From assembly GCA_013391385.1 (NCBI GenBank), contig JACBFI010000013.1, forward strand, positions 18,571 to 82,570: a stretch of DNA of 64,000 nt. Reading direction: 5' to 3'. The DNA comes from Sediminibacterium sp. Gen4 (GTDB lineage Bacteria > Bacteroidota > Bacteroidia > Chitinophagales > Chitinophagaceae). Under the pieces are notes generated by a model that saw nothing but the letters and a program-made list of their open reading frames with translations, searched no databases and was not told the DNA's origin. Positions 1 to 64,000 of this stretch are shown here, piece after piece; position 1 is the first letter of the stretch; every line of letters starts with the position of its first letter. The translations under genes were made by a program, and so were the position numbers.

Positions 1-44
1 TGATACAATACAATGAGCAATACCAGTGTAATGATTCTTTTCAT
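1..44 (-). CDS. 5' end of a gene running off the left edge
   Basis: Reading leftward from an ATG at 44-42 gives 14 residues, MKRIITLVLLIVLY, which is a lysine/arginine start followed by a hydrophobic run. That is the usual look of a signal peptide or first membrane segment. The rest of the gene lies outside the window, so its function cannot be stated. It would be divergent from the histidine phosphatase at 220. Confidence 0.45.
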   Translation of the reverse strand, partial: MKRIITLVLLIVLY

Positions 45-219
45 AATCGATTTGTTTAAAATGAATGGCAGATCGTATACTCCAAAAATGATACCAATCC
101 TAACAGATCAAAAATAACAGTGAAGGATGGAAAAAGATGTGAAGAATACCTTATAAAATGGACTAACGGTATGGACACAACAGGGTATACACTTATCTTA
201 GGCTCGAAAATTGTCAAAA

Positions 220-732
220 ATGAAACAGATATTTACTCGTTTTCTGGTTGCTTTGTTATTCCTTACAGCAACAGAAGCCTACGCACAAACCAGTACTTTT
301 ATTTTGATGCGCCATGCTGAGAAAGATACCACTGCCCAAGGTTCTACCATGATGCAGGCAGATCCGCCATTAAGTGCTGAAGGTACAGCTCGTGCTGCTC
401 GTATACCCGAGGTGTTAAAAATGTATCAGCCGGATGCTATCTATTCTACCAATTTTAAACGCACCAAATCAACTGTTGATCCATTGTCAGTTAAAACAGG
501 TAAAGAAATTCAGGTGTATGATCACAGAAACCTAAAAGGCTTTGCAGAGGAATTATTAAAAATGCAGGGTAAAACAGTGGTGGTAGCCGGACATTCCAAC
601 TCCACGCCCATGCTGGTCAATTTGCTGCTAAAAGAAAATAAATACCAGAACCTGGATGAATCGGTGTATGATACCTATTGGGTTGTAACTGTTACAGATG
701 GCAAAGCAGAAGCCAAGATCATGAAGTATTAG
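220..732 (+). CDS. secreted histidine phosphatase (phosphoglycerate mutase-like / SixA-like)
   Basis: A 170-residue protein of the histidine phosphatase superfamily, which removes phosphate through a phosphohistidine intermediate. The N-terminal signal peptide (about residues 1-22, ending AYA) puts it in the periplasm. The catalytic motif is seen as MRHAEK with R31 and H32, and the second active-site histidine lies in AGHSNS (H125). The length matches the short SixA-type branch rather than the roughly 230-residue glycolytic mutases. The ATG at 220 is chosen over a TTG at 211 because it starts exactly at the signal peptide. A strong hairpin terminator follows at 782, so the gene is probably monocistronic. 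The substrate is unknown. Confidence 0.85.
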   Translation: MKQIFTRFLVALLFLTATEAYAQTSTFILMRHAEKDTTAQGSTMMQADPPLSAEGTARAARIPEVLKMYQPDAIYSTNFKRTKSTVDPLSVKTGKEIQVYDHRNLKGFAEELLKMQGKTVVVAGHSNSTPMLVNLLLKENKYQNLDESVYDTYWVVTVTDGKAEAKIMKY

Positions 733-781
733 ATTAGATGAACGGGTTTCTTGCAACCTTTTTTCTTTTTTTCATCAGTAG

Positions 782-816
782 AACCAGCTTAGATCACCAT
801 GCTAAGCTGGTTTTTT
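782..816 (+). terminator. rho-independent terminator after the histidine phosphatase
   Basis: An 11-bp perfect stem (AACCAGCTTAG at 782-792 pairing with CTAAGCTGGTT at 802-812) has a 9-nt loop and runs into a T tract. It lies about 50 bp after the stop codon of the phosphatase and before the prfC promoter. Confidence 0.85.
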
Positions 817-839
817 ATAGGTAGAAGAGCGTCCTGTAA

Positions 840-869
840 TTTGTCATAACCCAACAAATTGTACCTTTG
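840..869 (+). promoter_or_regulatory. Bacteroidota-type promoter of prfC
   Basis: TTTG at 840-843 and TACCTTTG at 862-869 are separated by 18 bases. This matches the sigma-ABfr-type -33/-7 pattern TTTG...TAnnTTTG. The start codon at 917 lies about 48 bases downstream. Confidence 0.6.
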
Positions 870-916
870 CGCCCTGAAAGAAAGAGCAAATACCCTTTCT
901 TTCGGATCTATTGAAC

Positions 917-2503
917 ATGAAGTACGAAAAAGAGATCAACCGTCGCAAGACTTTTGCCATTATTTCCCACCCGGATGCCGGTAAAACAACCCTTACGGAG
1001 AAATTACTCTTATTTGGTGGTGCTATTCAAACAGCGGGTGCTGTTAAAAGCAACAAGATCAAGAAGCACGCCACTTCTGATTTTATGGAAATCGAGCGTC
1101 AAAGAGGTATCTCAGTGGCTACTTCCGTGATGTCTTTTGAGTACAAGGATATTTTGATCAATCTCCTGGATACACCCGGACACAAAGACTTTGCTGAAGA
1201 TACTTATCGAACACTCACTGCAGTGGATAGTGTTATTCTGGTAGTAGACAGTGTGAATGGGGTAGAAGACCAAACCAGAAGATTGATGGAAGTATGTAGG
1301 ATGCGCGATACACCGGTGATCGTTTTCATCAATAAAATGGACCGTGACGGTAAAAATCGCTTTGATCTACTGGAAGAAATTGAAAAAGAACTGCATATCT
1401 CTCTTCACCCCATGACCTGGCCGATTAATAGCGGTAAGGAATTCAAAGGGGTGTATAATTTGCATGATAAGAATCTGCGTTTATTTACTGCGAGTACAAA
1501 AGCAGAAGAGGATGATACCATTGCCATTGATGATTTGTCGTCTGCTTTGCTCGATGAAAAAGTAGGAGAAAAAGACGCTGCACAATTAAGGGAAGATGTA
1601 GAGTTAATAGATGGCGTATACGGAGAATTAAAAGTAGACGATTATCTCACCGCTAGAATTGCTCCGGTATTTTTTGGTAGTGCAGTGAACAATTTCGGTG
1701 TAAAAGAAATGCTGGATACTTTCATTCGAATTGCACCTGTTCCTCGCAGCAGAAATACTTCAACACGTACCATTGAAGTAGGGGAAGATAAATTCAGCGG
1801 GTTCATCTTTAAAATACATGCCAACCTAGATCCCAAGCACCGTGATCGTATTGCATTCATGCGTGTATGTAGTGGAAAGTTTGAGCGTAACAAATATTAT
1901 CACCATGTTCGTTTGGATAAGGATATGCGTTTTAGTAACCCTTATACATTCATGGCACGCAGTAAAGATGTGATCGATGATGCCTATGCAGGTGATGTGG
2001 TAGGTTTATTTGATACCGGCAACTTCAAAATTGGTGATACGTTGACAGAAGGAGAGGATTTCTATTTCACCGGGATACCCACTTTTTCACCGGAAATATT
2101 CAAGGAGTTGGTGAATAAAGATCCCATGAAGACCAAGCAATTGGAAAAAGGGATCAGTCAGTTAACAGATGAAGGGGTTGCACAATTGTTTACGCAATAT
2201 GGCGGTACCAAAAAGATCATTGGCTGTGTGGGTGAACTCCAGTTTGAAGTGATACAATACCGTTTGTTACAAGAATATGGAGCAGCCTGTGAATTCAGGA
2301 CCTTACCTTTTTACAAAGCTTGTTGGCTAACCAGTAATGATGCGAAGAAGCTGGAAGATTTTCTGCGATTCAAACAACAAAATTCAGCTGAGGATAAAGA
2401 TGGTCATCCGGTATACTTGGCACAAAGCGAATGGTTTTTGAATACAGAGATCACCAATAATCCTGATATCAGTTTCCATTTCTCAAGTGAGATCCATAAA
2501 TAA
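917..2503 (+). CDS. prfC: peptide chain release factor 3
   Basis: A translational GTPase of 528 residues, normal for RF3, which recycles RF1/RF2 from the ribosome after termination. The G1 loop is SHPDAGKT (residues 17-24), G3 reads DTPGH and G4 reads NKMD. The order is then domain II, followed by the RF3-specific C-terminal domain. The ATG at 917 is preferred to a TTG at 911 because [10 protein letters not shown] then falls at the usual distance from the N-terminus. It converges with the histidine kinase, with only 3 bp between the two stop codons. Confidence 0.97.
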
Positions 2504-2506
2504 CAC

Positions 2507-3559
2507 TTAGCTGGCAATCGGCAACTGTATCGTGAATACGGCTCCTTTATTCTTTCCCTCACTAAAAGCAGCAATCATACCATCATGGTTTTGGATGATC
2601 TTGCGTGTGAGATAAAGCCCAATACCTGCGGATATTTCACCCTCAGTACCGGATTGCCCTTCGGAAGTAAATTTTTGAAAAATAAGTTCCGCCTTTCCTG
2701 ATTCAAATCCCACCCCTTTATCAGCAATCAGGATATGAATATGTCCACTGAATAAATGCACTTTTATAATGACTTCCCCACCTCTGTGAGAAAACTTAAT
2801 GGCATTACCGATAATATTCGAAATGGCTTGCGATAATAAACGAAGATTGCACTTCACCCATACATCCGGAATATTATGTTTCTGTACTTGAATCTGTTTC
2901 GACAAAGCGGATATATGTTGTGCATCAACCGCCAGACTAATCACCTGATCAATCTTTATACTTTCATACACATGCGATTGATTTTCTTCATTTCCTCCTT
3001 CAAGAATCATAACCATGTCTTCTATAAAGCGAAGTTGTTCAGTAGCTGTTTTATGCACCAATACACCATAGTGTTGAATCGTATCCAGGTTTTTTTCTGT
3101 CTGGATCAAAGACCCAATATGACTCATTTGTGCAAAAGGCGTTCTTAGATCATGTGATAATAAAGCCAATAAATCTTTTCTTTCTCTTAATAACCCATCC
3201 ATTGAGTCAATCGTCAACTGTACTTGTTGAAGCAATTGTCCGGCCTCATCTGGATAATGCAAGGGTAGTGTTGGGATGATTTTTTTACCGGTATAATCAG
3301 ATAATGCTTTTTTTGCTTCATGTAAAGGCCATAATAACCCTCGTAATAGATATAAGGTGCCTCCTGTTGCAACCAATGTGGCCAATAATGCAACAAAAAC
3401 AATATTCCAGCCATCCAAAGTGATCCAATGAAATGCAATTGCCATGATCAAAACGATCAACGGTATGTGTACACCTATAAATGCAATGAATAAAAACTTC
3501 ATTGTATAGTTGGTGGACAGGAATCCGGGTTTGGAGAAAAATCGGTAAACATTCTTCAT
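2507..3559 (-). CDS. membrane sensor histidine kinase, orphan
   Basis: A 350-residue two-component sensor kinase. Two hydrophobic segments (about residues 21-43 and 51-75) flank almost no periplasmic loop, so any signal is probably sensed in or near the membrane. A linker follows, then the HisKA box LLSHDLRTP with phospho-acceptor H136. The ATPase domain shows NIIGNAIKFS (N box), DKGVGFE (G1) and GIGLYLTRKI (G2). No response regulator gene is adjacent, so the partner is not identifiable here. All catalytic motifs are present. Confidence 0.9.
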   Translation of the reverse strand: MKNVYRFFSKPGFLSTNYTMKFLFIAFIGVHIPLIVLIMAIAFHWITLDGWNIVFVALLATLVATGGTLYLLRGLLWPLHEAKKALSDYTGKKIIPTLPLHYPDEAGQLLQQVQLTIDSMDGLLRERKDLLALLSHDLRTPFAQMSHIGSLIQTEKNLDTIQHYGVLVHKTATEQLRFIEDMVMILEGGNEENQSHVYESIKIDQVISLAVDAQHISALSKQIQVQKHNIPDVWVKCNLRLLSQAISNIIGNAIKFSHRGGEVIIKVHLFSGHIHILIADKGVGFESGKAELIFQKFTSEGQSGTEGEISAGIGLYLTRKIIQNHDGMIAAFSEGKNKGAVFTIQLPIAS

Positions 3560-3640
3560 ACGACGGAAAATTGCCCTGCAAAAATGCTTCCTTTACATCG
3601 GATAATGGGTAAAAACTTAAAAAAAGATTAAAAAATAAAT

Positions 3641-4138
3641 ATGTTTCATACTAATCAGTTGGTAGTCAATCGGTTTAATGCTACCCATGAAGCCGATTTT
3701 TTTGCTCTCAATAGCCATCCCGAAGTGATGCGTTATATCCGTCCGGTCAAAACCGAGGAAGAATGTCGTGCTTTTTTAAAGGAAAATATCCATTTGTACA
3801 AGGATGGTTCCGTAATTGGACGGTATCATGTAGCTGAAAAATCAACCCTTGCATTTGCAGGAACATTTTCTGTTTTAATGATGCCGGATCGAGATGGTTT
3901 TCATATTGGATACGCCCTGATGCCTTGGGCACAGGGAAAAGGATGGGCAAAGGAACTGGTAATCAATGGTCTCCGTTGGGTTTTTGAACATACCGATCAG
4001 CGGCAAATTTTTGCCATTACGGAACCTGACAATACAGCTTCCACATTTGTTTTGGTCAAGACGGGGTTTTCGAAATTGGAATCCATTCAGCAAAGCGGAA
4101 AGTTGTTGGATGTATATGTCATCCATAGAAACGCGTAA
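3641..4138 (+). CDS. GNAT N-acetyltransferase, RimJ/RimL-like
   Basis: A 165-residue acetyl-CoA dependent N-acetyltransferase. The order is typical of the RimJ/RimL branch: N-terminal HTNQLVVNRF start, then HIGYALMPWAQGKGWAKE, whose Q-G-K-G-W/A is the acetyl-CoA pyrophosphate loop. TEPDNTASTFVLVKTGF near the C-terminus is motif B. The substrate cannot be told. It stands alone, 80 bp from the divergent kinase, and ends just before the rimO promoter. Confidence 0.85.
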   Translation: MFHTNQLVVNRFNATHEADFFALNSHPEVMRYIRPVKTEEECRAFLKENIHLYKDGSVIGRYHVAEKSTLAFAGTFSVLMMPDRDGFHIGYALMPWAQGKGWAKELVINGLRWVFEHTDQRQIFAITEPDNTASTFVLVKTGFSKLESIQQSGKLLDVYVIHRNA

Positions 4139-4165
4139 TGCTTAATGGCTTCATCTTCGAATCCC

Positions 4166-4173
4166 TACCTTTG
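4166..4173 (+). promoter_or_regulatory. -7 box of the rimO promoter
   Basis: TACCTTTG fits the TAnnTTTG -7 consensus and lies 10 bases before the ATG at 4183. This argues against an in-frame ATG at 4138, which would lie upstream of the promoter. No clear -33 box is seen. Confidence 0.45.
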
Positions 4174-4182
4174 CAGCCAGCT

Positions 4183-5490
4183 ATGAAGTCGAAAACACTC
4201 AAAAAAGACAAGGTTAATATCATTACACTAGGTTGTAGTAAGAATCTGGTAGACAGTGAAGTACTCAGCGGACAATTAAGTGCGAATGATATTGATGTGG
4301 TACATGAGAATAAAAAACTGGATCACAATATTGTAGTCGTAAATACTTGCGGATTCATTGATAAAGCCAAAGAAGAGAGTATCAATACCATTTTGGATCA
4401 GGTGGAATTGAAACGCAGAGGGAAATTGGATAAAGTATATGTGACCGGATGTTTAAGTGAACGTTACCGTGGTGATCTGGAGGCTGAAATGCCTGAAGTA
4501 GATGCCTGGTTTGGAACTATGGAACTTCCATTGATCCTGAAAAAATTTGAAGCAGATTATAAATCTGAATTAGTAGGGGAAAGATTGCTCAGTACGCCAC
4601 AGCATTATGCATATATGAAGATCAGTGAAGGTTGTAACCGTACCTGTTCTTTTTGTGCCATTCCACTCATGCGTGGACAACATGTCAGCAAACCCATTGA
4701 AGAGTTGGTAGCAGAAGCAGAGAGCTTGGTGAAGAAAGGAGTCAAAGAGATTATGCTGATTGCCCAGGAGCTGACTTATTACGGATTGGATATTTATAAG
4801 AAGAGAGAACTGCCCCGTTTATTGAATGCATTGGCAGATGTAAAAGGATTGGAATGGATTCGATTGCATTATGCTTATCCCAGTAAGTTTCCATTGGAAG
4901 TACTGGATGTAATGCGTGAACGGGATAATATCTGCAAGTACTTGGATATGCCTTTGCAACATGCCAGCAATAACATGCTCAAAGCCATGCGCAGAAATAT
5001 TACGCGCGAAGAAATGACTGAATTGATCCATCAGATCAGAGAGCGTGTGCCGGGTATTTGTTTAAGAACCACACTTATCGCCGGTTTTCCCGGTGAGACA
5101 GAACAAGATGTAGAAGAATTGAAAGATTTTCTTCGTGAACATCGCTTTGATCGGGTAGGTATTTTCAGTTATAGTCATGAAGAAAATACCAGTGCGTATG
5201 ATCTGGAAGATAATATTCCCGCTGAAGTAAAAGCTGAACGCGCACAGGAAGTGATGGAAGTACAACAGGAAATCAGCTACGAAAAAAATCAAGAGAAAAT
5301 CGGTAAGATCTTCAAAGTATTAATCGATAAAAAAGAAGCCGGCCGCTATTTAGGTCGTACCGAATTTGATAGTGTAGAAGTAGATAATGAAGTAGTGGTA
5401 CACTCATCCAAAAAACTCACACCGGGAACTTTTGTACAGGTAAAAATTACCAAAGCATATGATTATGATTTGGAAGGGGAAACGGTTTAG
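4183..5490 (+). CDS. rimO: ribosomal protein uS12 methylthiotransferase
   Basis: A radical SAM methylthiotransferase that adds a methylthio group to the conserved aspartate of ribosomal protein S12. The 435-residue length is standard. The N-terminal UPF0004 domain starts VNIITLGCSKN (C18) and contains VVNTCGF and VTGCLSE, the three ligands of the auxiliary cluster. The radical SAM motif CNRTCSFC gives C151, C155 and C158. A C-terminal TRAM domain ends the protein. TLGCSKNLVDSE is the RimO-type form rather than MiaB. The start at 4183 is set by the promoter box just upstream. Confidence 0.96.
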   Translation: MKSKTLKKDKVNIITLGCSKNLVDSEVLSGQLSANDIDVVHENKKLDHNIVVVNTCGFIDKAKEESINTILDQVELKRRGKLDKVYVTGCLSERYRGDLEAEMPEVDAWFGTMELPLILKKFEADYKSELVGERLLSTPQHYAYMKISEGCNRTCSFCAIPLMRGQHVSKPIEELVAEAESLVKKGVKEIMLIAQELTYYGLDIYKKRELPRLLNALADVKGLEWIRLHYAYPSKFPLEVLDVMRERDNICKYLDMPLQHASNNMLKAMRRNITREEMTELIHQIRERVPGICLRTTLIAGFPGETEQDVEELKDFLREHRFDRVGIFSYSHEENTSAYDLEDNIPAEVKAERAQEVMEVQQEISYEKNQEKIGKIFKVLIDKKEAGRYLGRTEFDSVEVDNEVVVHSSKKLTPGTFVQVKITKAYDYDLEGETV

Positions 5491-5501
5491 AAGAAAAGAA
5501 A

Positions 5502-5705
5502 CAAGGCGCAAGGTACAAGACACAAGGAAGTTTCAAGGAACAAGATACAAGACAGAAAGTTTTGATAAACAAGGCACAAGGTACAAGACACAAGGAAGTT
5601 TCGAGGAGTAAGATACAAGACAGAAAGTTTTGATAAACAAGGCACAAGGTACGAGACACAAGGAAGTTTCAAGGAGCAAGATACAAGACAGAAAGTTTTG
5701 ATAAA
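5502..5705. repeat. 68-bp tandem direct repeat, three copies, with partial fourth
   Basis: Three near-identical units begin with CAAGGCRCAAGGTACAAGA-like sequence at 5502, 5570 and 5638. A fourth unit starts at 5706 and breaks off after about 10 bases. Each unit contains repeated ACAAGA/CAAGG words, AGTTTC and the block CAGAAAGTTTTGATAAA. Differences between copies are single bases. The array lies in the 285-bp gap between the convergent genes rimO and the hydroxylase. All reading frames through it are low-complexity and not credible genes. Confidence 0.9.
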
Positions 5706-5711
5706 CAAGGC

Positions 5712-5775
5712 TCACTTGTGTCTTGAAACTTGTTTCTTGAACCTTTCTTGTACCCTGTACCTTGTTTCTTGTATC
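5712..5775. repeat. inverted copy of the repeat words after the 68-bp array
   Basis: This stretch is made of CTTGTGTCTTGAAACTTG, CTTGTACC and CTTGTATCTT words. They are the reverse complement of the words in the preceding tandem array. The whole 5502-5775 region can therefore fold on itself and may end transcription from both sides. Confidence 0.6.
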
Positions 5776-7038
5776 TTATTTTACATTTCTTATTTCTATA
5801 TTTTCTTTGAGTACAAAATAGAGGCAGACCATCAGAGATAATACAAAGTATCCTGTGAGAACTGGAACAGCTAATGATGTGTATTGGGATAAGCCAAACC
5901 AATCGTTGCTTTGCAATAGTATCGATAATCCGAATATTGTTTTGAATGTCTCCCAAATCCAGGCATATTTACTTCTGTCCATCAGTTCCGTGAAAGCATA
6001 GACCTGAAGAAAAACAAAAGCGCCGTATATAAACATGTTGGGACTTCCAATGGCTGCAATATTTCCAAATAAGTAGCTGATGAACAATAGTGTGATGGTA
6101 AGTTGTACCCATGACCAAGTCACCATCGTTTTTGTATGACCGGTATCATATTTTTCAAAATGATAAACATCTTCAATTTTATAAACAGGAAATTTTGCGG
6201 CAACATCATCGGGTCTCCATCCGGTAGGCATGAACCAGATGCGCAATTTATCTTTCCAACGCTGCGCATGCCAGGCATCCTTGATCAATAACCATAAATG
6301 CATAAAATTGATCTTGATCGGATTCCAGGTTCTTACCGGTCTTGTAATGCCATACACGGCAGGTACATCAGCCAACTCTTCCTGATAAGTACCAAACAGT
6401 TTATCCCAAATAATGAAAATCTGTCCATAGTTCTTATCCATGTACTCCTTATTGATCGCATGATGTACACGGTGATGTGAAGGCGTAACAATGATATTTT
6501 CCAGAAAACCCATTTTGCCAATATGCTGGGTATGATACCAGAACTGCGCAAACAAATGCAAAGGCGCTACGATGGCAATCACTTGTCCGGGTACACCCAA
6601 GATGGCTGCAGGTAAAAGAAATACGGTGAAGATTTTTATGATCGATGAAATACTTTGTCTCAATGCACAAGCCAGATTAAAATCTTCACTGCTGTGGTGT
6701 ATGATATGATTGTTCCAAAAAATATTGTATTCATGTGCTATGCGGTGGATCCAGTATCCGGCAAAATCAAGCGCAATAAAAGCGATCAAATAAGTGAAGA
6801 ATCCATTGGGTACTTGGGTAATAGCCAGTTTATTTACCATCCACTCATAGCTGATTACTACCAGACTCAATCCCAATACATCTTTTGTTACATTGGTAAT
6901 GCCTGAACTCAAACTGGAAATCATATCCAGTGTACGAACGGTCTCTTTTCCTCGATACCAGCCATACCATTTTTCAAATAATACCAGCAATAAGAAAGCG
7001 GGCATGGCAATCAAAATAATCTTTCCGTAAGTTTCCAT
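5776..7038 (-). CDS. sterol desaturase / fatty acid hydroxylase family membrane protein
   Basis: A 420-residue integral membrane di-iron hydroxylase of the ERG3/sterol desaturase family. The histidine clusters that bind the two irons are visible: HRIAHEYNIFWNNHIIHHSS, then HTQH, then SHHRVHHA. Several hydrophobic segments lie before the first cluster. A C-terminal extension of about 130 residues with three or four further membrane segments follows the catalytic part. The substrate is a membrane lipid by family analogy, but its identity is not known. The gene is convergent to rimO across the repeat array and divergent from the oxidoreductase at 7148. Confidence 0.85.
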   Translation of the reverse strand: METYGKIILIAMPAFLLLVLFEKWYGWYRGKETVRTLDMISSLSSGITNVTKDVLGLSLVVISYEWMVNKLAITQVPNGFFTYLIAFIALDFAGYWIHRIAHEYNIFWNNHIIHHSSEDFNLACALRQSISSIIKIFTVFLLPAAILGVPGQVIAIVAPLHLFAQFWYHTQHIGKMGFLENIIVTPSHHRVHHAINKEYMDKNYGQIFIIWDKLFGTYQEELADVPAVYGITRPVRTWNPIKINFMHLWLLIKDAWHAQRWKDKLRIWFMPTGWRPDDVAAKFPVYKIEDVYHFEKYDTGHTKTMVTWSWVQLTITLLFISYLFGNIAAIGSPNMFIYGAFVFLQVYAFTELMDRSKYAWIWETFKTIFGLSILLQSNDWFGLSQYTSLAVPVLTGYFVLSLMVCLYFVLKENIEIRNVK

Positions 7039-7147
7039 ATGGCAATCGTATCTGTAAATTTAAAACTCCTTTTTCATAAATGAACAGTCTTAAAAAAAGA
7101 TGAAAAGGAACCAGTTTTGAGCGACATTTGTGACTCAAAACTCAGTT

Positions 7148-8398
7148 ATGAAAGTTGTTATTATTGGCGGGGGTATTGTTGGATTGAGCAGCGCTTACTA
7201 TTTGTCTGAATCAGGTCATGAAGTGACAGTGATCGATAAAACGGATATCTCCGGTAATTGCTCTTACGGTAACGCAGGATATGTTTGTCCGAGCCATTTT
7301 GTGCCTTTGGCAACACCCGGTATCGTAAAACAAGGTCTTAAATGGATGTGGAACAGTAAAAGTCCATTTTACGTGCAGCCTAGACTGAATTTGAGTCTCA
7401 TCGACTGGGGATTAAAATTTATGCGCAGTGCTACACCCGAGCATGTGGAACGTTCGGCCATTCCTTTACGTGATATTGCGATCCTGAGTCAGAAAATGTA
7501 TGAAGATTGGACAAAGCTCCCTCAATTTCAGTTTGCCTATGAACACAAGGGTTTATTGGAAGTGTTTCAGACAGACAAGGGTGGCGATCATGCAAAACAT
7601 ATCATGCATCGTGCCCATGATTTGGGATTGACAGACACGGTACTGCTGGATGCATCGGAATTACAAGCGCTAGAGCCTCACACTACTGTAGAAGCTAAAG
7701 GTGCAGTATGGTTTAAGTGCGATGCTCATTTATACCCCAATAAGCTAATGACGCAACTGGTTGCTGATTTAAAAAATAAAGGAGTTCATTTTATATTGAA
7801 TGATGAGGTAATCGGTTTTGAAAAGAATCAGCAGCAAGTAACCAAGGTAAGAACGACCAAGCAGGTCGTAGATGCCGATTCAGTAGTCATAGCAGCGGGT
7901 TCTTGGAGTCGTGAGCTCTCTGCATTACTACAGCTAAAAATACCCCTGATGCCCGGACGTGGTTATTCCGTTACATTAGAGAATTCTCCGCATCGACTCA
8001 ATTACCCATCCGTATTGATAGAGGGGCGTGTAGCTTTAACTCCCATGGATGGCAATAAAATTCGTTTTGGTGGAACGATGGAAATTACATCCACCCAAAC
8101 ACCTCCGCGTTATCAAAGGGTACAAGGTATTTTAGATGCTGTAAAACGCTATTATCCTGAATTTGATGTTCCGATGCCTGCACCTGAACATATCTGGTAT
8201 GGATACAGACCTTGTTCGGCAGATGGATTACCGTATTTAGGTCGCACCCAAAAGTGGAAAAACGTTGTCATGGCAACCGGACACGCCATGGTAGGATTGA
8301 GCCTGGGAGCCGGAACCGGAAAGCTGGTCAGCGAAATAGTCAATGAATCATCCCTCAGCATGGACATCTCAGCGTTTAAGCCAGAGAGGTTTGGGTAG
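7148..8398 (+). CDS. FAD-dependent D-amino acid dehydrogenase (DadA-like)
   Basis: A 416-residue DAO-family flavoprotein. The N-terminal KVVIIGGGIVGLSSAYYL holds the GxGxxG dinucleotide fold. The C-terminal GATGHAMVGLSLGAGTGKLV-like region (seen as ATGHAMVGLSLG) binds FAD. The overall pattern (CSYGNAGYVCPSH, VKQGLKWMW) is that of D-amino acid dehydrogenases, which oxidise D-amino acids to keto acids and pass electrons to the respiratory chain. It may instead act on hydroxyproline-type substrates, as some DadA homologues do. The ATG at 7148 is chosen over a GTG at 7130 because the Rossmann motif starts directly after it. Confidence 0.85.
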   Translation: MKVVIIGGGIVGLSSAYYLSESGHEVTVIDKTDISGNCSYGNAGYVCPSHFVPLATPGIVKQGLKWMWNSKSPFYVQPRLNLSLIDWGLKFMRSATPEHVERSAIPLRDIAILSQKMYEDWTKLPQFQFAYEHKGLLEVFQTDKGGDHAKHIMHRAHDLGLTDTVLLDASELQALEPHTTVEAKGAVWFKCDAHLYPNKLMTQLVADLKNKGVHFILNDEVIGFEKNQQQVTKVRTTKQVVDADSVVIAAGSWSRELSALLQLKIPLMPGRGYSVTLENSPHRLNYPSVLIEGRVALTPMDGNKIRFGGTMEITSTQTPPRYQRVQGILDAVKRYYPEFDVPMPAPEHIWYGYRPCSADGLPYLGRTQKWKNVVMATGHAMVGLSLGAGTGKLVSEIVNESSLSMDISAFKPERFG

Positions 8399-8418
8399 GT
8401 AGTCCATAGTCGATGGTT

Positions 8419-8456
8419 CATAGTCCATGGTCAATGGGCTTTTACCATGGACTATG
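8419..8456. repeat. intergenic inverted repeat
   Basis: CATAGTCCATGG at 8419-8430 pairs with CCATGGACTATG at 8445-8456. Further copies of AGTCCATAGTC / GACTATGGACTATGG words surround it (8400-8478). It lies between the DadA-like gene and bshC. It looks like a dispersed low-complexity palindromic repeat and could serve as a terminator hairpin. Confidence 0.7.
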
Positions 8457-8534
8457 GACTATGGTCCATCAACTATCATAAAATTGACCAGCGGCATAAG
8501 CAATATCAGGTAAGTTGTACTTTTATTCCTTATT

Positions 8535-10136
8535 ATGAAGCATCACTGTAGCCGATTATCATACGAAAGCACCGGATATTTTTCAAAGATCGTGACCGAT
8601 TATCTTGTTCAGGCTGATACTGTCAGACCTTTTTTTGTGCATACGCCCGATCTTAAAGGAATCAAAGAAGCCATCGCTACCAGAGAGTCATTTCAAACAC
8701 CCAGAACAGTTTTGGTAAAAGCATTGGAGGAACAATATGCTCAAATAACCACCTCCGCATTGGTTCAGCAACAAATACAGTCTTTATTATCAGAGAAAAC
8801 TTTCACCGTCGTCACTGCCCATCAGCCCAATATTTTTACTGGTCCCTTGTATTTCATTTATAAAATCTTACATGCCATACAATTGGCAGATGCGCTCAAG
8901 AATGAAATGCCTGATCTGCATTTTGTACCGGTTTATTATATGGGTAGTGAAGATGCAGATTTGGATGAACTCGGACAGATTCATATCGATGGACAACCGC
9001 TGACCTGGAAAACCAATCAAACCGGGGCGGTAGGGAGAATGAAGGCTGATAAAAAGCTCTTGGAACTATTGGCGGCTATCGAAGGACAAACCGGAGTGCT
9101 TCCTTACGGAAAAGAATTGACAGATATATTCAGGAAAGCCTATGTTGAAGGAAGATCGATACAGGAAGCCACGCTTTATTTGGTCAATGAATTATTCGGT
9201 CGGTTTGGGTTGGTGGTATTGATCCCTGATCAGGCAAAACTCAAACAGTGCTTTGCATCCGTTATTGAAAAAGAATTGTTGGAAGGATTTTCACATACAA
9301 TCGTCTCAAAGACCATCAGTGAGCTTGAAAAAAATTATAAAGTTCAGGCAGGTGGAAGAGCGATCAACTTGTTTTATCTGATCGACAATCAACGTGAGCG
9401 AATTGAAAAAGAGGGGGACTTGTTTGTTGTTCCTGCTTTAGGACTTCAATTCACGCATGATCAAATACTGGAAGAATTACGCACACACCCCGAGCGTTTT
9501 AGTCCCAATGTGATTTTGAGGGGCGCTTTCCAGGAAACCATTTTACCCAATATTGCTTTTATTGGTGGCGGCGGAGAATTGGCTTATTGGTTGGAATTGA
9601 AAGATGTATTCGCTGCGATTCATGTTCCTTACCCGGTGTTAATCTTACGCAACTCTTTTTTGTTAATCACTGAAGAACAAGAAAAAAGAATGCAACAACT
9701 CGGTCTGAGTACGAACAATATTTTTCAAAAAGCAGATCAGTTATTTACCGCAATGGTAAAATCGAGGACTTCAAAACAAATTAGTTTGAGTCGGGAACAG
9801 GAAGTCTTACAACAATGGTATGATCAAATTGCACAATTGGCAGCAGGTATTGATGAAACATTATTGCCTCATGTACAATCTCTACAAACAAAGTCCTTGA
9901 AAAGAATCGAGGAGTTGGAGAAAAAAATGTTGCGGGCAGAAAAACGAAAGTTTCAAACCGAAGAGCAACAACTCAAAAAATGGAAAGCACAATTATTTCC
10001 CAATGATAGTTTACAGGAAAGAGTAGATAATATTTCAGGATGGTATGCACGCTACGGTAGCAGTTGGATTGACATGCTGAAGGAATCCTCCCTGTCACTC
10101 GAAGCACAATTCACATTATTAGCGATCGATAAATAA
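8535..10136 (+). CDS. bshC: bacillithiol biosynthesis cysteine-adding enzyme
   Basis: BshC joins cysteine to glucosaminyl-malate in the last step of bacillithiol synthesis. The 533-residue length is normal. Family hallmarks are visible: TAHQPNIFTGPLYFIYKILH, YYMGSEDADLDELGQ and a long C-terminal coiled coil (about residues 440-510). No bshA or bshB is in the window. In Bacteroidota the three genes are often unlinked. The encoded thiol would be the low-molecular-weight redox buffer of this host. Confidence 0.93.
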   Translation: MKHHCSRLSYESTGYFSKIVTDYLVQADTVRPFFVHTPDLKGIKEAIATRESFQTPRTVLVKALEEQYAQITTSALVQQQIQSLLSEKTFTVVTAHQPNIFTGPLYFIYKILHAIQLADALKNEMPDLHFVPVYYMGSEDADLDELGQIHIDGQPLTWKTNQTGAVGRMKADKKLLELLAAIEGQTGVLPYGKELTDIFRKAYVEGRSIQEATLYLVNELFGRFGLVVLIPDQAKLKQCFASVIEKELLEGFSHTIVSKTISELEKNYKVQAGGRAINLFYLIDNQRERIEKEGDLFVVPALGLQFTHDQILEELRTHPERFSPNVILRGAFQETILPNIAFIGGGGELAYWLELKDVFAAIHVPYPVLILRNSFLLITEEQEKRMQQLGLSTNNIFQKADQLFTAMVKSRTSKQISLSREQEVLQQWYDQIAQLAAGIDETLLPHVQSLQTKSLKRIEELEKKMLRAEKRKFQTEEQQLKKWKAQLFPNDSLQERVDNISGWYARYGSSWIDMLKESSLSLEAQFTLLAIDK

Positions 10137-10270
10137 TGTAAAAATCAGACATTCGCTTTTTGCCCATTTACCGCCCTTATGCTGCTTGATACTTTTGTCC
10201 TCAACCACATAACCATGTGATAGGAGAGGTTGTTTTGATGTTTCATTTTCGTATCCTAAAATCGAACAAC

Positions 10271-11359
10271 ATGAAACATGTATGGATCGCTTGTTTACTG
10301 ATTTCTTTTCAGTTGCAGGCACAAACTGAGACCTCAAAAAAGCTCCTGACTTCAACCGACCTCTCTGTCTTAGCGAGCAAAGCAAAGGCCAATCAGTTTT
10401 CCGGAACCCTTTTGATGGTACAGGGAAAGGACAATGGATGGTCATGGTCTAATGGCTTGGCTCAGGAAGAACTGAAGATCGCTAATGGAGATGGTGTTCG
10501 TTATAACTTGGGTTCTATTGGTAAATCATTGACAGCAGTCTTGATCATGCAACTGGTAGAACAAAAGAAAATGGTGTTGGATGAACCGGTTAAAAAGTAT
10601 TTACCTGCGGGAACATTGACCACAGGATCGGATGCCATTACGATCCGGCATTTGCTCAACAATACATCCGGTTTGGGCGACTTCTTTGAAAGTCCGGATT
10701 ACAGTGAGTCCAAGACCATTAGCATTGATGACCACATGAAATTGGTCAATGGAATGAAACCGGTATCGATGGAGCCGGGTAAGTCGTTACATTATTCCAA
10801 TTCCGGGTTCATTGTGCTGGGTAAATTGTTAGAGTTGCATTATGGTAAACCCTACCAACAAATTGTAAAAGAGCGATTGCTACAACCGGTAGGAATTCAT
10901 TACGATGCGAAAAAGCCCATTGCAACTGGCTATTATGTTGAAAAAGATAGCCTAAAAATTGGAGAGGGTAATGATCCATCCAAATGGAGTTCTGCTGGAG
11001 GCTTGTTTTTAACGGTTCAGGAATTACATCTCTTGATCAAAGGAATGATGGATGGGAAACTGATCAGTAAGGAAAGTCTGCAAAGACTTTGGACCAAAGA
11101 ATCAAGACCGGAACAAGAACCACCATTTGTACACTATGGATTGGGCTGGATGCTGGAAGATCCGAATTGTATTCAATTACGTGGACACAATGGCGGTGTT
11201 AAAGGTTTTCAGGCTGCATTTCGTTATTTGCCGCAAGAAGATACCTTTATTTATTTCCTCTCCAATAGAGATGGAGGTATTGAAAGCATATTTATGGAAA
11301 CCATCTTTCTGTTGATGGAAAGAAAAGGTTGTAAAATGGAAATGCCGGGGAATAATTGA
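10271..11359 (+). CDS. secreted serine hydrolase, class C beta-lactamase-like
   Basis: A 362-residue protein of the serine beta-lactamase/D-peptidase fold. The signal peptide MKHVWIACLLISFQLQAQ sets the start at 10271. The S-x-x-K motif is S82-I-G-K85, the second motif is Y175-S-N, and HNGGVKG near residue 300 is the third. Such proteins act in the periplasm as esterases, D-aminopeptidases or carboxypeptidases, and sequence alone does not show which. An upstream in-frame start would bury the signal peptide and is rejected. Confidence 0.85.
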   Translation: MKHVWIACLLISFQLQAQTETSKKLLTSTDLSVLASKAKANQFSGTLLMVQGKDNGWSWSNGLAQEELKIANGDGVRYNLGSIGKSLTAVLIMQLVEQKKMVLDEPVKKYLPAGTLTTGSDAITIRHLLNNTSGLGDFFESPDYSESKTISIDDHMKLVNGMKPVSMEPGKSLHYSNSGFIVLGKLLELHYGKPYQQIVKERLLQPVGIHYDAKKPIATGYYVEKDSLKIGEGNDPSKWSSAGGLFLTVQELHLLIKGMMDGKLISKESLQRLWTKESRPEQEPPFVHYGLGWMLEDPNCIQLRGHNGGVKGFQAAFRYLPQEDTFIYFLSNRDGGIESIFMETIFLLMERKGCKMEMPGNN

Positions 11360-11450
11360 TCGCCATGATAAAATAATCAATCATTCAGTACAATCATTAA
11401 CATCTTCTCAAAGTAATTATCAGTAATTTGAAAGCACAAACAATGATGCT

Positions 11451-12923
11451 ATGAGAAGTTGTATAATGGTTGTACTGTTTATTTTTAGCTATCAATACTT
11501 GATGGCACAGACTCAAGTAGCAAGGATTCAATATACTTTTCTGAATCGTCCCCATACAGAAGTTTCCATTATAAAACCGGTGAATAATGCCATTTTCTTT
11601 GCAGCTAGAAAAAATGTCTTATTAGATGAGAAGGGTTCTATTAGCATATCTTGTTCTCCTACTGAGACAGGCTTTCTAAAAGTAATTTGTAAGGATCGTG
11701 TGATAGACCTATTTGTGCAGTCTGGCGACAATATAGAAGTGATCATTGATACAGCTACTTCTGCAAAGCCTATGATTACAGGCTCAAATAAAGATGGGCA
11801 GGTTTTATTGAATGAATCTTTTATCCCTAAATACTATCGGGATATTCTTCCTTTATTCAGAAATGATAGCACCATTGAGCTTTTATCTAAACATGTAGAA
11901 GCCGAGAAACAAAAATATACCGAACAATTCGGTAAACTATACGATGCCAAATTGGTCGATAGTAGTTTCTTTAATTTTGCTAAAAAAAATATCGACTATT
12001 TGTATGCAACCATATTGGTGCAAAAAATGGCAGAGCGATTTTATCCAATTACTTATTCGCCAACAAGTCCTGCGTATCGTTCTGAATTTCCGAAAGAGTA
12101 TGCTGCCTATTGGGATGCAGTATTGGATCACTTTCCTTTGAATGACTCTTCTGTTAAATTCCTGCCTGCATATCAGTGGTATGCTGAAAATATGATCAAT
12201 GCAAACTTGTATAGAATACGTTGGTTCAAAGGTGATACTACTATTAAGGATGAAAGTGCTTTTATCCGAAAAAAATTTGAAGATATCCAGCAATATTTCA
12301 AAGGAGAAATCGGAGTACTAACGCAAGCCAGAGAATTGCATTTCATGTATATTCAGGAAAAGTTTGAACAACCTTTGATTGATATCTATGAAAACTTTTC
12401 TAAACTACCTTCGGCTGCACCTTATCTTCCATTCTTACAGCCTTATCATCAAAAAATAAAAGCTTTCCATGGAGTGGTTAGTCAAAAAAATAAAGGCATT
12501 TCCTTTATCAAAAACCCTACTCAAATCAATAGCTTCAAAGCGCTCAAAGAAGTATTTAAAGGGAAGAAACTCTATATTGACTTATGGGCTACTTGGTGCG
12601 GACCTTGTAAGGATGAGTTTAAATATCAAGAGGAAGCAAAAAAAGTATTGGCATCCCGATCCGTGGAGACATTGTATATTTCTATGGATGTTGCTGAACG
12701 CGATGATCAGTGGAAAAAAATGGTTCAATATTTTCAATTGACTGGACACCATATTCGAACATCTGATGCATTGAGAGATGATCTGATGAAACTTTTCTGG
12801 GATGGAAAATCCTACACGATCCCTCGCTATTTATTAATTGATGATAAAGGAGTGATACGGGAACTGAATGCTGCTCGTCCATCGGATGTAAAAGGACTAA
12901 AGGAGCAAATCGAAAAACTATAA
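11451..12923 (+). CDS. secreted TlpA-like thioredoxin-fold protein
   Basis: A 490-residue exported protein with a signal peptide (residues 1-20, ending LMAQ), a DUF4369-like beta-rich N-terminal region and a long helical middle. The C-terminal thioredoxin domain has the active site WCGPC (C383, C386). This is the layout of Bacteroidota TlpA/ResA relatives that reduce disulfides in the periplasm. It follows the serine hydrolase in the same direction with a 91-bp gap. No specific client is evident. Confidence 0.85.
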   Translation: MRSCIMVVLFIFSYQYLMAQTQVARIQYTFLNRPHTEVSIIKPVNNAIFFAARKNVLLDEKGSISISCSPTETGFLKVICKDRVIDLFVQSGDNIEVIIDTATSAKPMITGSNKDGQVLLNESFIPKYYRDILPLFRNDSTIELLSKHVEAEKQKYTEQFGKLYDAKLVDSSFFNFAKKNIDYLYATILVQKMAERFYPITYSPTSPAYRSEFPKEYAAYWDAVLDHFPLNDSSVKFLPAYQWYAENMINANLYRIRWFKGDTTIKDESAFIRKKFEDIQQYFKGEIGVLTQARELHFMYIQEKFEQPLIDIYENFSKLPSAAPYLPFLQPYHQKIKAFHGVVSQKNKGISFIKNPTQINSFKALKEVFKGKKLYIDLWATWCGPCKDEFKYQEEAKKVLASRSVETLYISMDVAERDDQWKKMVQYFQLTGHHIRTSDALRDDLMKLFWDGKSYTIPRYLLIDDKGVIRELNAARPSDVKGLKEQIEKL

Positions 12924-12932
12924 AGAAGGTAT

Positions 12933-13451
12933 TTAATCAAATTGATTCGGCCAGGCATTCTTTAACCCATCAATTTTTTCTCCTACCTCATCCTTCATTT
13001 GCTTTTTGTAAGCAGCTAGTTTTTCGGCTATTTTATTGTGATGGCTACCGATGATCTGAGCTGCCAATATACCTGCATTCTTAGCAGCATTCAATGCTAC
13101 AGTAGCAACAGGTACGCCGTTTGGCATTTGTAAAATCGACAAGACTGAATCCCAGCCATCAATCGAGTTCGAAGATTTGATGGGCACACCAATCACAGGT
13201 AATGTGGTGATGGCTGCAACCATACCGGGTAAATGAGCTGCTCCACCCGCACCAGCAATGATCACTTGTAATCCTCTTGTTCTAGCTGTTTCTGCATAAG
13301 TAACCATTCTTTCCGGCGTACGATGCGCAGAAACTACGGTTAGCTCAAAAGGAATATCAAAATGAGTAAGGATATCAGCAGCAGCCTGCATGATCTTTAA
13401 ATCACTGTCACTGCCCATGATAATACCAACAATAGGAGTAGATGCTGTCAT
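12933..13451 (-). CDS. purE: N5-carboxyaminoimidazole ribonucleotide mutase
   Basis: PurE moves the carboxyl group of N5-CAIR to give CAIR in purine synthesis. The 172-residue length fits class I. The signature [10 protein letters not shown] lies at the phosphate-binding N-terminus, with [18 protein letters not shown] and [14 protein letters not shown] following. It converges with the TlpA-like gene across 9 bp. No purK is adjacent. The fucosidase gene lies 58 bp downstream on the other side and is likely an independent unit. Confidence 0.96.
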
Positions 13452-13509
13452 GATACAAAGATAATTAATTTATGGAGTTGGGGGTTGGCTAATTGCGTAT
13501 GGGTGATGG

Positions 13510-14934
13510 CTAATCCATGGATTGAATATAGAATGCAGATAAACTTCTTAACACAGGTGACGCTTTCGATTCATGAATGATGATCTTGATTTCATTGGTT
13601 GTTACTTTAGGAAAAGTTGCGATCTTTTTTCGGCCGATCGTTGTTCCATCAAATACTTTTACAAACTGGTCTTCTTGTTTCGCTTCAATCGAAAAACGAA
13701 TCACCCTTTGTCCGTAAGCAATCATTTCTTCCAATACTACCGCATTCAAAGTTTCCGCGTAGGGAAGCTTTAGTTGAATGACAGCCTGATCATTCCTGTC
13801 TGATGTCCAATAAGTATTACTATTTTCATCTATCAAATGTCTGAGTGCTGTCTCCCTTTGATTATTGGTAGAAACGGATGCTTTTTTGAAAAGATTATGG
13901 CTAAATGCTTCCGCTCTTTTCTTAGCAAAACCCATCAAAGCCGCAGAATCTTTAGGATGAAACAACCCTCTTCGGTCGGGTGGGACATTCAGCAATAAGT
14001 TGCCACCATTGCCAACAGACTTCAGGTACAAATTGAATAGTTCATCCGGTGTTTTTACTCGATCATCTTCACTGGCATGATAAAACCAGCCCGGACGAAT
14101 AGATACATCTGCTTCAGCAGGTATCCAATGTTTACCATTGAAATTACCTTGATTCAGGGTATCCACATGTGGTGCGCCCAGTCCTCTCGTAAAACCTGCG
14201 GTATCCAATAAATTCCAATTGGTATTGCCAATGAATCCTTTTTCATTGCCACACCAGCGAATGCTTGGACCAATATCACTGAAGATGATCAGCGGTTGTT
14301 GAAAGGAAAAAGCCGCTTGTTCAAATCTTTTGAAATCATACACTTGCTTTTTTCCATTGGGGCCTTCGCCATTCGCGCCATCCCACCACAATTCAAAAAA
14401 TGGTCCATAGTGGGTAAACAGCTCTTTCATCGTTGCGATGTACACATCATTGTATTCCGGAGTTCCATATTTCGGATGGTTTCTGTCCCAGGGCGATAAA
14501 TAAACACCCATTTCAATCCCTTCTTTTTTACAAGCTTCGGATAACGCTTTTACCACATCACCTTTGCCATTTTTCCATTTACTTTCTCTAACCGTATGGG
14601 TACTTTGTTTGCTAGGCCACAATGAAAATCCGTCATGATGTTTAGCTGTGAGGATGATGCCCTTGGCCCCGGCTTGCCTCGCAATACGCGCCCATTGTCT
14701 GCAGTCTAGTTCGGTAGGATTGAAAATATTCGGGTCTTCATTTCCTTCACCCCATTCTTTATCGGTAAAGGTATTCGGACCAAAATGGATAAAGAGATAA
14801 AACTCTTTTTCATGCCAAGCCAATTGTTCTTTTGTAGGAATGGGGTAGAGGGGTTGTACTTTTTGAGCAGCACATTGTAATGAAATGATCGTTGTACAAA
14901 GCAGGATGAATCTGTTAATCTGTGGCTGCATCAT
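13510..14934 (-). CDS. exported GH29 alpha-L-fucosidase
   Basis: A 474-residue glycoside hydrolase of family 29 that removes alpha-L-fucose. The N-terminal export signal ends LQCAAQ, and SLQC could be a lipobox, so the enzyme may be membrane anchored. The catalytic barrel has LTAKHHDGFSLWPS and ELWWDGANGEG, where D185 is the likely nucleophile. A C-terminal discoidin-type (F5/8C-like) domain covers about residues 345-474. The start codon overlaps the pdxJ stop by one base (TAATG), so the two genes are probably co-translated, although their functions appear unrelated. Confidence 0.92.
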   Translation of the reverse strand: MMQPQINRFILLCTTIISLQCAAQKVQPLYPIPTKEQLAWHEKEFYLFIHFGPNTFTDKEWGEGNEDPNIFNPTELDCRQWARIARQAGAKGIILTAKHHDGFSLWPSKQSTHTVRESKWKNGKGDVVKALSEACKKEGIEMGVYLSPWDRNHPKYGTPEYNDVYIATMKELFTHYGPFFELWWDGANGEGPNGKKQVYDFKRFEQAAFSFQQPLIIFSDIGPSIRWCGNEKGFIGNTNWNLLDTAGFTRGLGAPHVDTLNQGNFNGKHWIPAEADVSIRPGWFYHASEDDRVKTPDELFNLYLKSVGNGGNLLLNVPPDRRGLFHPKDSAALMGFAKKRAEAFSHNLFKKASVSTNNQRETALRHLIDENSNTYWTSDRNDQAVIQLKLPYAETLNAVVLEEMIAYGQRVIRFSIEAKQEDQFVKVFDGTTIGRKKIATFPKVTTNEIKIIIHESKASPVLRSLSAFYIQSMD

Positions 14935-15653
14935 TAAATGAGTTGACGCTTATACATCTGCACAGTATTCTCATATCCCAAATAAATAGCATCACAAACC
15001 AATGCATGACCAATGCTCACTTCATCTAAATAGGGAATATGTTGTTTCAGGTATTTCAGGTTGCTGAGATCCAGATCATGTCCGGCATTGATACCCAATC
15101 CCAATGCTTTTGCTTTTTCTGCAGCTGCAACATAGGGTGCAACAGCGGCCGCATGATTGCCGGATGCAAATGTTTTGGCATAACCTTCTGTATATAGCTC
15201 TATACGATCAGTACCTGTTAAAGCGGCACCCTCCACCATTGCAATCACCGGATCCACAAATATGGAAACGCGAATACCCGCTTTTTTAAAAACACTGATG
15301 ATATCAATCAAGTATGATTGGTACTTGATGGTATCCCATCCATGATCACTGGTGAGTTGTCCCAATGCATCCGGTACCAATGTTACTTGATGAGGTTTTG
15401 TTTCCAATACCAGGTCTACAAATTTTTGTTCTGTTGGATTGCCTTCAATATTAAATTCAGTGGTGATGATTTTTCGAATGGCTCTTGTGTCATCATAGCG
15501 AATATGTCTTTCATCCGGACGAGGATGTACGGTCACGCCATCTGCTCCAAAACGTTCAGCATCCATGGCAGCCTTAATGACATCCGGATTATTTCCACCT
15601 CTACTATTTCTTAGGGTGGCGAATTTATTGATGTTCACACTGAGTTTTGTCAT
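14934..15653 (-). CDS. pdxJ: pyridoxine 5'-phosphate synthase
   Basis: PdxJ condenses 1-deoxy-xylulose phosphate with aminoacetone phosphate to form pyridoxine phosphate. At 239 residues it is full length. LSVNINKFATLRNSRGG binds the substrate. DGVTVHPRPDERHI and GINAGHDL carry conserved catalytic histidine/glutamate residues. It is first in a two-gene unit with the GH29 enzyme. The unit is preceded by an inverted repeat at 15710-15750. Confidence 0.96.
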   Translation of the reverse strand: MTKLSVNINKFATLRNSRGGNNPDVIKAAMDAERFGADGVTVHPRPDERHIRYDDTRAIRKIITTEFNIEGNPTEQKFVDLVLETKPHQVTLVPDALGQLTSDHGWDTIKYQSYLIDIISVFKKAGIRVSIFVDPVIAMVEGAALTGTDRIELYTEGYAKTFASGNHAAAVAPYVAAAEKAKALGLGINAGHDLDLSNLKYLKQHIPYLDEVSIGHALVCDAIYLGYENTVQMYKRQLI

Positions 15654-15708
15654 AATACAAAGGTACTCAGAACTAAAGAAATTCTCCGCGATATCTCTTT
15701 TACGCTTA

Positions 15709-15748
15709 TTCTCTGCGGTTAATGTAGCGTATTTTTTACCGCAGAGAA
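15709..15748. repeat. intergenic inverted repeat before pdxJ
   Basis: TTCTCTGCGGT near 15709 pairs with ACCGCAGAGAA near 15738, around an 18-base loop. The outer words TCTCTTTTAC and AGTAAAAGAG also pair. It lies between pdxJ and the downstream end of the DUF1761 gene. The CTCTGCGG word resembles the dispersed palindromes in other gaps of this window. Confidence 0.65.
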
Positions 15749-15765
15749 CAAGAGTAAAAGAGGAG

Positions 15766-16185
15766 CTATCCTAAGTAGTGCATCACAACACTGGCAGCAG
15801 TAAGACCCACAATATGATACCCACAATCGATGAGATAAAGAGCAAATGGCTTTTTCGTATACAAGTACCCAATACTAATAGCCGGAGTACTGAATCCTAT
15901 TGATAATAGGATACCCAGATGAAAAGCATCCATATAGTTATTCATAGGAACCATTTGTCTAAAAATAGTCAACCCAACACAAGAAATAGCCATGAAAATA
16001 AAGCTGATACCCATGATAGCACCGGCTCCTTTTTTGGCATTAGGATCATTCATATCAATATTGGATAAACGTACCCAGGCTTTCGAAAATAAAAAGCTGT
16101 ACCAAATGGCACCAATCAGAAAATAGGCGAGCGTGCTCAGAAAGAAAGATAGCCAATTGACATGGTCTGTAAAATGATGTAACAT
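15766..16185 (-). CDS. DUF1761-like four-helix membrane protein
   Basis: A 139-residue protein with four hydrophobic segments, starting MLHHFTDHVNWLSFF. The features AYFLIGAIWYSFLFSKAWV and a final GLTAASVVMHYL are those of the DUF1761 family, which has no known function. A longer reading from 16248 adds a poor 21-residue leader, so the ATG at 16185 is preferred. It is divergent from the decarboxylase at 16324. Confidence 0.7.
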   Translation of the reverse strand: MLHHFTDHVNWLSFFLSTLAYFLIGAIWYSFLFSKAWVRLSNIDMNDPNAKKGAGAIMGISFIFMAISCVGLTIFRQMVPMNNYMDAFHLGILLSIGFSTPAISIGYLYTKKPFALYLIDCGYHIVGLTAASVVMHYLG

Positions 16186-16323
16186 AGTTTGGTTGTTTAG
16201 GGTTTTGAATGGTATTAAGGTCGGAAATAAAACGCAGTTCCGCAACACACTTATGGGTAATGACTTATTTTGCAGGTGGAATACTTCTGCTCAACTATTT
16301 GCAGCCAACAATGTTTTAAAGCT

Positions 16324-18174
16324 ATGTCTTACCCATCACTCGAATCCTGCCTGATTGATCTGGAAAAAAATGGTCAGTTAATACGCATTAAAGAAGAAGT
16401 AGATCCATATTTGGAAATGGCGGCTATTCACTTACGTGTATACGAGATGGGAGGTCCGGCACTACTATTTGAAAATGTAAAAGGAACAGAGTTCAGAGCA
16501 GCTTCCAATATCTTCGGAACACTGGATAGAAGCAGGTTTATATTCCGCGAAACCCTGGCGCAAGTTCAAAAGTTGATTGAACTGAAGGGTGACCCGATCA
16601 AGGCGATTAAACAACCTTTGCAAAATATTCGTACTGGCATTGCCGCGCTCAAAGCATTACCCTTAAAAGATCCGTGGAATAAACCGGTGTTGTACCGTGA
16701 AATAAAAATCAGTGATCTGCCCTTAATACATCATTGGCCGATGGATGGTGGTGCTTTTGTTACTTTACCCCAAGTGTATACAGAAGATGTGGATCAGCCG
16801 GGTATCATGAAAGCCAATCTGGGTATGTATCGTATCCAATTGAATGGGAATGATTATGCAAAAGACAAAGAGATTGGATTGCATTATCAGCTACACAGAG
16901 GCATTGGTGTTCACCAAACAAAAGCGAACAAAAAAGGGTTGCCGTTAAAAGTAAGTTGTTTTGTAGGCGGACCACCTTCACATACCGTTGCAGCAGTCAT
17001 GCCTTTGCCGGAAGGAATCAGTGAAATGACTTTTGCCGGTGTATTGGGCGGAAGGCGTTTTCGATACACATATGAAGATGGATTTTGTTTGAGTACCGAT
17101 GCTGATTTTGTCATTACCGGTGAAGTGTATCCGGGTGAAAACAAACCGGAAGGTCCTTTTGGAGATCATTTGGGGTATTATAGTTTACAACATCCCTTTC
17201 CGTTAATGCGTGTACACAAAGTATACGCCAAGAAAAATGCAATCTGGCCTTTTACGGTCGTTGGAAGGCCCCCACAAGAAGATACCAGTTTTGGACAACT
17301 GATCCATGAAATTACCGGAGATGCAATACCGCAGGAAATTCCCGGTGTGAAAGAAGTACACGCGGTAGATGCTGCAGGCGTGCACCCTTTGTTATTGGCT
17401 ATTGGAAGTGAGAGATATACACCTTATTTGCCTACTAAACAACCGGCAGAACTCTTAACAATCGCTAACCATATTTTAGGAACAGGACAATTGAGTCTGG
17501 CTAAGTTTTTATTCATAACAGCAGACGATACACAACAATTAACTACACATCATGTGCAGGAATTTTTTGAATACCTGTTTGAACGTATCGATCTAACACG
17601 TGATATTCATTTTCACACCAATACAACCATTGATACGTTGGATTATTCCGGAACAGGCTTGAATACAGGAAGTAAAGTCGTATTTGCGGCGTATGGAGAA
17701 GTGTTGAGAACATTGGCTACCGAAATACCTTCTGTGTTGAATGGTTTAAATGGATTCGGTAAAGCATCACTTGCAATGCCCGGTGTTATTTGCTTAGAAG
17801 CGGATGCTTTTGTAAATGCAGAAAAAACAGCTTTACAGATCGAACAGTTGAATGCACAATTAGCACATCATTTACCAGCGTTAAAAGGAATTGTACAAAT
17901 AGTTCTTTGTGATGATGCTTCATTTACCGGAGAAAAACTAGGTAATTATTTATGGGTGACTTATACAAGAAGTAATCCATCGCATGATATATATGGTATT
18001 GCTTCGTTTATACGCAATAAACACTGGGGCTGCGAAGGACCGATGATCGTAGACGCACGCATCAAACCGCATCATGCACCGCCTGTTATGAAAGATCCTG
18101 CAACAGAAAAAAGAATTGATCGATTATTCTCGAAGGGGGGGAGTCTTTATGGGATTAAAGATCATCTCAAATAA
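16324..18174 (+). CDS. UbiD-family prenylated-FMN decarboxylase
   Basis: A 616-residue UbiD-type decarboxylase that uses prenylated FMN. Visible landmarks are NVKGTEFRAASNIFGTLDRS near the N-terminus, PEGPFGDHLGYYS (conserved E-x-x-x-R/E region), FTVVGRPPQEDTSFGQ and a C-terminal NHWGCEGPMIVDARIKPHHAP-like end. In menaquinone-using Bacteroidota this family supplies the decarboxylation step of quinone synthesis, so a role in respiratory quinone formation is likely but not proved. The ATG at 16324 gives the standard N-terminus. It overlaps the convergent YhcH gene by 8 bp. Confidence 0.85.
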   Translation: MSYPSLESCLIDLEKNGQLIRIKEEVDPYLEMAAIHLRVYEMGGPALLFENVKGTEFRAASNIFGTLDRSRFIFRETLAQVQKLIELKGDPIKAIKQPLQNIRTGIAALKALPLKDPWNKPVLYREIKISDLPLIHHWPMDGGAFVTLPQVYTEDVDQPGIMKANLGMYRIQLNGNDYAKDKEIGLHYQLHRGIGVHQTKANKKGLPLKVSCFVGGPPSHTVAAVMPLPEGISEMTFAGVLGGRRFRYTYEDGFCLSTDADFVITGEVYPGENKPEGPFGDHLGYYSLQHPFPLMRVHKVYAKKNAIWPFTVVGRPPQEDTSFGQLIHEITGDAIPQEIPGVKEVHAVDAAGVHPLLLAIGSERYTPYLPTKQPAELLTIANHILGTGQLSLAKFLFITADDTQQLTTHHVQEFFEYLFERIDLTRDIHFHTNTTIDTLDYSGTGLNTGSKVVFAAYGEVLRTLATEIPSVLNGLNGFGKASLAMPGVICLEADAFVNAEKTALQIEQLNAQLAHHLPALKGIVQIVLCDDASFTGEKLGNYLWVTYTRSNPSHDIYGIASFIRNKHWGCEGPMIVDARIKPHHAPPVMKDPATEKRIDRLFSKGGSLYGIKDHLK

Positions 18175-18628
18175 AATCTACACCCACTTTGACCACTACT
18201 TTTTTAATCAAAGTAGATTGTTGATGAAGAATACAAGGCATGTGCAGGTCTGATGGATAAAAAATGGTGAACATACCTTCTGTAACAAGGGAAAAGAAAT
18301 CAGGCGCTTCATCAAACAACATAAAATCATCTTCTGGTTGATATTCGCGAGATGGAACTTGTGCTTTAAGAAGCGCATGTCCCATTTTTTCTTGTCCACT
18401 CACTACATATTGAACGTCGATATATTTTTTGTGTGCCTCTAATTTTTCAGTGGAAGGATCTTTGGTATCATATGTTTGTACGATAGCAAATACTTGTTCT
18501 CCCGCTATTTCATATTTACCATTTTCCAGTTTCGAGAAATCGGTGGTTTGAATATAACGAAGTGCAATTTCTATTCCTGGATGAAGTTGATAGTAAATGG
18601 CTGCACGTGCGATATGATCTATTACCAT
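18167..18628 (-). CDS. YhcH/YjgK/YiaL family protein
   Basis: A 153-residue cupin-like protein of the YhcH/YjgK/YiaL family (DUF386), often found near sialic acid or other sugar-acid catabolism genes. Conserved features are EAHKKYIDVQYVVSGQE and the metal-binding HMPCI-type stretch (SDLHMPCILHQ). No sugar operon is adjacent here, so the substrate is open. The 3' end overlaps the decarboxylase. Confidence 0.85.
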   Translation of the reverse strand: MVIDHIARAAIYYQLHPGIEIALRYIQTTDFSKLENGKYEIAGEQVFAIVQTYDTKDPSTEKLEAHKKYIDVQYVVSGQEKMGHALLKAQVPSREYQPEDDFMLFDEAPDFFSLVTEGMFTIFYPSDLHMPCILHQQSTLIKKVVVKVGVDFI

Positions 18629-18670
18629 GTTTCAAATATACTCTTTTCAATGGGAGAGCAGAACCTGCAA

Positions 18671-19462
18671 TTAATTCACTTCAACCCATGTATGATCAGC
18701 CAATAAACGGACGGATGAGACAAACTGTTTAAAAGGCCCTGAGCCACCCCATTCCTGAGGTGCTACCAGAGAAAGAATATGTTGTCCGTCATTTTTTTCA
18801 TAGAGATGATAGATATGTCCGATCTGCGGTTTGAAGCTGAGTTTCGCTTCATAGATCATCATGCTGAGTTCTTTTCTTTTTCTGATCTCTTGTGCTTGTC
18901 TCGCCAATAACTCAATCTGCTGACGTATCTGATCCAATTGCATATTGGTTTGATCTTCCATAGCCGACAATGCTTTGTGTTTGATCACACCTTCTTTAGT
19001 AGGTCTGATGGCGACTCCGGCTACAGATGATGCGTATGGTAGAACACTCAGTTGCTTATGATACATTTCAATATTTACAAAAGGCTTATTGTCTTTGTCA
19101 TATCCCTGTTGAGTCAGTTTCAAATAACCATTGGGCATGATCTCATGCTTGACTTCCAAAATGATCTGCTGGGTCTTATAAAACTTGAATAAAAGGGTAG
19201 AAGAGTTTTCGATACTGGCTTCAGCCTCATCTGCCAGCTCTGTATTTTCAAAATGGTGTAATTGACCGTCAGGAATGATCTTGTATTGGGTATAATAAGC
19301 TTCATTATCCATCGACACCCAGTTGATGCTAATACTCAAAGCATGACCATGATCTATAGACTCTATTTTGTAATTACCACTTTTCGGAGGGATCCCGGAT
19401 TGAAAATCACATTTTTCGGGAAAGAGTTGCCAACTTGCTAAAAAATTATATGCCTGTACCAT
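18671..19462 (-). CDS. DUF2452-like protein
   Basis: A 263-residue cytoplasmic protein. The N-terminal half looks like a lipocalin-like beta barrel (SGNYKIESIDHGHALSISIN). The C-terminal half has the DUF2452 pattern: YASSVAGVAIRPTKEGVIK, ALSAMEDQTNMQLDQIRQQIE and a helix of QAQEIRKRK. The family is common in Bacteroidota and has no assigned function. No signal peptide is seen. Confidence 0.7.
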   Translation of the reverse strand: MVQAYNFLASWQLFPEKCDFQSGIPPKSGNYKIESIDHGHALSISINWVSMDNEAYYTQYKIIPDGQLHHFENTELADEAEASIENSSTLLFKFYKTQQIILEVKHEIMPNGYLKLTQQGYDKDNKPFVNIEMYHKQLSVLPYASSVAGVAIRPTKEGVIKHKALSAMEDQTNMQLDQIRQQIELLARQAQEIRKRKELSMMIYEAKLSFKPQIGHIYHLYEKNDGQHILSLVAPQEWGGSGPFKQFVSSVRLLADHTWVEVN

Positions 19463-19494
19463 AACTCTAAACTACATATGACGAACACAAAGGT

Positions 19495-19552
19495 TCTGTT
19501 TTTACACGAAAAAGCCACAGAATCAAGAAATAATCTGTGAATCTGTGGCTAA
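19495..19552. repeat. inverted repeat with AGCCACAGA arms
   Basis: AGCCACAGA near 19510 pairs with TCTGTGGCT near 19545. It lies between the DUF2911 gene and the start of the DUF2452-like gene. It could end transcription leftward out of the DUF2911 gene only if read on the minus strand after its stop, but it lies upstream of the next gene's start region rather than next to a T tract. It is probably another dispersed palindrome. Confidence 0.45.
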
Positions 19553-19566
19553 AATATATGTACGGA

Positions 19567-20082
19567 TTATTTTACCGTAAAACCAACCCTCATGGTGCCC
19601 CAAGCGAGGGTAACCACGCCAGCCTTTGAAATGGTATAAGTCAATTGCTCTTCAGAAGCACCATCTGCAGCTTGCTTTACATTCACTCTCAATGCATCAT
19701 CTGATTCATTGTATTGCGTTCCCCATCCATCCCATTTTTTGCTGAAGATCAGTGTCCAGTCTTTGCCATTTTTAAGTGTGAAAAAGCCATATTTACCGGC
19801 AGCCAATGGCTTGCCTTCAATGGTCACATCTTTACTGAATTCAATCCATGTTTTTTCATTGGCACCTGCACGCCATATTTTTCCTTCTTTTGGTTCAATC
19901 TCTTTTCCAAACTCACGTCCTTTTAAAGAAGGTTGACTGTAGTCGATGGTAATCTTTGTATCTCCAACAGTCTCGGATACTGTTGCGGGTGGACTCGGTC
20001 TTTTTGATTTATCCTGTGCACAAGCTGAAATAGATGTGAACAAAAGGCCGGTCATAGCCATCATGGTAAATAATTTCTTCAT
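19567..20082 (-). CDS. exported DUF2911 protein
   Basis: A 171-residue secreted protein with a signal peptide (MKKLFTMMAMTGLLFTSISACAQ; the ISAC may be a lipobox). The DUF2911 core is clear: YSQPSLKGREFG, GKIWRAGANEKTWIEF, PLAAGKYGFFTL and FSKKWDGWGTQYNE. The family is restricted mainly to Bacteroidota and has no proven activity. It stands alone. Confidence 0.88.
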   Translation of the reverse strand: MKKLFTMMAMTGLLFTSISACAQDKSKRPSPPATVSETVGDTKITIDYSQPSLKGREFGKEIEPKEGKIWRAGANEKTWIEFSKDVTIEGKPLAAGKYGFFTLKNGKDWTLIFSKKWDGWGTQYNESDDALRVNVKQAADGASEEQLTYTISKAGVVTLAWGTMRVGFTVK

Positions 20083-20292
20083 AGTAATTGTGTTTATGTT
20101 TATAAACGAAAATTAGACGAAAAGGTTGACGTTCAGGTACATTTTATGATGATCGGAATGTTAAAAACCATGAGTCTACACTTGCTTGATGAGTAATCTC
20201 CAATTATAACTCCATCTAATCTGCGCTGATCATAAAAAATCATGATCATCCGCGTTCAATCATCATACATAATCAGCTGAATGCTATTCATT

Positions 20293-22149
20293 CTAATTCA
20301 CCTGAACAAAATCAGGGCGTTTCAATAACTGGCTATTGTATTTGAAGCGTAAACCCGTATTGAATGTCAGATTCCAGGGTGTCATCCGATCGGTAGTACG
20401 TGGATAATAAAATACTTTTAATTCCATAGTGCCAAAAACAAGGTTTTCATTTCTGGTTCTTACACCTGTTCCAAATGAGGTGAAAATATCTCCCTTATCA
20501 AATCCTTCTCCGATACTTTTGAGATAAGTAATATTACTGAAAATAAAAGGCGCAAAACTAAATCCATAATTCTTTTGGGTATTGTAAAACACAGATTCGC
20601 AATTAGCGGTAATTCGGGTAGACGCCCTTGTTAATTCATTTCTAAATTCCGGTATACCAAAAATACTGGTCAATCTCAACGGTTCATTCAAAACCGTTTT
20701 TACTTGTTGGGTAATGCTACCACTTAAGAAGTGACGAGTGTACCAATTCGAGCCACTGATCTTACGCAGTCGGGTGAAATACTCAATGCTTGTTAATCCA
20801 CTGATATCTTCAAACCTGTTTTGATTGAAATAAGTGCCAAAGCGAATGATATAATTCACATAATTCTTACTATCCGAAAAATAATTTCTTTGATAATCAA
20901 AGCCGGCATAGGGTCTTTCTACCTGATTTCTTTTGACCCATCCTCCAAGAAAAGTCATGCTGAAGCCTTCCGGAACGTCTTCATTACGACCAAAACCGTA
21001 TAGAAAGTTGGTATGATAATAATCTTGTTGAAAAATGGTGAAAGCACCTAAGACTGCTTCGACATTTGAGTAATAAAAATTATAGGTGGTTTTAAACTGT
21101 TCCGGAATATCGTTGAATAACCGTTGTACAGCCCGTACGCCTATAAATTTTTTTAATCTCGAAGTAAAATTCTTTTTGAGTTGTTTCTTGGCGCCAATAT
21201 TATGTGCCAACCATCCGTCTATATTTTGGTATTTGTATTTGAAGTCTACTTTATACAATGAATCATTGATATAACCATTTTCTGTGTGCCTTTCAGAAAG
21301 CTCAAATCCGCCAGTCCATGAATGATAAGGACTCACCAGAGGTAATTCTCCACGTAAATACAAGGCTTTCTCTTCTCTTCTGCCACTATTGAAAGCCGGA
21401 GCATGTGTTTGGTATCCAAACATCAGGTTTAAAAAACTACCGCCTATATTTCGCTTGATGTATTCAAAGCCAGAACCAAAATCCGGTCTTCTGTCCAGAT
21501 CATATAATCCACGAAATTGAATTCTATCACCTGAGCCAAATAAGTTATCATTATTCAGCTCTAAACTGATGGTTTTGAGTGAGCCTATTTCAGCACTACC
21601 TCCAATTGGGAATAGGTCTTTCCAGCGAATAGTAATGTCAACAGCAGTTTCATCATCTTCTACCTCTGTAGCAACGATTTTGGCATCCTGAAGAAAAGAG
21701 AGTTCGCGTAGGAATCGTTCATTATCAGCAATGAGATAAGGATACAATGTATCTCCGGTTACAAAAAAAAGGTTACGTAGAATGGTCTTGTTGGTAGTTC
21801 CGGTATACAATGCATCGCTGATATCATTGATCAATCGACGTTGTACTTTTATTGTATCATTGACTGACTTATCAAATGATAGTTTTTCAACTCTTATTTG
21901 ACGGATGATTTTTCCGCGAAAAGGGTTGAAAACTTCTTCGTTTTTAATGGCTCCTTTATTTTCAGTGATAATATCTTCTCTACCACTTACGGATACGGCT
22001 CTTCCCAGTTTACCCAATAACCCCTTTTTATTGGCCAGAAAAAAAACAGTGTCTTCTTTAAGTTTGGATTCTTGTGCCATGCATGGGATGATGCTGATAC
22101 ATGCAGAGAAAAAAAATAAGAATCGATATATAGAAGCATGGCAATTCAT
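20293..22149 (-). CDS. outer membrane D15/BamA-superfamily barrel with POTRA
   Basis: A 618-residue outer membrane protein. A signal peptide ending CMAQ is followed by a POTRA-like region (about residues 75-185: GKIIRQIRVEKLSFD, FVTGDTLYPYLIADNERFLRE). A C-terminal beta barrel covers about residues 190-618. This is the architecture of the Omp85/surface antigen family, with a single POTRA as in two-partner or lipid-handling members rather than true BamA. The start is the ATG at 22149, because the longer form begins with TTG. Its cargo is unknown. Confidence 0.8.
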   Translation of the reverse strand: MNCHASIYRFLFFFSACISIIPCMAQESKLKEDTVFFLANKKGLLGKLGRAVSVSGREDIITENKGAIKNEEVFNPFRGKIIRQIRVEKLSFDKSVNDTIKVQRRLINDISDALYTGTTNKTILRNLFFVTGDTLYPYLIADNERFLRELSFLQDAKIVATEVEDDETAVDITIRWKDLFPIGGSAEIGSLKTISLELNNDNLFGSGDRIQFRGLYDLDRRPDFGSGFEYIKRNIGGSFLNLMFGYQTHAPAFNSGRREEKALYLRGELPLVSPYHSWTGGFELSERHTENGYINDSLYKVDFKYKYQNIDGWLAHNIGAKKQLKKNFTSRLKKFIGVRAVQRLFNDIPEQFKTTYNFYYSNVEAVLGAFTIFQQDYYHTNFLYGFGRNEDVPEGFSMTFLGGWVKRNQVERPYAGFDYQRNYFSDSKNYVNYIIRFGTYFNQNRFEDISGLTSIEYFTRLRKISGSNWYTRHFLSGSITQQVKTVLNEPLRLTSIFGIPEFRNELTRASTRITANCESVFYNTQKNYGFSFAPFIFSNITYLKSIGEGFDKGDIFTSFGTGVRTRNENLVFGTMELKVFYYPRTTDRMTPWNLTFNTGLRFKYNSQLLKRPDFVQVN

Positions 22150-22242
22150 TCCCAAAATCCGCGGTTACAGTTGAGTAATAATCCGAACGGAAGTTAAGGA
22201 ATAGGACTAAGTATCTGACAAAATGTTCGTGAGGATGATTGT

Positions 22243-22271
22243 TAAAAGAAAACCCGGCTTACGGGCCGGGT
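22243..22271 (-). terminator. terminator of the 22299 gene
   Basis: On the minus strand, ACCCGGC (22271-22265) pairs with GCCGGGT (22258-22252) around a 6-base loop. It runs into a T-rich tract (22251-22243). It lies 28 bp after the stop codon of the secreted protein. Confidence 0.85.
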
Positions 22272-22298
22272 AGATATATAGACTGAGAAAATTGCGTC

Positions 22299-22748
22299 TT
22301 ATTTATTCTCTTTTGAGAAAATGCTCACACTGCCTGCTTCAGAGATCTCAAGTACCAATTTCTGATTTGTTTTTTCCATAGAGATAAAATAGCTGGTTTC
22401 TCCTACTGAATTCGTGAATTCAATACATTCTTCCAACTGATACTCAGGGTAAGTGTATTTAGTGGTAATGGTTTGTAATGCAGCCTTAGGTAATTTATCA
22501 AAAGCATAGGTCTTGGTAGAACCGATCAACTCACCATCGTGGGTATAGAATACTTCTTTCTTAATACCATTCTCCAAAAAGCTGGCTTTTTCAAATTTTT
22601 CATCAGCGCTCCAGCTCACTTCTTTCACACCTGTGAAAGTAGAACTGAAATGGCTGGCACCATTGTATTTTGTTTTTTTGTTGGTATCAGCAAAAGCGCT
22701 GGTTCCAAGGGCGATGACCGCTAAGGTCAAGATGAATAACTTTTTCAT
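22299..22748 (-). CDS. small exported protein of unknown function
   Basis: A 149-residue protein with a clear signal peptide (MKKLFILTLAVIALGTSAFA). The mature part has alternating strands, such as VKEVSWSADEKFEKASF and TTKYTYPEYQLEECIEF, which resembles the PepSY-like/putative beta-lactamase-inhibitor fold common in Bacteroidota. That assignment is only a fold impression. It has its own terminator. Confidence 0.8.
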   Translation of the reverse strand: MKKLFILTLAVIALGTSAFADTNKKTKYNGASHFSSTFTGVKEVSWSADEKFEKASFLENGIKKEVFYTHDGELIGSTKTYAFDKLPKAALQTITTKYTYPEYQLEECIEFTNSVGETSYFISMEKTNQKLVLEISEAGSVSIFSKENK

Positions 22749-23135
22749 TTTGTTTCTTTATTAATGTTGTTATAAATAGTTTGTCGTTTTCTTTTGTTTG
22801 ATTGACAAGTCAAAAGTAGAACGTGTTGATATATAGACGAAGTGGATTGTGATTAGTTACAAGCGTTGCAGCAACCTTATTATGAGTGGTGTTAATGCCA
22901 ATGTTAAGCAATGTTAACATTGCCCTGAAATGCAGTACAGATAGGCATTGCAGCCGATTTCTTAATGAAATATTAAAGGGCTGTTTCCTGTGACGAGTTA
23001 CAGGAGCGGGGGAGGGTGTTTGGGATGAACGGCGGGAGGGTCGGCGAGTTTTGAGCTTCAAGCTTCACGCTACAAGCTGCACGTGAGAAATAAAGGAATA
23101 CTACTTGCAGCTTGTAGCGTGAAGCGTGCGGCTTA
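22749..23135. other. 387-bp gap with no credible gene
   Basis: Between the secreted protein and the hexosaminidase no reading frame has a plausible composition. An 83-codon frame on the minus strand is rich in arginine, proline and serine and looks spurious. The right end holds the inverted repeat at 23062-23125. The left end presumably carries the promoter of the 22299 gene. Confidence 0.6.
23062..23125. repeat. 20-bp perfect inverted repeat after the GH20 gene
   Basis: GCTTCACGCTACAAGCTGCA at 23062-23081 pairs exactly with its reverse complement at 23106-23125. It sits just after the stop codon of the hexosaminidase (23136). It is another member of the AGCTTCAAGCT/ACAAGCTGC family, also seen near 27180, and may act as a terminator. 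Confidence 0.85.
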
Positions 23136-25037
23136 TTATCTTACCCTCTTCTTCAACTCCTCCACCGAAATATTGATCTGTCTTCCTACCTGTTTGCCAT
23201 TTTTGTAGCAGACGAATTTTACTGTGGCAACATCTTTGGGTAGGGTGTATGGGGCGGTATATTTAGGATAAGTGTGATCAGGATTACTTTCATCAATCGA
23301 AAAATGAATATCCATATCGGGAATTTCCTTATCAACAACCAATGCCAGGTTCTTTTGGGCATCATAACGTGCAGAAATAATCGGATCATACATGGCAGTG
23401 CTATACCTGATTTTGGCATGATTCATACGGTCAAACTGATGTTCAACACGATTTACGAAGTCTGCCCAGTTTTTGCGTTCTTTTGGTGACCATACCGATT
23501 CTGCAATGGCTAAAGCACGTGGCCATAACATATATTGTACGGTTCTGAAATTCTGGATTTGTTCAGTCCAGAGATTGGCTTGTCCACCTAAAATAAATTT
23601 GGGATCAACACTATCCGGCAAAGGATCGAATTGATAAGCTTTCTGCAGTCTTAGTCCTGCGTATACCGGAGGCTCTACCGTTTTCTCGCCCTGATAATAA
23701 TCCAGGTATGCAAAGTCTGTTGGCGACATCACTACGGTATGATTGGCTTTTGCAGCAGCAATACCTCCTTTCATACCTCTCCAACTCATGACGGAAGCAC
23801 CTTCAGCCAGACCGCCTTCTAGAATTTCATCCCATCCCATCATCTTCTTGCCTTTTGAACGAATGATTTTTTCTACTCGTTTAACAAAATAGCTCTGAAC
23901 AGCATCCATGTCTTTCAGGTTCTCTCTTTTCATCAGTTCTTTGATCTCTTCACTTTTTTCCCAAAAATTCTTCGCTGTTTCATCACCGCCCATGTGTATG
24001 TACTCAAATGGGAAGAGTTGTGCAACCTCTGTAAATACCTTATCTAATACCTGGTATACTTTTTCGTTAGCAGGAGAGAGGTTATTGTCTTTTAAAGCAT
24101 AGAAATGTGCACCTGCAGGCCATTCCATGAATTTTTCACCTGCATTCACCCAATATTTTGTGCCGGGAGTGGCAGACAAATCCGGGAAAGCTGCCAGCAT
24201 CGCCATGCTATGACCGGGAATATCTATTTCTGGTAAGATGTTTACAAAACGTTCTTTGGCATATTGAACCAGTTCTTTAATGTCTTCATGCGTGTAAAAT
24301 CCACCATAATTTTTTGGCTCATCAGGAGCAGGGTCGGGTGTATTGGCCCATTTGCCTTCACGTTTAGGTCTCCAGGCGCCCACATCTGTTAATTGTGGTA
24401 ATGATTTGATCTGAATTCTCCATCCTTGATCATCGGTTAAGTGCAGGTGCAATAAATTGAATTTATATCGCACCATTTCATCAATGAATTGTTTTACTTC
24501 CTGTTTGGTGAAGAAATGACGACTGACATCAAACATGAGTCCACGCCAACCAAAACGAGGGGTGTCGGTGATGGTAACAACCGGGATTTTCCAGTCGTGG
24601 ATCTGTTTTATGCGAATGGCATTATTCGCTTCTGATCTTTTAGGTAACAATTGAAAAAATGATTGCATACCATAAAACAATCCGGCAGGTTTATTTGCAC
24701 GAATCGTTATGTTGGTTGGTGTTACGATCAGACGATATCCTTCTGTCCCCAATGCAGGGTCTTCATTTTTTGACAACTGAAGTTCAATATCTGCGCTACT
24801 TTGTACAATTTTAGAACGGGTGTCCGTTGCTTTTGAGAGTCTGTCTTTGAATTGATCAATGATATGCTCTATACCTTCTCCATCAACGCGAATGGTGATA
24901 TCACGTTTTAATGATAAGTATCCATTACCTACCATTACAGAAGATGGATTCGGAATAATATGTATGGGTTCAGTATCCTGAGCAGTCAACAACAAAACAG
25001 ATACTGACAATACAACAAAGACAAAAATTTTTTTCAT
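23136..25037 (-). CDS. exported GH20 beta-N-acetylhexosaminidase
   Basis: A 633-residue family 20 glycosidase that releases terminal N-acetylglucosamine or N-acetylgalactosamine. The signal peptide is MKKIFVFVVLSVSVLLLTAQ. An N-terminal GH20b domain (about residues 25-155) precedes the catalytic barrel, which starts GWRGLMFDVSRHFFTK. The acid/base pair is D352-E353 in HMGGDET. WRGMKGG and a chitobiase-type C-terminal domain (about residues 540-633) complete it. Together with the GH29 gene it points to host-glycan or chitin-like substrate use. Confidence 0.94.
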   Translation of the reverse strand: MKKIFVFVVLSVSVLLLTAQDTEPIHIIPNPSSVMVGNGYLSLKRDITIRVDGEGIEHIIDQFKDRLSKATDTRSKIVQSSADIELQLSKNEDPALGTEGYRLIVTPTNITIRANKPAGLFYGMQSFFQLLPKRSEANNAIRIKQIHDWKIPVVTITDTPRFGWRGLMFDVSRHFFTKQEVKQFIDEMVRYKFNLLHLHLTDDQGWRIQIKSLPQLTDVGAWRPKREGKWANTPDPAPDEPKNYGGFYTHEDIKELVQYAKERFVNILPEIDIPGHSMAMLAAFPDLSATPGTKYWVNAGEKFMEWPAGAHFYALKDNNLSPANEKVYQVLDKVFTEVAQLFPFEYIHMGGDETAKNFWEKSEEIKELMKRENLKDMDAVQSYFVKRVEKIIRSKGKKMMGWDEILEGGLAEGASVMSWRGMKGGIAAAKANHTVVMSPTDFAYLDYYQGEKTVEPPVYAGLRLQKAYQFDPLPDSVDPKFILGGQANLWTEQIQNFRTVQYMLWPRALAIAESVWSPKERKNWADFVNRVEHQFDRMNHAKIRYSTAMYDPIISARYDAQKNLALVVDKEIPDMDIHFSIDESNPDHTYPKYTAPYTLPKDVATVKFVCYKNGKQVGRQINISVEELKKRVR

Positions 25038-25088
25038 GAAGGCAAGTTTGAAACTGAAAAATAAGTAAAAAAAACAGCAACAAAAACA

Positions 25089-25159
25089 CCGTGCAACTCT
25101 GTGCGACTCCGTGGTTAACCACAGTGTTACTCAGAGTTCGGCACAGAGTTGCACGGTGG
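25089..25159. repeat. 17-bp inverted repeat between hexosaminidase and ahcY
   Basis: ACCGTGCAACTCTGTGC near 25089 is the exact reverse complement of GCACAGAGTTGCACGGT near 25142. The inner words CTCCGTGG/CCACAG pair partly as well. It lies upstream of the GH20 start and downstream of the ahcY terminator. The composition (CTCTGTG, CCGTGG) is like the dispersed palindromes elsewhere in the window. Confidence 0.75.
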
Positions 25160-25167
25160 CCATCCTA

Positions 25168-25196
25168 TAAAAAAGCCCGGTAACTAGTACCGGGCT
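25168..25196 (-). terminator. terminator of ahcY
   Basis: AGCCCGGTA (25174-25182) pairs with TACCGGGCT (25188-25196) around a 5-base loop. On the minus strand the stem is followed by a T run. It lies 21 bp after the ahcY stop. Confidence 0.9.
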
Positions 25197-25216
25197 CTAT
25201 AAAAATCACACTAGGA

Positions 25217-26542
25217 TTAATAACGATAATGTTCAGCTTTGAACGGACCTACTTTAGAGATGCCGAGGTACTCAGCTTGCTCATCAGTTAATTCATCCAG
25301 TTCAGCACCTACTTTAGCAAGGTGTAAACGAGCTACTTTCTCATCTAAGTGCTTAGGTAACACATACACTTTGTTCTCATAGTTCTTATGGTTGTTCCAC
25401 AATTCAATCTGAGCCAGTGTTTGGTTAGAGAAAGAGTTACTCATTACGAAAGAAGGGTGTCCGGTTGCACAACCAAGGTTCACCAAACGACCTTCAGCCA
25501 AAATGATCACATCTTTACCATCAATATTATACAAGTCAACCTGTGGCTTGATGGTATCTTTTGTATGACCGTAATTGTTGTTCAACCAAGCAATATCAAT
25601 TTCAATATCAAAGTGACCGATGTTACAAACGATCGCTTTGTCTTTCATCAAACGGAAATGTTTTTCAGTTAACAGATCACGACAACCGGAAGCAGTTACA
25701 ACGATATCCGCTTCTTTCACCGCATCAATCATTTTCTTGACTTCAAAGCCATCCATTGCAGCTTGTAATGCACAGATCGGATCGATCTCGGTAACGATCA
25801 CGCGACAACCGGCACCACGCAGAGATAATGCAGAACCTTTACCCACATCACCATAACCACCTACAACAGCTACTTTACCTGCCATCATTACATCAGTAGC
25901 ACGACGGATCGCATCTACCAATGATTCCTGACAACCGTATTTGTTATCGAATTTAGATTTGGTAACAGAATCGTTCACGTTGATCGCAGGAATGGGTAAA
26001 GTACCTTTTGCCATGCGCTCATACAAACGGTGAACACCGGTAGTGGTTTCTTCAGATAAACCTTTGATATGCTGAACCAGTTCAGGGTATTTATCAAATA
26101 CCATGTTGGTCAAATCACCACCATCATCCAGGATCATATTCAATGGACGATCAGCACCGCCAAAGAATAAAGTTTGCTCAATACACCAATCAGCTTCTTC
26201 CAAAGTCTGACCTTTCCATGCAAATACACCAATACCTGCAGCAGCAATTGCAGCAGCAGCCTGATCCTGTGTAGAGAAGATATTACAAGAGCTCCATTTC
26301 ACTTCAGCACCCAAAGCCACCAATGTTTCAATCAAAACAGCAGTTTGGATGGTCATGTGCAGACATCCTGCGATACGAGCACCTTTCAAGGGCTGTGAAG
26401 CGCCATACTCAGCACGTAATGCCATCAAACCCGGCATTTCAGCCTCAGCCAAACGAATTTCTTTACGGCCCCAGTCTGCCAGACTGATATCGGCCACTTT
26501 ATACTTCAGGTTGAAGTCGATAGAAGATGTTAGTGTAGACAT
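25217..26542 (-). CDS. ahcY: adenosylhomocysteinase
   Basis: S-adenosylhomocysteine hydrolase, which splits SAH to adenosine and homocysteine with NAD bound tightly. The length is 441 residues. The NAD-binding loop [18 protein letters not shown], the substrate region [13 protein letters not shown] and the C-terminal ending FKAEHYRY are all intact. It is divergent from an Lrp/AsnC regulator across 117 bp, which may control it. No SAH riboswitch-like structure was evident in the short leader. Confidence 0.97.
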
Positions 26543-26630
26543 ATAGTGTTTTTATGAAGTGCAAATCTATATTTATAGATGAATATTCTACATTATTAAA
26601 TAAAATTAGGATAAAATAGATAAAAATGTA

Positions 26631-26638
26631 ATTTTGAA
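26631..26638 (+). promoter_or_regulatory. -7 box before the Lrp/AsnC gene
   Basis: TAATTTTG matches TAnnTTTG and lies 21 bases before the ATG at 26660. The surrounding 60 bases are extremely AT-rich, as expected for a divergent promoter region shared with ahcY. A clear -33 box was not found. Confidence 0.4.
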
Positions 26639-26659
26639 AGAATAAAACGTGTAAATCAT

Positions 26660-27160
26660 ATGGCTAAAACCCGTCAAACAGCCGAATCCACTATGAGTCC
26701 ATTGGTATTGGACGATAAGGATTTGGCCATACTACGCATTCTCCAGCAAAATGCACGGGCTACGGTAAAGGAAATATCTGATAAAGTATTGTTGAGTACC
26801 ACACCTGTTCATGAGCGAATCAAAAGAATGGAAGAGCAGGGGGTGATCAGACAGTATGCTACTTTATTGGATCATTCCAAAGTCAAGAAAGGATTGATGG
26901 TGATCTGTTATGTATCCCTCAAACAACACAATCGCAATGCAGGAGAACGCTTTATTAAAAGTATTTTGGAAATGCATGAAGTGATCGAATGCTATAATAT
27001 TTCAGGTGAGTTCGATTTCATGCTAAAAGTAGTAGCCGAAAACATGGATGACTATTACAATTTTCATGTGAACAAACTCAGTCAGGCAGAGAATCTAGGA
27101 CATGTACAAAGTGTGTTTGTGATGGGGGTTATTAAGCAGACGCATGTGTTGGTGTATTGA
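26660..27160 (+). CDS. Lrp/AsnC family transcriptional regulator
   Basis: A 166-residue leucine-responsive-type regulator. The helix-turn-helix is in the first 70 residues (LRILQQNARATVKEISDKV, STTPVHERIKRMEEQGVI). The RAM ligand-binding domain follows (about residues 85-166, with CYNISGEFDFMLKVV and VFVMGVIKQTHVLVY). It probably binds an amino acid. The divergent position beside ahcY suggests a link to methionine or one-carbon metabolism, which is inference. Confidence 0.92.
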   Translation: MAKTRQTAESTMSPLVLDDKDLAILRILQQNARATVKEISDKVLLSTTPVHERIKRMEEQGVIRQYATLLDHSKVKKGLMVICYVSLKQHNRNAGERFIKSILEMHEVIECYNISGEFDFMLKVVAENMDDYYNFHVNKLSQAENLGHVQSVFVMGVIKQTHVLVY

Positions 27161-27303
27161 GCTGTGAGCTGCTAGCATCTAGCTTCAAGCTGCAAGCGAC
27201 AAGCTGCAAATGGCGGATGGATCATGGCAAATAGTAATACAGTTTTATTACTCAATACTCCCAACCCGATCACCTGATTACCCGATCGCCCGATACCCAA
27301 CAC

Positions 27304-27813
27304 CTATCTCGCCTCAGGAGAGACCAACTCCATGATAAAATCATCCATAAAAAATCCATTCCCTATATCCAGTTTTACTTCTTCAGCAATAGTGAACCCC
27401 ATACGCGTGTAGAAATCCTTTGCAGGGTTGTTTTTGTTGACTTGTAAGAAGAGTCGGGTGTGATTTTTTTCTTTTGTGTACGCAATAACTTTTTGTAAAA
27501 GCGCTTTTCCGGCTCCTGATTTTTGAATGGTGGGAAGGATGTAAAGCTTATTTAGTTTACATCCTTGATTCCCTTCTTCTGATACAGAAGCAAATCCAAT
27601 CGGTTGATCGTTGAGTTCAGCGAGATAAAATTGATGTCCCTTTTGCATTTGTTCCAACAATGCATCATCGCTGTAGATCATGTCTAACATGTAACGTATC
27701 TGTTCTTGTGATATGATCTTTCCATATGCTTCAGGCCAAGTGTTTTCCGCTAATGATCTGATGACAGTTCTGTCATTTGAATTGGCTTCTCTGATATGTA
27801 AGTTGGCAGACAT
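27304..27813 (-). CDS. GNAT N-acetyltransferase
   Basis: A 169-residue acetyltransferase. The acetyl-CoA motif is LYILPTIQKSGAGKALLQKV, and LQVNKNNPAKDFYTRMGF follows in the standard place. The C-terminal GFFMDDFIMELV is typical of Bacteroidota GNATs of the diamine-type branch. It starts 1 bp after the valS stop, so it is probably cotranscribed with valS. The substrate is unknown. Confidence 0.88.
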   Translation of the reverse strand: MSANLHIREANSNDRTVIRSLAENTWPEAYGKIISQEQIRYMLDMIYSDDALLEQMQKGHQFYLAELNDQPIGFASVSEEGNQGCKLNKLYILPTIQKSGAGKALLQKVIAYTKEKNHTRLFLQVNKNNPAKDFYTRMGFTIAEEVKLDIGNGFFMDDFIMELVSPEAR

Positions 27814-27814
27814 G

Positions 27815-30490
27815 TTACAGGTTCTTCAAACTCTCTTCAATGTTTTGAATACGTGCTTCAGCATCTGCTAATTTCTTTTGCTCGAGTGCAACTACCTCCG
27901 GTTTTGCATTTTGAACAAATCTCTCGTTGCTCAATTTTTTCATGACGCTATCACGGAAATTTTTCTGATACTCCAGATCTTTCAGTAACTCTGATTTTAA
28001 TGCAGTGGTATCCAGTTGACGTTCTGTCTCAATAAAGAATTTATCTTTTTCAACAGCTACCACAATGGTATTGGATACAGTAGTCTCAAAATCTATAGAA
28101 GCAGCATTGATCTGTTTCGCGAGAATACTTGAGATGCTTTCATATTGCTTTTGTTGATTGGTTTCAATATGCAGCTTGATAGGATCTTTAGGTTTGATCT
28201 GATTTTTATTTCTGGCGTCTCTCAAAGCAGAAATCACTTGCTTCAATAATTCTCCAGCATCAAGTATCCCTTTGTTCACCTGACCGGCAACTGTTTGTTG
28301 TTTCACACATAAATCAACAGGCTGATCTCTTAGCAGATGATAGATTTCTTCTGTAATAAAAGGCATATAAGGATGCAATAATTGCATCATCTCTTCAAAA
28401 TAGGTAAGGGTTTTTTCGTACACCACTGGATCAACGGGTTGCTCAAATCCGGGTTTCGCCCATTCGAGGTACCAGCTACAGAAATCATCCCATATCAATG
28501 AATACAATACTTTCAATGCTTCACTTAAACGGAATTGCTGCATCAGAGTTTCTACTTCTGCTTTGGCTTGTTGTAAGCGCGATTCGAACCAGTCGGTAGC
28601 GAAGGTGGGAGAAGGCTGTGAGCTGTGAGCTGCGAGCTGTGAGCTTTTTTCTATTCTGGTTTCCCAGCTTTTGATAAGCTTTAATGCATTCCAGAGTTTG
28701 TTGTTGAAGTTGCGGCCTTGCTCTAGTGCAGCTTCGTCAAATAAGATGTCATTACCTGCGGGAGAGGAGATCATGATACCAAATCTTACAGCATCGGCTC
28801 CATATTGATCAATGAGTGCTAGGAGATCAGGAGAGTTACCTAAACTCTTGCTCATTTTTCTTCCTTGCTTATCCCTTACAATACCCGTAAAGTATACATG
28901 TTTGAAAGGAATTTCTTTCATGTATTCTTCACCTGCCATGATCATACGCGCTACCCAGAAGAAAATAATCTCAGGGGCTGTTACCAATGTGTTGGTTGGG
29001 TAATAATATTTTACTTCTGCATTACCCGGATTGGATAATCCCTTGAACACTTCAAAAGGCCATAGCCAACTGGAGAACCAAGTATCTAAGCAATCATCGT
29101 CTTGACGAATTTCGTCAATTGTGAGTTGTGAATTGTGAGTAGTGAGTTTTTGAAATGCTTCTTCTTTTGTTGCCGCTACCGCATAAGTTCCATCAGGAGC
29201 ATACCATGCAGGTATGCGGTGTCCCCACCATAATTGGCGACTGATACACCAATCTTTAATATTCTCCATCCAATGGCGATAGAGATTTTTGAATTTGGCA
29301 GGATGGAATTCAATTTCCCCTTCCATCACTGCTTTCAATGCAGGCTCAGATATTTTTTTCATATCTACCCACCACTGTAAACTCAGTCGAGGTTCTACTA
29401 CGGCATCAGTTCTTTCACTGAATCCAATCTGATTGGTATAATCTTCAATTTTAACGATATGTCCTTTTGCTTCTAGTTCGGGAACAATTTTCTTACGTAC
29501 TTCAAAACGATCTTCACCAATATATAACTGCGCAGCTTCGCTTAAGGTGCCATCATCATTCATCGTATCAATGACTTCCAGATTGTACTTCTGTCCTAGC
29601 TGATAATCATTCATATCATGAGCCGGCGTCACTTTTAAAGCGCCGGTTCCAAATTCTGTGGTCACATAATCATCTGCAATGATGGGAATTCTTCTGCCAA
29701 TCAAAGGAACAATGGCATATTTACCGTGTAAGTGTTGGTAACGCTCATCATTCGGATTCACACAAATAGCAGTATCTCCTAAAATGGTCTCAGGTCTAAC
29801 CGTAGCAATGGCAATGTACTCCTTCTCTTTATTACTACTGTCATCTGTCAACTCCAAACTGTCAACTATCTCATATCGAATATAATACAACTTACTCTGT
29901 ACCTCTTTATAGATCACTTCTTCATCACTCAAAGCAGTTTTTGCTTTGACATCCCAGTTGATCATGCGTTTGCCACGATAGATCCAACCTTTTTTATGGA
30001 GGTCTACAAACACATTGATCACAGAACGATAGTAATCTTCATCCATGGTGAAAGAAGTACGGTTCCAATCCAGACTGCAGCCCATTTTTTTCAACTGCTG
30101 CAAAATGATACCACCATATTTTTCTTTCCACTCCCAAGCATATTGTAGAAACTCATCTCGACCAATAGCAGATTTGGCAATACCTCTCTCGCGCAACATA
30201 GCTACTACCTTAGCCTCTGTTGCAATAGAAGCATGGTCGGTACCCGGTACCCAACAAGCATTTTTACCCTGCATACGGGCGCGACGAACCAGAATATCCT
30301 GAATGGTATTGTTGAGGCAATGTCCCATATGAAGCACTCCGGTAACATTGGGTGGGGGTATTACAACGGTGAAAGACTCTCTTTCATCAGGGGTACTGTT
30401 GAAATAACCTTTGCTTAGCCAATGTTGGTACCATCTGGCTTCAATATCTCCCGGGATATAATTCTTACTCAATTCCATTCCTGAACTCAT
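27815..30490 (-). CDS. valS: valyl-tRNA synthetase
   Basis: A class I aminoacyl-tRNA synthetase of 891 residues that charges tRNA-Val. The HIGH motif appears as PPPNVTGVLHMGHCLNN and the KMSKS motif as GRKMSKSLGNSPD. The editing domain lies between them, the anticodon-binding domain follows, and a C-terminal coiled coil (from about residue 825) ends the protein. The ATG at 30490 (or 30478) is chosen because the -7 box sits at 30503-30510; a longer frame of 960 codons would start upstream of that promoter. Three short low-complexity segments (near 28615-28645, 29115-29150 and 29838-29873) look like intergenic repeat words inside the gene. Confidence 0.96.
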   Translation of the reverse strand: MSSGMELSKNYIPGDIEARWYQHWLSKGYFNSTPDERESFTVVIPPPNVTGVLHMGHCLNNTIQDILVRRARMQGKNACWVPGTDHASIATEAKVVAMLRERGIAKSAIGRDEFLQYAWEWKEKYGGIILQQLKKMGCSLDWNRTSFTMDEDYYRSVINVFVDLHKKGWIYRGKRMINWDVKAKTALSDEEVIYKEVQSKLYYIRYEIVDSLELTDDSSNKEKEYIAIATVRPETILGDTAICVNPNDERYQHLHGKYAIVPLIGRRIPIIADDYVTTEFGTGALKVTPAHDMNDYQLGQKYNLEVIDTMNDDGTLSEAAQLYIGEDRFEVRKKIVPELEAKGHIVKIEDYTNQIGFSERTDAVVEPRLSLQWWVDMKKISEPALKAVMEGEIEFHPAKFKNLYRHWMENIKDWCISRQLWWGHRIPAWYAPDGTYAVAATKEEAFQKLTTHNSQLTIDEIRQDDDCLDTWFSSWLWPFEVFKGLSNPGNAEVKYYYPTNTLVTAPEIIFFWVARMIMAGEEYMKEIPFKHVYFTGIVRDKQGRKMSKSLGNSPDLLALIDQYGADAVRFGIMISSPAGNDILFDEAALEQGRNFNNKLWNALKLIKSWETRIEKSSQLAAHSSQPSPTFATDWFESRLQQAKAEVETLMQQFRLSEALKVLYSLIWDDFCSWYLEWAKPGFEQPVDPVVYEKTLTYFEEMMQLLHPYMPFITEEIYHLLRDQPVDLCVKQQTVAGQVNKGILDAGELLKQVISALRDARNKNQIKPKDPIKLHIETNQQKQYESISSILAKQINAASIDFETTVSNTIVVAVEKDKFFIETERQLDTTALKSELLKDLEYQKNFRDSVMKKLSNERFVQNAKPEVVALEQKKLADAEARIQNIEESLKNL

Positions 30491-30502
30491 TTTTAAGGCT
30501 GG

Positions 30503-30510
30503 CAAAACTA
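30503..30510 (-). promoter_or_regulatory. -7 box of valS
   Basis: On the minus strand the bases read TAGTTTTG, matching TAnnTTTG. It lies 13 bases before the ATG at 30490 and supports that start over longer in-frame alternatives. Confidence 0.5.
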
Positions 30511-30540
30511 CGAAAATAGTGGGGGAGAACGAGGGGGTAT

Positions 30541-30564
30541 AAAAAAACCACGCATCGCGTGGTT
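30541..30564 (-). terminator. terminator of the small lipoprotein gene
   Basis: AACCACGC (30546-30553) pairs with GCGTGGTT (30557-30564) around a 3-base loop. The A run at 30541-30547 gives a T tract on the minus strand. It closes the lipoprotein gene just before the valS promoter. Confidence 0.88.
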
Positions 30565-30590
30565 CATATATACAATACAAGGGGATTTGC

Positions 30591-30830
30591 TTACCAGATG
30601 AATACGGCTTCATTCCATTCCAATAAGGAGATAGCTGCCGGCTGTTGTTGTTCTGTTTTTTCGTCCTTAGGTGCTTTTTTAAGCTGTTCCAACGCATTAC
30701 GTTGCTTTAGAGACATAGAAGTGCAGCAACTTGCTACTTTCTTTCCTGCTGTTTTGCAGAAATTGCGAACTTGATGGGTACTGCAAGCTGTAAAAGCCAT
30801 CAAGAGACAAATCAAAACAATATTCTTCAT
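30591..30830 (-). CDS. small lipoprotein
   Basis: A 79-residue protein starting MKNIVLICLLMAFTACST, where LMAFTAC is a good lipobox. The rest contains three cysteines (NFCKTAGKKVASCCTS) and a lysine/glutamine-rich stretch. No family is recognised. A longer frame begins 19 codons upstream but would displace the signal. A convincing terminator follows. Confidence 0.65.
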   Translation of the reverse strand: MKNIVLICLLMAFTACSTHQVRNFCKTAGKKVASCCTSMSLKQRNALEQLKKAPKDEKTEQQQPAAISLLEWNEAVFIW

Positions 30831-31045
30831 GTCAGTTGTTTTCTGGTACAAAGCTAACCTGCTCATATGAACCATCAGGTTAACCATTGTTAATTATACC
30901 TAACGTTCCTTTATGAATTAGGTTACAGTTTTACTGCATTTTTTTCTGACTTATTGGTCTCCGTAAGGGCAAAAACATTACAGTCTGCTGTTTAAAAGCA
31001 GAAAAATCCAGAAAACACAGGGATGAAGCGAGAAATGCGCGTTTT

Positions 31046-31165
31046 TTAGGAGCGGCCCTTCCATTCGAGATAAGACAATACAACAACAGCAATCAGGATA
31101 ATGGCTACAATGGCAGCATTACGTGCATTTTCACTAATGTGAAATTGTGATTTTGTGTTTGACAT
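31046..31165 (-). CDS. 39-residue single-span membrane protein
   Basis: An ATG at 31165 opens a 39-codon frame, MSNTKSQFHISENARNAAIV and so on. It ends with one hydrophobic helix (about residues 17-32) and a basic tail (WKGRS). The composition is protein-like and small membrane proteins of this kind are common in Chitinophagaceae. Function unknown. Confidence 0.5.
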   Translation of the reverse strand: MSNTKSQFHISENARNAAIVAIILIAVVVLSYLEWKGRS

Positions 31166-31329
31166 GGCAAGTAGATTTGGTACGTAAAAAGGTTTTTACG
31201 GTCTTCCAGAGGATATTTTATATCGTTCAGAAGAAATCCAAGCTGTCAATAAAACCGGGGCTGTCGGGGGTGAATTGAATCTTTGTTTGTAAGATATGGT
31301 TTAATTCCCGAATTTACAAGCCTTATTAT

Positions 31330-31476
31330 ATGCGATTTGCTATTGTGGATATCGAGACAACGGGCGGTTTTCCGGAACAACATGGGATGACCGAAATCGC
31401 TATCGTATTACACAATGGTACCGAAGTGGAAGGTAAATATGAGACCCTGATCAATCCCCACCAGGAAATTCCGCCC
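31330..31476 (+). pseudogene. 5' fragment of a DnaQ-type exonuclease / GIY-YIG nuclease gene, split by the element
   Basis: The first 49 codons encode the start of a DEDDh 3'-5' exonuclease. VDIETTGG holds the first two metal ligands (D7 and E9), and the segment ends LINPHQEIPP. After this point the frame continues for 40 codons of element sequence (to 31596) that resemble no protein. Family members continue PPYI, which is exactly what resumes at 57030. The two pieces therefore belong to one gene, interrupted in frame by a 25.5-kb insertion. The 49-residue stub cannot form a complete exonuclease domain. Confidence 0.93.
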
Positions 31477-31483
31477 CACACCA
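31465..31483 (+). other. attL junction
   Basis: Host sequence GAAATTC ends at the shared CGCCC (31472-31476), after which element sequence CACACCACAAAC begins. The base before the shared core is C here and T at the right junction. The crossover core is therefore CGCCC with a mismatched neighbour, as tolerated by Bacteroidota tyrosine recombinases. Confidence 0.75.
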
Positions 31484-31494
31484 CAAACACTAAC

Positions 31495-31534
31495 AAAAAG
31501 CCTTATAAATCAATAATTTATGAGGCTTTTTTTA
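31495..31534 (+). terminator. strong hairpin at the left end of the element
   Basis: A 16-bp stem (AAAAAGCCTTATAAAT at 31495-31510 pairing with ATTTATGAGGCTTTTT at 31516-31531, one G-T pair) has a 5-base loop and a T run. It stands 20 bp inside attL and would stop transcription arriving from the interrupted host gene. The A run on its left also allows function on the other strand. Confidence 0.85.
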
Positions 31535-31537
31535 TTT

Positions 31538-31558
31538 GGGGTACACAGTGGGGTACAC
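31538..31558 (+). repeat. left arm-type repeats GGGGTACAC x2
   Basis: GGGGTACAC occurs at 31538-31546 and 31550-31558, 12 bp apart, followed by TTT. The same pair with the same spacing and orientation occurs at the right end (56886-56906). A weaker copy, GGGTGCACAG, lies near 31659. These are the expected arm-binding sites of the element's integrase. Confidence 0.7.
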
Positions 31559-31596
31559 TTTATTTGGTCCAAATAATTACAAATCAACATTACTAA

Positions 31597-32043
31597 TATA
31601 ATAATATTTTGCCACTACGCCTTCTCTTGCACACACAAATGCTTTTTTATTTAGGGTGCACAGATTTTGTGATTTCCCTTTCAGGATTCTGATTTGACTT
31701 ATCTATTTTATAAGATAAGTCTATTGAATTAAAATGTGAAGGGAATAGCTTTGATTTCTAATTTTTCATCTCAAATAAGGGTGTTTAAAAAATAAAGCTA
31801 CGGGGGAATATGAAGGGTATTGAAATAAATTTAAAAGAATCACATAAATTGAGCCACTCAAATAAAGACTAGGTAATGAACTAATTATTTTGTTTTACTG
31901 AGACAAATATTTATTATAACTCCAGCTCTTTATTTTAAATGCACCAGAACAACTGAATATGAAAAATGAAATAACATCTTAAGAATTCCTTTACTGGAGA
32001 TCAAATTGGCTCTTTTCATTGGCATAATATATCAATTCATCAT
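31597..32043. other. 447-bp gene-free left end of the element
   Basis: No plausible reading frame is present. The stretch is very AT-rich. It contains the first 28-bp cargo-boundary repeat (31693-31720) and presumably the promoter of the first TetR gene. No copy of the 18-bp palindrome described for the hydrogenase genes was found here. Confidence 0.6.
31693..31720 (+). repeat. 28-bp cargo-boundary repeat, left copy
   Basis: Starts TTTGACTTATC and ends ATAAGATAAGT. It matches the copy at 47409-47436 at 25 of 28 positions in the same orientation. Internally GACTTATC (31696-31703) and GATAAGTC (31714-31721) form an 8-bp inverted repeat. The two copies lie just outside the first and last genes of the hydrogenase cluster. 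Confidence 0.75.
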
Positions 32044-32655
32044 TTGAAGCCTACAAAAAAACATATAAAGGATCACGCATTAAAACTCTTTAATGAAAAA
32101 GGATTTGTGAATGTACGTCTACAACATATCGCAGATGCTGCTTTTGTGAGTGTAGGCCATCTTGCGTATCATTTCAAAAATAAAGATTTAATCATTGAAG
32201 ATCTTTATGATGAGTTAAGAAGAAATCAAGAAGGGTTATTGAATAAGTTTAGGGTGGTTCCATTATTTGAAGACATCAACTTTTATTTGATTGAAATATA
32301 TATGCAACAGTCAGAGCATATTTTCTTTTATGCTGATATGCTTGAGGTGTTACGATCATTTCCAGAGATACAAACCAAACATTCCAAACACCTGATGTGG
32401 CAATCTGCACAAATTAAAATGATGATTGCATTTAATTGTGCAAGGGGGTCAATGATAATGTTGACTGACCAACAGCAAGATTATCTTGCATGGCAGTTGC
32501 GCTCTATGATTGATATGTGGCATTATATTAAAAAAACCGAAGGGAAGAATGATGTATTATTACAACATTTTTTGGAAGATATTTGGGGTATTCTAAATCC
32601 ATTTTTTACCGATATGGGTACCAGAGAATATCATCAGCTATCTGGGGGTATATAA
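32044..32655 (+). CDS. TetR-family transcriptional regulator (first of two)
   Basis: A 203-residue TetR-type repressor. The N-terminal helix-turn-helix reads VRLQHIADAAFVSVGHLAYH followed by FKNKDLI. The C-terminal ligand/dimer domain (residues about 60-203) is not recognised. A TTG is the only sensible start, since the next methionine is far inside. The DNA-recognition helix is nearly the same as in the second TetR at 33072, so both may bind the 18-bp palindrome found before hupS and hypA. It is the first gene of the cargo. Confidence 0.85.
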   Translation: MKPTKKHIKDHALKLFNEKGFVNVRLQHIADAAFVSVGHLAYHFKNKDLIIEDLYDELRRNQEGLLNKFRVVPLFEDINFYLIEIYMQQSEHIFFYADMLEVLRSFPEIQTKHSKHLMWQSAQIKMMIAFNCARGSMIMLTDQQQDYLAWQLRSMIDMWHYIKKTEGKNDVLLQHFLEDIWGILNPFFTDMGTREYHQLSGGI

Positions 32656-32668
32656 TTTTAATGTTTCT

Positions 32669-32686
32669 TTAGAGTATTTTTTCTAA
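32669..32686 (+). promoter_or_regulatory. putative hydrogenase-regulon operator 1
   Basis: TTAGAGTATTTTTTCTAA matches the palindrome TTAGAAAATATTTTCTAA at 15 of 18 positions. It lies 14 bp after the first TetR gene and 24 bp before the TTG of the small gene that precedes the second TetR. This is the position expected for autoregulation. Confidence 0.6.
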
Positions 32687-32709
32687 TTTCAAGCAAATAA
32701 ATTTTAGAA

Positions 32710-33069
32710 TTGTTTTCGAGATTTAAAATTGATTCTGAAGTATATGCTTCCATGTTGAAGTATATTGATGGATTTTCCTCTACTGAAGTAAATGGAATGA
32801 ATGAGGATGCAACATTTATTAATGAAGATTTCTGGCTTCAAAATACCGCAGTAATAGAAAATGTAGAACGCAGGAATGGAGAATGGAATATCTATCTCAT
32901 TTTTGCCCACCACCTTATTCCCCTGAAATTCATAAAGCGCAAGATTGTTAATATGTCTTGCCCCAAAAAAGCATTCCTGACTGCACATTATATGCGCAGA
33001 CAGGCAGCAAAGGATCAAAGAGGAACTTTAGTATTAAATATGAAATTATTCCAAACTAATTTCAGTTAA
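32710..33069 (+). CDS. 119-residue protein of unknown function between the TetR genes
   Basis: The frame opens with TTG (32710), with an alternative ATG at 32752, and ends 2 bp before the second TetR gene, so the two are surely cotranscribed. The protein is not secreted. It has a mixed alpha/beta pattern with WLQNTAVIENVERRNGEWNI and a basic C-terminal half (KFIKRKIVNMSCPKKAF). One cysteine is present. No family is recognised. Its place inside the regulatory unit suggests a partner or modulator of the TetR proteins. Confidence 0.65.
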   Translation: MFSRFKIDSEVYASMLKYIDGFSSTEVNGMNEDATFINEDFWLQNTAVIENVERRNGEWNIYLIFAHHLIPLKFIKRKIVNMSCPKKAFLTAHYMRRQAAKDQRGTLVLNMKLFQTNFS

Positions 33070-33071
33070 TT

Positions 33072-33692
33072 ATGAGTGGTACAAAAGAAAAAATAATAGC
33101 CGAAAGCAAAGACCTTTTTTTTGAAACTGGTATTGCTAACACTAGGCTACAACAAATTGCAGATGCCTGTAGCATCAGTGTTGGTAACCTTGCCTATCAT
33201 TTTAAAAACAAAGAGACAATAGTTGAGGCAGTGTATGACAATCTCTTTGAAGAATTGTCATCAATTTTATCTCAATATATTAACCATAAGCATTTACAAG
33301 GGTTTGATATTTTGTTTTCCCGACTCTATTTCTTTTATGAACATAATCGGTTTACTTTCAATAATACTTGGGAAATTGAACGCAACCATCCGGAGATTCA
33401 AAAAGAATGGCTCACTGTCAATAATAAAATTCTACAACAGTTAAAACGAAAAATTCAAGTTTGTCAGCAAGATGAAATCTTCAAACCCGAGCCTGTAAAG
33501 GGAAATTATGACTTACTAGCCCACAGTCTACTGATTCTGATCAACAGCTGGATTCCTCAACAAATACTACGACAAATGCCAGTTACAGAGAAATTATACA
33601 AAAATTGTTTATGGAATCTTCTTTATCCAAATTTTTCAAAAAAAGGGGCTTCCATTTATCATGAGATTATTGTCCCCGAAAGATTTATATAA
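33072..33692 (+). CDS. TetR-family transcriptional regulator (second)
   Basis: A 206-residue TetR protein starting MSGTKEKIIAESKDLFFETG. The helix-turn-helix TRLQQIADACSISVGNLAYH is closely similar to that of the first TetR. The C-terminal part differs more, so the two may answer different signals while sharing operators. The gene ends 14 bp before the tandem operators of hupS, the usual arrangement for a local regulator. Repression is more likely than activation because the operators lie close to the hupS start. Confidence 0.88.
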   Translation: MSGTKEKIIAESKDLFFETGIANTRLQQIADACSISVGNLAYHFKNKETIVEAVYDNLFEELSSILSQYINHKHLQGFDILFSRLYFFYEHNRFTFNNTWEIERNHPEIQKEWLTVNNKILQQLKRKIQVCQQDEIFKPEPVKGNYDLLAHSLLILINSWIPQQILRQMPVTEKLYKNCLWNLLYPNFSKKGASIYHEIIVPERFI

Positions 33693-33705
33693 AAAATTTG
33701 CTAGG

Positions 33706-33723
33706 TTAGAAAATTCTTTCTAG
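33706..33723 (+). promoter_or_regulatory. putative operator 2 (hupS, distal)
   Basis: TTAGAAAATTCTTTCTAG matches the 18-bp palindrome at 15 positions. It is the first of two tandem sites whose centres are 20 bp apart, about two helical turns, so two dimers could bind on the same face of the DNA. Confidence 0.7.
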
Positions 33724-33725
33724 AT

Positions 33726-33743
33726 TTAGAAATAATTTTCTAA
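33726..33743 (+). promoter_or_regulatory. putative operator 3 (hupS, proximal)
   Basis: TTAGAAATAATTTTCTAA matches the palindrome at 16 of 18 positions and is itself almost perfectly symmetric. It ends 25 bp before the hupS ATG (33769), so it probably overlaps the transcription start. Confidence 0.75.
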
Positions 33744-33768
33744 ATCAACAGTATAAAAACGATTGCTT

Positions 33769-34749
33769 ATGGCTAATGTTTTATGGTTACAAGGTGGTGC
33801 CTGTAGTGGTAACACAATGTCTTTTTTAAATGCTGAGGAACCTACGGTTGTAGAATTGGTTGTGGATTTCGGTGTCAATATTTTATGGCATCCATCCATA
33901 GGTTTGGAGATTGGCCATCAGGTAACTCATCTTTTACATGATATTTTGGCAGGTAAAGTACAAATGGATATTCTTGTTTATGAAGGTTCTATAATTGAGG
34001 GACCGAATGGAACAGGGACTATGAACTATTTCTGCGACAGACCAATGAAAGATTGGGTGAAAGAACTTGCAGCAGTAGCTGGTTATGTAGTAGCCATTGG
34101 AGATTGTGCTACTTGGGGAGGTATCCCAGCAGTACCACCTAATCCTAGTGAAAGTACAGGTATGCAGTTTCTAAAAAAAGAAAAAGGAGGTTTCCTTGGA
34201 GCTGATTATAAATCAAAAGGCGGACTACCTGTTATTAATATTCCTGGTTGTCCTGCGCATCCAGATTGGATTACTCAAATTTTGGTAGCCATTTCTACAG
34301 GTAGAATTGGAGATGTTTTGATTGACGAATTTCATCGTCCTAAAACTTTCTTTACAGATTTTGTACAAACTGGATGTCCTAATGCCATCAGCTTTGCCCA
34401 AAAAATGGATGGTGGCTTTGGTAAAAGAGGCGGATGTCTCTTTTATGAAGTAGGCTGTCGTGGACCAATGACCAGAGCAAGTTGTAACAGAATTTTATGG
34501 AACAGAACAAGTAGTAAGACCAGGGCTAATCATCCATGTCTGGGTTGTACAGAGCCAGGCTTCCCACATAACGATCTTGTAAAAGGTTCTGTGTTTAAAA
34601 CCATGAAGTATCTAGGCTTCTTGCCAAAAGAAGTACCAACTGGTGTTTCCAAACTTGGCTATTATTCAAGAGCCGGAGTTGAAAAGGTAATGGGATCTAT
34701 AGAACGGGTTATGGGAACAGAACAGGAACATTTTGAAACCAGTAAATAA
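33769..34749 (+). CDS. hupS: group 2a [NiFe]-hydrogenase small subunit
   Basis: The 326-residue electron-transfer subunit of an uptake hydrogenase. The start MANVLWLQGGACSGNTMSFL is the group 2a (cyanobacterial HupS / mycobacterial Huc) form. It has no Tat signal, so the enzyme faces the cytoplasm. C12 with N15 replaces the CTGC proximal-cluster motif of group 1 enzymes. Other iron-sulfur ligands are visible in GDCATWGG, IPGCPAHPDWI, GCLFYEVGCRGP, ASCNRILWN and HPCLGCTEPGFP. The ATG at 33769 is preferred to a TTG two codons upstream. hupL follows after 27 bp. Confidence 0.95.
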   Translation: MANVLWLQGGACSGNTMSFLNAEEPTVVELVVDFGVNILWHPSIGLEIGHQVTHLLHDILAGKVQMDILVYEGSIIEGPNGTGTMNYFCDRPMKDWVKELAAVAGYVVAIGDCATWGGIPAVPPNPSESTGMQFLKKEKGGFLGADYKSKGGLPVINIPGCPAHPDWITQILVAISTGRIGDVLIDEFHRPKTFFTDFVQTGCPNAISFAQKMDGGFGKRGGCLFYEVGCRGPMTRASCNRILWNRTSSKTRANHPCLGCTEPGFPHNDLVKGSVFKTMKYLGFLPKEVPTGVSKLGYYSRAGVEKVMGSIERVMGTEQEHFETSK

Positions 34750-34776
34750 TCTTCAAATAAAATTCAAATAAAGAAT

Positions 34777-36375
34777 ATGTCTACAGTAAAAGAACTGAAT
34801 ATATCTCCAGTTGGTCGAGTTGAGGGTGATTTGGATGTGAAAGTCTACATGGAAAATGGAGTTGTTACCCGCGCACACACGCAGGCTGCGATGTTTCGTG
34901 GTTTTGAAAGAATCATGCAGGGCAAAGATCCGCAAAGCGGATTAATTGTAACCCCACGTATTTGTGGTATATGTGGTGGATCGCATTTATATTGTGCATC
35001 CTCAGCTTTAGATACGGCATGGAAGACACAACTTCCTCCTAACGCATTACTTTTAAGGGCACTAGGTCAGGCTACTGAAACAATCCAGAGTATACCCCGT
35101 TGGTTTTATGCCATCTTTGCAACAGATATGGCAAATAAAAAATTTGCAAACAAAAAACTCTACGATGAAGTTGTAAAAAGATTTGCTGCCTATGTAGGTA
35201 CATCATTTCAATCAGGAGTTACTGCCAGCGGTAGACCGGTTGAGGTGTATGCACTTTTTGGAGGTCAGTGGCCGCATAGTAGCTATATGGTCCCTGGAGG
35301 TGTAATGTGCGCCCCTACTTTAAAGGATATTACAAGGGCACATTCCATTATGAATCAATTCAGGAATGACTGGCTTGAAACCACTTGGCTGGGTTGTTCT
35401 ATTGAAAAATACAGAAGGGTACAGAGTTGGGACGACTTAATGGCGTGGGTAGACGAAAATGAAAGCCAACGTAATAGTGATTTGGGGCTGTTCATTAGGG
35501 CTTCATTAGAATTTGGACTTGATAAGTTTGGTCAGGGTTGTGGAAATTATGTGGCTTATGGTACTTATTTGCACAAGGACAAATATAATAATCCAACAAT
35601 TGAAGGTAGAAATGATGCTTTGATTAGTCCTTCAGGATACTATGACAGTCATTCAAAAAAGTATAGCGACTTCGATCATTTGCAGATTAAAGAGCATGTT
35701 ACGCATAGCTGGTATCAGGATCACAAAGCAGCTCACCCATGGGATGAACCTATACCAACTCCAGTAACTTCAAAAAATCTTGAAGAGACTGATTTCAGTG
35801 GAAAATATAGCTGGTCAAAGGCTCCTAGATATATGAATAATGCTGCAGAGGCTGGCCCATTGTCAAGATGTTTAATGTATGCAAAACCAAATAATCTAGA
35901 GCACCAAACCAAGGACTTTCTTATTAAGGATGCCATGGATAAAATGGGACCGAGTGTGTTCTTAAGAACATTGGCGCGTGTGCATGAAGCTCCAATGTTG
36001 TATGATAATATTGATACTTGGTTAAGACAAATCAGGCTCGATGATGAATTTTATATCAAGCCTGAAGAAAGAGATGGTAAGGGCTTTGGAGCTACTGAAG
36101 CGGCTCGTGGCGCATTGGCACATTGGATCGAAATTGAAGATGGGGTGATAAAGAATTATCAGGTAATGGCACCTACCACTTGGAATGTAGGTCCAAATGA
36201 TTCCGAAGGAAAGTCAGGCCCTATTGAATCAGCCCTTGAAGGAATTGAAATTGAAGATGCCAACGATCCAGTTGAAGTTGGTATGGTGGCTCGCTCTTTT
36301 GATAGTTGTTTGGTTTGTACGGTGCATGCACATGATGCCAAGACAGGTAAACAATTAGCTAAGTTCAAGCTCTAA
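34777..36375 (+). CDS. hupL: group 2a [NiFe]-hydrogenase large subunit
   Basis: The 532-residue catalytic subunit, which splits H2 at the NiFe(CN)2CO centre. The N-terminal nickel ligands are in RICGICGGSH (C63, C66). The C-terminal pair is in DSCLVCTVHAHD (C511, C514). The 15-residue tail after H517 is the segment removed by the maturation protease once nickel is inserted. VGRVEGDL near the N-terminus is the conserved L0-type glutamate motif. The lack of a partner cytochrome b gene fits a soluble or quinone-linked group 2a enzyme. A terminator at 36394 follows. Confidence 0.96.
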   Translation: MSTVKELNISPVGRVEGDLDVKVYMENGVVTRAHTQAAMFRGFERIMQGKDPQSGLIVTPRICGICGGSHLYCASSALDTAWKTQLPPNALLLRALGQATETIQSIPRWFYAIFATDMANKKFANKKLYDEVVKRFAAYVGTSFQSGVTASGRPVEVYALFGGQWPHSSYMVPGGVMCAPTLKDITRAHSIMNQFRNDWLETTWLGCSIEKYRRVQSWDDLMAWVDENESQRNSDLGLFIRASLEFGLDKFGQGCGNYVAYGTYLHKDKYNNPTIEGRNDALISPSGYYDSHSKKYSDFDHLQIKEHVTHSWYQDHKAAHPWDEPIPTPVTSKNLEETDFSGKYSWSKAPRYMNNAAEAGPLSRCLMYAKPNNLEHQTKDFLIKDAMDKMGPSVFLRTLARVHEAPMLYDNIDTWLRQIRLDDEFYIKPEERDGKGFGATEAARGALAHWIEIEDGVIKNYQVMAPTTWNVGPNDSEGKSGPIESALEGIEIEDANDPVEVGMVARSFDSCLVCTVHAHDAKTGKQLAKFKL

Positions 36376-36393
36376 ATTCATAAATATCAAAAG

Positions 36394-36421
36394 AAAAAGC
36401 CTAACGAAAGTTGGGCTTTTT
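36394..36421 (+). terminator. terminator or attenuator after hupL
   Basis: AAAAAGCCTAAC (36394-36405) pairs with GTTGGGCTTTTT (36410-36421) around a GAAA tetraloop. It lies 19 bp after the hupL stop and before hupW. It should make structural-gene transcripts more abundant than those for the maturation genes. Confidence 0.88.
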
Positions 36422-36494
36422 CTTTGAGGTAACTAAATTTTTTTTAGCTTTTACCACGAATTTCTACTCTCCTTACATTAATATTGGAATCAGA

Positions 36495-36980
36495 ATGAGA
36501 AGTAAAGCAACAGCCATAATGGGCTTTGGGAATCCCTGTAGAAGTGATGACGCCATTGGTATTTATGTTATAGACCAGCTAAGGAAATATGTCGGTGAAG
36601 AACCCAATATTTCAATATTAGATATGGGTACAAGTGCATTTGAAGTACTTTACCAATTGAAAGGTCATCAAAAAATAATTTTGGTGGATGCAGTCGTAAA
36701 TACAGGAGAGCAGATTGGGACCTTATACAAGGTGCCTGCACAAGAAGTGATGACGGCTCCTCAAGAAGACCCCATGGTTTTCTTGCATAGTATAAAGTGG
36801 GATCAGGCATTGAGCTATGCAAAAAAAATTATGCAGAGCGATTACCCTGAAGATATACAAGTATACCTGATAGCAATTGAAAATACAAAATTAGATATGG
36901 AATTGAGTGACGAAGTAAAAAAAGCTGGAGATAAAGTAGTCCAAATCATTCTTAAAGAAGAACTCTCGTATATAGTTTAA
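36495..36980 (+). CDS. hupW: hydrogenase maturation protease
   Basis: A 161-residue endopeptidase of the HycI/HyaD/HupD/HoxW family that cuts the C-terminal tail from the large subunit after nickel loading. GFGNPCRSDDAIG at the N-terminus is the family signature. LVDAVV and FLHSIKWD carry the likely nickel-sensing aspartate and histidine. A longer frame would begin inside the hupL terminator, so the ATG at 36495 is used. The place directly after hupL implies that HupL is its substrate. Confidence 0.92.
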   Translation: MRSKATAIMGFGNPCRSDDAIGIYVIDQLRKYVGEEPNISILDMGTSAFEVLYQLKGHQKIILVDAVVNTGEQIGTLYKVPAQEVMTAPQEDPMVFLHSIKWDQALSYAKKIMQSDYPEDIQVYLIAIENTKLDMELSDEVKKAGDKVVQIILKEELSYIV

Positions 36981-37001
36981 GCAATCTAAGAAAATTCAAC
37001 A

Positions 37002-37313
37002 TTGATTACACTTACAAACAGGCACTTGATCATCAGCAACGAGATCGTTGAAAGTATTTTTGGGTTTTCTTCTCAGGTAAACTGGGTATATTATGATGTC
37101 AAGAAAATATTGATGATTGCATCGCAGCATGATGATATTTTTAAAGGCCTGCATAAAACTTCTATGAGTATGCTGAAATTCAAAAACAGTAAAGGTGACA
37201 GAAGTATATCGTTAGAAGAAATGCTGATTGACAACGAACTGGATAGTAGTGATAGGTCATTGGAATTTAATGCAGACGAAAAAATGAAAATACTGACAGT
37301 ACATTTTTCATAA
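37002..37313 (+). CDS. 103-residue protein of unknown function in the hydrogenase cluster
   Basis: A TTG at 37002 opens a 103-codon frame that ends 3 bp before the TPR gene, so the two are cotranscribed. The sequence has beta-strand-like segments (RHLIISNEIVESIFGF, WVYYDVKKILMIAS) and no cysteine, signal peptide or membrane span. I do not recognise a family. Its position between hupW and the TPR gene makes a role in assembly or regulation of the enzyme likely. Confidence 0.7.
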   Translation: MITLTNRHLIISNEIVESIFGFSSQVNWVYYDVKKILMIASQHDDIFKGLHKTSMSMLKFKNSKGDRSISLEEMLIDNELDSSDRSLEFNADEKMKILTVHFS

Positions 37314-37316
37314 ATT

Positions 37317-38789
37317 ATGATTACAATATTTGTTTCGACAGAACTAAGAGAATCAGTAAAAAATCTGATTAATCAGGAGGATAGACTAAATGAATTAGTC
37401 AATTTATCCGTTGAAGACGCTGATGCAATTACAATTAAAGTTTCTTCTATAATTGAAGTGTTACCCGACTGGGAGAATCTGCAACCACCAGTTCTATTTC
37501 CTAGTGTTTCATATAAGGATAAAATTTTACTAGGGATTATTTATGCCAAACTAAATAATTACGAGAAGGCCTATGAGATCTTAGAAGAATATCCGGATAT
37601 ATTACAAACTGTTGATATTTTAAACCGACTCCAAAATTCAGTACCATTTCAAGGATATGAATGGCAATTTGATTCCTTTGAAAATCTGCACAATAAAGCA
37701 ATTGCAATCCACTATGGATCACAGAATGAAAGCGCTTCAAGTTTAGATATAGCAGAGGCATATGAATCTGCCATTAACTGTAGTAAAGAAAAATCAAGAA
37801 GACAATTCACTGCGTATCATCTTGCACAATTTTATCTTGATCAGAATATTGAAGCAAAAGCACTGAATATCATCAATACTATTTTAAATGAATGTGATTC
37901 TCCTAAAATATGCATTGCATTTAAAGATATTCTTTGTAAAATATGGCAGAAAAATTTAGTAGTACCTTATGATGTTAAAGTACTAGGAGAATTGAAGACT
38001 ACATTATGGGAATGCCTAGAATATTATGAGTTGAATGGTAGGATGACAGAAGCTGCAATGATTTTGATGGATGCTACTTATATTGCTACAATTAGCGAAA
38101 GTTTTAGTGAAGCGCTGGGTTATATCAGTAGGGCAATTACCATAATTGAAAAGGAACAACTTCTTGAGCTTCTAGCCCAAGCACAATTTTCAAAGGGAAA
38201 TCTACTCCAAACATGGGCACAAAATGGGAATCCTCAGTTCTATCGGGCAGCAGTTCAATCATATCAGGCAGCATTGAAGACATTTACCAAAGAGGATTAT
38301 CCAGATATTTTTGCTGAAATTCATCATCAATTAGGGAAAGTTTATGCAGAAATTCCAGACGAGGTAAAGAAGAAAGGGGTATGGGCTGCTGTTTCAGTTT
38401 CATCTTTCAACGAGGCACTCAATTATTATAATAAGATTGATTTTCCTTATCAGTTTGCAATGATTTGTAATAGTATGGGGAATGCCTATACCAAATATCC
38501 GGCTGCTTTGCATACAGACAACTTCGATAAGGCACTTGCCTGGTATAGGGAAGCATTGGATATTAGAACCACAGCAACATATCCCTTAGAACGTGTTTTA
38601 ACGCTCTGTAACTATTTAGAAGCTAGCTGGTTTGTTGGAAATAAGGAGGAATTTGACGAAGATCGATTCAACGAAATGATGAATGTAGCTAATGAAATCA
38701 TCCTGCTTAGTAATGATGAGAAGATTCTCAATAGCGCTAAGAATGATATTCAAAGACTAGAAGCGCTCAAGGCAGAAACTCAAAATTAG
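37317..38789 (+). CDS. TPR-repeat protein of the hydrogenase cluster
   Basis: A 490-residue cytoplasmic protein rich in tetratricopeptide-like helices. Recognisable units are AEAYESAINCSKEKSRRQFT, AVQSYQAALKTFTKEDYPDI, FAEIHHQLGKVYAEI and ALAWYREALDIRTTATYPLE. TPR proteins usually hold other proteins together. Their presence in the middle of a maturation cluster suggests a scaffold for HupSL or for the Hyp proteins. The stop codon overlaps the perfect operator upstream of hypA. Confidence 0.8.
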   Translation: MITIFVSTELRESVKNLINQEDRLNELVNLSVEDADAITIKVSSIIEVLPDWENLQPPVLFPSVSYKDKILLGIIYAKLNNYEKAYEILEEYPDILQTVDILNRLQNSVPFQGYEWQFDSFENLHNKAIAIHYGSQNESASSLDIAEAYESAINCSKEKSRRQFTAYHLAQFYLDQNIEAKALNIINTILNECDSPKICIAFKDILCKIWQKNLVVPYDVKVLGELKTTLWECLEYYELNGRMTEAAMILMDATYIATISESFSEALGYISRAITIIEKEQLLELLAQAQFSKGNLLQTWAQNGNPQFYRAAVQSYQAALKTFTKEDYPDIFAEIHHQLGKVYAEIPDEVKKKGVWAAVSVSSFNEALNYYNKIDFPYQFAMICNSMGNAYTKYPAALHTDNFDKALAWYREALDIRTTATYPLERVLTLCNYLEASWFVGNKEEFDEDRFNEMMNVANEIILLSNDEKILNSAKNDIQRLEALKAETQN

Positions 38790-38803
38790 AAAATATTTTC
38801 TAA
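38786..38803 (+). promoter_or_regulatory. putative operator 4 (hypA), perfect palindrome
   Basis: TTAGAAAATATTTTCTAA is an exact 18-bp palindrome that starts inside the stop codon of the TPR gene. It lies 72 bp before the hypA ATG and implies a second promoter for the hyp genes, under the same control as hupS. Confidence 0.75.
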
Positions 38804-38875
38804 GGACTCATTTTATATGTTGTTTCTAGTCTATGTTGACTTATTTTCAAGGTTCATTAGTTATGACTATGTTCC

Positions 38876-39220
38876 ATGCATGAAATATCACTTGTTAGAA
38901 ATATTTTTAATACTCTTGAGGCTGAATTCCCCGACAGATTCAGCGAAATCCGAAATATCTATTTAACTGTAGGAGAGTTGAGTAACGTACAACCTATCTT
39001 AATGCAAAATGCATTTGAGGCAGTGAAGGAAGATGACCCTAAATATAGAAATACAATACTTAATGTTGAAGTATTACCCATCAAAATATTTTGTGATTCA
39101 TGTAATCAGGAGACTATTGTAAGTCAATATAAATTTATTTGTAAATATTGCCAGTCTTCCTCCCGCAACGTGATACAAGGGGAAGAATTATTAATCAGTA
39201 AAATTGAATTTATAACTTAA
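38876..39220 (+). CDS. hypA: hydrogenase nickel incorporation protein HypA
   Basis: A 114-residue nickel chaperone. The N-terminal MHEISLVRN has the H2-E3 nickel site. The zinc site is formed by FCDSC and ICKYC, both CxxC pairs. HypA works with HypB to put nickel into the large subunit. It starts the hyp block after a 72-bp leader with the operator. The gap to hypB is 5 bp. Confidence 0.94.
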   Translation: MHEISLVRNIFNTLEAEFPDRFSEIRNIYLTVGELSNVQPILMQNAFEAVKEDDPKYRNTILNVEVLPIKIFCDSCNQETIVSQYKFICKYCQSSSRNVIQGEELLISKIEFIT

Positions 39221-39225
39221 AAGCT

Positions 39226-39939
39226 ATGAGTCAACCCAAAAGTAACAGAGCTCCAGTTGGAAGTGTACAATGTGAGAATACCACTTTGAATCTATTGAAG
39301 GCAAATGATTTTGTTGCAAAAGCAATTAAGGAGAAACTTGCTCCTTATAATGTGCTAGTATTAAATATATGTTCTTCTCCAGGAAGTGGTAAGACAACAT
39401 TGATGCAGGAAACAGGGAAAAAATTAAAAGATACTTTGAATATTGGTGTTTTAGTAGGTGATCCCGAAACAGAAAGAGATGCTATTCGAATCAGGGAGTC
39501 AGGAATTGATTGTTTACAAATTGTAACTGGAGGAATGTGCCATATTGAAGCGCAGATGATATTACAAGCACTAGATCATTTTGATTATCAGCATCTGGAT
39601 ATATTATTTATTGAAAATGTTGGCAACCTGGTTTGCCCTGCTGCATTCGATCTTGGGGAAGATTACAGAATTACATTAATTGCCAGCACAGAGGGTGATG
39701 ATAAACCCAAAAAATATCCACGAATGTTTTTGACTAGTGAGTTGATGGTGGTAAGTAAATCAGATCTTCTGCCTTATGTGCCATTTAGTGTAGAGGCTGT
39801 TACAAAAGATGCAAGGGAGATTAATCCTGATATAGAGGTTATAACTATAAGTAGCCTAAACGGTATGGGAATAGATGAATGGTGTAGTTGGCTGAAACAA
39901 AAAGTAAGTGAGAAAAAACAAAATTTAGTTACAACCTAA
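39226..39939 (+). CDS. hypB: hydrogenase nickel incorporation GTPase HypB
   Basis: A 237-residue GTPase that drives nickel insertion with HypA. The P-loop is SSPGSGKTTLM. GGMCHIEAQM and ENVGNLVCPAAFDLG carry the metal-binding cysteines and histidine of the G domain, and SKSDLLPYV is the base-recognition loop. It lacks the histidine-rich N-terminal tail seen in nickel-storing HypB proteins, so it is not expected to store nickel. Confidence 0.94.
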   Translation: MSQPKSNRAPVGSVQCENTTLNLLKANDFVAKAIKEKLAPYNVLVLNICSSPGSGKTTLMQETGKKLKDTLNIGVLVGDPETERDAIRIRESGIDCLQIVTGGMCHIEAQMILQALDHFDYQHLDILFIENVGNLVCPAAFDLGEDYRITLIASTEGDDKPKKYPRMFLTSELMVVSKSDLLPYVPFSVEAVTKDAREINPDIEVITISSLNGMGIDEWCSWLKQKVSEKKQNLVTT

Positions 39940-39945
39940 GTTCAT

Positions 39946-42330
39946 TTGCAAAACATTCATACATATCATATTCACCTGACTGGTATAGTACAAGGAGTTG
40001 GCATGAGACCATTTGTTGTGCAGCTAGCGCTTCATTTTAAATTAAATGGTTGGATCAATAACACAACTGATGGGGTACATATTGAATTCAATGGTACTGA
40101 ATATCAGGCAAATCAATTCCTTGATCGAATTATAAGTGCTCCACCTCCTTTTGCTTTAATTAGAAAGTATACTTTATTTAAAACCGATAATAAACTTTTC
40201 GATTCTTTTGAAATAATTGAGAGTGATGTTAATTCTATTCCAGATCTTTTATTAACTCCAGATTTTGGATTGTGTTTTGAATGCAGAACTGAACTGCATA
40301 GTGTTTCAAACAGAAGATTTCATTATCCATTCATAACTTGTACAAATTGTGGTCCGAGATTTTCAATAACCAAAAAACTTCCTTACGACCGATTGAATAC
40401 TTCGATGAAAAATTTTTCAATCTGTGATACGTGTAGTCATGAGTATAGCACTGTTAGTGACCGGAGATTTTACTCTCAAACTAATTCTTGTCACAAATGC
40501 AGTATTTCAATGAAATTGTTTGAAAATGGTAAAGAGACAGAAACATTAAACCCGGAAATGATCTTGGAGATAATTCAACAATTTCTCAAAGAGGGTAAGA
40601 TCGTTTCGGTAAAAGGTGTTGGGGGATATGTATTACTTTGTGATGCGACTATTTCCAGTAGTATACAATTATTAAGAAAGCGCAAACAGCGACAAGCTAA
40701 ACCGTTTGCTTTATTGTTCCACTCAGTGGAACAGATGAAAACTTTTGTAGAATGGAGTGAATCTGAAAAGAAATGTCTTCAATCATCTGTCGCTCCAATT
40801 CTACTTCTCAAAAGCAAAAAAAATAGTGAACTTGCAATAGATGATATTGCCCCTGGCCTTTCCCATCTGGGTTGTATGCTTCCAAATTCACCACTATTGG
40901 AATTGATTGCTGAATCGTTCAATAAACCTTTGATTTGTACCAGTGCTAATATCAGTGAAAGTCCTATACTATTTCGAGATATAGATGCTTTGACCCATCT
41001 ACATCACATTGCAGATATTATCTTGAGCCATAACAGAGAGATTGTAGCAGCACAGGATGATAGTGTGATCAAGTTCGCCAGATATTCAAATCAAAAAATT
41101 ATTATCCGCCGGGCAAGAGGCTTAGCTCCGAATTTTCTGGGGTATATTCAAAATCAAGATAAATCTATTCTTGCTACAGGAGCGTTGATGAAAAGTAGCT
41201 TTACCTTTCAAACTCGTCAAAAAACATTTGTAAGTCAGTATCTTGGTAGCACGGGTACAATTGAGGCTCAAGAAATGTATCGGAATTCGTTGAAAAATCT
41301 GACTGATCTGTTGCAATTTAAACCTGAGAAAATTGTGTCAGACAATCATCCTGATTATTTTTCAACTCAGTTAGCGAAGGAAATATCTACTATTCATGCT
41401 ATCCCGTTTAATCAGGTTCAACACCATAAGGCACACTTTGCAGCAGTCCTTGCAGAGCATTCACTTCTCGATAGTCATGAATCAATCCTTGGAGTAATTT
41501 GGGATGGAACAGGAATTGGTGATGATGCACAAATATGGGGGAGTGAATTTTTTAAATTTGAGAATAACAGTATGCTGAGGTGTTATCATTTTGACTATTT
41601 TCCTCAAGTACTTTATGATAAAATGTCAAGAGAGCCCAGGCTTTCTGCTATGGCAATTTGTGATGATGTATTAGGGAGTGATACTTTGTTGAAAGAGAAA
41701 TTTACTGATGTTGAATGGTCCTATTATAAAAAGTTACTTGGAACAGGAACGAAAATCAATTGCTGTTCTCTGGGCAGAGTTTTTGATGCTGTTGCTTCTT
41801 TACTAGGTCTATCAGATAAGCAAAGTTATGAAGGGGAGGCAGCTATGCTTTTACAGGATCTTGCCGAGAAGTATACTGATGAATATGGTTATGATATCGG
41901 TGAGAGTTATTTTATGGAAGGAGCTCACTACTACCGAATCTCCACTAGTTCTTTATTCAGTTCAATCATACGGGATATTCACAAAAATAAAACTAACTCA
42001 TTTATTGCTGCAAAATTTCATTTTTCGCTTGTTCATCTTGTCGAAATTATAGCTGGTAATATTGGTGTCAAAAAGGTAGCTTTTAGTGGAGGTGTATTTC
42101 AGAATAGTCTGCTCGTTGATATGCTTCAACAGTTGCTTCAAAAAAAGTTAGAACTTTTTTTTCACGATCAATTACCGCCTAATGATGAAAATATTTCATT
42201 TGGGCAGATGGTTTACGTTGATCGACAGATTGATAGCTCCTTAATTATCGATTTGAATGATGTTAGAAATCATGTTACTATAGAACAACCAGAAAATCAA
42301 TTATTGATAACAGAAAAAGATAAATTTTAA
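39946..42330 (+). CDS. hypF: carbamoyltransferase HypF
   Basis: A 794-residue enzyme that makes the carbamoyl group later turned into cyanide on HypE. Domains in order are acylphosphatase-like (residues 1-95, GIVQGVGMRPFV), two zinc-finger units (CFECR with CTNCGPR, and CDTCSHEY with CHKC), a YrdC-like domain (about 200-385) and a Kae1-like domain (about 400-770, with HHKAHFAAV and WDGTGIGDDAQIW). Translation starts at TTG, six bp after hypB; the next methionine lies inside the acylphosphatase domain and would destroy it. Confidence 0.95.
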   Translation: MQNIHTYHIHLTGIVQGVGMRPFVVQLALHFKLNGWINNTTDGVHIEFNGTEYQANQFLDRIISAPPPFALIRKYTLFKTDNKLFDSFEIIESDVNSIPDLLLTPDFGLCFECRTELHSVSNRRFHYPFITCTNCGPRFSITKKLPYDRLNTSMKNFSICDTCSHEYSTVSDRRFYSQTNSCHKCSISMKLFENGKETETLNPEMILEIIQQFLKEGKIVSVKGVGGYVLLCDATISSSIQLLRKRKQRQAKPFALLFHSVEQMKTFVEWSESEKKCLQSSVAPILLLKSKKNSELAIDDIAPGLSHLGCMLPNSPLLELIAESFNKPLICTSANISESPILFRDIDALTHLHHIADIILSHNREIVAAQDDSVIKFARYSNQKIIIRRARGLAPNFLGYIQNQDKSILATGALMKSSFTFQTRQKTFVSQYLGSTGTIEAQEMYRNSLKNLTDLLQFKPEKIVSDNHPDYFSTQLAKEISTIHAIPFNQVQHHKAHFAAVLAEHSLLDSHESILGVIWDGTGIGDDAQIWGSEFFKFENNSMLRCYHFDYFPQVLYDKMSREPRLSAMAICDDVLGSDTLLKEKFTDVEWSYYKKLLGTGTKINCCSLGRVFDAVASLLGLSDKQSYEGEAAMLLQDLAEKYTDEYGYDIGESYFMEGAHYYRISTSSLFSSIIRDIHKNKTNSFIAAKFHFSLVHLVEIIAGNIGVKKVAFSGGVFQNSLLVDMLQQLLQKKLELFFHDQLPPNDENISFGQMVYVDRQIDSSLIIDLNDVRNHVTIEQPENQLLITEKDKF

Positions 42331-42334
42331 TACT

Positions 42335-42604
42335 ATGTGTTTAGCAATTCCAGGTAAAATTCAAAGTATTGATACCATTCACAATGGGATGGTACGCATG
42401 GCAAAGGTCTCTTTTGGCGGAATCATTAAGGAAGCTTCGCTAGAGATGTTGCCTGCAGCTGATATTGGCGATTATGTTCTTGTACATGTAGGAGTAGCCA
42501 TAAGTAAAATTGATGAAGCTGAAGCAGCAAAGACATTTGAATACCTTAAGGAAATCGGCGAAATCGATGAACTTATAGAACATACACAGGTAGATAAAAA
42601 TTAA
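42335..42604 (+). CDS. hypC: hydrogenase assembly chaperone HypC
   Basis: An 89-residue chaperone that carries the Fe(CN)2CO unit with HypD. The N-terminal MCLAIPGKI is invariant, and C2 is the iron-binding residue. The length is normal. It lies 4 bp after hypF and 10 bp before hypD. Confidence 0.95.
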   Translation: MCLAIPGKIQSIDTIHNGMVRMAKVSFGGIIKEASLEMLPAADIGDYVLVHVGVAISKIDEAEAAKTFEYLKEIGEIDELIEHTQVDKN

Positions 42605-42614
42605 TGAATCGTCT

Positions 42615-43712
42615 ATGAAATTTATTAATGAATATAGGGATGCTTCGGTTGTAAAGGAATATATTTCTGAATTGCATAGGATTACTACAAGGCCATGGAC
42701 AATCATGGAAGTATGTGGTGGTCAAACACATAGTCTTGTAAAAAACGGAATTATTGGTCTTTTGCCTGACAACATTACTATGGTGCACGGTCCGGGTTGT
42801 CCGGTATGTGTTACTCCATTACACTTGATTGACAAAGCTGTTTATCTTGCAATGGAAAGAAATGTTATACTTTGTTCCTATGGTGATATGATTCGTGTCC
42901 CAGGCAGTAAAAATAGTTTACTCGAAGCAAAAGCAAATGGTGCTGATGTTAGAATACTTTATTCTCCACTAGAAGCAGTTACTCTTGCAAAACAAAATCC
43001 TGATAAAGAAGTGGTGTTTTTTGCAGTTGGATTTGAAACAACTGCACCTGCCAATGCACTCAGTGTATTACATGCGAAGAGGGAAGGGATAAAGAATTAC
43101 TCCATACTTACTTCTCATGTTTTAGTACCTCCAGCTATTGAAGCCATTGTAAATGATCAAACAAATATTGTTCAGGGTTTCCTTGCTGCAGGCCATGTTT
43201 GCACTATTATGGGAATTGGAGATTACTATCCCCTTGTAGAAAAAAATAAACTCCCTATTGTTATTACCGGGTTTGAGCCTGTAGATTTACTTCAGGGTAT
43301 TACAATGCTCATAAAACAACTGGAGAACGGTGAAAATAAATTGGAAAATCAATACAGTAGGGTAGTAAAGCCAGAAGGTAATCCGGAAGCAGTCAAGGTA
43401 ATTGAGCAGGTTTTTGAAATTACTCATCGTGACTGGAGGGGTATTGGTGAAATTCCTTATAGTGGCTACGAAGTGAGAAAGGAGTTAGAAGCATATAACG
43501 CTAATGTTAAGTTTGATATTCAACTTGAAAAAGCAGAAGAAAGTCCTGATTGTATTGCAGGGGAAATTTTAAGAGGTATCAAAAAACCAAATCAATGCCC
43601 GCAATTTGGAAAAAGATGCACGCCACTGAATCCACTTGGTGCTCCCATGGTGAGCAGCGAGGGGGCTTGCGCTGCCTATTATCATTTTAGTAATGTAGAT
43701 GTACTTGTTTAG
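42615..43712 (+). CDS. hypD: hydrogenase formation protein HypD
   Basis: A 365-residue scaffold for assembling the Fe(CN)2CO group. The redox cysteines appear in VCGGQTHSLVK and GPGCPVCVTPL. The [4Fe-4S] cluster ligands are in the C-terminal CIAGEILRG, QCPQFGKRCTPLNPLG and GACAAYYHF. All signature residues are present. Confidence 0.95.
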   Translation: MKFINEYRDASVVKEYISELHRITTRPWTIMEVCGGQTHSLVKNGIIGLLPDNITMVHGPGCPVCVTPLHLIDKAVYLAMERNVILCSYGDMIRVPGSKNSLLEAKANGADVRILYSPLEAVTLAKQNPDKEVVFFAVGFETTAPANALSVLHAKREGIKNYSILTSHVLVPPAIEAIVNDQTNIVQGFLAAGHVCTIMGIGDYYPLVEKNKLPIVITGFEPVDLLQGITMLIKQLENGENKLENQYSRVVKPEGNPEAVKVIEQVFEITHRDWRGIGEIPYSGYEVRKELEAYNANVKFDIQLEKAEESPDCIAGEILRGIKKPNQCPQFGKRCTPLNPLGAPMVSSEGACAAYYHFSNVDVLV

Positions 43713-43735
43713 GTTCCCCTCAAAAATAAGCTTCA

Positions 43736-44791
43736 ATGGATGCTAATATAAAAATGCAATTATCTTGTCCCATGCCCAAATTCGATTTTGATACCATTAA
43801 TTTAGGACATGGTAGTGGAGGAGTATTGACGCATAAATTATTGAGTAGTGGTGTATTTGATGTACTCAAAAATGATCAGCTTAATCAAAAGCATGATGGT
43901 GCTATATTTGATTTGAAAGGACAACTTGCTTTCAGTACAGATAGTTATGTAGTAAATCCTATTTTTTTCCCGGGCGGTGATATTGGAGAACTTGCTATTA
44001 ATGGAACTGTAAACGACCTTGCTATGTGCGGAGCAATGGCTAAATATCTATCATTGGCGTTTATTATTGAAGAAGGTTTGCGAATGGAAACATTTTGGCA
44101 AATACTTGACAGTATTAAAAAATGCTGCGACAAGGCAGGAGTGCAAGTTGTAACTGGCGATACAAAAGTGGTAGAGAAGGGGAAAGGTGATCAGATTTTT
44201 ATCAATACTTCCGGAATAGGGTTAGTTCATGAACACGCCAGAATTGGGTTGTCCAGTATTCAAAAAGGAGATGTTCTTATTGTGAGTGGGAATTTAGCGG
44301 CACATGGCATTGCTATCATGAGTAAGAGAGAAGGATTAGAATTTGAAACTGATATTGTGAGTGATACTACAAACTTGAATTTTACAGTTGAAAAATTACT
44401 TAATAAGTTCGGATTGGATATTCATTTTCTTAGAGATGCTACTAGAGGTGGATTGGCTTCAGTGCTTAATGAGATAGCAAAGGATGGTTCACAAGGAATC
44501 GATATTCGACAGATAGATATTCCTATGGAAGAGCAGGTAAGTGGAGCATGCGAAATGCTTGGACTTGACCCGCTGTATGTGGCTAACGAAGGTGTATTTA
44601 TTTTAGTTGTAAAAAAAGAAATTGCTAAAGAAGTCCTTGATTTTCTTAAAAATGATGAAAACGGGAAAATGGCATCTATAATGGGGAGTATCACAGATCA
44701 ACATATTGGACAGGTAATACTTGAAAGTAGCATAGGCGGTAAGCGTGTTGTCAATATGTTGCCTGGTGAACAATTACCACGTATATGTTAA
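43736..44791 (+). CDS. hypE: hydrogenase expression/formation protein HypE
   Basis: A 351-residue protein of the PurM/AIR synthase fold that dehydrates the carbamoyl group to a thiocyanate on its C-terminal cysteine. The ending PRIC is the required tail. LGHGSGGVLTHKLL, TDSYVV and RDATRGGLASVLNE are fold motifs. The gap to hypD is 23 bp. It completes the HypCDEF set. Confidence 0.95.
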   Translation: MDANIKMQLSCPMPKFDFDTINLGHGSGGVLTHKLLSSGVFDVLKNDQLNQKHDGAIFDLKGQLAFSTDSYVVNPIFFPGGDIGELAINGTVNDLAMCGAMAKYLSLAFIIEEGLRMETFWQILDSIKKCCDKAGVQVVTGDTKVVEKGKGDQIFINTSGIGLVHEHARIGLSSIQKGDVLIVSGNLAAHGIAIMSKREGLEFETDIVSDTTNLNFTVEKLLNKFGLDIHFLRDATRGGLASVLNEIAKDGSQGIDIRQIDIPMEEQVSGACEMLGLDPLYVANEGVFILVVKKEIAKEVLDFLKNDENGKMASIMGSITDQHIGQVILESSIGGKRVVNMLPGEQLPRIC

Positions 44792-44806
44792 TTGAAATAA
44801 TTATAA

Positions 44807-45880
44807 TTGAATAAAATTAAAAAGATAGCAGAATTTTATGGGCAGTTGGATAATCCATTGCTTGCTCCTCGAGGGGTATTTATGCATGATAACACCTTAG
44901 TCGTTTCAGATACAGGTCAAAACAGAGTTTTTATATGGCATGATTTTAATTTTCAAACATTTCAAAAGCCAAATGTCATTTTGGGACAAAAAGATGATCA
45001 TCAGATGGATCGTAATGCTGGTAAAGAGGTCTCAGGCTCTTCTTTGCAATATCCATCCGGCATTTGGACCAATGGTGAAAAAATAATAGTTGCAGATGCA
45101 TGGAACCATCGAGTTTTGGTTTGGAATCAAATGCCAACTAAAAATTTCCAAGAAGCGGACATAGTAATTGGTCAAAAAGATTTCAATAGTAATCTCCCGA
45201 ACATTGAAGGTATAGGAAAGTCTCCAGACAATAATACATTGAATTGGCCTTATGGTGTTTATAGTAATGGCTCAGAACTTTGGATTGCTGATACTGGAAA
45301 TCGTCGAGTATTGTATTTTGAAAAAATCCCTTCTAAAAATTTTGCTAATGCTAGTGAAGTGATTGGGCAGAATAATTTTTTTGAGAAAGATTATGATAAT
45401 AATAATGCGGTCTGGCCATATTCAATAAAAGTTGGACACAATAATGATATGTTGATTTCTGATACACAATTTTGCAGAGTATTGTACTGGGAGCAGTGGA
45501 AAAATGCTATTAATAATCCACCTAATCTGGTAATGGGTCAAAAGGATATCAATGATAGCGGCCAGAATCAATACCAGTTGAAGCCAAGTGCTCATACTTT
45601 AAATTGGGTATACGATGCATGTTTTTTTAATAATGGTATTGTAATTGCCGATACGGGGAATAGCAGATTAATTCTTCATGATAAAATACCATCAACAAAT
45701 AATGCATCTGGTTCATTGCAGATTGGACAGCCAAATTTTGAAACACATGGTGAAACTTCTTTGAGCATGAAAAGCAATATTAATAATGAAATGTACTGGC
45801 CTTTTGCAGTTAATGCTTCAGTGGATTTTTTGATTACTGCAGATACAGGAAATCATCGAATTTTATTTTATAAAATATAA
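44807..45880 (+). CDS. NHL-repeat beta-propeller protein
   Basis: A 357-residue protein made of about six NHL-type blades. Each has a WPYGVYSNGSELWIADTGN-like unit followed by RVLYFEKIP, and GQ-x-F words recur between blades. It has no signal peptide, so it is likely cytoplasmic like the hydrogenase. A TTG start is used. The adjacent Ni transporter and hyp genes suggest a part in enzyme assembly, tethering or electron transfer, but nothing shows which. Confidence 0.85.
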   Translation: MNKIKKIAEFYGQLDNPLLAPRGVFMHDNTLVVSDTGQNRVFIWHDFNFQTFQKPNVILGQKDDHQMDRNAGKEVSGSSLQYPSGIWTNGEKIIVADAWNHRVLVWNQMPTKNFQEADIVIGQKDFNSNLPNIEGIGKSPDNNTLNWPYGVYSNGSELWIADTGNRRVLYFEKIPSKNFANASEVIGQNNFFEKDYDNNNAVWPYSIKVGHNNDMLISDTQFCRVLYWEQWKNAINNPPNLVMGQKDINDSGQNQYQLKPSAHTLNWVYDACFFNNGIVIADTGNSRLILHDKIPSTNNASGSLQIGQPNFETHGETSLSMKSNINNEMYWPFAVNASVDFLITADTGNHRILFYKI

Positions 45881-45881
45881 C

Positions 45882-46517
45882 ATGAATAATATACCAATCA
45901 TATTAACACTCTACGTGGGATTTATACACGCATTTGAAACAGATCATATTTTGGCAGTAAGTAATATAGTTACCAATCGAGATAAATCAATCAAGGCATT
46001 AAAAGATGGATTATCTTGGGGACTTGGGCATACCTCCACTATTCTAATTATGGGTACGCTTGTTTTATTGATGAAGTTTAATATATCTGATTCTGTGTTC
46101 AGTTATTTTGAAGCTGTAGTGGGTGTAGTATTGGTCAGCCTTGGAATACACAGGATAATTCAATGGTACAAAAGAAAATATTCGATGGCTGCAACTCATA
46201 CTCATGAAGATGGGTCTGTAAACAATGGGTCACATTTGCCTGCTTTTTTAATTGGTTTATTTCATGGTCTGGCAGGAAGTGGAGCTTTAATTTTATTAGT
46301 AATGAGTGATTCTACTACAGTTGGAAATGGCCTTCTGTATCTGTTGTTATTTGGATTGGGCTCAGTGACTGGTATGACATTTGCAGCTGGAACTTTCAGC
46401 TTACCATTTAATAAAAAGATTATAGCTAATGTCAAACTTCAAATAATACTGGTATTTATTTCATCTACCCTATGTATTACATATGGGACAAAAGTCATTA
46501 TTGAGAATATCTTCTGA
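45882..46517 (+). CDS. NiCoT/UreH-like nickel permease
   Basis: A 211-residue membrane protein with six predicted helices. HAFETDHILAVSNIV near the N-terminus contains the HX4DH nickel/cobalt signature of NiCoT transporters (HAFETDH). The second half repeats LFHGLAGSGALILLV as in UreH/NicO proteins. A histidine-containing loop (TTH-type, ATHTHEDGS) lies in the middle. It starts 1 bp after the NHL gene. It probably supplies Ni for HupL. Confidence 0.85.
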   Translation: MNNIPIILTLYVGFIHAFETDHILAVSNIVTNRDKSIKALKDGLSWGLGHTSTILIMGTLVLLMKFNISDSVFSYFEAVVGVVLVSLGIHRIIQWYKRKYSMAATHTHEDGSVNNGSHLPAFLIGLFHGLAGSGALILLVMSDSTTVGNGLLYLLLFGLGSVTGMTFAAGTFSLPFNKKIIANVKLQIILVFISSTLCITYGTKVIIENIF

Positions 46518-46518
46518 T

Positions 46519-46719
46519 ATGAGAAAAAAGGAAAACTTGCTAAATGCTTTAATTTCTTATGGAATTAAAGTTCTTGATGATAGTTCAAGCAAAATCCAAA
46601 TTGAAAAGGGGTATACTATAGAAATTGAATCAAATGGAATTTATAAATTATTGGGAGATGGACAGGTTATTGCTCCTTTTGATGATTTGGATGAGCTTTG
46701 CAGATTTATAATGATGTAA
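46519..46719 (+). CDS. 66-residue protein of unknown function
   Basis: A short frame starting MRKKENLLNALISYGIKVLD and ending CRFIMM. It overlaps nothing and starts 1 bp after the nickel permease stop. It is hydrophilic and has one cysteine. No family is recognised. The tight spacing supports translation with the permease. Confidence 0.6.
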   Translation: MRKKENLLNALISYGIKVLDDSSSKIQIEKGYTIEIESNGIYKLLGDGQVIAPFDDLDELCRFIMM

Positions 46720-46744
46720 TTAAATGTTTGAAAAATTATAAAAG

Positions 46745-47296
46745 TTGGAAAAAAGGGAAATTCAAATTTTAGCGCTGAGCACCAGTGAATCATCACCAGG
46801 AAATTTTTCATTAGTTCTTGAAGATCTGATTGATAAAAAAAGATTTGTTATAATTATTGGCACTTTTGAAGCTCAAGCAATAGCGATATATTTAGAGCGG
46901 ATGGAATTGCCAAGACCACTTACACATGATCTTTTCAAAACCACAATTACGCAACTAGGGGCAACATTAAAAGAGGTAGTTATTCATAACATAGTTGATG
47001 AAATATTTCAAGCTTGGTTGGTGTTAACTGATTTTGAAAATAAAGAAAAAAAAGTAGATGCTCGAGCTAGTGATGCACTTGCGCTTGCAATAAGATTTGA
47101 TTGCCCCGTGTTCATTTACGAACCTCTGTTACATAAGGCAGCAATTAGTGAAGAATTCGAAAAGTTTAGTTTTTTGAGAGGCTCTGTTTCGGAATATACA
47201 CTGGAAGAACTTCAATCTCTTCTCAATGACCTCTTAGCCAAAGAGGATTATGAAAGTGCATCCAAAATAAGGGATCTGATACAGCGAAGAAAATGA
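46745..47296 (+). CDS. DUF151 bifunctional nuclease-like protein with UVR motif
   Basis: A 183-residue protein. The DUF151 domain occupies residues 1-130 with IIIGTFEAQAIAIYLERMEL, PRPLTHDLF and DARASDALALAIRFDCPVFI, all typical. A C-terminal UvrB/UvrC-type helical motif (LNDLLAKEDYESASKIRDLI) follows. DUF151 proteins are usually single-copy housekeeping nucleases in Bacteroidota. A paralogue as the last gene of a hydrogenase cluster is unusual. A TTG start is required. The 28-bp boundary repeat lies 113 bp after its stop. Confidence 0.85.
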   Translation: MEKREIQILALSTSESSPGNFSLVLEDLIDKKRFVIIIGTFEAQAIAIYLERMELPRPLTHDLFKTTITQLGATLKEVVIHNIVDEIFQAWLVLTDFENKEKKVDARASDALALAIRFDCPVFIYEPLLHKAAISEEFEKFSFLRGSVSEYTLEELQSLLNDLLAKEDYESASKIRDLIQRRK

Positions 47297-47408
47297 GTAT
47301 AAATGTCTTATCTTAAATCAACTGGTTTAATTAATATTTGAACACAATGTTGATGATGTATTCCTATAAAATTTTGAACAGTTTTTGGGGTTTCCTGAAA
47401 TCTCCTCC

Positions 47409-47436
47409 TTTGACTTATCCATGTTATAAAATAAGT
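47409..47436 (+). repeat. 28-bp cargo-boundary repeat, right copy
   Basis: Same orientation and 25/28 identity to 31693-31720. Here TCTCCTC (47401-47407) and GAGGAGA (47437-47443) also pair around it, extending the possible hairpin. It marks the change from the + strand hydrogenase cluster to the - strand genes. Confidence 0.75.
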
Positions 47437-47486
47437 GAGGAGAGGGAGAAATTAAAGGGTTGAACTTCGTGCAATTTTACAGGAGG

Positions 47487-48011
47487 TCACTCTACTATCT
47501 TAAGTGAGTTAAAGAATTTATCTCTTAAATCTACTGAAGCACCAGCGGCTCGTTTACTGTGTACAATATTGATACTATGAAGGCTATCAATGAATATATA
47601 AGATTTTAATTCCATCTTCTTGCCATTACGCTCTGTACTTAATTCAAGAATCAAAACATCTTTACCACTTATGTTTTTCTTTTCCTTTGATAAAACCTTG
47701 GTTTCATTACCAAGTTGAGCGATAAAAGAAGATTCTAACTGTTCCCAGAAAGCTGGTTCTAACTGAGCAGTTTCAATCTGTTCTTCAGTTAGTCCATTTT
47801 TCCCTAAGTTTTGAACTACAACATTAAAATTAGCAGTGCTGTCGGCTAATCTCAACGAATAAACAGAAGCTATATTCTGCATATTTCGAACATCAGGTTT
47901 TTCTGGGAAGGTGATAGAAACTTTCTCAGTTAACTTGACTTTTGTTTCCTGTGACATTGCAGCAATTGGCAATAAAATGAATGAAAGGTGTATAATATTA
48001 AATTGTCTCAT
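47487..48011 (-). CDS. exported protein of unknown function
   Basis: A 174-residue protein with a signal peptide (MRQFNIIHLSFILLPIAAMSQ). The mature part has a pattern of strands and helices like KVSITFPEKPDV and DVLILELSTERNGKKMELKS. This resembles the PsbP/DUF1795-type fold. It is the last gene of a minus-strand unit that begins with an ECF sigma factor. Confidence 0.75.
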   Translation of the reverse strand: MRQFNIIHLSFILLPIAAMSQETKVKLTEKVSITFPEKPDVRNMQNIASVYSLRLADSTANFNVVVQNLGKNGLTEEQIETAQLEPAFWEQLESSFIAQLGNETKVLSKEKKNISGKDVLILELSTERNGKKMELKSYIFIDSLHSINIVHSKRAAGASVDLRDKFFNSLKIVE

Positions 48012-48067
48012 AAAATTATTTTTAACTATATATTATTAGATTAAGGCTACTTTTTTGGTTTGTTTTT

Positions 48068-48649
48068 TTATTTACTTTTTCCTCTTAGTTGAATAATCGT
48101 ATTGAATGACAAGTTATTAACCTTTTTTTCTGTAGAATGAAAAATTGAATTAAGCCCCCTTTCATACCTAATTCCTAAACTAAGTTCTTTGTAGATAGAT
48201 TTTCTAAAATCAAAAAACAGGGAAGAATAATTCGTTGTTTCAGCTTTTGTATCTATTACACTATTAGTAGTTTTAAATCGAGGATTTATTAAAAAATTTC
48301 GACCATAACCTAAACTAATATTATAATTCTTACCTAAATGGAACATAGGACCTAAGAAGACCCCAATATTTCCTACTTTAAATTCACCACTTAGCCCTTG
48401 CAATAATGCAACATCTCGAAAATTACGCATGGAACCTGTTAACTCAGAATAAATAGATGTTCTATTTGACAAATTTCTTTCATAATAGAAGCCGGCATTG
48501 TTGGCTAAATTCCCTAGTTTATTGTCGAGGCCCAAAATGTTAATTCCGAGTGATGTACCAAATTTACTTTTGGGTAATGGCAAATCTTGAGCTGTCAATA
48601 GACCAACTATTGAAAATGAACAAAAGATGACCATTATTGATTTTTTCAT
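48068..48649 (-). CDS. small outer membrane beta-barrel protein
   Basis: A 193-residue protein with a signal peptide (MKKSIMVIFCSFSIVGLLTAQ) and about eight amphipathic strands, such as NAGFYYERNLSNRTSIYSEL and YNISLGYGRNFLI. This fits an OmpX/OmpA-type 8-stranded barrel. It stands between the exported protein and the membrane protein of the sigma unit. Its ligand is unknown. Confidence 0.7.
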   Translation of the reverse strand: MKKSIMVIFCSFSIVGLLTAQDLPLPKSKFGTSLGINILGLDNKLGNLANNAGFYYERNLSNRTSIYSELTGSMRNFRDVALLQGLSGEFKVGNIGVFLGPMFHLGKNYNISLGYGRNFLINPRFKTTNSVIDTKAETTNYSSLFFDFRKSIYKELSLGIRYERGLNSIFHSTEKKVNNLSFNTIIQLRGKSK

Positions 48650-48688
48650 TTTTTCTAAATTTAAAGTGATAATAAGTTGTATTGAATT

Positions 48689-49306
48689 TTAATTATCATC
48701 ACTGAAATCCTCCCATTCAATCAATGTATCTTCTGTCTCTTCAATATATTTTCCGAACGAAATCTTATGAAACCATTTCAAACCAAAATATAAAATAGGC
48801 ATAGTTATAAGAGCTAAAATAATAGCACTTTTAATAACGCTAAAATTAATTACAGGATTATCTTGGGATATTGCATTCTTATCATATATCATCATTGATC
48901 CAGCTAGGTAACCCAATGGCATAAATACCATCGACCTCAATTCCAATAGTTGAATTGTTTTTTTAAATAGTTTTATCTGAATTTGAAGTGCTTGAATAAT
49001 CGATTGATTCCAGTTTTGTGACAATTTTTCAAATTCTAATTTACTTTGGTATAATCGCCAAGTGAAATATCCAGATTGAATAATTAGTATCAACATTAAT
49101 GAATAAATATATATTGAAGTAAATTGAAAAGTGAGATAGATACATCCCAATATAGAAGCAATGCCAAACCATGTATTAAACTCAATACTATTCCTCAATT
49201 TTAATACCGGGTTGTTGCTATTCCTTAATTTTCTAACATTAAGTTTGCCCGTATCAGCCTTAACATGTTTGCATTTTATTTCAAGCCATAAATTTTCTAT
49301 CTCCAT
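48689..49306 (-). CDS. membrane protein after the ECF sigma gene (possible anti-sigma factor)
   Basis: A 205-residue protein with a hydrophilic N-terminus of about 45 residues, then two pairs of membrane segments (about 46-85 and 125-180). It starts 7 bp after the sigma gene on the same strand. That placement and layout fit an anti-sigma factor that holds the sigma factor at the membrane. No zinc-binding anti-sigma motif (HxxxCxxC) is visible, so the role is only inferred. Confidence 0.65.
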   Translation of the reverse strand: MEIENLWLEIKCKHVKADTGKLNVRKLRNSNNPVLKLRNSIEFNTWFGIASILGCIYLTFQFTSIYIYSLMLILIIQSGYFTWRLYQSKLEFEKLSQNWNQSIIQALQIQIKLFKKTIQLLELRSMVFMPLGYLAGSMMIYDKNAISQDNPVINFSVIKSAIILALITMPILYFGLKWFHKISFGKYIEETEDTLIEWEDFSDDN

Positions 49307-49313
49307 GGTTTAT

Positions 49314-49784
49314 CTATTTAAGATTTAATTTGATATTTTCTTTTATCCTGTGAAGTTTAACCTTGAGATTATTAGCTTTTACACCAATAAATTCTGCAAT
49401 TTCTTGATTTGTAAAACCATCCAGATGCATTGTGATAATAGTTTTGTTTAGTGGATTTAGCCCTCTGATATATTGGTAGAGTTGTTCTGCATTGTCATTA
49501 GTCAATTCTTCACTATTATTATTTGAATCAGCAATTTCCAAATTGACCTTTATGAACTTTTCATTCTTTCTTTTAAATGTTAATATGGTATACAAACTGA
49601 CTTTGTAAAGCCATGTATTAAAAGATGATTTTTGAAGGAATTTATCCTTCCCTTTCCAAGCCTGATATATGATTTCCTGTTTGAGATCTTCTTTTTCTAT
49701 CTTATCCTGCACATATAGATTTAGTAAATAGTTGATAGTAGCTTGATTCGAATTGATCAAACCTATAAATTCTGAATCTGTCAT
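49314..49784 (-). CDS. ECF-type RNA polymerase sigma factor
   Basis: A 156-residue ECF sigma factor. Region 2 is EDLKQEIIYQAWKGKDKF and FNTWLYKVSLYTILTFKRK. Region 4 is PLNKTIITMHLDGFTNQEIA followed by EFIGVKANNLKVKLHRI. It heads a four-gene unit with a membrane protein, a barrel and an exported protein. The unit is separate from the hydrogenase regulon, and no copy of the 18-bp palindrome lies before it. Confidence 0.85.
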   Translation of the reverse strand: MTDSEFIGLINSNQATINYLLNLYVQDKIEKEDLKQEIIYQAWKGKDKFLQKSSFNTWLYKVSLYTILTFKRKNEKFIKVNLEIADSNNNSEELTNDNAEQLYQYIRGLNPLNKTIITMHLDGFTNQEIAEFIGVKANNLKVKLHRIKENIKLNLK

Positions 49785-50000
49785 TTTTACTCTGTATTTA
49801 GCAACTCAACAATTTCCGGTTAAATTCAAATGTAATTAGTGACATATTCATATCATAAGTTACACTTTATACGAAAAATATTTTTTCCATCTTGAGTCAA
49901 TTTTATTTCTAATTATCAATAAGTTGCAGAGGTTTAAAAAGAAAAAAGGAATTCTTAGGAATGAAAAAGATGCAACTACCCTAATTCACTGATAGACAAA

Positions 50001-50030
50001 GAAAAAGCCATTCGCTGCGGCGAATGGCTT
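50001..50030 (-). terminator. terminator of the radC-like gene
   Basis: AAGCCATTCGC (50005-50015) pairs with GCGAATGGCTT (50020-50030) around a 4-base loop. The A run at 50002-50006 gives a T tract on the minus strand, so it terminates leftward transcripts from the recombination genes. Confidence 0.85.
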
Positions 50031-50037
50031 GTAAAGT

Positions 50038-50066
50038 GTGGCTCCCCTTAATGGACTTGAACAAAT
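50038..50066 (-). other. possible tRNA 3'-end remnant
   Basis: The bases TGGCTCCCCTTAATGGACTT followed by GAAC resemble the reverse complement of an acceptor stem and T arm, where GTTCAAGTCC precedes GGGGAGCCA. The rest of the tRNA is missing. It may be a relic of an older attachment site. The similarity is short and unproved. Confidence 0.3.
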
Positions 50067-50145
50067 ATGATCTAGATCAACAACTTACATGGGTTTTAAA
50101 TAGGTAACATATTAACTTTTACGAGTATCTTACCCTGCTATTAAT

Positions 50146-50592
50146 TCATTTTGACGAGTCAGCGAAGGAATAAAATGTTTTTGGTGTAATAATTATGTGA
50201 TCGAGTACATTAATATCCAAATACTTACATGCTTCTCTAATTTTATTTGTAAGCTCTTGATCAGTGTTTGATGGATTTAGATTACCCGAAGGGTGGTTAT
50301 GCGATAAGATTATACTTGTTGCAGCAATTTTGAGTGCAACCGATACAATAAGTCTGGGATCTGCTATAGTTCCAGTCAATCCCCCAACGGATGCTTCATA
50401 TACCCCAATTACATTATGCGCCCGATTAAGATAAGCTACAACAAATCTTTCTTGTAATGATATGGTTTCTTGCGGGTAGAAATCTTTTAGCAATTGGTAC
50501 GCGTCTTCTGAGCATGAAATCTTATTGCCAAGTGTCTTTTTGGGAATATAACTTACTTGAATTTCTGCTGCTGATTGAGTGAGTTCTTTCAT
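50146..50592 (-). CDS. RadC/JAB-domain protein
   Basis: A 148-residue protein carrying only the JAMM metalloprotease-like domain of RadC. The metal motif is HNHPSGNLNPSNTD. It lacks the helix-hairpin-helix domain of chromosomal RadC. Short RadC-like genes of this type are frequent in Bacteroidota mobile elements, and their role is unknown. It is the last gene of the leftward recombination block. Confidence 0.88.
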   Translation of the reverse strand: MKELTQSAAEIQVSYIPKKTLGNKISCSEDAYQLLKDFYPQETISLQERFVVAYLNRAHNVIGVYEASVGGLTGTIADPRLIVSVALKIAATSIILSHNHPSGNLNPSNTDQELTNKIREACKYLDINVLDHIIITPKTFYSFADSSK

Positions 50593-50637
50593 AATTAATG
50601 TTTTGAAAAATCCCCCACCAAATGGCAGGGGACCTAA

Positions 50638-51510
50638 TTAGATAATTCCGTTTTTGTGAACGGGTAATTGACTTAATAACTTTCGATCATCATCTGCTTT
50701 GATAATGAGCTTTCTTTTTTGACTTTCGAATTCTGGCTTTAGACTCTGCTGAAACTGAGGGAACATCTTGTAAAGGGTAAGTAACTCTTGCATGGATTTG
50801 CATTCGCCAATACGATCTTGCACATCACTTGAATTGATATCAGATCCTGATTGACACCATTCTAAGATGGACTTTCCTACATCAGCCGAAAGCTTCATTT
50901 CAGGTTTACCAAAGAATAATCCGGTCCTGTCTTTAGAGGCTATGGCATTGTTTTTCATATCTAGATCAAACACCAAGGTCATCTCGTAGTCAAGGCCTTC
51001 TCTTTGGACCGATTTCAGCCCAACTTTTTCTGGCGCTACTCGACCATTTTTGTCATTTAGAACGTAATCCTGTTTGGTGCGAACTGTTGAAATCACATGA
51101 AACGGTGTCTGAAGAATCTTCTGTACAAATGCATTGTGTCTTGGAGTAACCTTGTTCCAGTTTGTAAAGGAGTTCCCTTGTAAGGAAGAATGATACTCAA
51201 GCAAATTTTCCCACTCGTGTGTAACGGAATCAATGATTACCACCTCCATTTCTGCTTTCTGACACACATCTAACGCCTGGATGTATTTCTCAGGAGTAAA
51301 AGGACCGGTCAGATTTAGTACTTTGAATGCACCCAAGTGAGCGTACAATTCAGCTGAGTGATTCTCAGTATCAATGACTGCAACTTTACCAAAATCATTG
51401 CATAATCCAAAAGCTATCAGCAACGCTGAATATGTTTTACCTGAACCAGATGGTCCCTGTAATGACATTTTAATTTTTGCTCTTTTTCTTTCTGCTGTTT
51501 GTAATTGCAT
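50638..51510 (-). CDS. RecA-fold ATPase, Sak4-like
   Basis: A 290-residue ATPase. The Walker A loop is GPSGSGKTYSALL and Walker B reads EVVIIDSVTHEWEN. The layout (VIDTENHSAELYAH and VISTVRTKQDYV) is that of phage nucleotide-binding proteins related to Sak4, which promote single-strand annealing. The ATG at 51510 is chosen because a longer frame begins with an unlikely 25-residue leader. It may work with the small protein encoded next to it. Confidence 0.75.
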   Translation of the reverse strand: MQLQTAERKRAKIKMSLQGPSGSGKTYSALLIAFGLCNDFGKVAVIDTENHSAELYAHLGAFKVLNLTGPFTPEKYIQALDVCQKAEMEVVIIDSVTHEWENLLEYHSSLQGNSFTNWNKVTPRHNAFVQKILQTPFHVISTVRTKQDYVLNDKNGRVAPEKVGLKSVQREGLDYEMTLVFDLDMKNNAIASKDRTGLFFGKPEMKLSADVGKSILEWCQSGSDINSSDVQDRIGECKSMQELLTLYKMFPQFQQSLKPEFESQKRKLIIKADDDRKLLSQLPVHKNGII

Positions 51511-51685
51511 AAGTTTAAACTTTAAATGTTTAGAAATAAAAAGAGGACCGGTTGAAACCAGCCCCCTGTTATCCATCAACCACAACTGCCAAGACGCTAC
51601 GAACTACTTGTAGCGATTGATGGTGTTGTGTGTCCTACACTTGGTCGTGTGGGTCCGAGCAGTGTTTTGTGATTGGGTGGATAAT

Positions 51686-52036
51686 CTAGATAGAAGCAAC
51701 TTCATGGACTCTTGTGTGTCCAATTGCATTTTCCACTTTGCTATCCTGAGAATATGCATATGAATGCTGCAGCTTCATTAGCTCTCCTGTTCTTGGGTTA
51801 ACGAAGTCGTAAGGCTCAGTTATGACCTTTACAACCTCTCCAGGAAGCTTTTGACCAATCATTGCCTCTGCAACAATTGCATTGAAAGTGCTGGGAATTG
51901 AGCACTTACGTACAGTCGCGTAATAGCGACCAGTTGTGCTGCTTTGAATCAACTCAACGCCACCTGTGATTTCAAGGGCAATGAATGTGGAACCGTCTTT
52001 ACGTGTTCTTTCTGCGTAACCTGTTACTGTTACCAT
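51686..52036 (-). CDS. small protein, possibly OB-fold/SSB-like
   Basis: A 116-residue protein starting MVTVTGYAERTRKDGSTFIA. The beta-rich pattern (EITGGVELIQSSTTGRYYAT, LPGEVVKVITEPYDFVN) suggests an OB-like fold. Neighbouring Sak4-like ATPases are usually paired with an SSB, which supports this weakly. A longer frame adds 48 poor residues and is rejected. Confidence 0.55.
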   Translation of the reverse strand: MVTVTGYAERTRKDGSTFIALEITGGVELIQSSTTGRYYATVRKCSIPSTFNAIVAEAMIGQKLPGEVVKVITEPYDFVNPRTGELMKLQHSYAYSQDSKVENAIGHTRVHEVASI

Positions 52037-52632
52037 CGTTTGTTTTTTAAATTGTGATGAAATGGATGTTTGGAATCTACCATTAGTCTTGAATAGATAC
52101 AGTTGTGCACCACTGCAAATGTTTATTGACCTTTGGAAGTAAGTTGTATGTAAAGGGAGCATGTTGGGTAGTACAAACACTACTGCTCCATAACTTTATT
52201 TGAGTCTGGGGTTAGATAGAGGATTTAGGAAAGTAGATGTGAGGGGGGATGCGGAGCTTCAAGAAAGAGGGGGGGTAGGTTATGGGGGAACCTATCAAAG
52301 ACTCGAATATAAATATCCTGAAGATGATTAATATATATCGGCATTGTTGAAAATTGCGTAATAAAGTTTACTGCTCCTAAGACTTAGATTAAATTATAGC
52401 TATCTTATCCGTTATGCATACTATTTTTTGCTAATATCTATTTACAAAATAAATTGTAGAGGTAGAATTACTCCTCATATAAACACACTTAAGCAATTTC
52501 ATTTTTCATTAGTTAAATCAAATTTCATCCTCCTGATCACTTAACTGACTTAACTAGGTTAACTAAGGAACTAATTATCAAATTCAGTTAATCGAATTAA
52601 GTCAGTTAAGTAGTACAGAGGTTGACTTACGT
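52037..52632. other. 596-bp gene-free region with inverted repeats
   Basis: No plausible reading frame. It is AT-rich, with a G-rich patch near 52240-52290 and a 15-bp inverted repeat at 52539-52611. It lies between a RepA-like ATPase and the SSB-like gene, so it is a candidate origin of replication or transfer. Confidence 0.5.
52539..52611. repeat. 15-bp perfect inverted repeat in the element
   Basis: ACTTAACTGACTTAA at 52539-52553 is the exact reverse complement of TTAAGTCAGTTAAGT at 52597-52611, with 43 bp between. GTTAACTAAGG-type words lie inside. The repeat is close after the stop of the RepA-like gene. Confidence 0.8.
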
Positions 52633-53694
52633 TTAACTGGGAAGATTAAGTTTGTAATTTCCTTTCTCCGGTTTAATAATTATTCCGTTCTTTTCTAGGC
52701 GCTTTAATGCAGCATGAAGAGTGGGTCTGGTCATAATTCCAGTGTTAACTAGCCGAGCATATAAATCTGCTGTCTTTATAAGAATTAAAGGATCTCCATT
52801 TGTCAACTCACTGAAATGAGTCTGTAAAGTGATATCACTTCCAAATGTTTCATTGGCTGTTGATGAAGACGATAGGATATCCGATTCATAAACCTCCTCT
52901 TCAGCTACTATCATTTGATTTGAGTCAATCGAAAACTTAAGGACAAATTCTGAGTCATCTGGCCAATAACGGTAGGCAACATCTTTGAGGTATCGAATAT
53001 TCTGTGTACTTCGATTAACACCAATCATAAAGTCCATCTCTTGACCAATGACACGTGATCCTGCCATAGTAGCAATTGTTATAGGTCGATCATCCATTTT
53101 CTGTGAATGGTGAATTAAAACTAGTGCTATGTTGTGCTTGTGTGCCATTTCCCTAAAACGTTTCATCAGGCTTGTAGAAACTGCCGAGTCTTCGATTGAA
53201 TCTGTTGTTGTCCTTGTTACTGAGTCAATCATCACAAAGCCAGGTTTTACCCTTTCAATTTCGGCATCCAGCAATTCCCACTGTTCCTCTGTTGTTATAT
53301 ACCTGGCAAACGAATCATCAACCACATATACATTTTCACTCCAGGTCGGGTCCAAATTATACTTACTTGTAAATGCTTCCATTTGTCTAACGTTTCTGAC
53401 AGTCCTACTTCTGTAGTACTCTTCCAAGCTGACTAGCAGCACTCTTCTGTTAACACAGTTGAGATCATCATTTAGAAAACGTGTAAGCCCAGCAGCAATG
53501 CTAAAAGCAAGATTTTCAACCAGCGTTGTTTTGCCGGATTTTGAAGGACCAAAGAAGCATCCAAGGCTTGGGCGTATAATCCCTCTGAAAATTCTAGGAG
53601 GCTCTGGTAATCCCTCAAGTTTTGCCGACATGCAGTCCAGTGTTAATGCAGGTCCTGTGCAATTATCTATTGTTTTTTCTATTGTCTCTTTCAT
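52633..53694 (-). CDS. RepA-like AAA ATPase (hexameric helicase type)
   Basis: A 353-residue ATPase of the AAA_25/RepA type. Walker A is FGPSKSGKTTLVE and Walker B is GFVMIDSVTRTT. ALVLIHHSQK and a C-terminal winged-helix-like part (PTLHAALKRLEKNGIIIKPE) follow. Such proteins start replication or unwind DNA in plasmids and phages. The ATG at 53694 overlaps the stop of the upstream gene by one base (TAATG), which sets the start. Confidence 0.82.
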   Translation of the reverse strand: MKETIEKTIDNCTGPALTLDCMSAKLEGLPEPPRIFRGIIRPSLGCFFGPSKSGKTTLVENLAFSIAAGLTRFLNDDLNCVNRRVLLVSLEEYYRSRTVRNVRQMEAFTSKYNLDPTWSENVYVVDDSFARYITTEEQWELLDAEIERVKPGFVMIDSVTRTTTDSIEDSAVSTSLMKRFREMAHKHNIALVLIHHSQKMDDRPITIATMAGSRVIGQEMDFMIGVNRSTQNIRYLKDVAYRYWPDDSEFVLKFSIDSNQMIVAEEEVYESDILSSSSTANETFGSDITLQTHFSELTNGDPLILIKTADLYARLVNTGIMTRPTLHAALKRLEKNGIIIKPEKGNYKLNLPS

Positions 53695-53987
53695 TATGAA
53701 CATGGTTTGCATTTATGAAATTCTTCAAATACTATTCTTTCCAGTGCCTCGAGGCCCTTTATTTTTACCCGGGTTACGTTTACAGTAAAAGGCGGATTTG
53801 CCTTGTGTATTGTCTTCGTAGATAATTCAAACCATCCCCAGTCGCAGTATTTTTGGTATGGATCATTATTATTCATTAAATACTTTTTCTCTCTCAACCA
53901 GGCAGCGAATTTTTTCTCGCCCCCTGGGAATTTTGTAATCTTTGCCGTTTGTTGTAATGAAAATGTGGTAGCGGATTTAGTTTTCAT
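53694..53987 (-). CDS. KilAC-domain phage antirepressor-like protein
   Basis: A 97-residue protein. FPGGEKKFAAWLREKKYLM, NDPYQKYCDWGWFEL and VTRVKIKGLEALERI match the C-terminal ANT/KilAC domain of phage antirepressors, without the N-terminal Bro/ANT half. It is coupled to the RepA-like ATPase by TAATG. Confidence 0.7.
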   Translation of the reverse strand: MKTKSATTFSLQQTAKITKFPGGEKKFAAWLREKKYLMNNNDPYQKYCDWGWFELSTKTIHKANPPFTVNVTRVKIKGLEALERIVFEEFHKCKPCS

Positions 53988-53993
53988 GATTTT

Positions 53994-54260
53994 TTAATTA
54001 ACTGAAAAAATATTTGGGTGTATTTTGACTGTACCTGTTTTCAAAAAGCGATCTAGTATAATTAATACGCTTTCATCTTCAAGCGGAATAATTCTATTCG
54101 CTTCGCATCCTAAAGAGATAGGATCTCCGACTGCCAAAAGGGAATAATGGTCGATTTCCATGTCAGCATATTCAGTGCTGCAATCATAGATTGCGAAGTA
54201 CCCATGTTCCTTGTAAAATTGTAGTAACTGATTTGCAGATTTAAATCTTAGTTTTTGCAT
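53994..54260 (-). CDS. 88-residue hypothetical protein
   Basis: A short hydrophilic acidic protein, starting MQKLRFKSANQLLQFYKEHG. No family recognised. It lies 6 bp before the KilAC gene in the same direction and is probably in the same transcript. Confidence 0.6.
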   Translation of the reverse strand: MQKLRFKSANQLLQFYKEHGYFAIYDCSTEYADMEIDHYSLLAVGDPISLGCEANRIIPLEDESVLIILDRFLKTGTVKIHPNIFSVN

Positions 54261-54350
54261 GTTTTTGTTTTTATGATTTTAAATGATAGAAAATTCAAGA
54301 ATTTTAGAATCTGAGATATCTATACAAATTTGTTTTCTTAATCACATTAC

Positions 54351-54617
54351 CTATTTGGTAGTTGCAGTTGTTGCATTATCAAGATCTGATTTTCTGTAAA
54401 GCAGCCTGCTGCCAATCCTTTGCCCACGTATTCGCCCTTTCTTAGTATGGGTATGAAGAGTTCCAAGGCTGATATCTAAGTATTCTGCGGCCTGCTTTCT
54501 ATTATACAGCGAGTCTTTTGTGGGTTCTGCTGATTTTTTATCAGACAGTACTTTCTGAATTGCTCGCTCAATGATCTCTTCTAGTTCTTTAGCTGACTCT
54601 ATGTTGAATACAATCAT
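54351..54617 (-). CDS. helix-turn-helix protein, excisionase-like
   Basis: An 88-residue protein whose C-terminal half is an HTH_17/MerR-type DNA-binding domain: YNRKQAAEYLDISLGTLHTH followed by GRIRGQRIGSRLLY. In integrative elements, proteins of this type act as recombination directionality factors. The position close to the integrase supports this. Confidence 0.8.
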   Translation of the reverse strand: MIVFNIESAKELEEIIERAIQKVLSDKKSAEPTKDSLYNRKQAAEYLDISLGTLHTHTKKGRIRGQRIGSRLLYRKSDLDNATTATTK

Positions 54618-54738
54618 GTTCTCGTTGTTTACGAGGACGAAAGTAGTATCGCAATTATTTATGGAGAAAGAAATTGGCGTTTCCGTTTTCCCAAAAAAAT
54701 GGGAAAAGAAAGGTTATAAATTAGAAGGCTGTGAAGTA

Positions 54739-55593
54739 TTATTCACTTATAGAATCTGAATTGTTGATTGGAATTGTAAGTGGGTTGAACTTAAAATCAT
54801 GCTGAGTTCTTTCAAGCCTTTTTTTTGAAGCATGAACAACTCTCATTTGCTGCAGATCAAATGCTTTCTTTACTGCATCATATTTTGCAGCTTGCCCTTT
54901 TTTACCTACCAAAGAAAAATGAAAATTACAGAGGTTAGCAAATTGTCGTACGCTTGAAGCATAAGTGGTATCTACCCAGTTGTTCTTTTTAAGCGTGGAC
55001 ATGAGTTCAGCAAAATCAGTTGTAGAACCCAACCATTTTATTCTTGGATAGTAACCATCAATTATTTTATCCGCTTCAATAGAGCTTGGGAATGCTTTAG
55101 TACACAATTCGATAAAATGGTATTCTAGTTCATATAAATGATCAACATGCATTTTAATTGATTCTTCGACTAGACTTCTTTTACAATCAGAAACATCAAT
55201 TTTACCAGTAGCAAGCATCAGGCTTTGAATCTCTACAGGTATATATTCTTGATGCCTCTGCAGATATGAATTAACAGTTTGCCGTTTGTCCGGAGGAAAT
55301 ATACTCAGTAGCTCACTGACTTTGCTTTTAAATGAAGCAAAAGATTTCTCTTCATCAAAAACAAATGATGGGTCCATCAGCTGCGAAACAAAATTGCTTT
55401 TAAAATCATATTCCTTATTTCCCATCCCTTCCAAAACATCTAATCTTTCTTTGACAGACTGTCGAGCCAGGGAATGTATTTTTACATTTGATTCCTTTTT
55501 TGATTCAAGCAAGGCAATTATACTTTGGGATAATTCAATTTTCTGTTCCTCAAGACTTTTTATCTTCCCAGCTGCGTTGGATGATTTTGGCAT
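54739..55593 (-). CDS. 286-residue hypothetical protein next to the integrase
   Basis: A mostly helical cytoplasmic protein, starting MPKSSNAAGKIKSLEEQKIE with a coiled-coil-like first 60 residues. It overlaps the 3' end of the integrase gene by about 44 bp, so the pair is translated together. The C-terminal half (TLKKNNWVDTTYASSVRQFA) resembles proteins that commonly accompany Bacteroidota integrases. Function unknown. Confidence 0.7.
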   Translation of the reverse strand: MPKSSNAAGKIKSLEEQKIELSQSIIALLESKKESNVKIHSLARQSVKERLDVLEGMGNKEYDFKSNFVSQLMDPSFVFDEEKSFASFKSKVSELLSIFPPDKRQTVNSYLQRHQEYIPVEIQSLMLATGKIDVSDCKRSLVEESIKMHVDHLYELEYHFIELCTKAFPSSIEADKIIDGYYPRIKWLGSTTDFAELMSTLKKNNWVDTTYASSVRQFANLCNFHFSLVGKKGQAAKYDAVKKAFDLQQMRVVHASKKRLERTQHDFKFNPLTIPINNSDSISE

Positions 55594-56824
55594 GATCAAT
55601 AGATTTGACTTTAATGTATCGAAGAAATGCTTTTTCTGTTTTATGACCTGATATTGCCATTATAGATAAAGAAGGCGTTCCTGCAAGATACTCGTTTGAA
55701 CAAAACGATCTTCGTGCGGTGTGAGTTGAAATTAGCTCATTTTTTTTGAACGTTTGCCGAGCTTTTTTTCCTCCTTTAGTTATAGACAACTCCACTTCCT
55801 CATTAAGCGATGGTATCATGGCAGCAATTTCTTTTAATTCCCTGTTGGTAACTTGATTTACTTTTGCTTTTGGCAAAATCCCATTATACTTATCGATTAT
55901 TTTTTTCACCGTCGGATGGATTGGAACGGTTACTGGTTCACCGGTTTTAGCCTGTCTTATCATAATAAATGAATCTTTTATTTCACTCGGTTGGATATTT
56001 TTAAAATCCCCAAACCTGAGTCCAGTTTTACAACCCAAGACAAACAGATCACGTGTTTTATCGAGCTTCTTATGCTTGGATAGGTCAAGCTGATAGATCT
56101 CTTCAATCTCTTTTTCCGTAAGGTATATTGCGTCCGTCTGTTCCTTTATTACAATAAATCGCTTGTTCTTAAACTTCATACTTGTGGTAATCCCGAGTTC
56201 AAGAGCTTCATTCAATACTAACTTGATGATTTGAATATGCTTGCCTAAAGAGTTGTTACTATAGTTCTTTTCCTTAATAAGCCATTCATTGAATTCGTTG
56301 TAGAAATTGAGGTCAAAGTCGGTGAACTTCAGTGCAATATTTTTTTCCTTCTCATACAGCAGTACATTATTACATATAGTAGAATAAGTTTTGATGGTAT
56401 TGATGTGGATTGCATGACCTGTTCTGTGATTAGTTCTTATACCAGTCTTAGAGTCATCAATCATTTTTTTAAAGAATTTGATAAACTCGCCTCGTTCACC
56501 TGCTTTTATTACAAGTGGTCGCAGTTTGCTAGAAATTGCCTCCTGTAGTTTTTTTGGATCAGGAGGGTTTAATCCACTTTCCAGTTCCATTCTTCTAAAT
56601 GTTGTTCGAATAAAATTATCAATGGTGTTTATGCGCTCATTAAACTCTGGATGTTGGGGGAAAGAACGATTCTCTATTACTCGTTGACGTCTCGAACTCC
56701 AATGTGCCGGCTTAATGAATTCATTGATATAAACCTTGACCTTGTTTCCATTATAACAGATGCGGCAAAAAATTGGTCTTGGTCCTTTTGACCTGGTGCT
56801 TTTGAGGTAATAGCTAATTTTCAT
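55550..56824 (-). CDS. int: tyrosine recombinase (element integrase)
   Basis: A 424-residue site-specific integrase. An arm-binding N-terminal part (YYLKSTRSKGPRPIFCRICY) is followed by a SAM-like core-binding domain (about residues 110-215) and the catalytic domain. Catalytic residues are visible: R in CKTGLRFGDF, H-x-x-R in HTARRSFCSN, H in SGHKTEKAF and the nucleophile Y in LRYIKV. It lies 190 bp from attR and faces inward, so it probably carries out integration into the nuclease gene. Confidence 0.95.
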   Translation of the reverse strand: MKISYYLKSTRSKGPRPIFCRICYNGNKVKVYINEFIKPAHWSSRRQRVIENRSFPQHPEFNERINTIDNFIRTTFRRMELESGLNPPDPKKLQEAISSKLRPLVIKAGERGEFIKFFKKMIDDSKTGIRTNHRTGHAIHINTIKTYSTICNNVLLYEKEKNIALKFTDFDLNFYNEFNEWLIKEKNYSNNSLGKHIQIIKLVLNEALELGITTSMKFKNKRFIVIKEQTDAIYLTEKEIEEIYQLDLSKHKKLDKTRDLFVLGCKTGLRFGDFKNIQPSEIKDSFIMIRQAKTGEPVTVPIHPTVKKIIDKYNGILPKAKVNQVTNRELKEIAAMIPSLNEEVELSITKGGKKARQTFKKNELISTHTARRSFCSNEYLAGTPSLSIMAISGHKTEKAFLRYIKVKSIDHAKIIQRSWEDKKS

Positions 56825-56874
56825 GGTTTGCAGATTTAATGAATTAATGAAAGAGATTTGTTTTTGTAACCCAA

Positions 56875-56906
56875 GGGTACATTGAGGGGTACACCAGGGG
56901 GTACAC
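56875..56906 (+). repeat. right arm-type repeats GGGGTACAC
   Basis: GGGTACA at 56875-56881 and GGGGTACAC at 56886-56894 and 56898-56906, followed by TTT. The last two have the same 12-bp spacing and orientation as the pair at the left end (31538, 31550). They lie just upstream of the integrase gene. Confidence 0.7.
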
Positions 56907-57014
56907 TTTCCCTGTTTTTATCTGCATTTATTTGAATTTCTTTACAATTAATCATGTCGTAGGGTAGACATAAATAACTGTAAATAAGCACAATTAGTTG
57001 TAAATCAACAATTT

Positions 57015-58196
57015 ATGCACAGTTCGCCCTATATCGCCAATATGACCGGTATTTCAGATGCCATGGTTGCCAAAGCACCCTCATTTGAAACGGTAGCTCA
57101 AGAAATTTATAACCTTTTATCGGGGCGGATATTTGTAGCACATAATGTAAATTTTGATTATTCTTTTGTGAAGTATCATTTGCAAAAAGCGGGTTATCAA
57201 TTACATGTGCCTAAACTATGTACGATCCGACTCAGCCGGAAAGTATTTCCGGGGTTTCGCAAATACGGTTTGGGGCATCTCTGCCGGGAACTGGATATTC
57301 ACATCACCCATCGTCACAGGGCAGGGGGAGATGCGCTGGCCACTGCACAGATTCTGGACATGGTGATACAGAACAATGGGGAACGTTTGATCAAAGAAAT
57401 GCTGAAAAAAGACAATCATGGTCAAACCCTACCCGCACACTTGCCGGAAAAGCAGGTAATGGGCTTACCGCAAAAACCCGGAGTGTATTATTTCCATGAT
57501 CAAAAGGATAAAGTACTCTATGTTGGTAAAGCCAAAAATCTAAAGAAAAGAGTGATCAGTCACTTTACCGGATTGGACATCAGTAAAAAAAGACAAGAAC
57601 TTTTACGAACTGTCTATCGGATATCTTATGTGGAATGTCCAACAGAATTCATCGCCTCATTATTTGAAAGTGTTGAGATCAAAAGGCTTTGGCCGATTCA
57701 TAATAAAAGTCAAAAAAGATTCGAACAAGTTTGGGGTATTTATCAGTTTGAAGATAACAGGGGGTATATCAGATTGGGAATTGATAAAAAGAGAAAACAT
57801 TTACAACCCATTGCTTGCTTTGCTTTACTGGCAGATGCACATCGTATGTTATGGAAACTGGTAAAAATGCATGATTTGCATCCTGCGCTTTGTTTTCTCG
57901 ATTTAACAGCGCAACATATATGGCCTGATGTGCAGGAGTATAATCAGCGTGTACTTGCCGCGCTACAATGGGTCGCAGAACAGAAAGAAACTTTTGTGAT
58001 TCGAGATCAATCGGCATATGTGTTGGTAGAAAACGGAGTCTTTTATGGAATGGGAACAGCTTCTACAGATATTGGGGTTCATGAATTAGAGGCATTGAAA
58101 GAGCAATTAACCATGTATCCCGAAAATGAAGTCATCCGTTCCATGATCCGAAATTATACAGAACGCTATCCATCCAAAGTCATCCGTATCGCATAA
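57015..58196 (+). pseudogene. 3' part of the split DnaQ/GIY-YIG nuclease gene
   Basis: From 57030 the host frame continues PYIANMTGISDAMVAKAP, the middle of a DEDDh exonuclease, with H/D ligands later (HNVNFDYSFVK, HRAGGDALATAQ). A GIY-YIG nuclease domain follows from about residue 150 (PGVYYFHDQ, LYVGKAKNLKKRV). The C-terminal part resembles UvrC-like and Cho-like proteins. An ATG supplied by element sequence (57015) adds five residues (MHSSP), so a 393-residue product with the GIY-YIG part could still be made. It would lack D7 and E9 and so lack exonuclease activity. Confidence 0.9.
57018..57036 (+). other. attR junction
   Basis: Element sequence CACAGTT runs into the shared CGCCC (57025-57029), after which the host frame resumes with TATATCGCC. 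About 25 bp earlier the sequence TTGTAAATCAACAATTTATG resembles TTATAAATCAATAATTTATG at 31503-31522 near attL, a second pair of end repeats. Confidence 0.75.
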
Positions 58197-58379
58197 ATTT
58201 TCAGTGTTATTCAGAGAACTCAGTGGCAATTAATTGCCACTGAAGACACAGAAGAACACAGAACTGGTCATATTTTTTTATACCCTCATTTCCTTCCTTG
58301 ATTTTTATTGTATTGATTGGTATTGAAACCTTTATACCTATATTCGTAATCCCCCATATGTATTCAAAACTGAATCTAC
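58197..58379. repeat. intergenic palindrome before the PAS kinase
   Basis: CAGTGGCAATTAATTGCCAC followed by TG near 58220-58241 is a perfect 22-bp palindrome. The words TCAGAGAACTCAGTGG and CACTGAAGACACAGAAGAAC around it look like the dispersed palindromic repeats of this genome. No gene fits here. Confidence 0.65.
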
Positions 58380-61300
58380 ATGCTGGAAAACGAAGATTTC
58401 AGAAGGGTTTTTATGGCAATGCCCATGCCTTCTCTATTATTACGCGCAGATAGTCCGGTTTTTACGATTATTGATGTAAATGAAGCTTATTTGCAAGCAA
58501 CAGGTAGTAAGGCATCTGATCTCTTATACAAAGGTGTTTTTGAAGCTTTTCCCGATAATCCTGATCTGGAAGATGCGAATGGAGTAAGTAATCTTAGAAC
58601 ATCACTTGATCTGGTAGTCCGCACAGGCTCTGACCATAAAATGCCGATACAGCGATATGATATACCTATACGTGGTAAAAATGAGTTCGAGTTAAGATAC
58701 TGGCTTCCACACAATGTTCCTGTATTAGATAAGGTTGGGAAAACGTATTGCATTATTCACTCTGTTGCGGATGTGACAGCAGAAATTGTGAATCAGGATA
58801 AAAATATAATTGCAGAAAGGGATCTGCATAAGGCTAAGGATTTGTTATTACAAGCAGAGGATATTACACATATTGGAAGTTGGGAATTGGATCTTTCCAA
58901 TAATGAATTGTATTGGTCTGAAGGGGTATTTCGAATTTGTGGCTATGAACCGGGAGAAATAGAGGTGGATTTTACAACAGGATTAGGCGTCATACATCCG
59001 GATGATCAGGAGATGGCCGTACAAGCAATGCAGCGTACCATAGAGCAAGGAAATTCTTATGAAATCATCAAAAGATTTGTACGTAAAGATGGTAGTATTC
59101 GTATCATCAACTCACGTGGAAAAATCATCTTGAATGAGAAAGGAGAGAAAGTGAAACTGGCAGGTGTATTTCAAGATATCACAGATGATATTGAAAAAGA
59201 TAAAGCATTATCTGACAGCAAATTTGAGCTTGAGCGTAGCAATGAACGTTACGAGTATGTATTGAAAGCAACATTTGATGCAGTTTGGGACTGGAATATA
59301 GCATCCGGAAATTTGTATCGGAGTAAAAATTTTGAATTGATATTCGGTCATCGATTCAATGAGTATGAGACAGAATTGTCTTCCTGGTATCAGTTTATTC
59401 ACCCGGAAGATCGGGATCGTGTGTTGAAAAGTCTGCAGCATTGCTTAGACGAAGATGCCAATCACTGGGAAGCAGAATATCGTTATCAGCGATCGGATAG
59501 GCGTTATGCGTATGTGCACGACAGAGGTATCATCATTCGTGATCAGCATGGCAAAGCTTCGCGTATGGTAGGAGCTATGCATGATGTTAGCTTACAAAAG
59601 AAGCAAGAAGCGGAAAGTCATTTTGCTCTCAAACTCAATGCAATCTTTAGTGCTGATGATAGTTTAGAAATTTGTTTGTCGAAAGTGAATCAAGCATTGT
59701 GCGATTATGCTAATATCCCTGTAGTAGAATCCTGGGTGACCAGTTTTGACCAAAAAGAGTTGTTGCTGATGTCGCAAGACGCTATCAGAACAGAACTTAA
59801 AGGTCGAAGTTCTATCCTGAAATTCAGTGCAGGGCAAGGATTGCCCGGTGCTGTTTTCAAAGAGCAAAAAGAGATATACATTCCGGATATTATTCAAAGT
59901 GATCTGTTTGTTAGAAAAGAATTCGCTAAACAAAACCATCTGATCAGTGCCAGAGGGATACCTGTTTTTTTCAAGAATGGTATTGTTGCGGTTTTTATTT
60001 GTTATTACGATAGTCAGATGTATGAAGATGTGTCATGGTATCTTACGCCCAATCTTTTAACGCATCTTGGAGTAGAGGTTCAGCGGAAAAAAACGGAAAC
60101 AGAGCTGAGGCATTTCTTTGATTTATCTCCTGACCTCTTATCCGTATCCGGAACAGATGGCTACTTTAAAAAAGTAAATAGGGCATTTACAAAACTGCTC
60201 GGTTATTCAGAACAAGAAATATTATCCATTCCCATCTTAGACCTGATTGATCCTGATGATCAGGATATGGTACAATCCTTTTTTAGTCAAAGGCAAGAAG
60301 GTAAAGTGCAATATTTTGAAGCAAGATGTGTAACAAAAGATGGGAAACATAATTGGCTGGCTTGGACGATGCTTTCTGTACCCGGAGAAGGACTAGTGTA
60401 TGGTATCGCGAAAGATATTGATCAGAAAAGGAAGGATGAGGAGGCCTTGCGGAGATATAATGCTCAAATCACCAATATTCTAGAAACCATTTCTGAAGGA
60501 TTCTTTACCATAGATGCTGATTGGAATGTACAATATTGGAATAGAATGGCGGAGCAAATGCTGGGGGTAAAGCGTGAAGATATGTTAGGCCATAGTTTAT
60601 GGGAAAAATTTGCGCCGGCTCAAAAAACAGCCTCTTTTATTAATTATAAAAAAACATTGGAAGAAAGAGTAGCTGTTCACTTCGAAGATTATTTTGAACC
60701 AACGGGACAATGGTTTGAAGCGCATTCTTATCCCGCAGAAAATGGAATGGCTACCGTATTCTTTCGTGAGATCACGGAAAGAAAAAAAGCGCAACGAGCT
60801 TTAGAAGATGCTTATCAGGAAAAGCACATGATTCTTGAGAGTATTGGAGATGGTTTTTTTGCAGTAGATAAGGAATGGAAAGTGCATTATTGGAATCAAT
60901 CTGCTGAGCGAATTCTTGGACTGTCGCGAACAGAAGTACTGGGAAAACATATCTATTCAATCTATCCGGAACAACAGTATGCTACTTTTTATACCAACTG
61001 TGTCATCGCAGAGCGTGATCAAGTAACCATGCATTTTGAAGAATATGTGGAGCCACTTAGTATATGGATTGATGTGAGTGTGTATCCTTCTCCTTCAGGA
61101 TTACTGGTTTATTTCAGAGATGTAACAGAACGAAAAGAGATTCAAAAGCAATTTGAATCAGTCGTTAATAATATGCCCGGTATTACTTATCGTTGTTTAT
61201 TGGATGATAAGTGGAGTATGCTTTTTATCAGTAATGGAGTAGAAGCGATTACCGGATATCCGGCTGCTGATTTTGTCATACACAAGAAGCGTACATTTTC

Positions 61301-62243
61301 AAGTATCATCCATCCGGATGATTTGAATGCTACTTTTAATATTACAGAAGCATTGTCAAAGGGAGAAGTATTCAGTATTCAATATCGTATTATTTGTGCT
61401 GATGGTGCTGTAAAGTGGGTAGAAGATAAAGGTAGAGGTGTATACAATAATAGTCATCAGTTAATGTATATTGATGGTGTGATCATGGATGTTACAGAAC
61501 AAAAGCAGTACCAGGAAACACTGCTTCGACTCAATGAAGAGTTGAATAAGCGGGCGCATGATCTGGCTATCTCCAATGCTGAACTCGAACAGTTTGCTTA
61601 TGTGGCGTCTCATGATCTGCAGGAACCCCTTCGAATGATCACCGGATTTTTATCGCAGTTGGAAAAGAAATATAAGCATGAATTGGATGATACCGCCAGG
61701 CAGTATATCGGTTTTGCTACAGACGGCGCTAAGCGTATGCGAACTGTAATATTGGATTTATTGGAATACTCTCGAGTAGGGAGTGTAGATTATGAGAAAG
61801 AGCAGGTGAATATTCATCAGGTCATCACTGAAATTTTAGAAATGAATAGGAATGATTTGATTCGAAGAGAAGCCAGGGTGTTTTTTGATGGGATGCCATT
61901 GATCAAGGCAGCTAGAACACCTATTTCACAGCTATTCCAAAATCTAATCACCAATGCACTCAAATATCAATCGCCGGATCAGCGACCTGAAATAAAAATT
62001 ACGGCTACTGAATATCCATTATATTGGCAGTTTGCAGTAGCAGACAATGGAATCGGTATTGAAAAAGAATACTTTGAGAAAATATTTGTAATTTTTCAAA
62101 GATTACATCATCGGAATGAGTATTCCGGAACGGGTATTGGACTTTCCATTTGTAAAAAAATAGTTGAAATGCACAATGGAAAAATTTGGGTGGAATCATT
62201 ACATGGAAGAGGTAGTACTTTTTTCTTTACGATTGAGAAATAA
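58380..62243 (+). CDS. large cytoplasmic multi-PAS/GAF hybrid-type sensor histidine kinase
   Basis: A 1287-residue soluble histidine kinase without membrane spans. Domains in order are a PAS (residues about 5-130), two PAS3-type (150-275, 285-405), GAF (410-560), then four PAS units (575-690, 695-805, 815-925, 930-1055). The HisKA box is EQFAYVASHDLQEPLRM with H1078. The ATPase has NLITNALKYQ, DNGIGIE and GTGIGLSICKKI. QEPLRM is the phytochrome/Bacteroidota-type form of the H box. Signals are unknown, but PAS/GAF stacks usually sense redox state, light or small ligands. Two response-regulator genes follow in the same direction, so a phosphorelay is likely. Confidence 0.93.
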   Translation: MLENEDFRRVFMAMPMPSLLLRADSPVFTIIDVNEAYLQATGSKASDLLYKGVFEAFPDNPDLEDANGVSNLRTSLDLVVRTGSDHKMPIQRYDIPIRGKNEFELRYWLPHNVPVLDKVGKTYCIIHSVADVTAEIVNQDKNIIAERDLHKAKDLLLQAEDITHIGSWELDLSNNELYWSEGVFRICGYEPGEIEVDFTTGLGVIHPDDQEMAVQAMQRTIEQGNSYEIIKRFVRKDGSIRIINSRGKIILNEKGEKVKLAGVFQDITDDIEKDKALSDSKFELERSNERYEYVLKATFDAVWDWNIASGNLYRSKNFELIFGHRFNEYETELSSWYQFIHPEDRDRVLKSLQHCLDEDANHWEAEYRYQRSDRRYAYVHDRGIIIRDQHGKASRMVGAMHDVSLQKKQEAESHFALKLNAIFSADDSLEICLSKVNQALCDYANIPVVESWVTSFDQKELLLMSQDAIRTELKGRSSILKFSAGQGLPGAVFKEQKEIYIPDIIQSDLFVRKEFAKQNHLISARGIPVFFKNGIVAVFICYYDSQMYEDVSWYLTPNLLTHLGVEVQRKKTETELRHFFDLSPDLLSVSGTDGYFKKVNRAFTKLLGYSEQEILSIPILDLIDPDDQDMVQSFFSQRQEGKVQYFEARCVTKDGKHNWLAWTMLSVPGEGLVYGIAKDIDQKRKDEEALRRYNAQITNILETISEGFFTIDADWNVQYWNRMAEQMLGVKREDMLGHSLWEKFAPAQKTASFINYKKTLEERVAVHFEDYFEPTGQWFEAHSYPAENGMATVFFREITERKKAQRALEDAYQEKHMILESIGDGFFAVDKEWKVHYWNQSAERILGLSRTEVLGKHIYSIYPEQQYATFYTNCVIAERDQVTMHFEEYVEPLSIWIDVSVYPSPSGLLVYFRDVTERKEIQKQFESVVNNMPGITYRCLLDDKWSMLFISNGVEAITGYPAADFVIHKKRTFSSIIHPDDLNATFNITEALSKGEVFSIQYRIICADGAVKWVEDKGRGVYNNSHQLMYIDGVIMDVTEQKQYQETLLRLNEELNKRAHDLAISNAELEQFAYVASHDLQEPLRMITGFLSQLEKKYKHELDDTARQYIGFATDGAKRMRTVILDLLEYSRVGSVDYEKEQVNIHQVITEILEMNRNDLIRREARVFFDGMPLIKAARTPISQLFQNLITNALKYQSPDQRPEIKITATEYPLYWQFAVADNGIGIEKEYFEKIFVIFQRLHHRNEYSGTGIGLSICKKIVEMHNGKIWVESLHGRGSTFFFTIEK

Positions 62244-62285
62244 AGAATCATACAGGTTGGAATTGAGCAACATAAAATAACAAAT

Positions 62286-62714
62286 TTGAAACCGATACAC
62301 ATTTTACTGGTAGAAGATAACGAGGGGGATATTCTACTCACAACTGAAGCATTGAACGACCGAAAAATTGCCAATGAAGTAAGTATTGCCCGTGATGGGA
62401 CAGAAGCTTTGGACTTTTTGAGAAAAACAGGAAAGTTTAGTGAAGCAGCAACCCCTGATCTGATTTTATTGGATATTAATTTGCCTAAGATGAATGGCCA
62501 TGATGTGTTAGGTGTCATCAAAAATGATGATGAGCTAAAAAAGATTCCAGTAATTATGTTAACGACATCTTCATCAAAAAGAGATATCGATATGTCATAC
62601 GAAAAAGGAGCCAATTGTTATATCACCAAGCCGGTTGACATGGATGACTTCTTACATACGATATCTTCCATTGAAAATTTTTGGATATCAGTTGTTCAAC
62701 TTCCTACACGCTAA
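62286..62714 (+). CDS. single-domain response regulator (Rcp1-like)
   Basis: A 142-residue receiver-only protein. LVEDNEGDILL holds the acidic pair, LILLDINLPKMNG the phospho-aspartate, LTTSSSKRD the switch and TKPVDMDDF the lysine. The sequence type is that of the phytochrome-associated Rcp family, which interacts with QEPLRM-type kinases. A TTG start is used, 42 bp after the kinase stop. It is the best candidate partner of the kinase. Confidence 0.9.
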   Translation: MKPIHILLVEDNEGDILLTTEALNDRKIANEVSIARDGTEALDFLRKTGKFSEAATPDLILLDINLPKMNGHDVLGVIKNDDELKKIPVIMLTTSSSKRDIDMSYEKGANCYITKPVDMDDFLHTISSIENFWISVVQLPTR

Positions 62715-62724
62715 GTAAATATCC

Positions 62725-63765
62725 ATGGAGAAATACAACTGGCATGTACACATTCTGGTAGTAGAGGATAATCCCGGTGATCTTTTGCTAATAGAGGAGT
62801 TTCTAAAAGATGAGATTACCTTGCCGGTTATTCATCATGCAACTGATTTTAAAACTGCCGAAGCGTTACTGAATAATCAACAACTCAAATTCGATTTTAT
62901 CTTATTGGATCTTTCATTGCCGGATGGAATCGGAGAGGCATTGGTCAAAAAAGTAATGGCGATATCCGCTGAAACGCCGCTGATTGTGCTTACGGGTTAT
63001 ACCGATAAAAATTTTGGTACAAAAGCGATTTCAATGGGGGTTTCTGATTACTTGCTTAAAGATGATCTTACCTCCTCACATCTTTTCAAAAGTCTTTTGT
63101 TCACCAGAGAGCGCAGTGCATTCAATAAACAATTGACTGAATCGGAAAAAAAGTATCGTGATATTTTCCATTCAAGCCCACAACCTATGTGGGTATATGA
63201 TTATGATACCTACCAATTCTTAGATGTCAATGAAGCAGCTATCAGTCACTATGGTTATAGTAAGGACGAGTTTCTTAAGATGACTATCTTTCATCTAAGA
63301 ATCGAGGAAGATATACCTGAATTGAAAAGGATTTTACAGGCAGCAATTGATCAGAATGAAAACCATATTAAAGGTATTTTCCAGCATCTAAAAAAAGATG
63401 GTACACTCATAACTGTTCAAATCCAAAGTAAAAATATAGACTTTAATAATCGAAAAGCAGGACTTGTACTAGCCATTGATCTTACTGAACGATTACAATA
63501 TGTAGAAGCTATTGAACAACAGAATCAACTGTTCAGAGATATTGCTTGGACACAATCACATATTGTACGGGCTCCTTTGTCGAGGTTATTGGGGCTGATT
63601 CATTTGTTAAATGAGATGGGAGAGCAGGTGCCTGAAAAAGTTAAAGAAATCATCCGGTATATCTCAGTTTCAGGTAATGAGTTGGATGATATTGTGAAAG
63701 AAATTGTACGAAAAGCAGAAACTACAGCGCTAAATGATAAGTATACAAACAGTAATGTGGATTAA
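62725..63765 (+). CDS. receiver-PAS protein with a histidine-kinase-like dimer domain but no ATPase
   Basis: A 346-residue protein. The receiver (residues 1-125) has VVEDNPGDLLL, FILLDLSLPDG as phosphorylation site and LTGYTDKNF. A PAS domain (about 145-255, with FHSSPQPMWVYDYDTYQFLD) follows. The C-terminal helix pair contains WTQSHIVRAPLSRLLGLIHL, similar to an H box, but the chain ends about 80 residues later without an N, G1 or G2 box. It therefore cannot phosphorylate itself. It may accept phosphate or act as a dimer scaffold. It follows the Rcp-like gene by 10 bp. Confidence 0.85.
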   Translation: MEKYNWHVHILVVEDNPGDLLLIEEFLKDEITLPVIHHATDFKTAEALLNNQQLKFDFILLDLSLPDGIGEALVKKVMAISAETPLIVLTGYTDKNFGTKAISMGVSDYLLKDDLTSSHLFKSLLFTRERSAFNKQLTESEKKYRDIFHSSPQPMWVYDYDTYQFLDVNEAAISHYGYSKDEFLKMTIFHLRIEEDIPELKRILQAAIDQNENHIKGIFQHLKKDGTLITVQIQSKNIDFNNRKAGLVLAIDLTERLQYVEAIEQQNQLFRDIAWTQSHIVRAPLSRLLGLIHLLNEMGEQVPEKVKEIIRYISVSGNELDDIVKEIVRKAETTALNDKYTNSNVD

Positions 63766-64000
63766 CAGTTGCAGATAATAAATCACCGTTTTGTGGTAAA
63801 AACCTGCTAAAAGCTGTTAGCCATGAGCTATGAGCCATTGCTGTCCGGAGAAAATTTATTTTTGATACCGGATGTCTGTGATTGTTGGATTAGAGCTATC
63901 CAATACAGTGTTTTGAGTTATGCAAGCCCTTAAGTTTTAAATAGATTCGGCGGCTGTAAGACTTGTTTTTGTTGTTGTATTTTATTGAGCAGTGATTTTT
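63766..64000. other. 235-bp right edge with no gene seen
   Basis: The stretch contains AGCTGTTAGCCATGAGCTAT words like the dispersed repeat family at 27180. Nothing coding is visible up to the end of the window. Confidence 0.5.

Follow-up and report, generated by a model that had tools for sequence, protein, structure and literature searches.

Insertion site and second copy of the element

The window, a 64,000-nucleotide stretch of the Sediminibacterium sp. Gen4 genome (Bacteroidota; G000), contains an integrative element of 25.55–25.6 kb at positions 31472–57029. As the sequence-only reading had proposed, with the same coordinates, the element interrupts one host gene: its flanks, joined in silico, read as one uninterrupted 437-aa DnaQ-exonuclease/GIY-YIG protein. 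The insertion site and the genes and repeats associated with movement and replication are as follows.

31330–31476, +, host gene 5′ part (DnaQ-type exonuclease fused to a GIY-YIG domain), in frame with 57030–58196
57015–58196, +, host gene 3′ part, 393 aa, with an in-frame ATG from the element end; first ~49 residues lost
31472–31476, no strand, left junction core CGCCC
57025–57029, no strand, right junction core CGCCC, read against the empty sites
31495–31531, +, terminator-like hairpin just inside the left end (inverted repeat; 16 pairs, 3 of them G-C, then T-rich)
31538–31558, +, left GGGGTACAC direct-repeat pair (starts 31538 and 31550, 12 bp apart), candidate integrase arm sites
56886–56906, +, right GGGGTACAC repeat pair (starts 56886 and 56898, 12 bp apart)
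55550–56824, −, tyrosine recombinase (integrase), its start facing the right end
54739–55599, −, orf286, between the xis-like gene and the integrase, no family above cut-off
54351–54617, −, excisionase-like HTH_17 protein (Pfam; PHROG excisionase)
53994–54260, −, orf88, no Pfam or PHROG match
50146–53987, −, replication/recombination module, comprising:
53694–53987, −, KilAC
52633–53712, −, AAA_25 RepA/DnaB-like ATPase
51686–52180, −, orf164, with a relative in another region, G019
50638–51585, −, AAA_24/Sak4-like ATPase
50146–50592, −, RadC-like protein

Of the 16 loci read, 15 have the exonuclease gene unbroken across the junction (that of G302, a second species of the genus, and 14 of the 15 congener loci); the sixteenth begins at a contig edge. 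No tRNA is involved at the insertion site. A tyrosine recombinase at one end and matched end repeats had both been claimed, and both are real. The recombinase scores above cut-off for Arm-DNA-bind_5, SAM_5 and Phage_integrase, and GGGGTACAC occurs four times in 64 kb against 0.11 expected, one pair at each element end and none elsewhere, the left pair being present in the G302 copy too. The hairpin is weak on its own (seven such sites in the scanned 6 kb against 4.1 expected).

G302 carries the same element inside a different gene, that of an M16 peptidase. The two copies differ by 2 substitutions and one 2-bp gap in 25.56 kb (99.99% identical; a 17,059-bp segment has 1 substitution and an 8,501-bp segment has the other and the 2-bp gap) and their integrases are 100% identical, whereas the flanks are 88–94% identical (91.5% across 14,998 bp of aligned flank, and ~88.7% for the M16 locus). 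Homology begins and ends exactly at the junction bases. The peptidase gene is open in G000 and the exonuclease gene is open in G302, and both empty sites were read. The CGCCC junctions reported earlier are present at the exonuclease site, but at the second insertion only (T)CGC matches the empty site, which leaves CGC as the core that the two sites share.

The terminal integrase, the att junctions, the empty sites and the second locus together mark this as a tyrosine-recombinase integrative element. The reciprocal empty alleles show, at the level of the assembled genomes, integration at two sites in two species; since the element is near-identical, the flanks have diverged and the reciprocal targets are intact, what the genomes record is recent transfer to two loci. 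Comparison of genomes with and without the island thus found more than one locus and empty attB alleles in both directions, and the proposal of a mobile element with a complete group 2a set is decisively supported by these alleles and by the second locus in another species.

A rival reading is that the insertion is old, was inherited vertically and has been lost by most of the genus. It has in its favour a divergent group 2a HupL (72%) in the congener G355, so that the genus has had group 2a enzymes more than once; against an element 99.99% identical between flanks differing by 6–12%, at different loci with intact targets in both directions, it is scarcely credible, and for the G000 copy the different loci refute it. 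That G302 is a metagenome-assembled genome (MAG), with its copy split over two contigs, might instead point to an assembly or binning artefact that joined the element to the wrong flanks in one genome. Both junctions, however, coincide exactly with the ends of the element and share a core, and the gene that is split in one genome is whole in the other. An IS-like insertion within the counterpart of 48068–48649, accompanied by a GAGG duplication, explains why the contigs break there; we regard an artefact as very improbable.

Integrase DNA is present in 2 of 147 genomes of the genus and HupL in 3 (own genome included in each count), the third being G355. The carriers of the whole element are two known genomes, at least one of them a MAG, and the hydrogenase trait is patchy in the family (6 of 244 genomes). 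Of the earlier proposal that the element spreads among heterotrophic Bacteroidota, transfer between two species of one genus is the part that stands: the integrase DNA occurs in 2 of 147 genomes of the genus, and among 40 other hup loci that span 20 kb or more none has the integrase.

A group 2a hydrogenase cassette resembling Huc

The left and central parts of the element hold the hydrogenase cassette, followed by a second cargo (47487–49784) that occurs in 0 of 40 other hup loci.

33763–34749, +, HupS/HucS-like [NiFe] hydrogenase small subunit, probably starting at an ATG a few codons in
34777–36375, +, HupL/HucL-like group 2a large subunit (family, PDB, plasmid and tree comparisons)
36411–36980, +, HupW-type maturation protease (TIGR00072 above cut-off, matched from residue 36; HycI), true start probably internal
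37002–37313, +, orf103, 103-aa protein after the protease, kept in 39 of 40 loci
37317–38789, +, TPR-like protein (below Pfam cut-off), in 40 of 40 loci; S. alaskensis homologue E=4e-22
38876–39220, +, HypA (family scan)
39226–39939, +, HypB (TIGR00073 above cut-off)
39946–42330, +, HypF (TIGR00143 above cut-off)
42335–42604, +, HypC (TIGR00074 above cut-off)
42615–43712, +, HypD (Pfam/NCBIfam)
43736–44791, +, HypE (Pfam/NCBIfam)
44807–45880, +, NHL-repeat protein; S. alaskensis homologue E=5e-61
45882–46517, +, NicO-like membrane protein, possible nickel transporter, cassette-linked elsewhere
46483–46719, +, orf78, small cassette protein, no Pfam match
46745–47296, +, bifunctional-nuclease (BFN/DUF151) family protein with UVR motif (Pfam)
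47487–48011, −, small secreted-looking protein (this and the next two named by reading, no family above cut-off)
48068–48649, −, outer-membrane-like protein
48689–49306, −, probable membrane protein
49314–49784, −, ECF-type sigma factor (Sigma70_r2/r4_2)

Pfam and NCBIfam confirm the full HupSL-HupW-HypABFCDE cargo. The gene at 45882–46517, previously called a nickel permease, has sub-threshold NicO and DsbD_2 scores, and we assign it as a possible transporter from its linkage. Several genes that had been left unassigned are group 2a companions elsewhere: the TPR and NHL proteins and, at the profile level, orf103 (AlphaFold pLDDT 97), which hits, with E=2e-4 among 14 proteins, the protein in the corresponding place on the S. 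alaskensis group 2a plasmid.

Hydrogenase large subunits are recognised by sequence motifs and by a C-terminal tail beyond the last His. HupL carries DSCLVCTVH, with 15 residues after the motif's final His, and the HupW protease is present. A single-sequence search of the PDB gave Huc at E=8e-202, with all other PDB sequences weaker than 1e-100; in a profile search Huc was best by more than 500 bits, the others being no better than 5e-70. Against 39 plasmid records HupL is at least 54% identical to 17 and at most 36% to the other 22, and 15 records outside Bacteroidota lie at 54–58%, S. alaskensis (57.2%) among them, the group 2a label here being taken from S. alaskensis and Huc, the only two so named in the cited papers, with groups 2e/2f outside the comparison. 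The group 2a companion genes (protease, 103-aa protein, TPR, NHL and hyp genes) are all present.

In a tree with only two outgroup rows, the window's HupL falls among Bacteroidota HupL, in a five-row clade. This placement and the similar cassette order recall the Bacteroidota HucL radiation, described by Islam et al. 2020 from 34 genomes (PMC7784904), although the clades are not equated and none of the 40 other loci of at least 20 kb has the integrase. Aligned with Huc of Mycobacterium smegmatis (PDB 7UTD; PMC10017518) over 512 residues for HupL and 306 for HupS, the subunits keep the cysteine motifs and, as read by eye with the numbering shifted by +1, the residues at the positions of Huc's menaquinone contacts Tyr229 and Tyr301 and of its Lys212. 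Homology to Huc and these conserved residues suggest that a recipient would gain H2 oxidation, perhaps down to atmospheric levels, with the enzyme passing the electrons to quinone. Unlike Huc, the system is mobile and has two linked TetR genes; the island also has no Rieske protein (HucE in mycobacteria) by Pfam among the 29 element proteins scanned, and no HucM-like stalk was found, the profiles of the two small proteins compared, orf119 and orf103, giving no match to HucM in the PDB set. Quinone-delivery architecture may therefore differ from that of Huc.

TetR genes and a putative operator palindrome

Two regulators had been noted; both are TetR-family proteins encoded upstream of hupS, with a 119-aa protein encoded between them.

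32044–32655, +, TetR-family regulator 1 (TetR_N E=2.2e-9; PF13972 above cut-off)
32669–32686, +, operator-like palindrome before orf119/tetR2, 2 mismatches
32710–33069, +, orf119; 32 of the 40 loci spanning 20 kb or more have a relative upstream of hupS, and neither Pfam nor the PDB has one
33072–33692, +, TetR-family regulator 2 (TetR_N E=5.8e-10)
33706–33743, +, tandem operators TTAGAAA-N4-TTTCTAA before hupS (1 mismatch at 33706, exact at 33726; spacing 20 bp)
38786–38803, +, exact operator palindrome before hypA (motif scan)

The palindrome before hupS is a new finding of this analysis. With at most one mismatch it precedes hupS in 57 of 72 Bacteroidota upstream regions (0 in shuffles, 0.95 at random positions; related loci are not independent), and 148 of 155 operator sites lie before cassette genes. 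In the locus DNA examined, 79 loci divide 57/4/4/14 into those with site and TetR, site without TetR, TetR without site, and neither. Many loci, but not all, have a TetR pair: at least two TetR genes lie near hupS in 25 of 40 other loci, one in 10 and none in 5. The site at 32669 is weak alone (four matches at that stringency against 1.24 expected; 6 of 100 shuffles reach four).

One or both TetR proteins would bind the 18-bp palindrome before hupS and hypA, and perhaps also before their own operon, so that the set looks like a hydrogenase with its own genetic switch. The whole genome has two copies of the exact palindrome, both of which lie within the element, and the 11 other congeners examined have none. 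The putative switch is private in that the host genome has no exact site elsewhere, and it would be one used by group 2a hydrogenases across Bacteroidota.

Transfer route and significance

The element would move by tyrosine-recombinase excision and integration at loosely specified CGC-core sites. It resembles other Bacteroidota elements with Arm-DNA-bind_5/SAM_5 integrases: a relative of the xis-like HTH protein adjoins the integrase in 11 of 15 regions, and at least one ORF of no known family lies between the two in 9 of 15; orf286 has no sequence match to the same-position proteins of seven relatives. It differs from them in integrase sequence (best identity outside G302, 47%), in cargo and mostly in replication genes; relatives of repA, orf164 and aaa24 do occur together in G019.

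When 29 element proteins were scanned with Pfam, and HypB and HypC with NCBIfam (31 genes in all), no relaxase, coupling protein or T4SS gene was recognised, so on these scans the element does not qualify as a self-transmissible integrative and conjugative element (ICE). Nor does it qualify as a temperate phage, with no terminase, portal or capsid gene in the Pfam scans of 29 proteins or in PHROGs for 10 right-hand proteins. As no transfer genes were recognised, cell-to-cell movement would depend on machinery borrowed from elsewhere, by way of conjugation, phage or DNA uptake. That this is an integrative mobilizable element, moved by a resident conjugative element from an origin of transfer that escaped recognition, is a fair contender that still falls somewhat short of even odds: Bacteroidota are rich in such elements and relaxase/Mob-looking proteins can be read by eye in at least one region, G223, whose integrase is related, while Pfam and PHROG scans of the element itself found no relaxase or Mob family. 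We think it rather unlikely that the element is a phage satellite (PICI-like) packaged by a helper phage; the Int, Xis-like HTH, KilAC, RepA/DnaB-like and Sak4-like genes are of phage type and no relaxase was recognised, but neither was a packaging or capsid-interference gene, no integrase relative was found in viral contigs, and a satellite of 25 kb, 15 kb of it metabolic cargo, would be out of the ordinary.

Hydrogenases on mobile DNA, including plasmid-borne group 2a enzymes, are already known. The Sphingopyxis alaskensis F plasmid carries a hup/hyp cassette, and H2 consumption to sub-atmospheric levels is described for this group 2a set (PMC10305171); Runella slithyformis pRUNSL01 has one with the same TetR-orf119-TetR-hupSL order, and a Hymenobacter psoromatis plasmid has one with no TetR or orf119 relative near hupS. 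All three are replicons rather than integrative elements, and a plasmid collection held no near-identical match to the element DNA. The Alteromonas flexible island/plasmid (PMC5217437, PMC4119200) and the Methanococcus MIC island (PMC12667266) are described as hydrogenase sets exchanged between strains or species, although with other hydrogenases and other movers and in other phyla.

Taken as a whole, an integrative element moved by its tyrosine recombinase, with a complete Huc-like group 2a uptake hydrogenase, maturation set and TetR circuit as cargo and with borrowed transfer machinery, very probably accounts for the locus. We give an even chance to the stronger reading that a self-regulated H2-oxidation regulon moves whole, bringing the enzyme, its maturation genes, a probable nickel importer and a TetR switch with an 18-bp operator of its own, together with a phage-type replication module and borrowed transfer, so that a single integration could make an H2 oxidiser, possibly an atmospheric one, of a heterotroph that lacked the trait. 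Atmospheric and trace H2 oxidation is a widespread energy source for aerobic bacteria. Since a related species has a near-identical element in another gene, H2 use could be acquired in one step, and one element at two loci in two species offers a direct mechanism for such a gain. The direct transcription factors of mycobacterial Huc are described as still unidentified in a 2026 paper (PMC13098282); the operator palindrome offers a testable regulator, and its motif could locate more H2-oxidation cassettes and help to ask which signal controls them.

One element at two loci in two species

Window 31472-57029: integrative element, CGCCC at both ends

The sequence-only reading held that the element interrupts one host gene, with a tyrosine recombinase at one end and matched repeats at both, and each point is borne out. 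Once the flanks are joined, a protein of 437 aa with exonuclease (RNase_T) and GIY-YIG domains reads through without a break, the integrase lies at the right end of the element and reads inward, and GGGGTACAC occurs exactly four times in the 64 kb (0.11 copies expected), one pair per end, in the same orientation with starts 12 bp apart. A terminator-like hairpin begins 23 bp inside the left end, and GC content is lower within the element (0.352) than outside it in the flanks (0.395). A tRNA-targeted island is ruled out, the 64-kb window containing no tRNA. At the right end, window 57015-57029 provides an ATG in frame with the remainder of the split exonuclease gene, so that a truncated product, ~49 residues short, could still be made. 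Window 5499-5711 contains 3.1 repeats of a 68-bp unit (95% matches).

A search for the host gene in 61 genomes of the genus gave 16 matches at E≤1e-60 (own genome included in both counts). Sixteen host-gene loci were read, 15 from congeners and one from G302, a metagenome-assembled genome (MAG) of a second species of the genus; 15 of these run unbroken across the insertion point, and the 16th begins at a contig edge. The restored reading frames and empty alleles rule out a chance junction repeat.

A HupL-alignment scan of named genome contigs returned at the top the MAG contig JAAXIF010000031.1 (Sphingobacteriales SW22112_bin_1), which is G302 (also G349, same genus). Its identity to the window starts exactly at 31472, and the gene to the left differs from that in the window and is read from its sequence as an M16 peptidase. 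A second G302 contig carries the remainder, with a 100% identical integrase, and over 31472-57027 the two copies differ by two substitutions, at 31951 and 49934, and by a gap of 2 bp. In the window's own genome, G000, the M16 gene is a single open frame of 935 aa and contains the empty site TTTCTCGCTTACC; in G302 the exonuclease gene is a single open frame. The island therefore occupies different loci: the exonuclease gene in G000 and the M16 gene in G302. Around the exonuclease gene, the flanks are 91.5% identical over 14,998 bp (blocks 88.3–93.9%, counting only alignment blocks of at least 200 bp over the fetched part of contig C77, window 1-21291 being without such a block) and about 88.7% around M16. 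A near-identical element with divergent flanks in different genes, each target intact in the other genome, shows the recent arrival of one element at two loci in two species; vertical inheritance is ruled out by 99.99% identity of the element versus 88–94% in the flanks, together with the different loci.

The idea of CGCCC as a fixed shared core did not survive comparison with the second site: only (T)CGC is common to the junctions and empty site at M16, and the integrase thus tolerates differing core sequences. A circular form of the element would be expected to carry the predicted attP joint GCACAGTTCGCCCCACACC.

Both G302 contigs break off inside foreign sequence whose ends are inverted (TGTARGCTCCCC) and which is accompanied by a duplication of GAGG; we read it as an IS-like insertion at element position 48527-48530. 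The putative insertion (locus L082; contigs C94 and C9) sits in the outer-membrane-like gene of a second cargo, a low-GC set (window 47487-49784; GC 0.296) of ECF-sigma, membrane and outer-membrane-like proteins that separates the hydrogenase cassette from the genes for mobility.

Distribution and route between cells

Of 147 genomes in the genus, 2 contain the integrase DNA and 3 contain HupL, own genome included each time, the third HupL being only 72% identical; across the family Chitinophagaceae, HupL was present in 6/244 genomes, own included. This third, divergent HupL (congener G355, C23:638702-640279, locus L193) is group 2a and groups in the tree with that of genome G075. A copy on a plasmid or in a virus was rejected, as window 31472-56400 had no near match among the plasmids searched and the integrase no relative among the viral contigs.

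From their sequences, the genes on the right-hand side appear to be of phage origin (KilAC, DnaB/primase-like, Sak4-like ATPase and RadC); among the element proteins scanned, none was identified as a relaxase, T4SS, terminase or capsid protein. Related integrases stand at the head of regions with unrelated genes, and orf286, an element protein without family, has no detectable match to the same-position proteins in seven such regions, so homology is not claimed. A region of genome G019 has part of the replication module in common with the element, but a different integrase and other genes; its loci L185-L186, a putative other element, contain relatives of the RepA-like, orf164 and AAA_24 proteins (43–64%) and large repeat-protein genes. 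A defence island was rejected: of eight proteins scanned with PADLOC, only the RepA-like ATPase matched, weakly and over one stretch (E=7.6e-5).

Mobile DNA that carries a hydrogenase has already been described in Alteromonas (PMC5217437, PMC4119200) and, as the MIC island, in Methanococcus (PMC12667266). Among the matches listed in the open-access literature, there was no Bacteroidota integrative element with a hydrogenase, no case of the same element at two loci and no report of the operator described below; the finding on the operator and regulation is new in the present work.

Candidate operator and putative TetR control

A perfect inverted repeat ahead of hupS was the starting point for the motif TTAGAAA-N4-TTTCTAA. 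In the 150 bp upstream of hupS, the motif is exact in 42 of 72 regions and present with at most one mismatch in 57, compared with none after shuffling and roughly 0.95 of 72 at positions drawn at random from the same loci; these locus counts are partly circular, since the motif was picked after viewing some regions, a concern from which the whole-genome search is exempt. The 72 loci, window included, come from 82, ten having less than 150 bp upstream or no hupS match, and omit L082 (identical to the window) as well as L083 and L085, which duplicate L023 and L024. Across all 82 loci (1.43 Mb), 155 sites were counted, and 148 lie within 250 bp upstream of cassette genes; by downstream gene these fall to hupS (92), hypB (23), hypA (16), orf119 (11) and others (6).

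Sites and TetR genes occur together: 57 loci have both, 4 TetR only, 4 a site only and 14 neither (p=6e-9, a value that is too small because relatedness among the loci breaks independence and short contigs count as 'no TetR'). A stricter table of 53 loci with at least 6 kb upstream of hupS, 250 bp of it searched and the window and L024 kept by hand, gives 45, 1, 2 and 5, respectively (p=4e-5). Genome-wide, among 13 hand-chosen genomes, the exact operator occurs twice in G000 and twice in G302, always within the element, and not at all in the 11 other congeners examined, including G355 with its divergent hydrogenase; the reversed control pattern matched once, in G087. We infer that the operator is bound by one or both TetR proteins. 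A promoter scan was set aside (23 matches versus 23.3 in shuffles), and no RNA element was found at gathering score.

The hydrogenase cassette and its relatives

Group 2a enzymes are already known in Bacteroidota (PMC7784904). Among solved structures, Huc of Mycobacterium smegmatis is by a wide margin nearest to HupL and HupS. Neither orf119 nor orf103 matches HucM, and scans of the island turned up no Rieske protein. In a HupL tree of 88 of 91 rows (three duplicates dropped), built by a quick method with SH-aLRT support only, the window falls in a five-row clade (support 100) with three rows that belong to its family or bear the title Chitinophagaceae and one whose title says only Bacteroidetes. 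In loci L103, L106 and L111, HupS is 92% identical to that of the window and HupL only 80–82%, which suggests that the two genes were separated by recombination.

A HupL relative occurs in 39 plasmid records: two are Bacteroidota (82% and 75% identity), 15 are non-Bacteroidota at 54–58%, S. alaskensis included, and 22 reach at most 36%. A group 2a hydrogenase on a plasmid is not new: PMC10305171 names the S. alaskensis plasmid enzyme group 2a, and reports that this host draws H2 down to sub-atmospheric levels. On the Runella plasmid the order is TetR-orf119-TetR-hupSL, as in the element; near hupS on the Hymenobacter plasmid there is neither a TetR relative nor one of orf119. The S. alaskensis plasmid contains TPR and NHL relatives in the same order as the element and, at profile level, the 103-aa protein. 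This protein, orf103 (window 37002-37313), gives a confident model (pLDDT 97) with no PDB match at E≤0.001, and may represent a small, new fold that accompanies group 2a hydrogenases. The model of orf119 is of low confidence (pLDDT 72; best PDB match E=0.016).

Gene order varies. Genome G207 (L061, L024 and L025) has a permuted cassette, with hupW...bfn first, then TetR1-orf119-TetR2-hupS-hupL, and hyp/bfn genes also precede the TetR genes in L100, L103, L114, L115, L120, L121, L129, L130 and L153.

Besides the window, cassette genes were surveyed in the 40 loci, out of 78, that reach 20 kb or more. TPR is present in 40/40, orf103 in 39/40 and orf119, upstream of hupS, in 32/40; two or more TetR genes lie near hupS in 25 loci, one in 10 and none in 5. 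Plain query counts for the two TetR genes and orf119 (35, 37, 35) are too high because the TetR queries cross-match and orf119 matches a paralogue after orf103, while those for nicO, orf78 and bfn are low (10–11) because the flanks end at 10 kb. Integrase, excisionase, RepA, AAA_24 and ECF-sigma genes like those of the element are absent from all 40 loci, and a single locus has a RadC-like match. This makes the hup cassette a recurrent unit of Bacteroidota, which the element has picked up.
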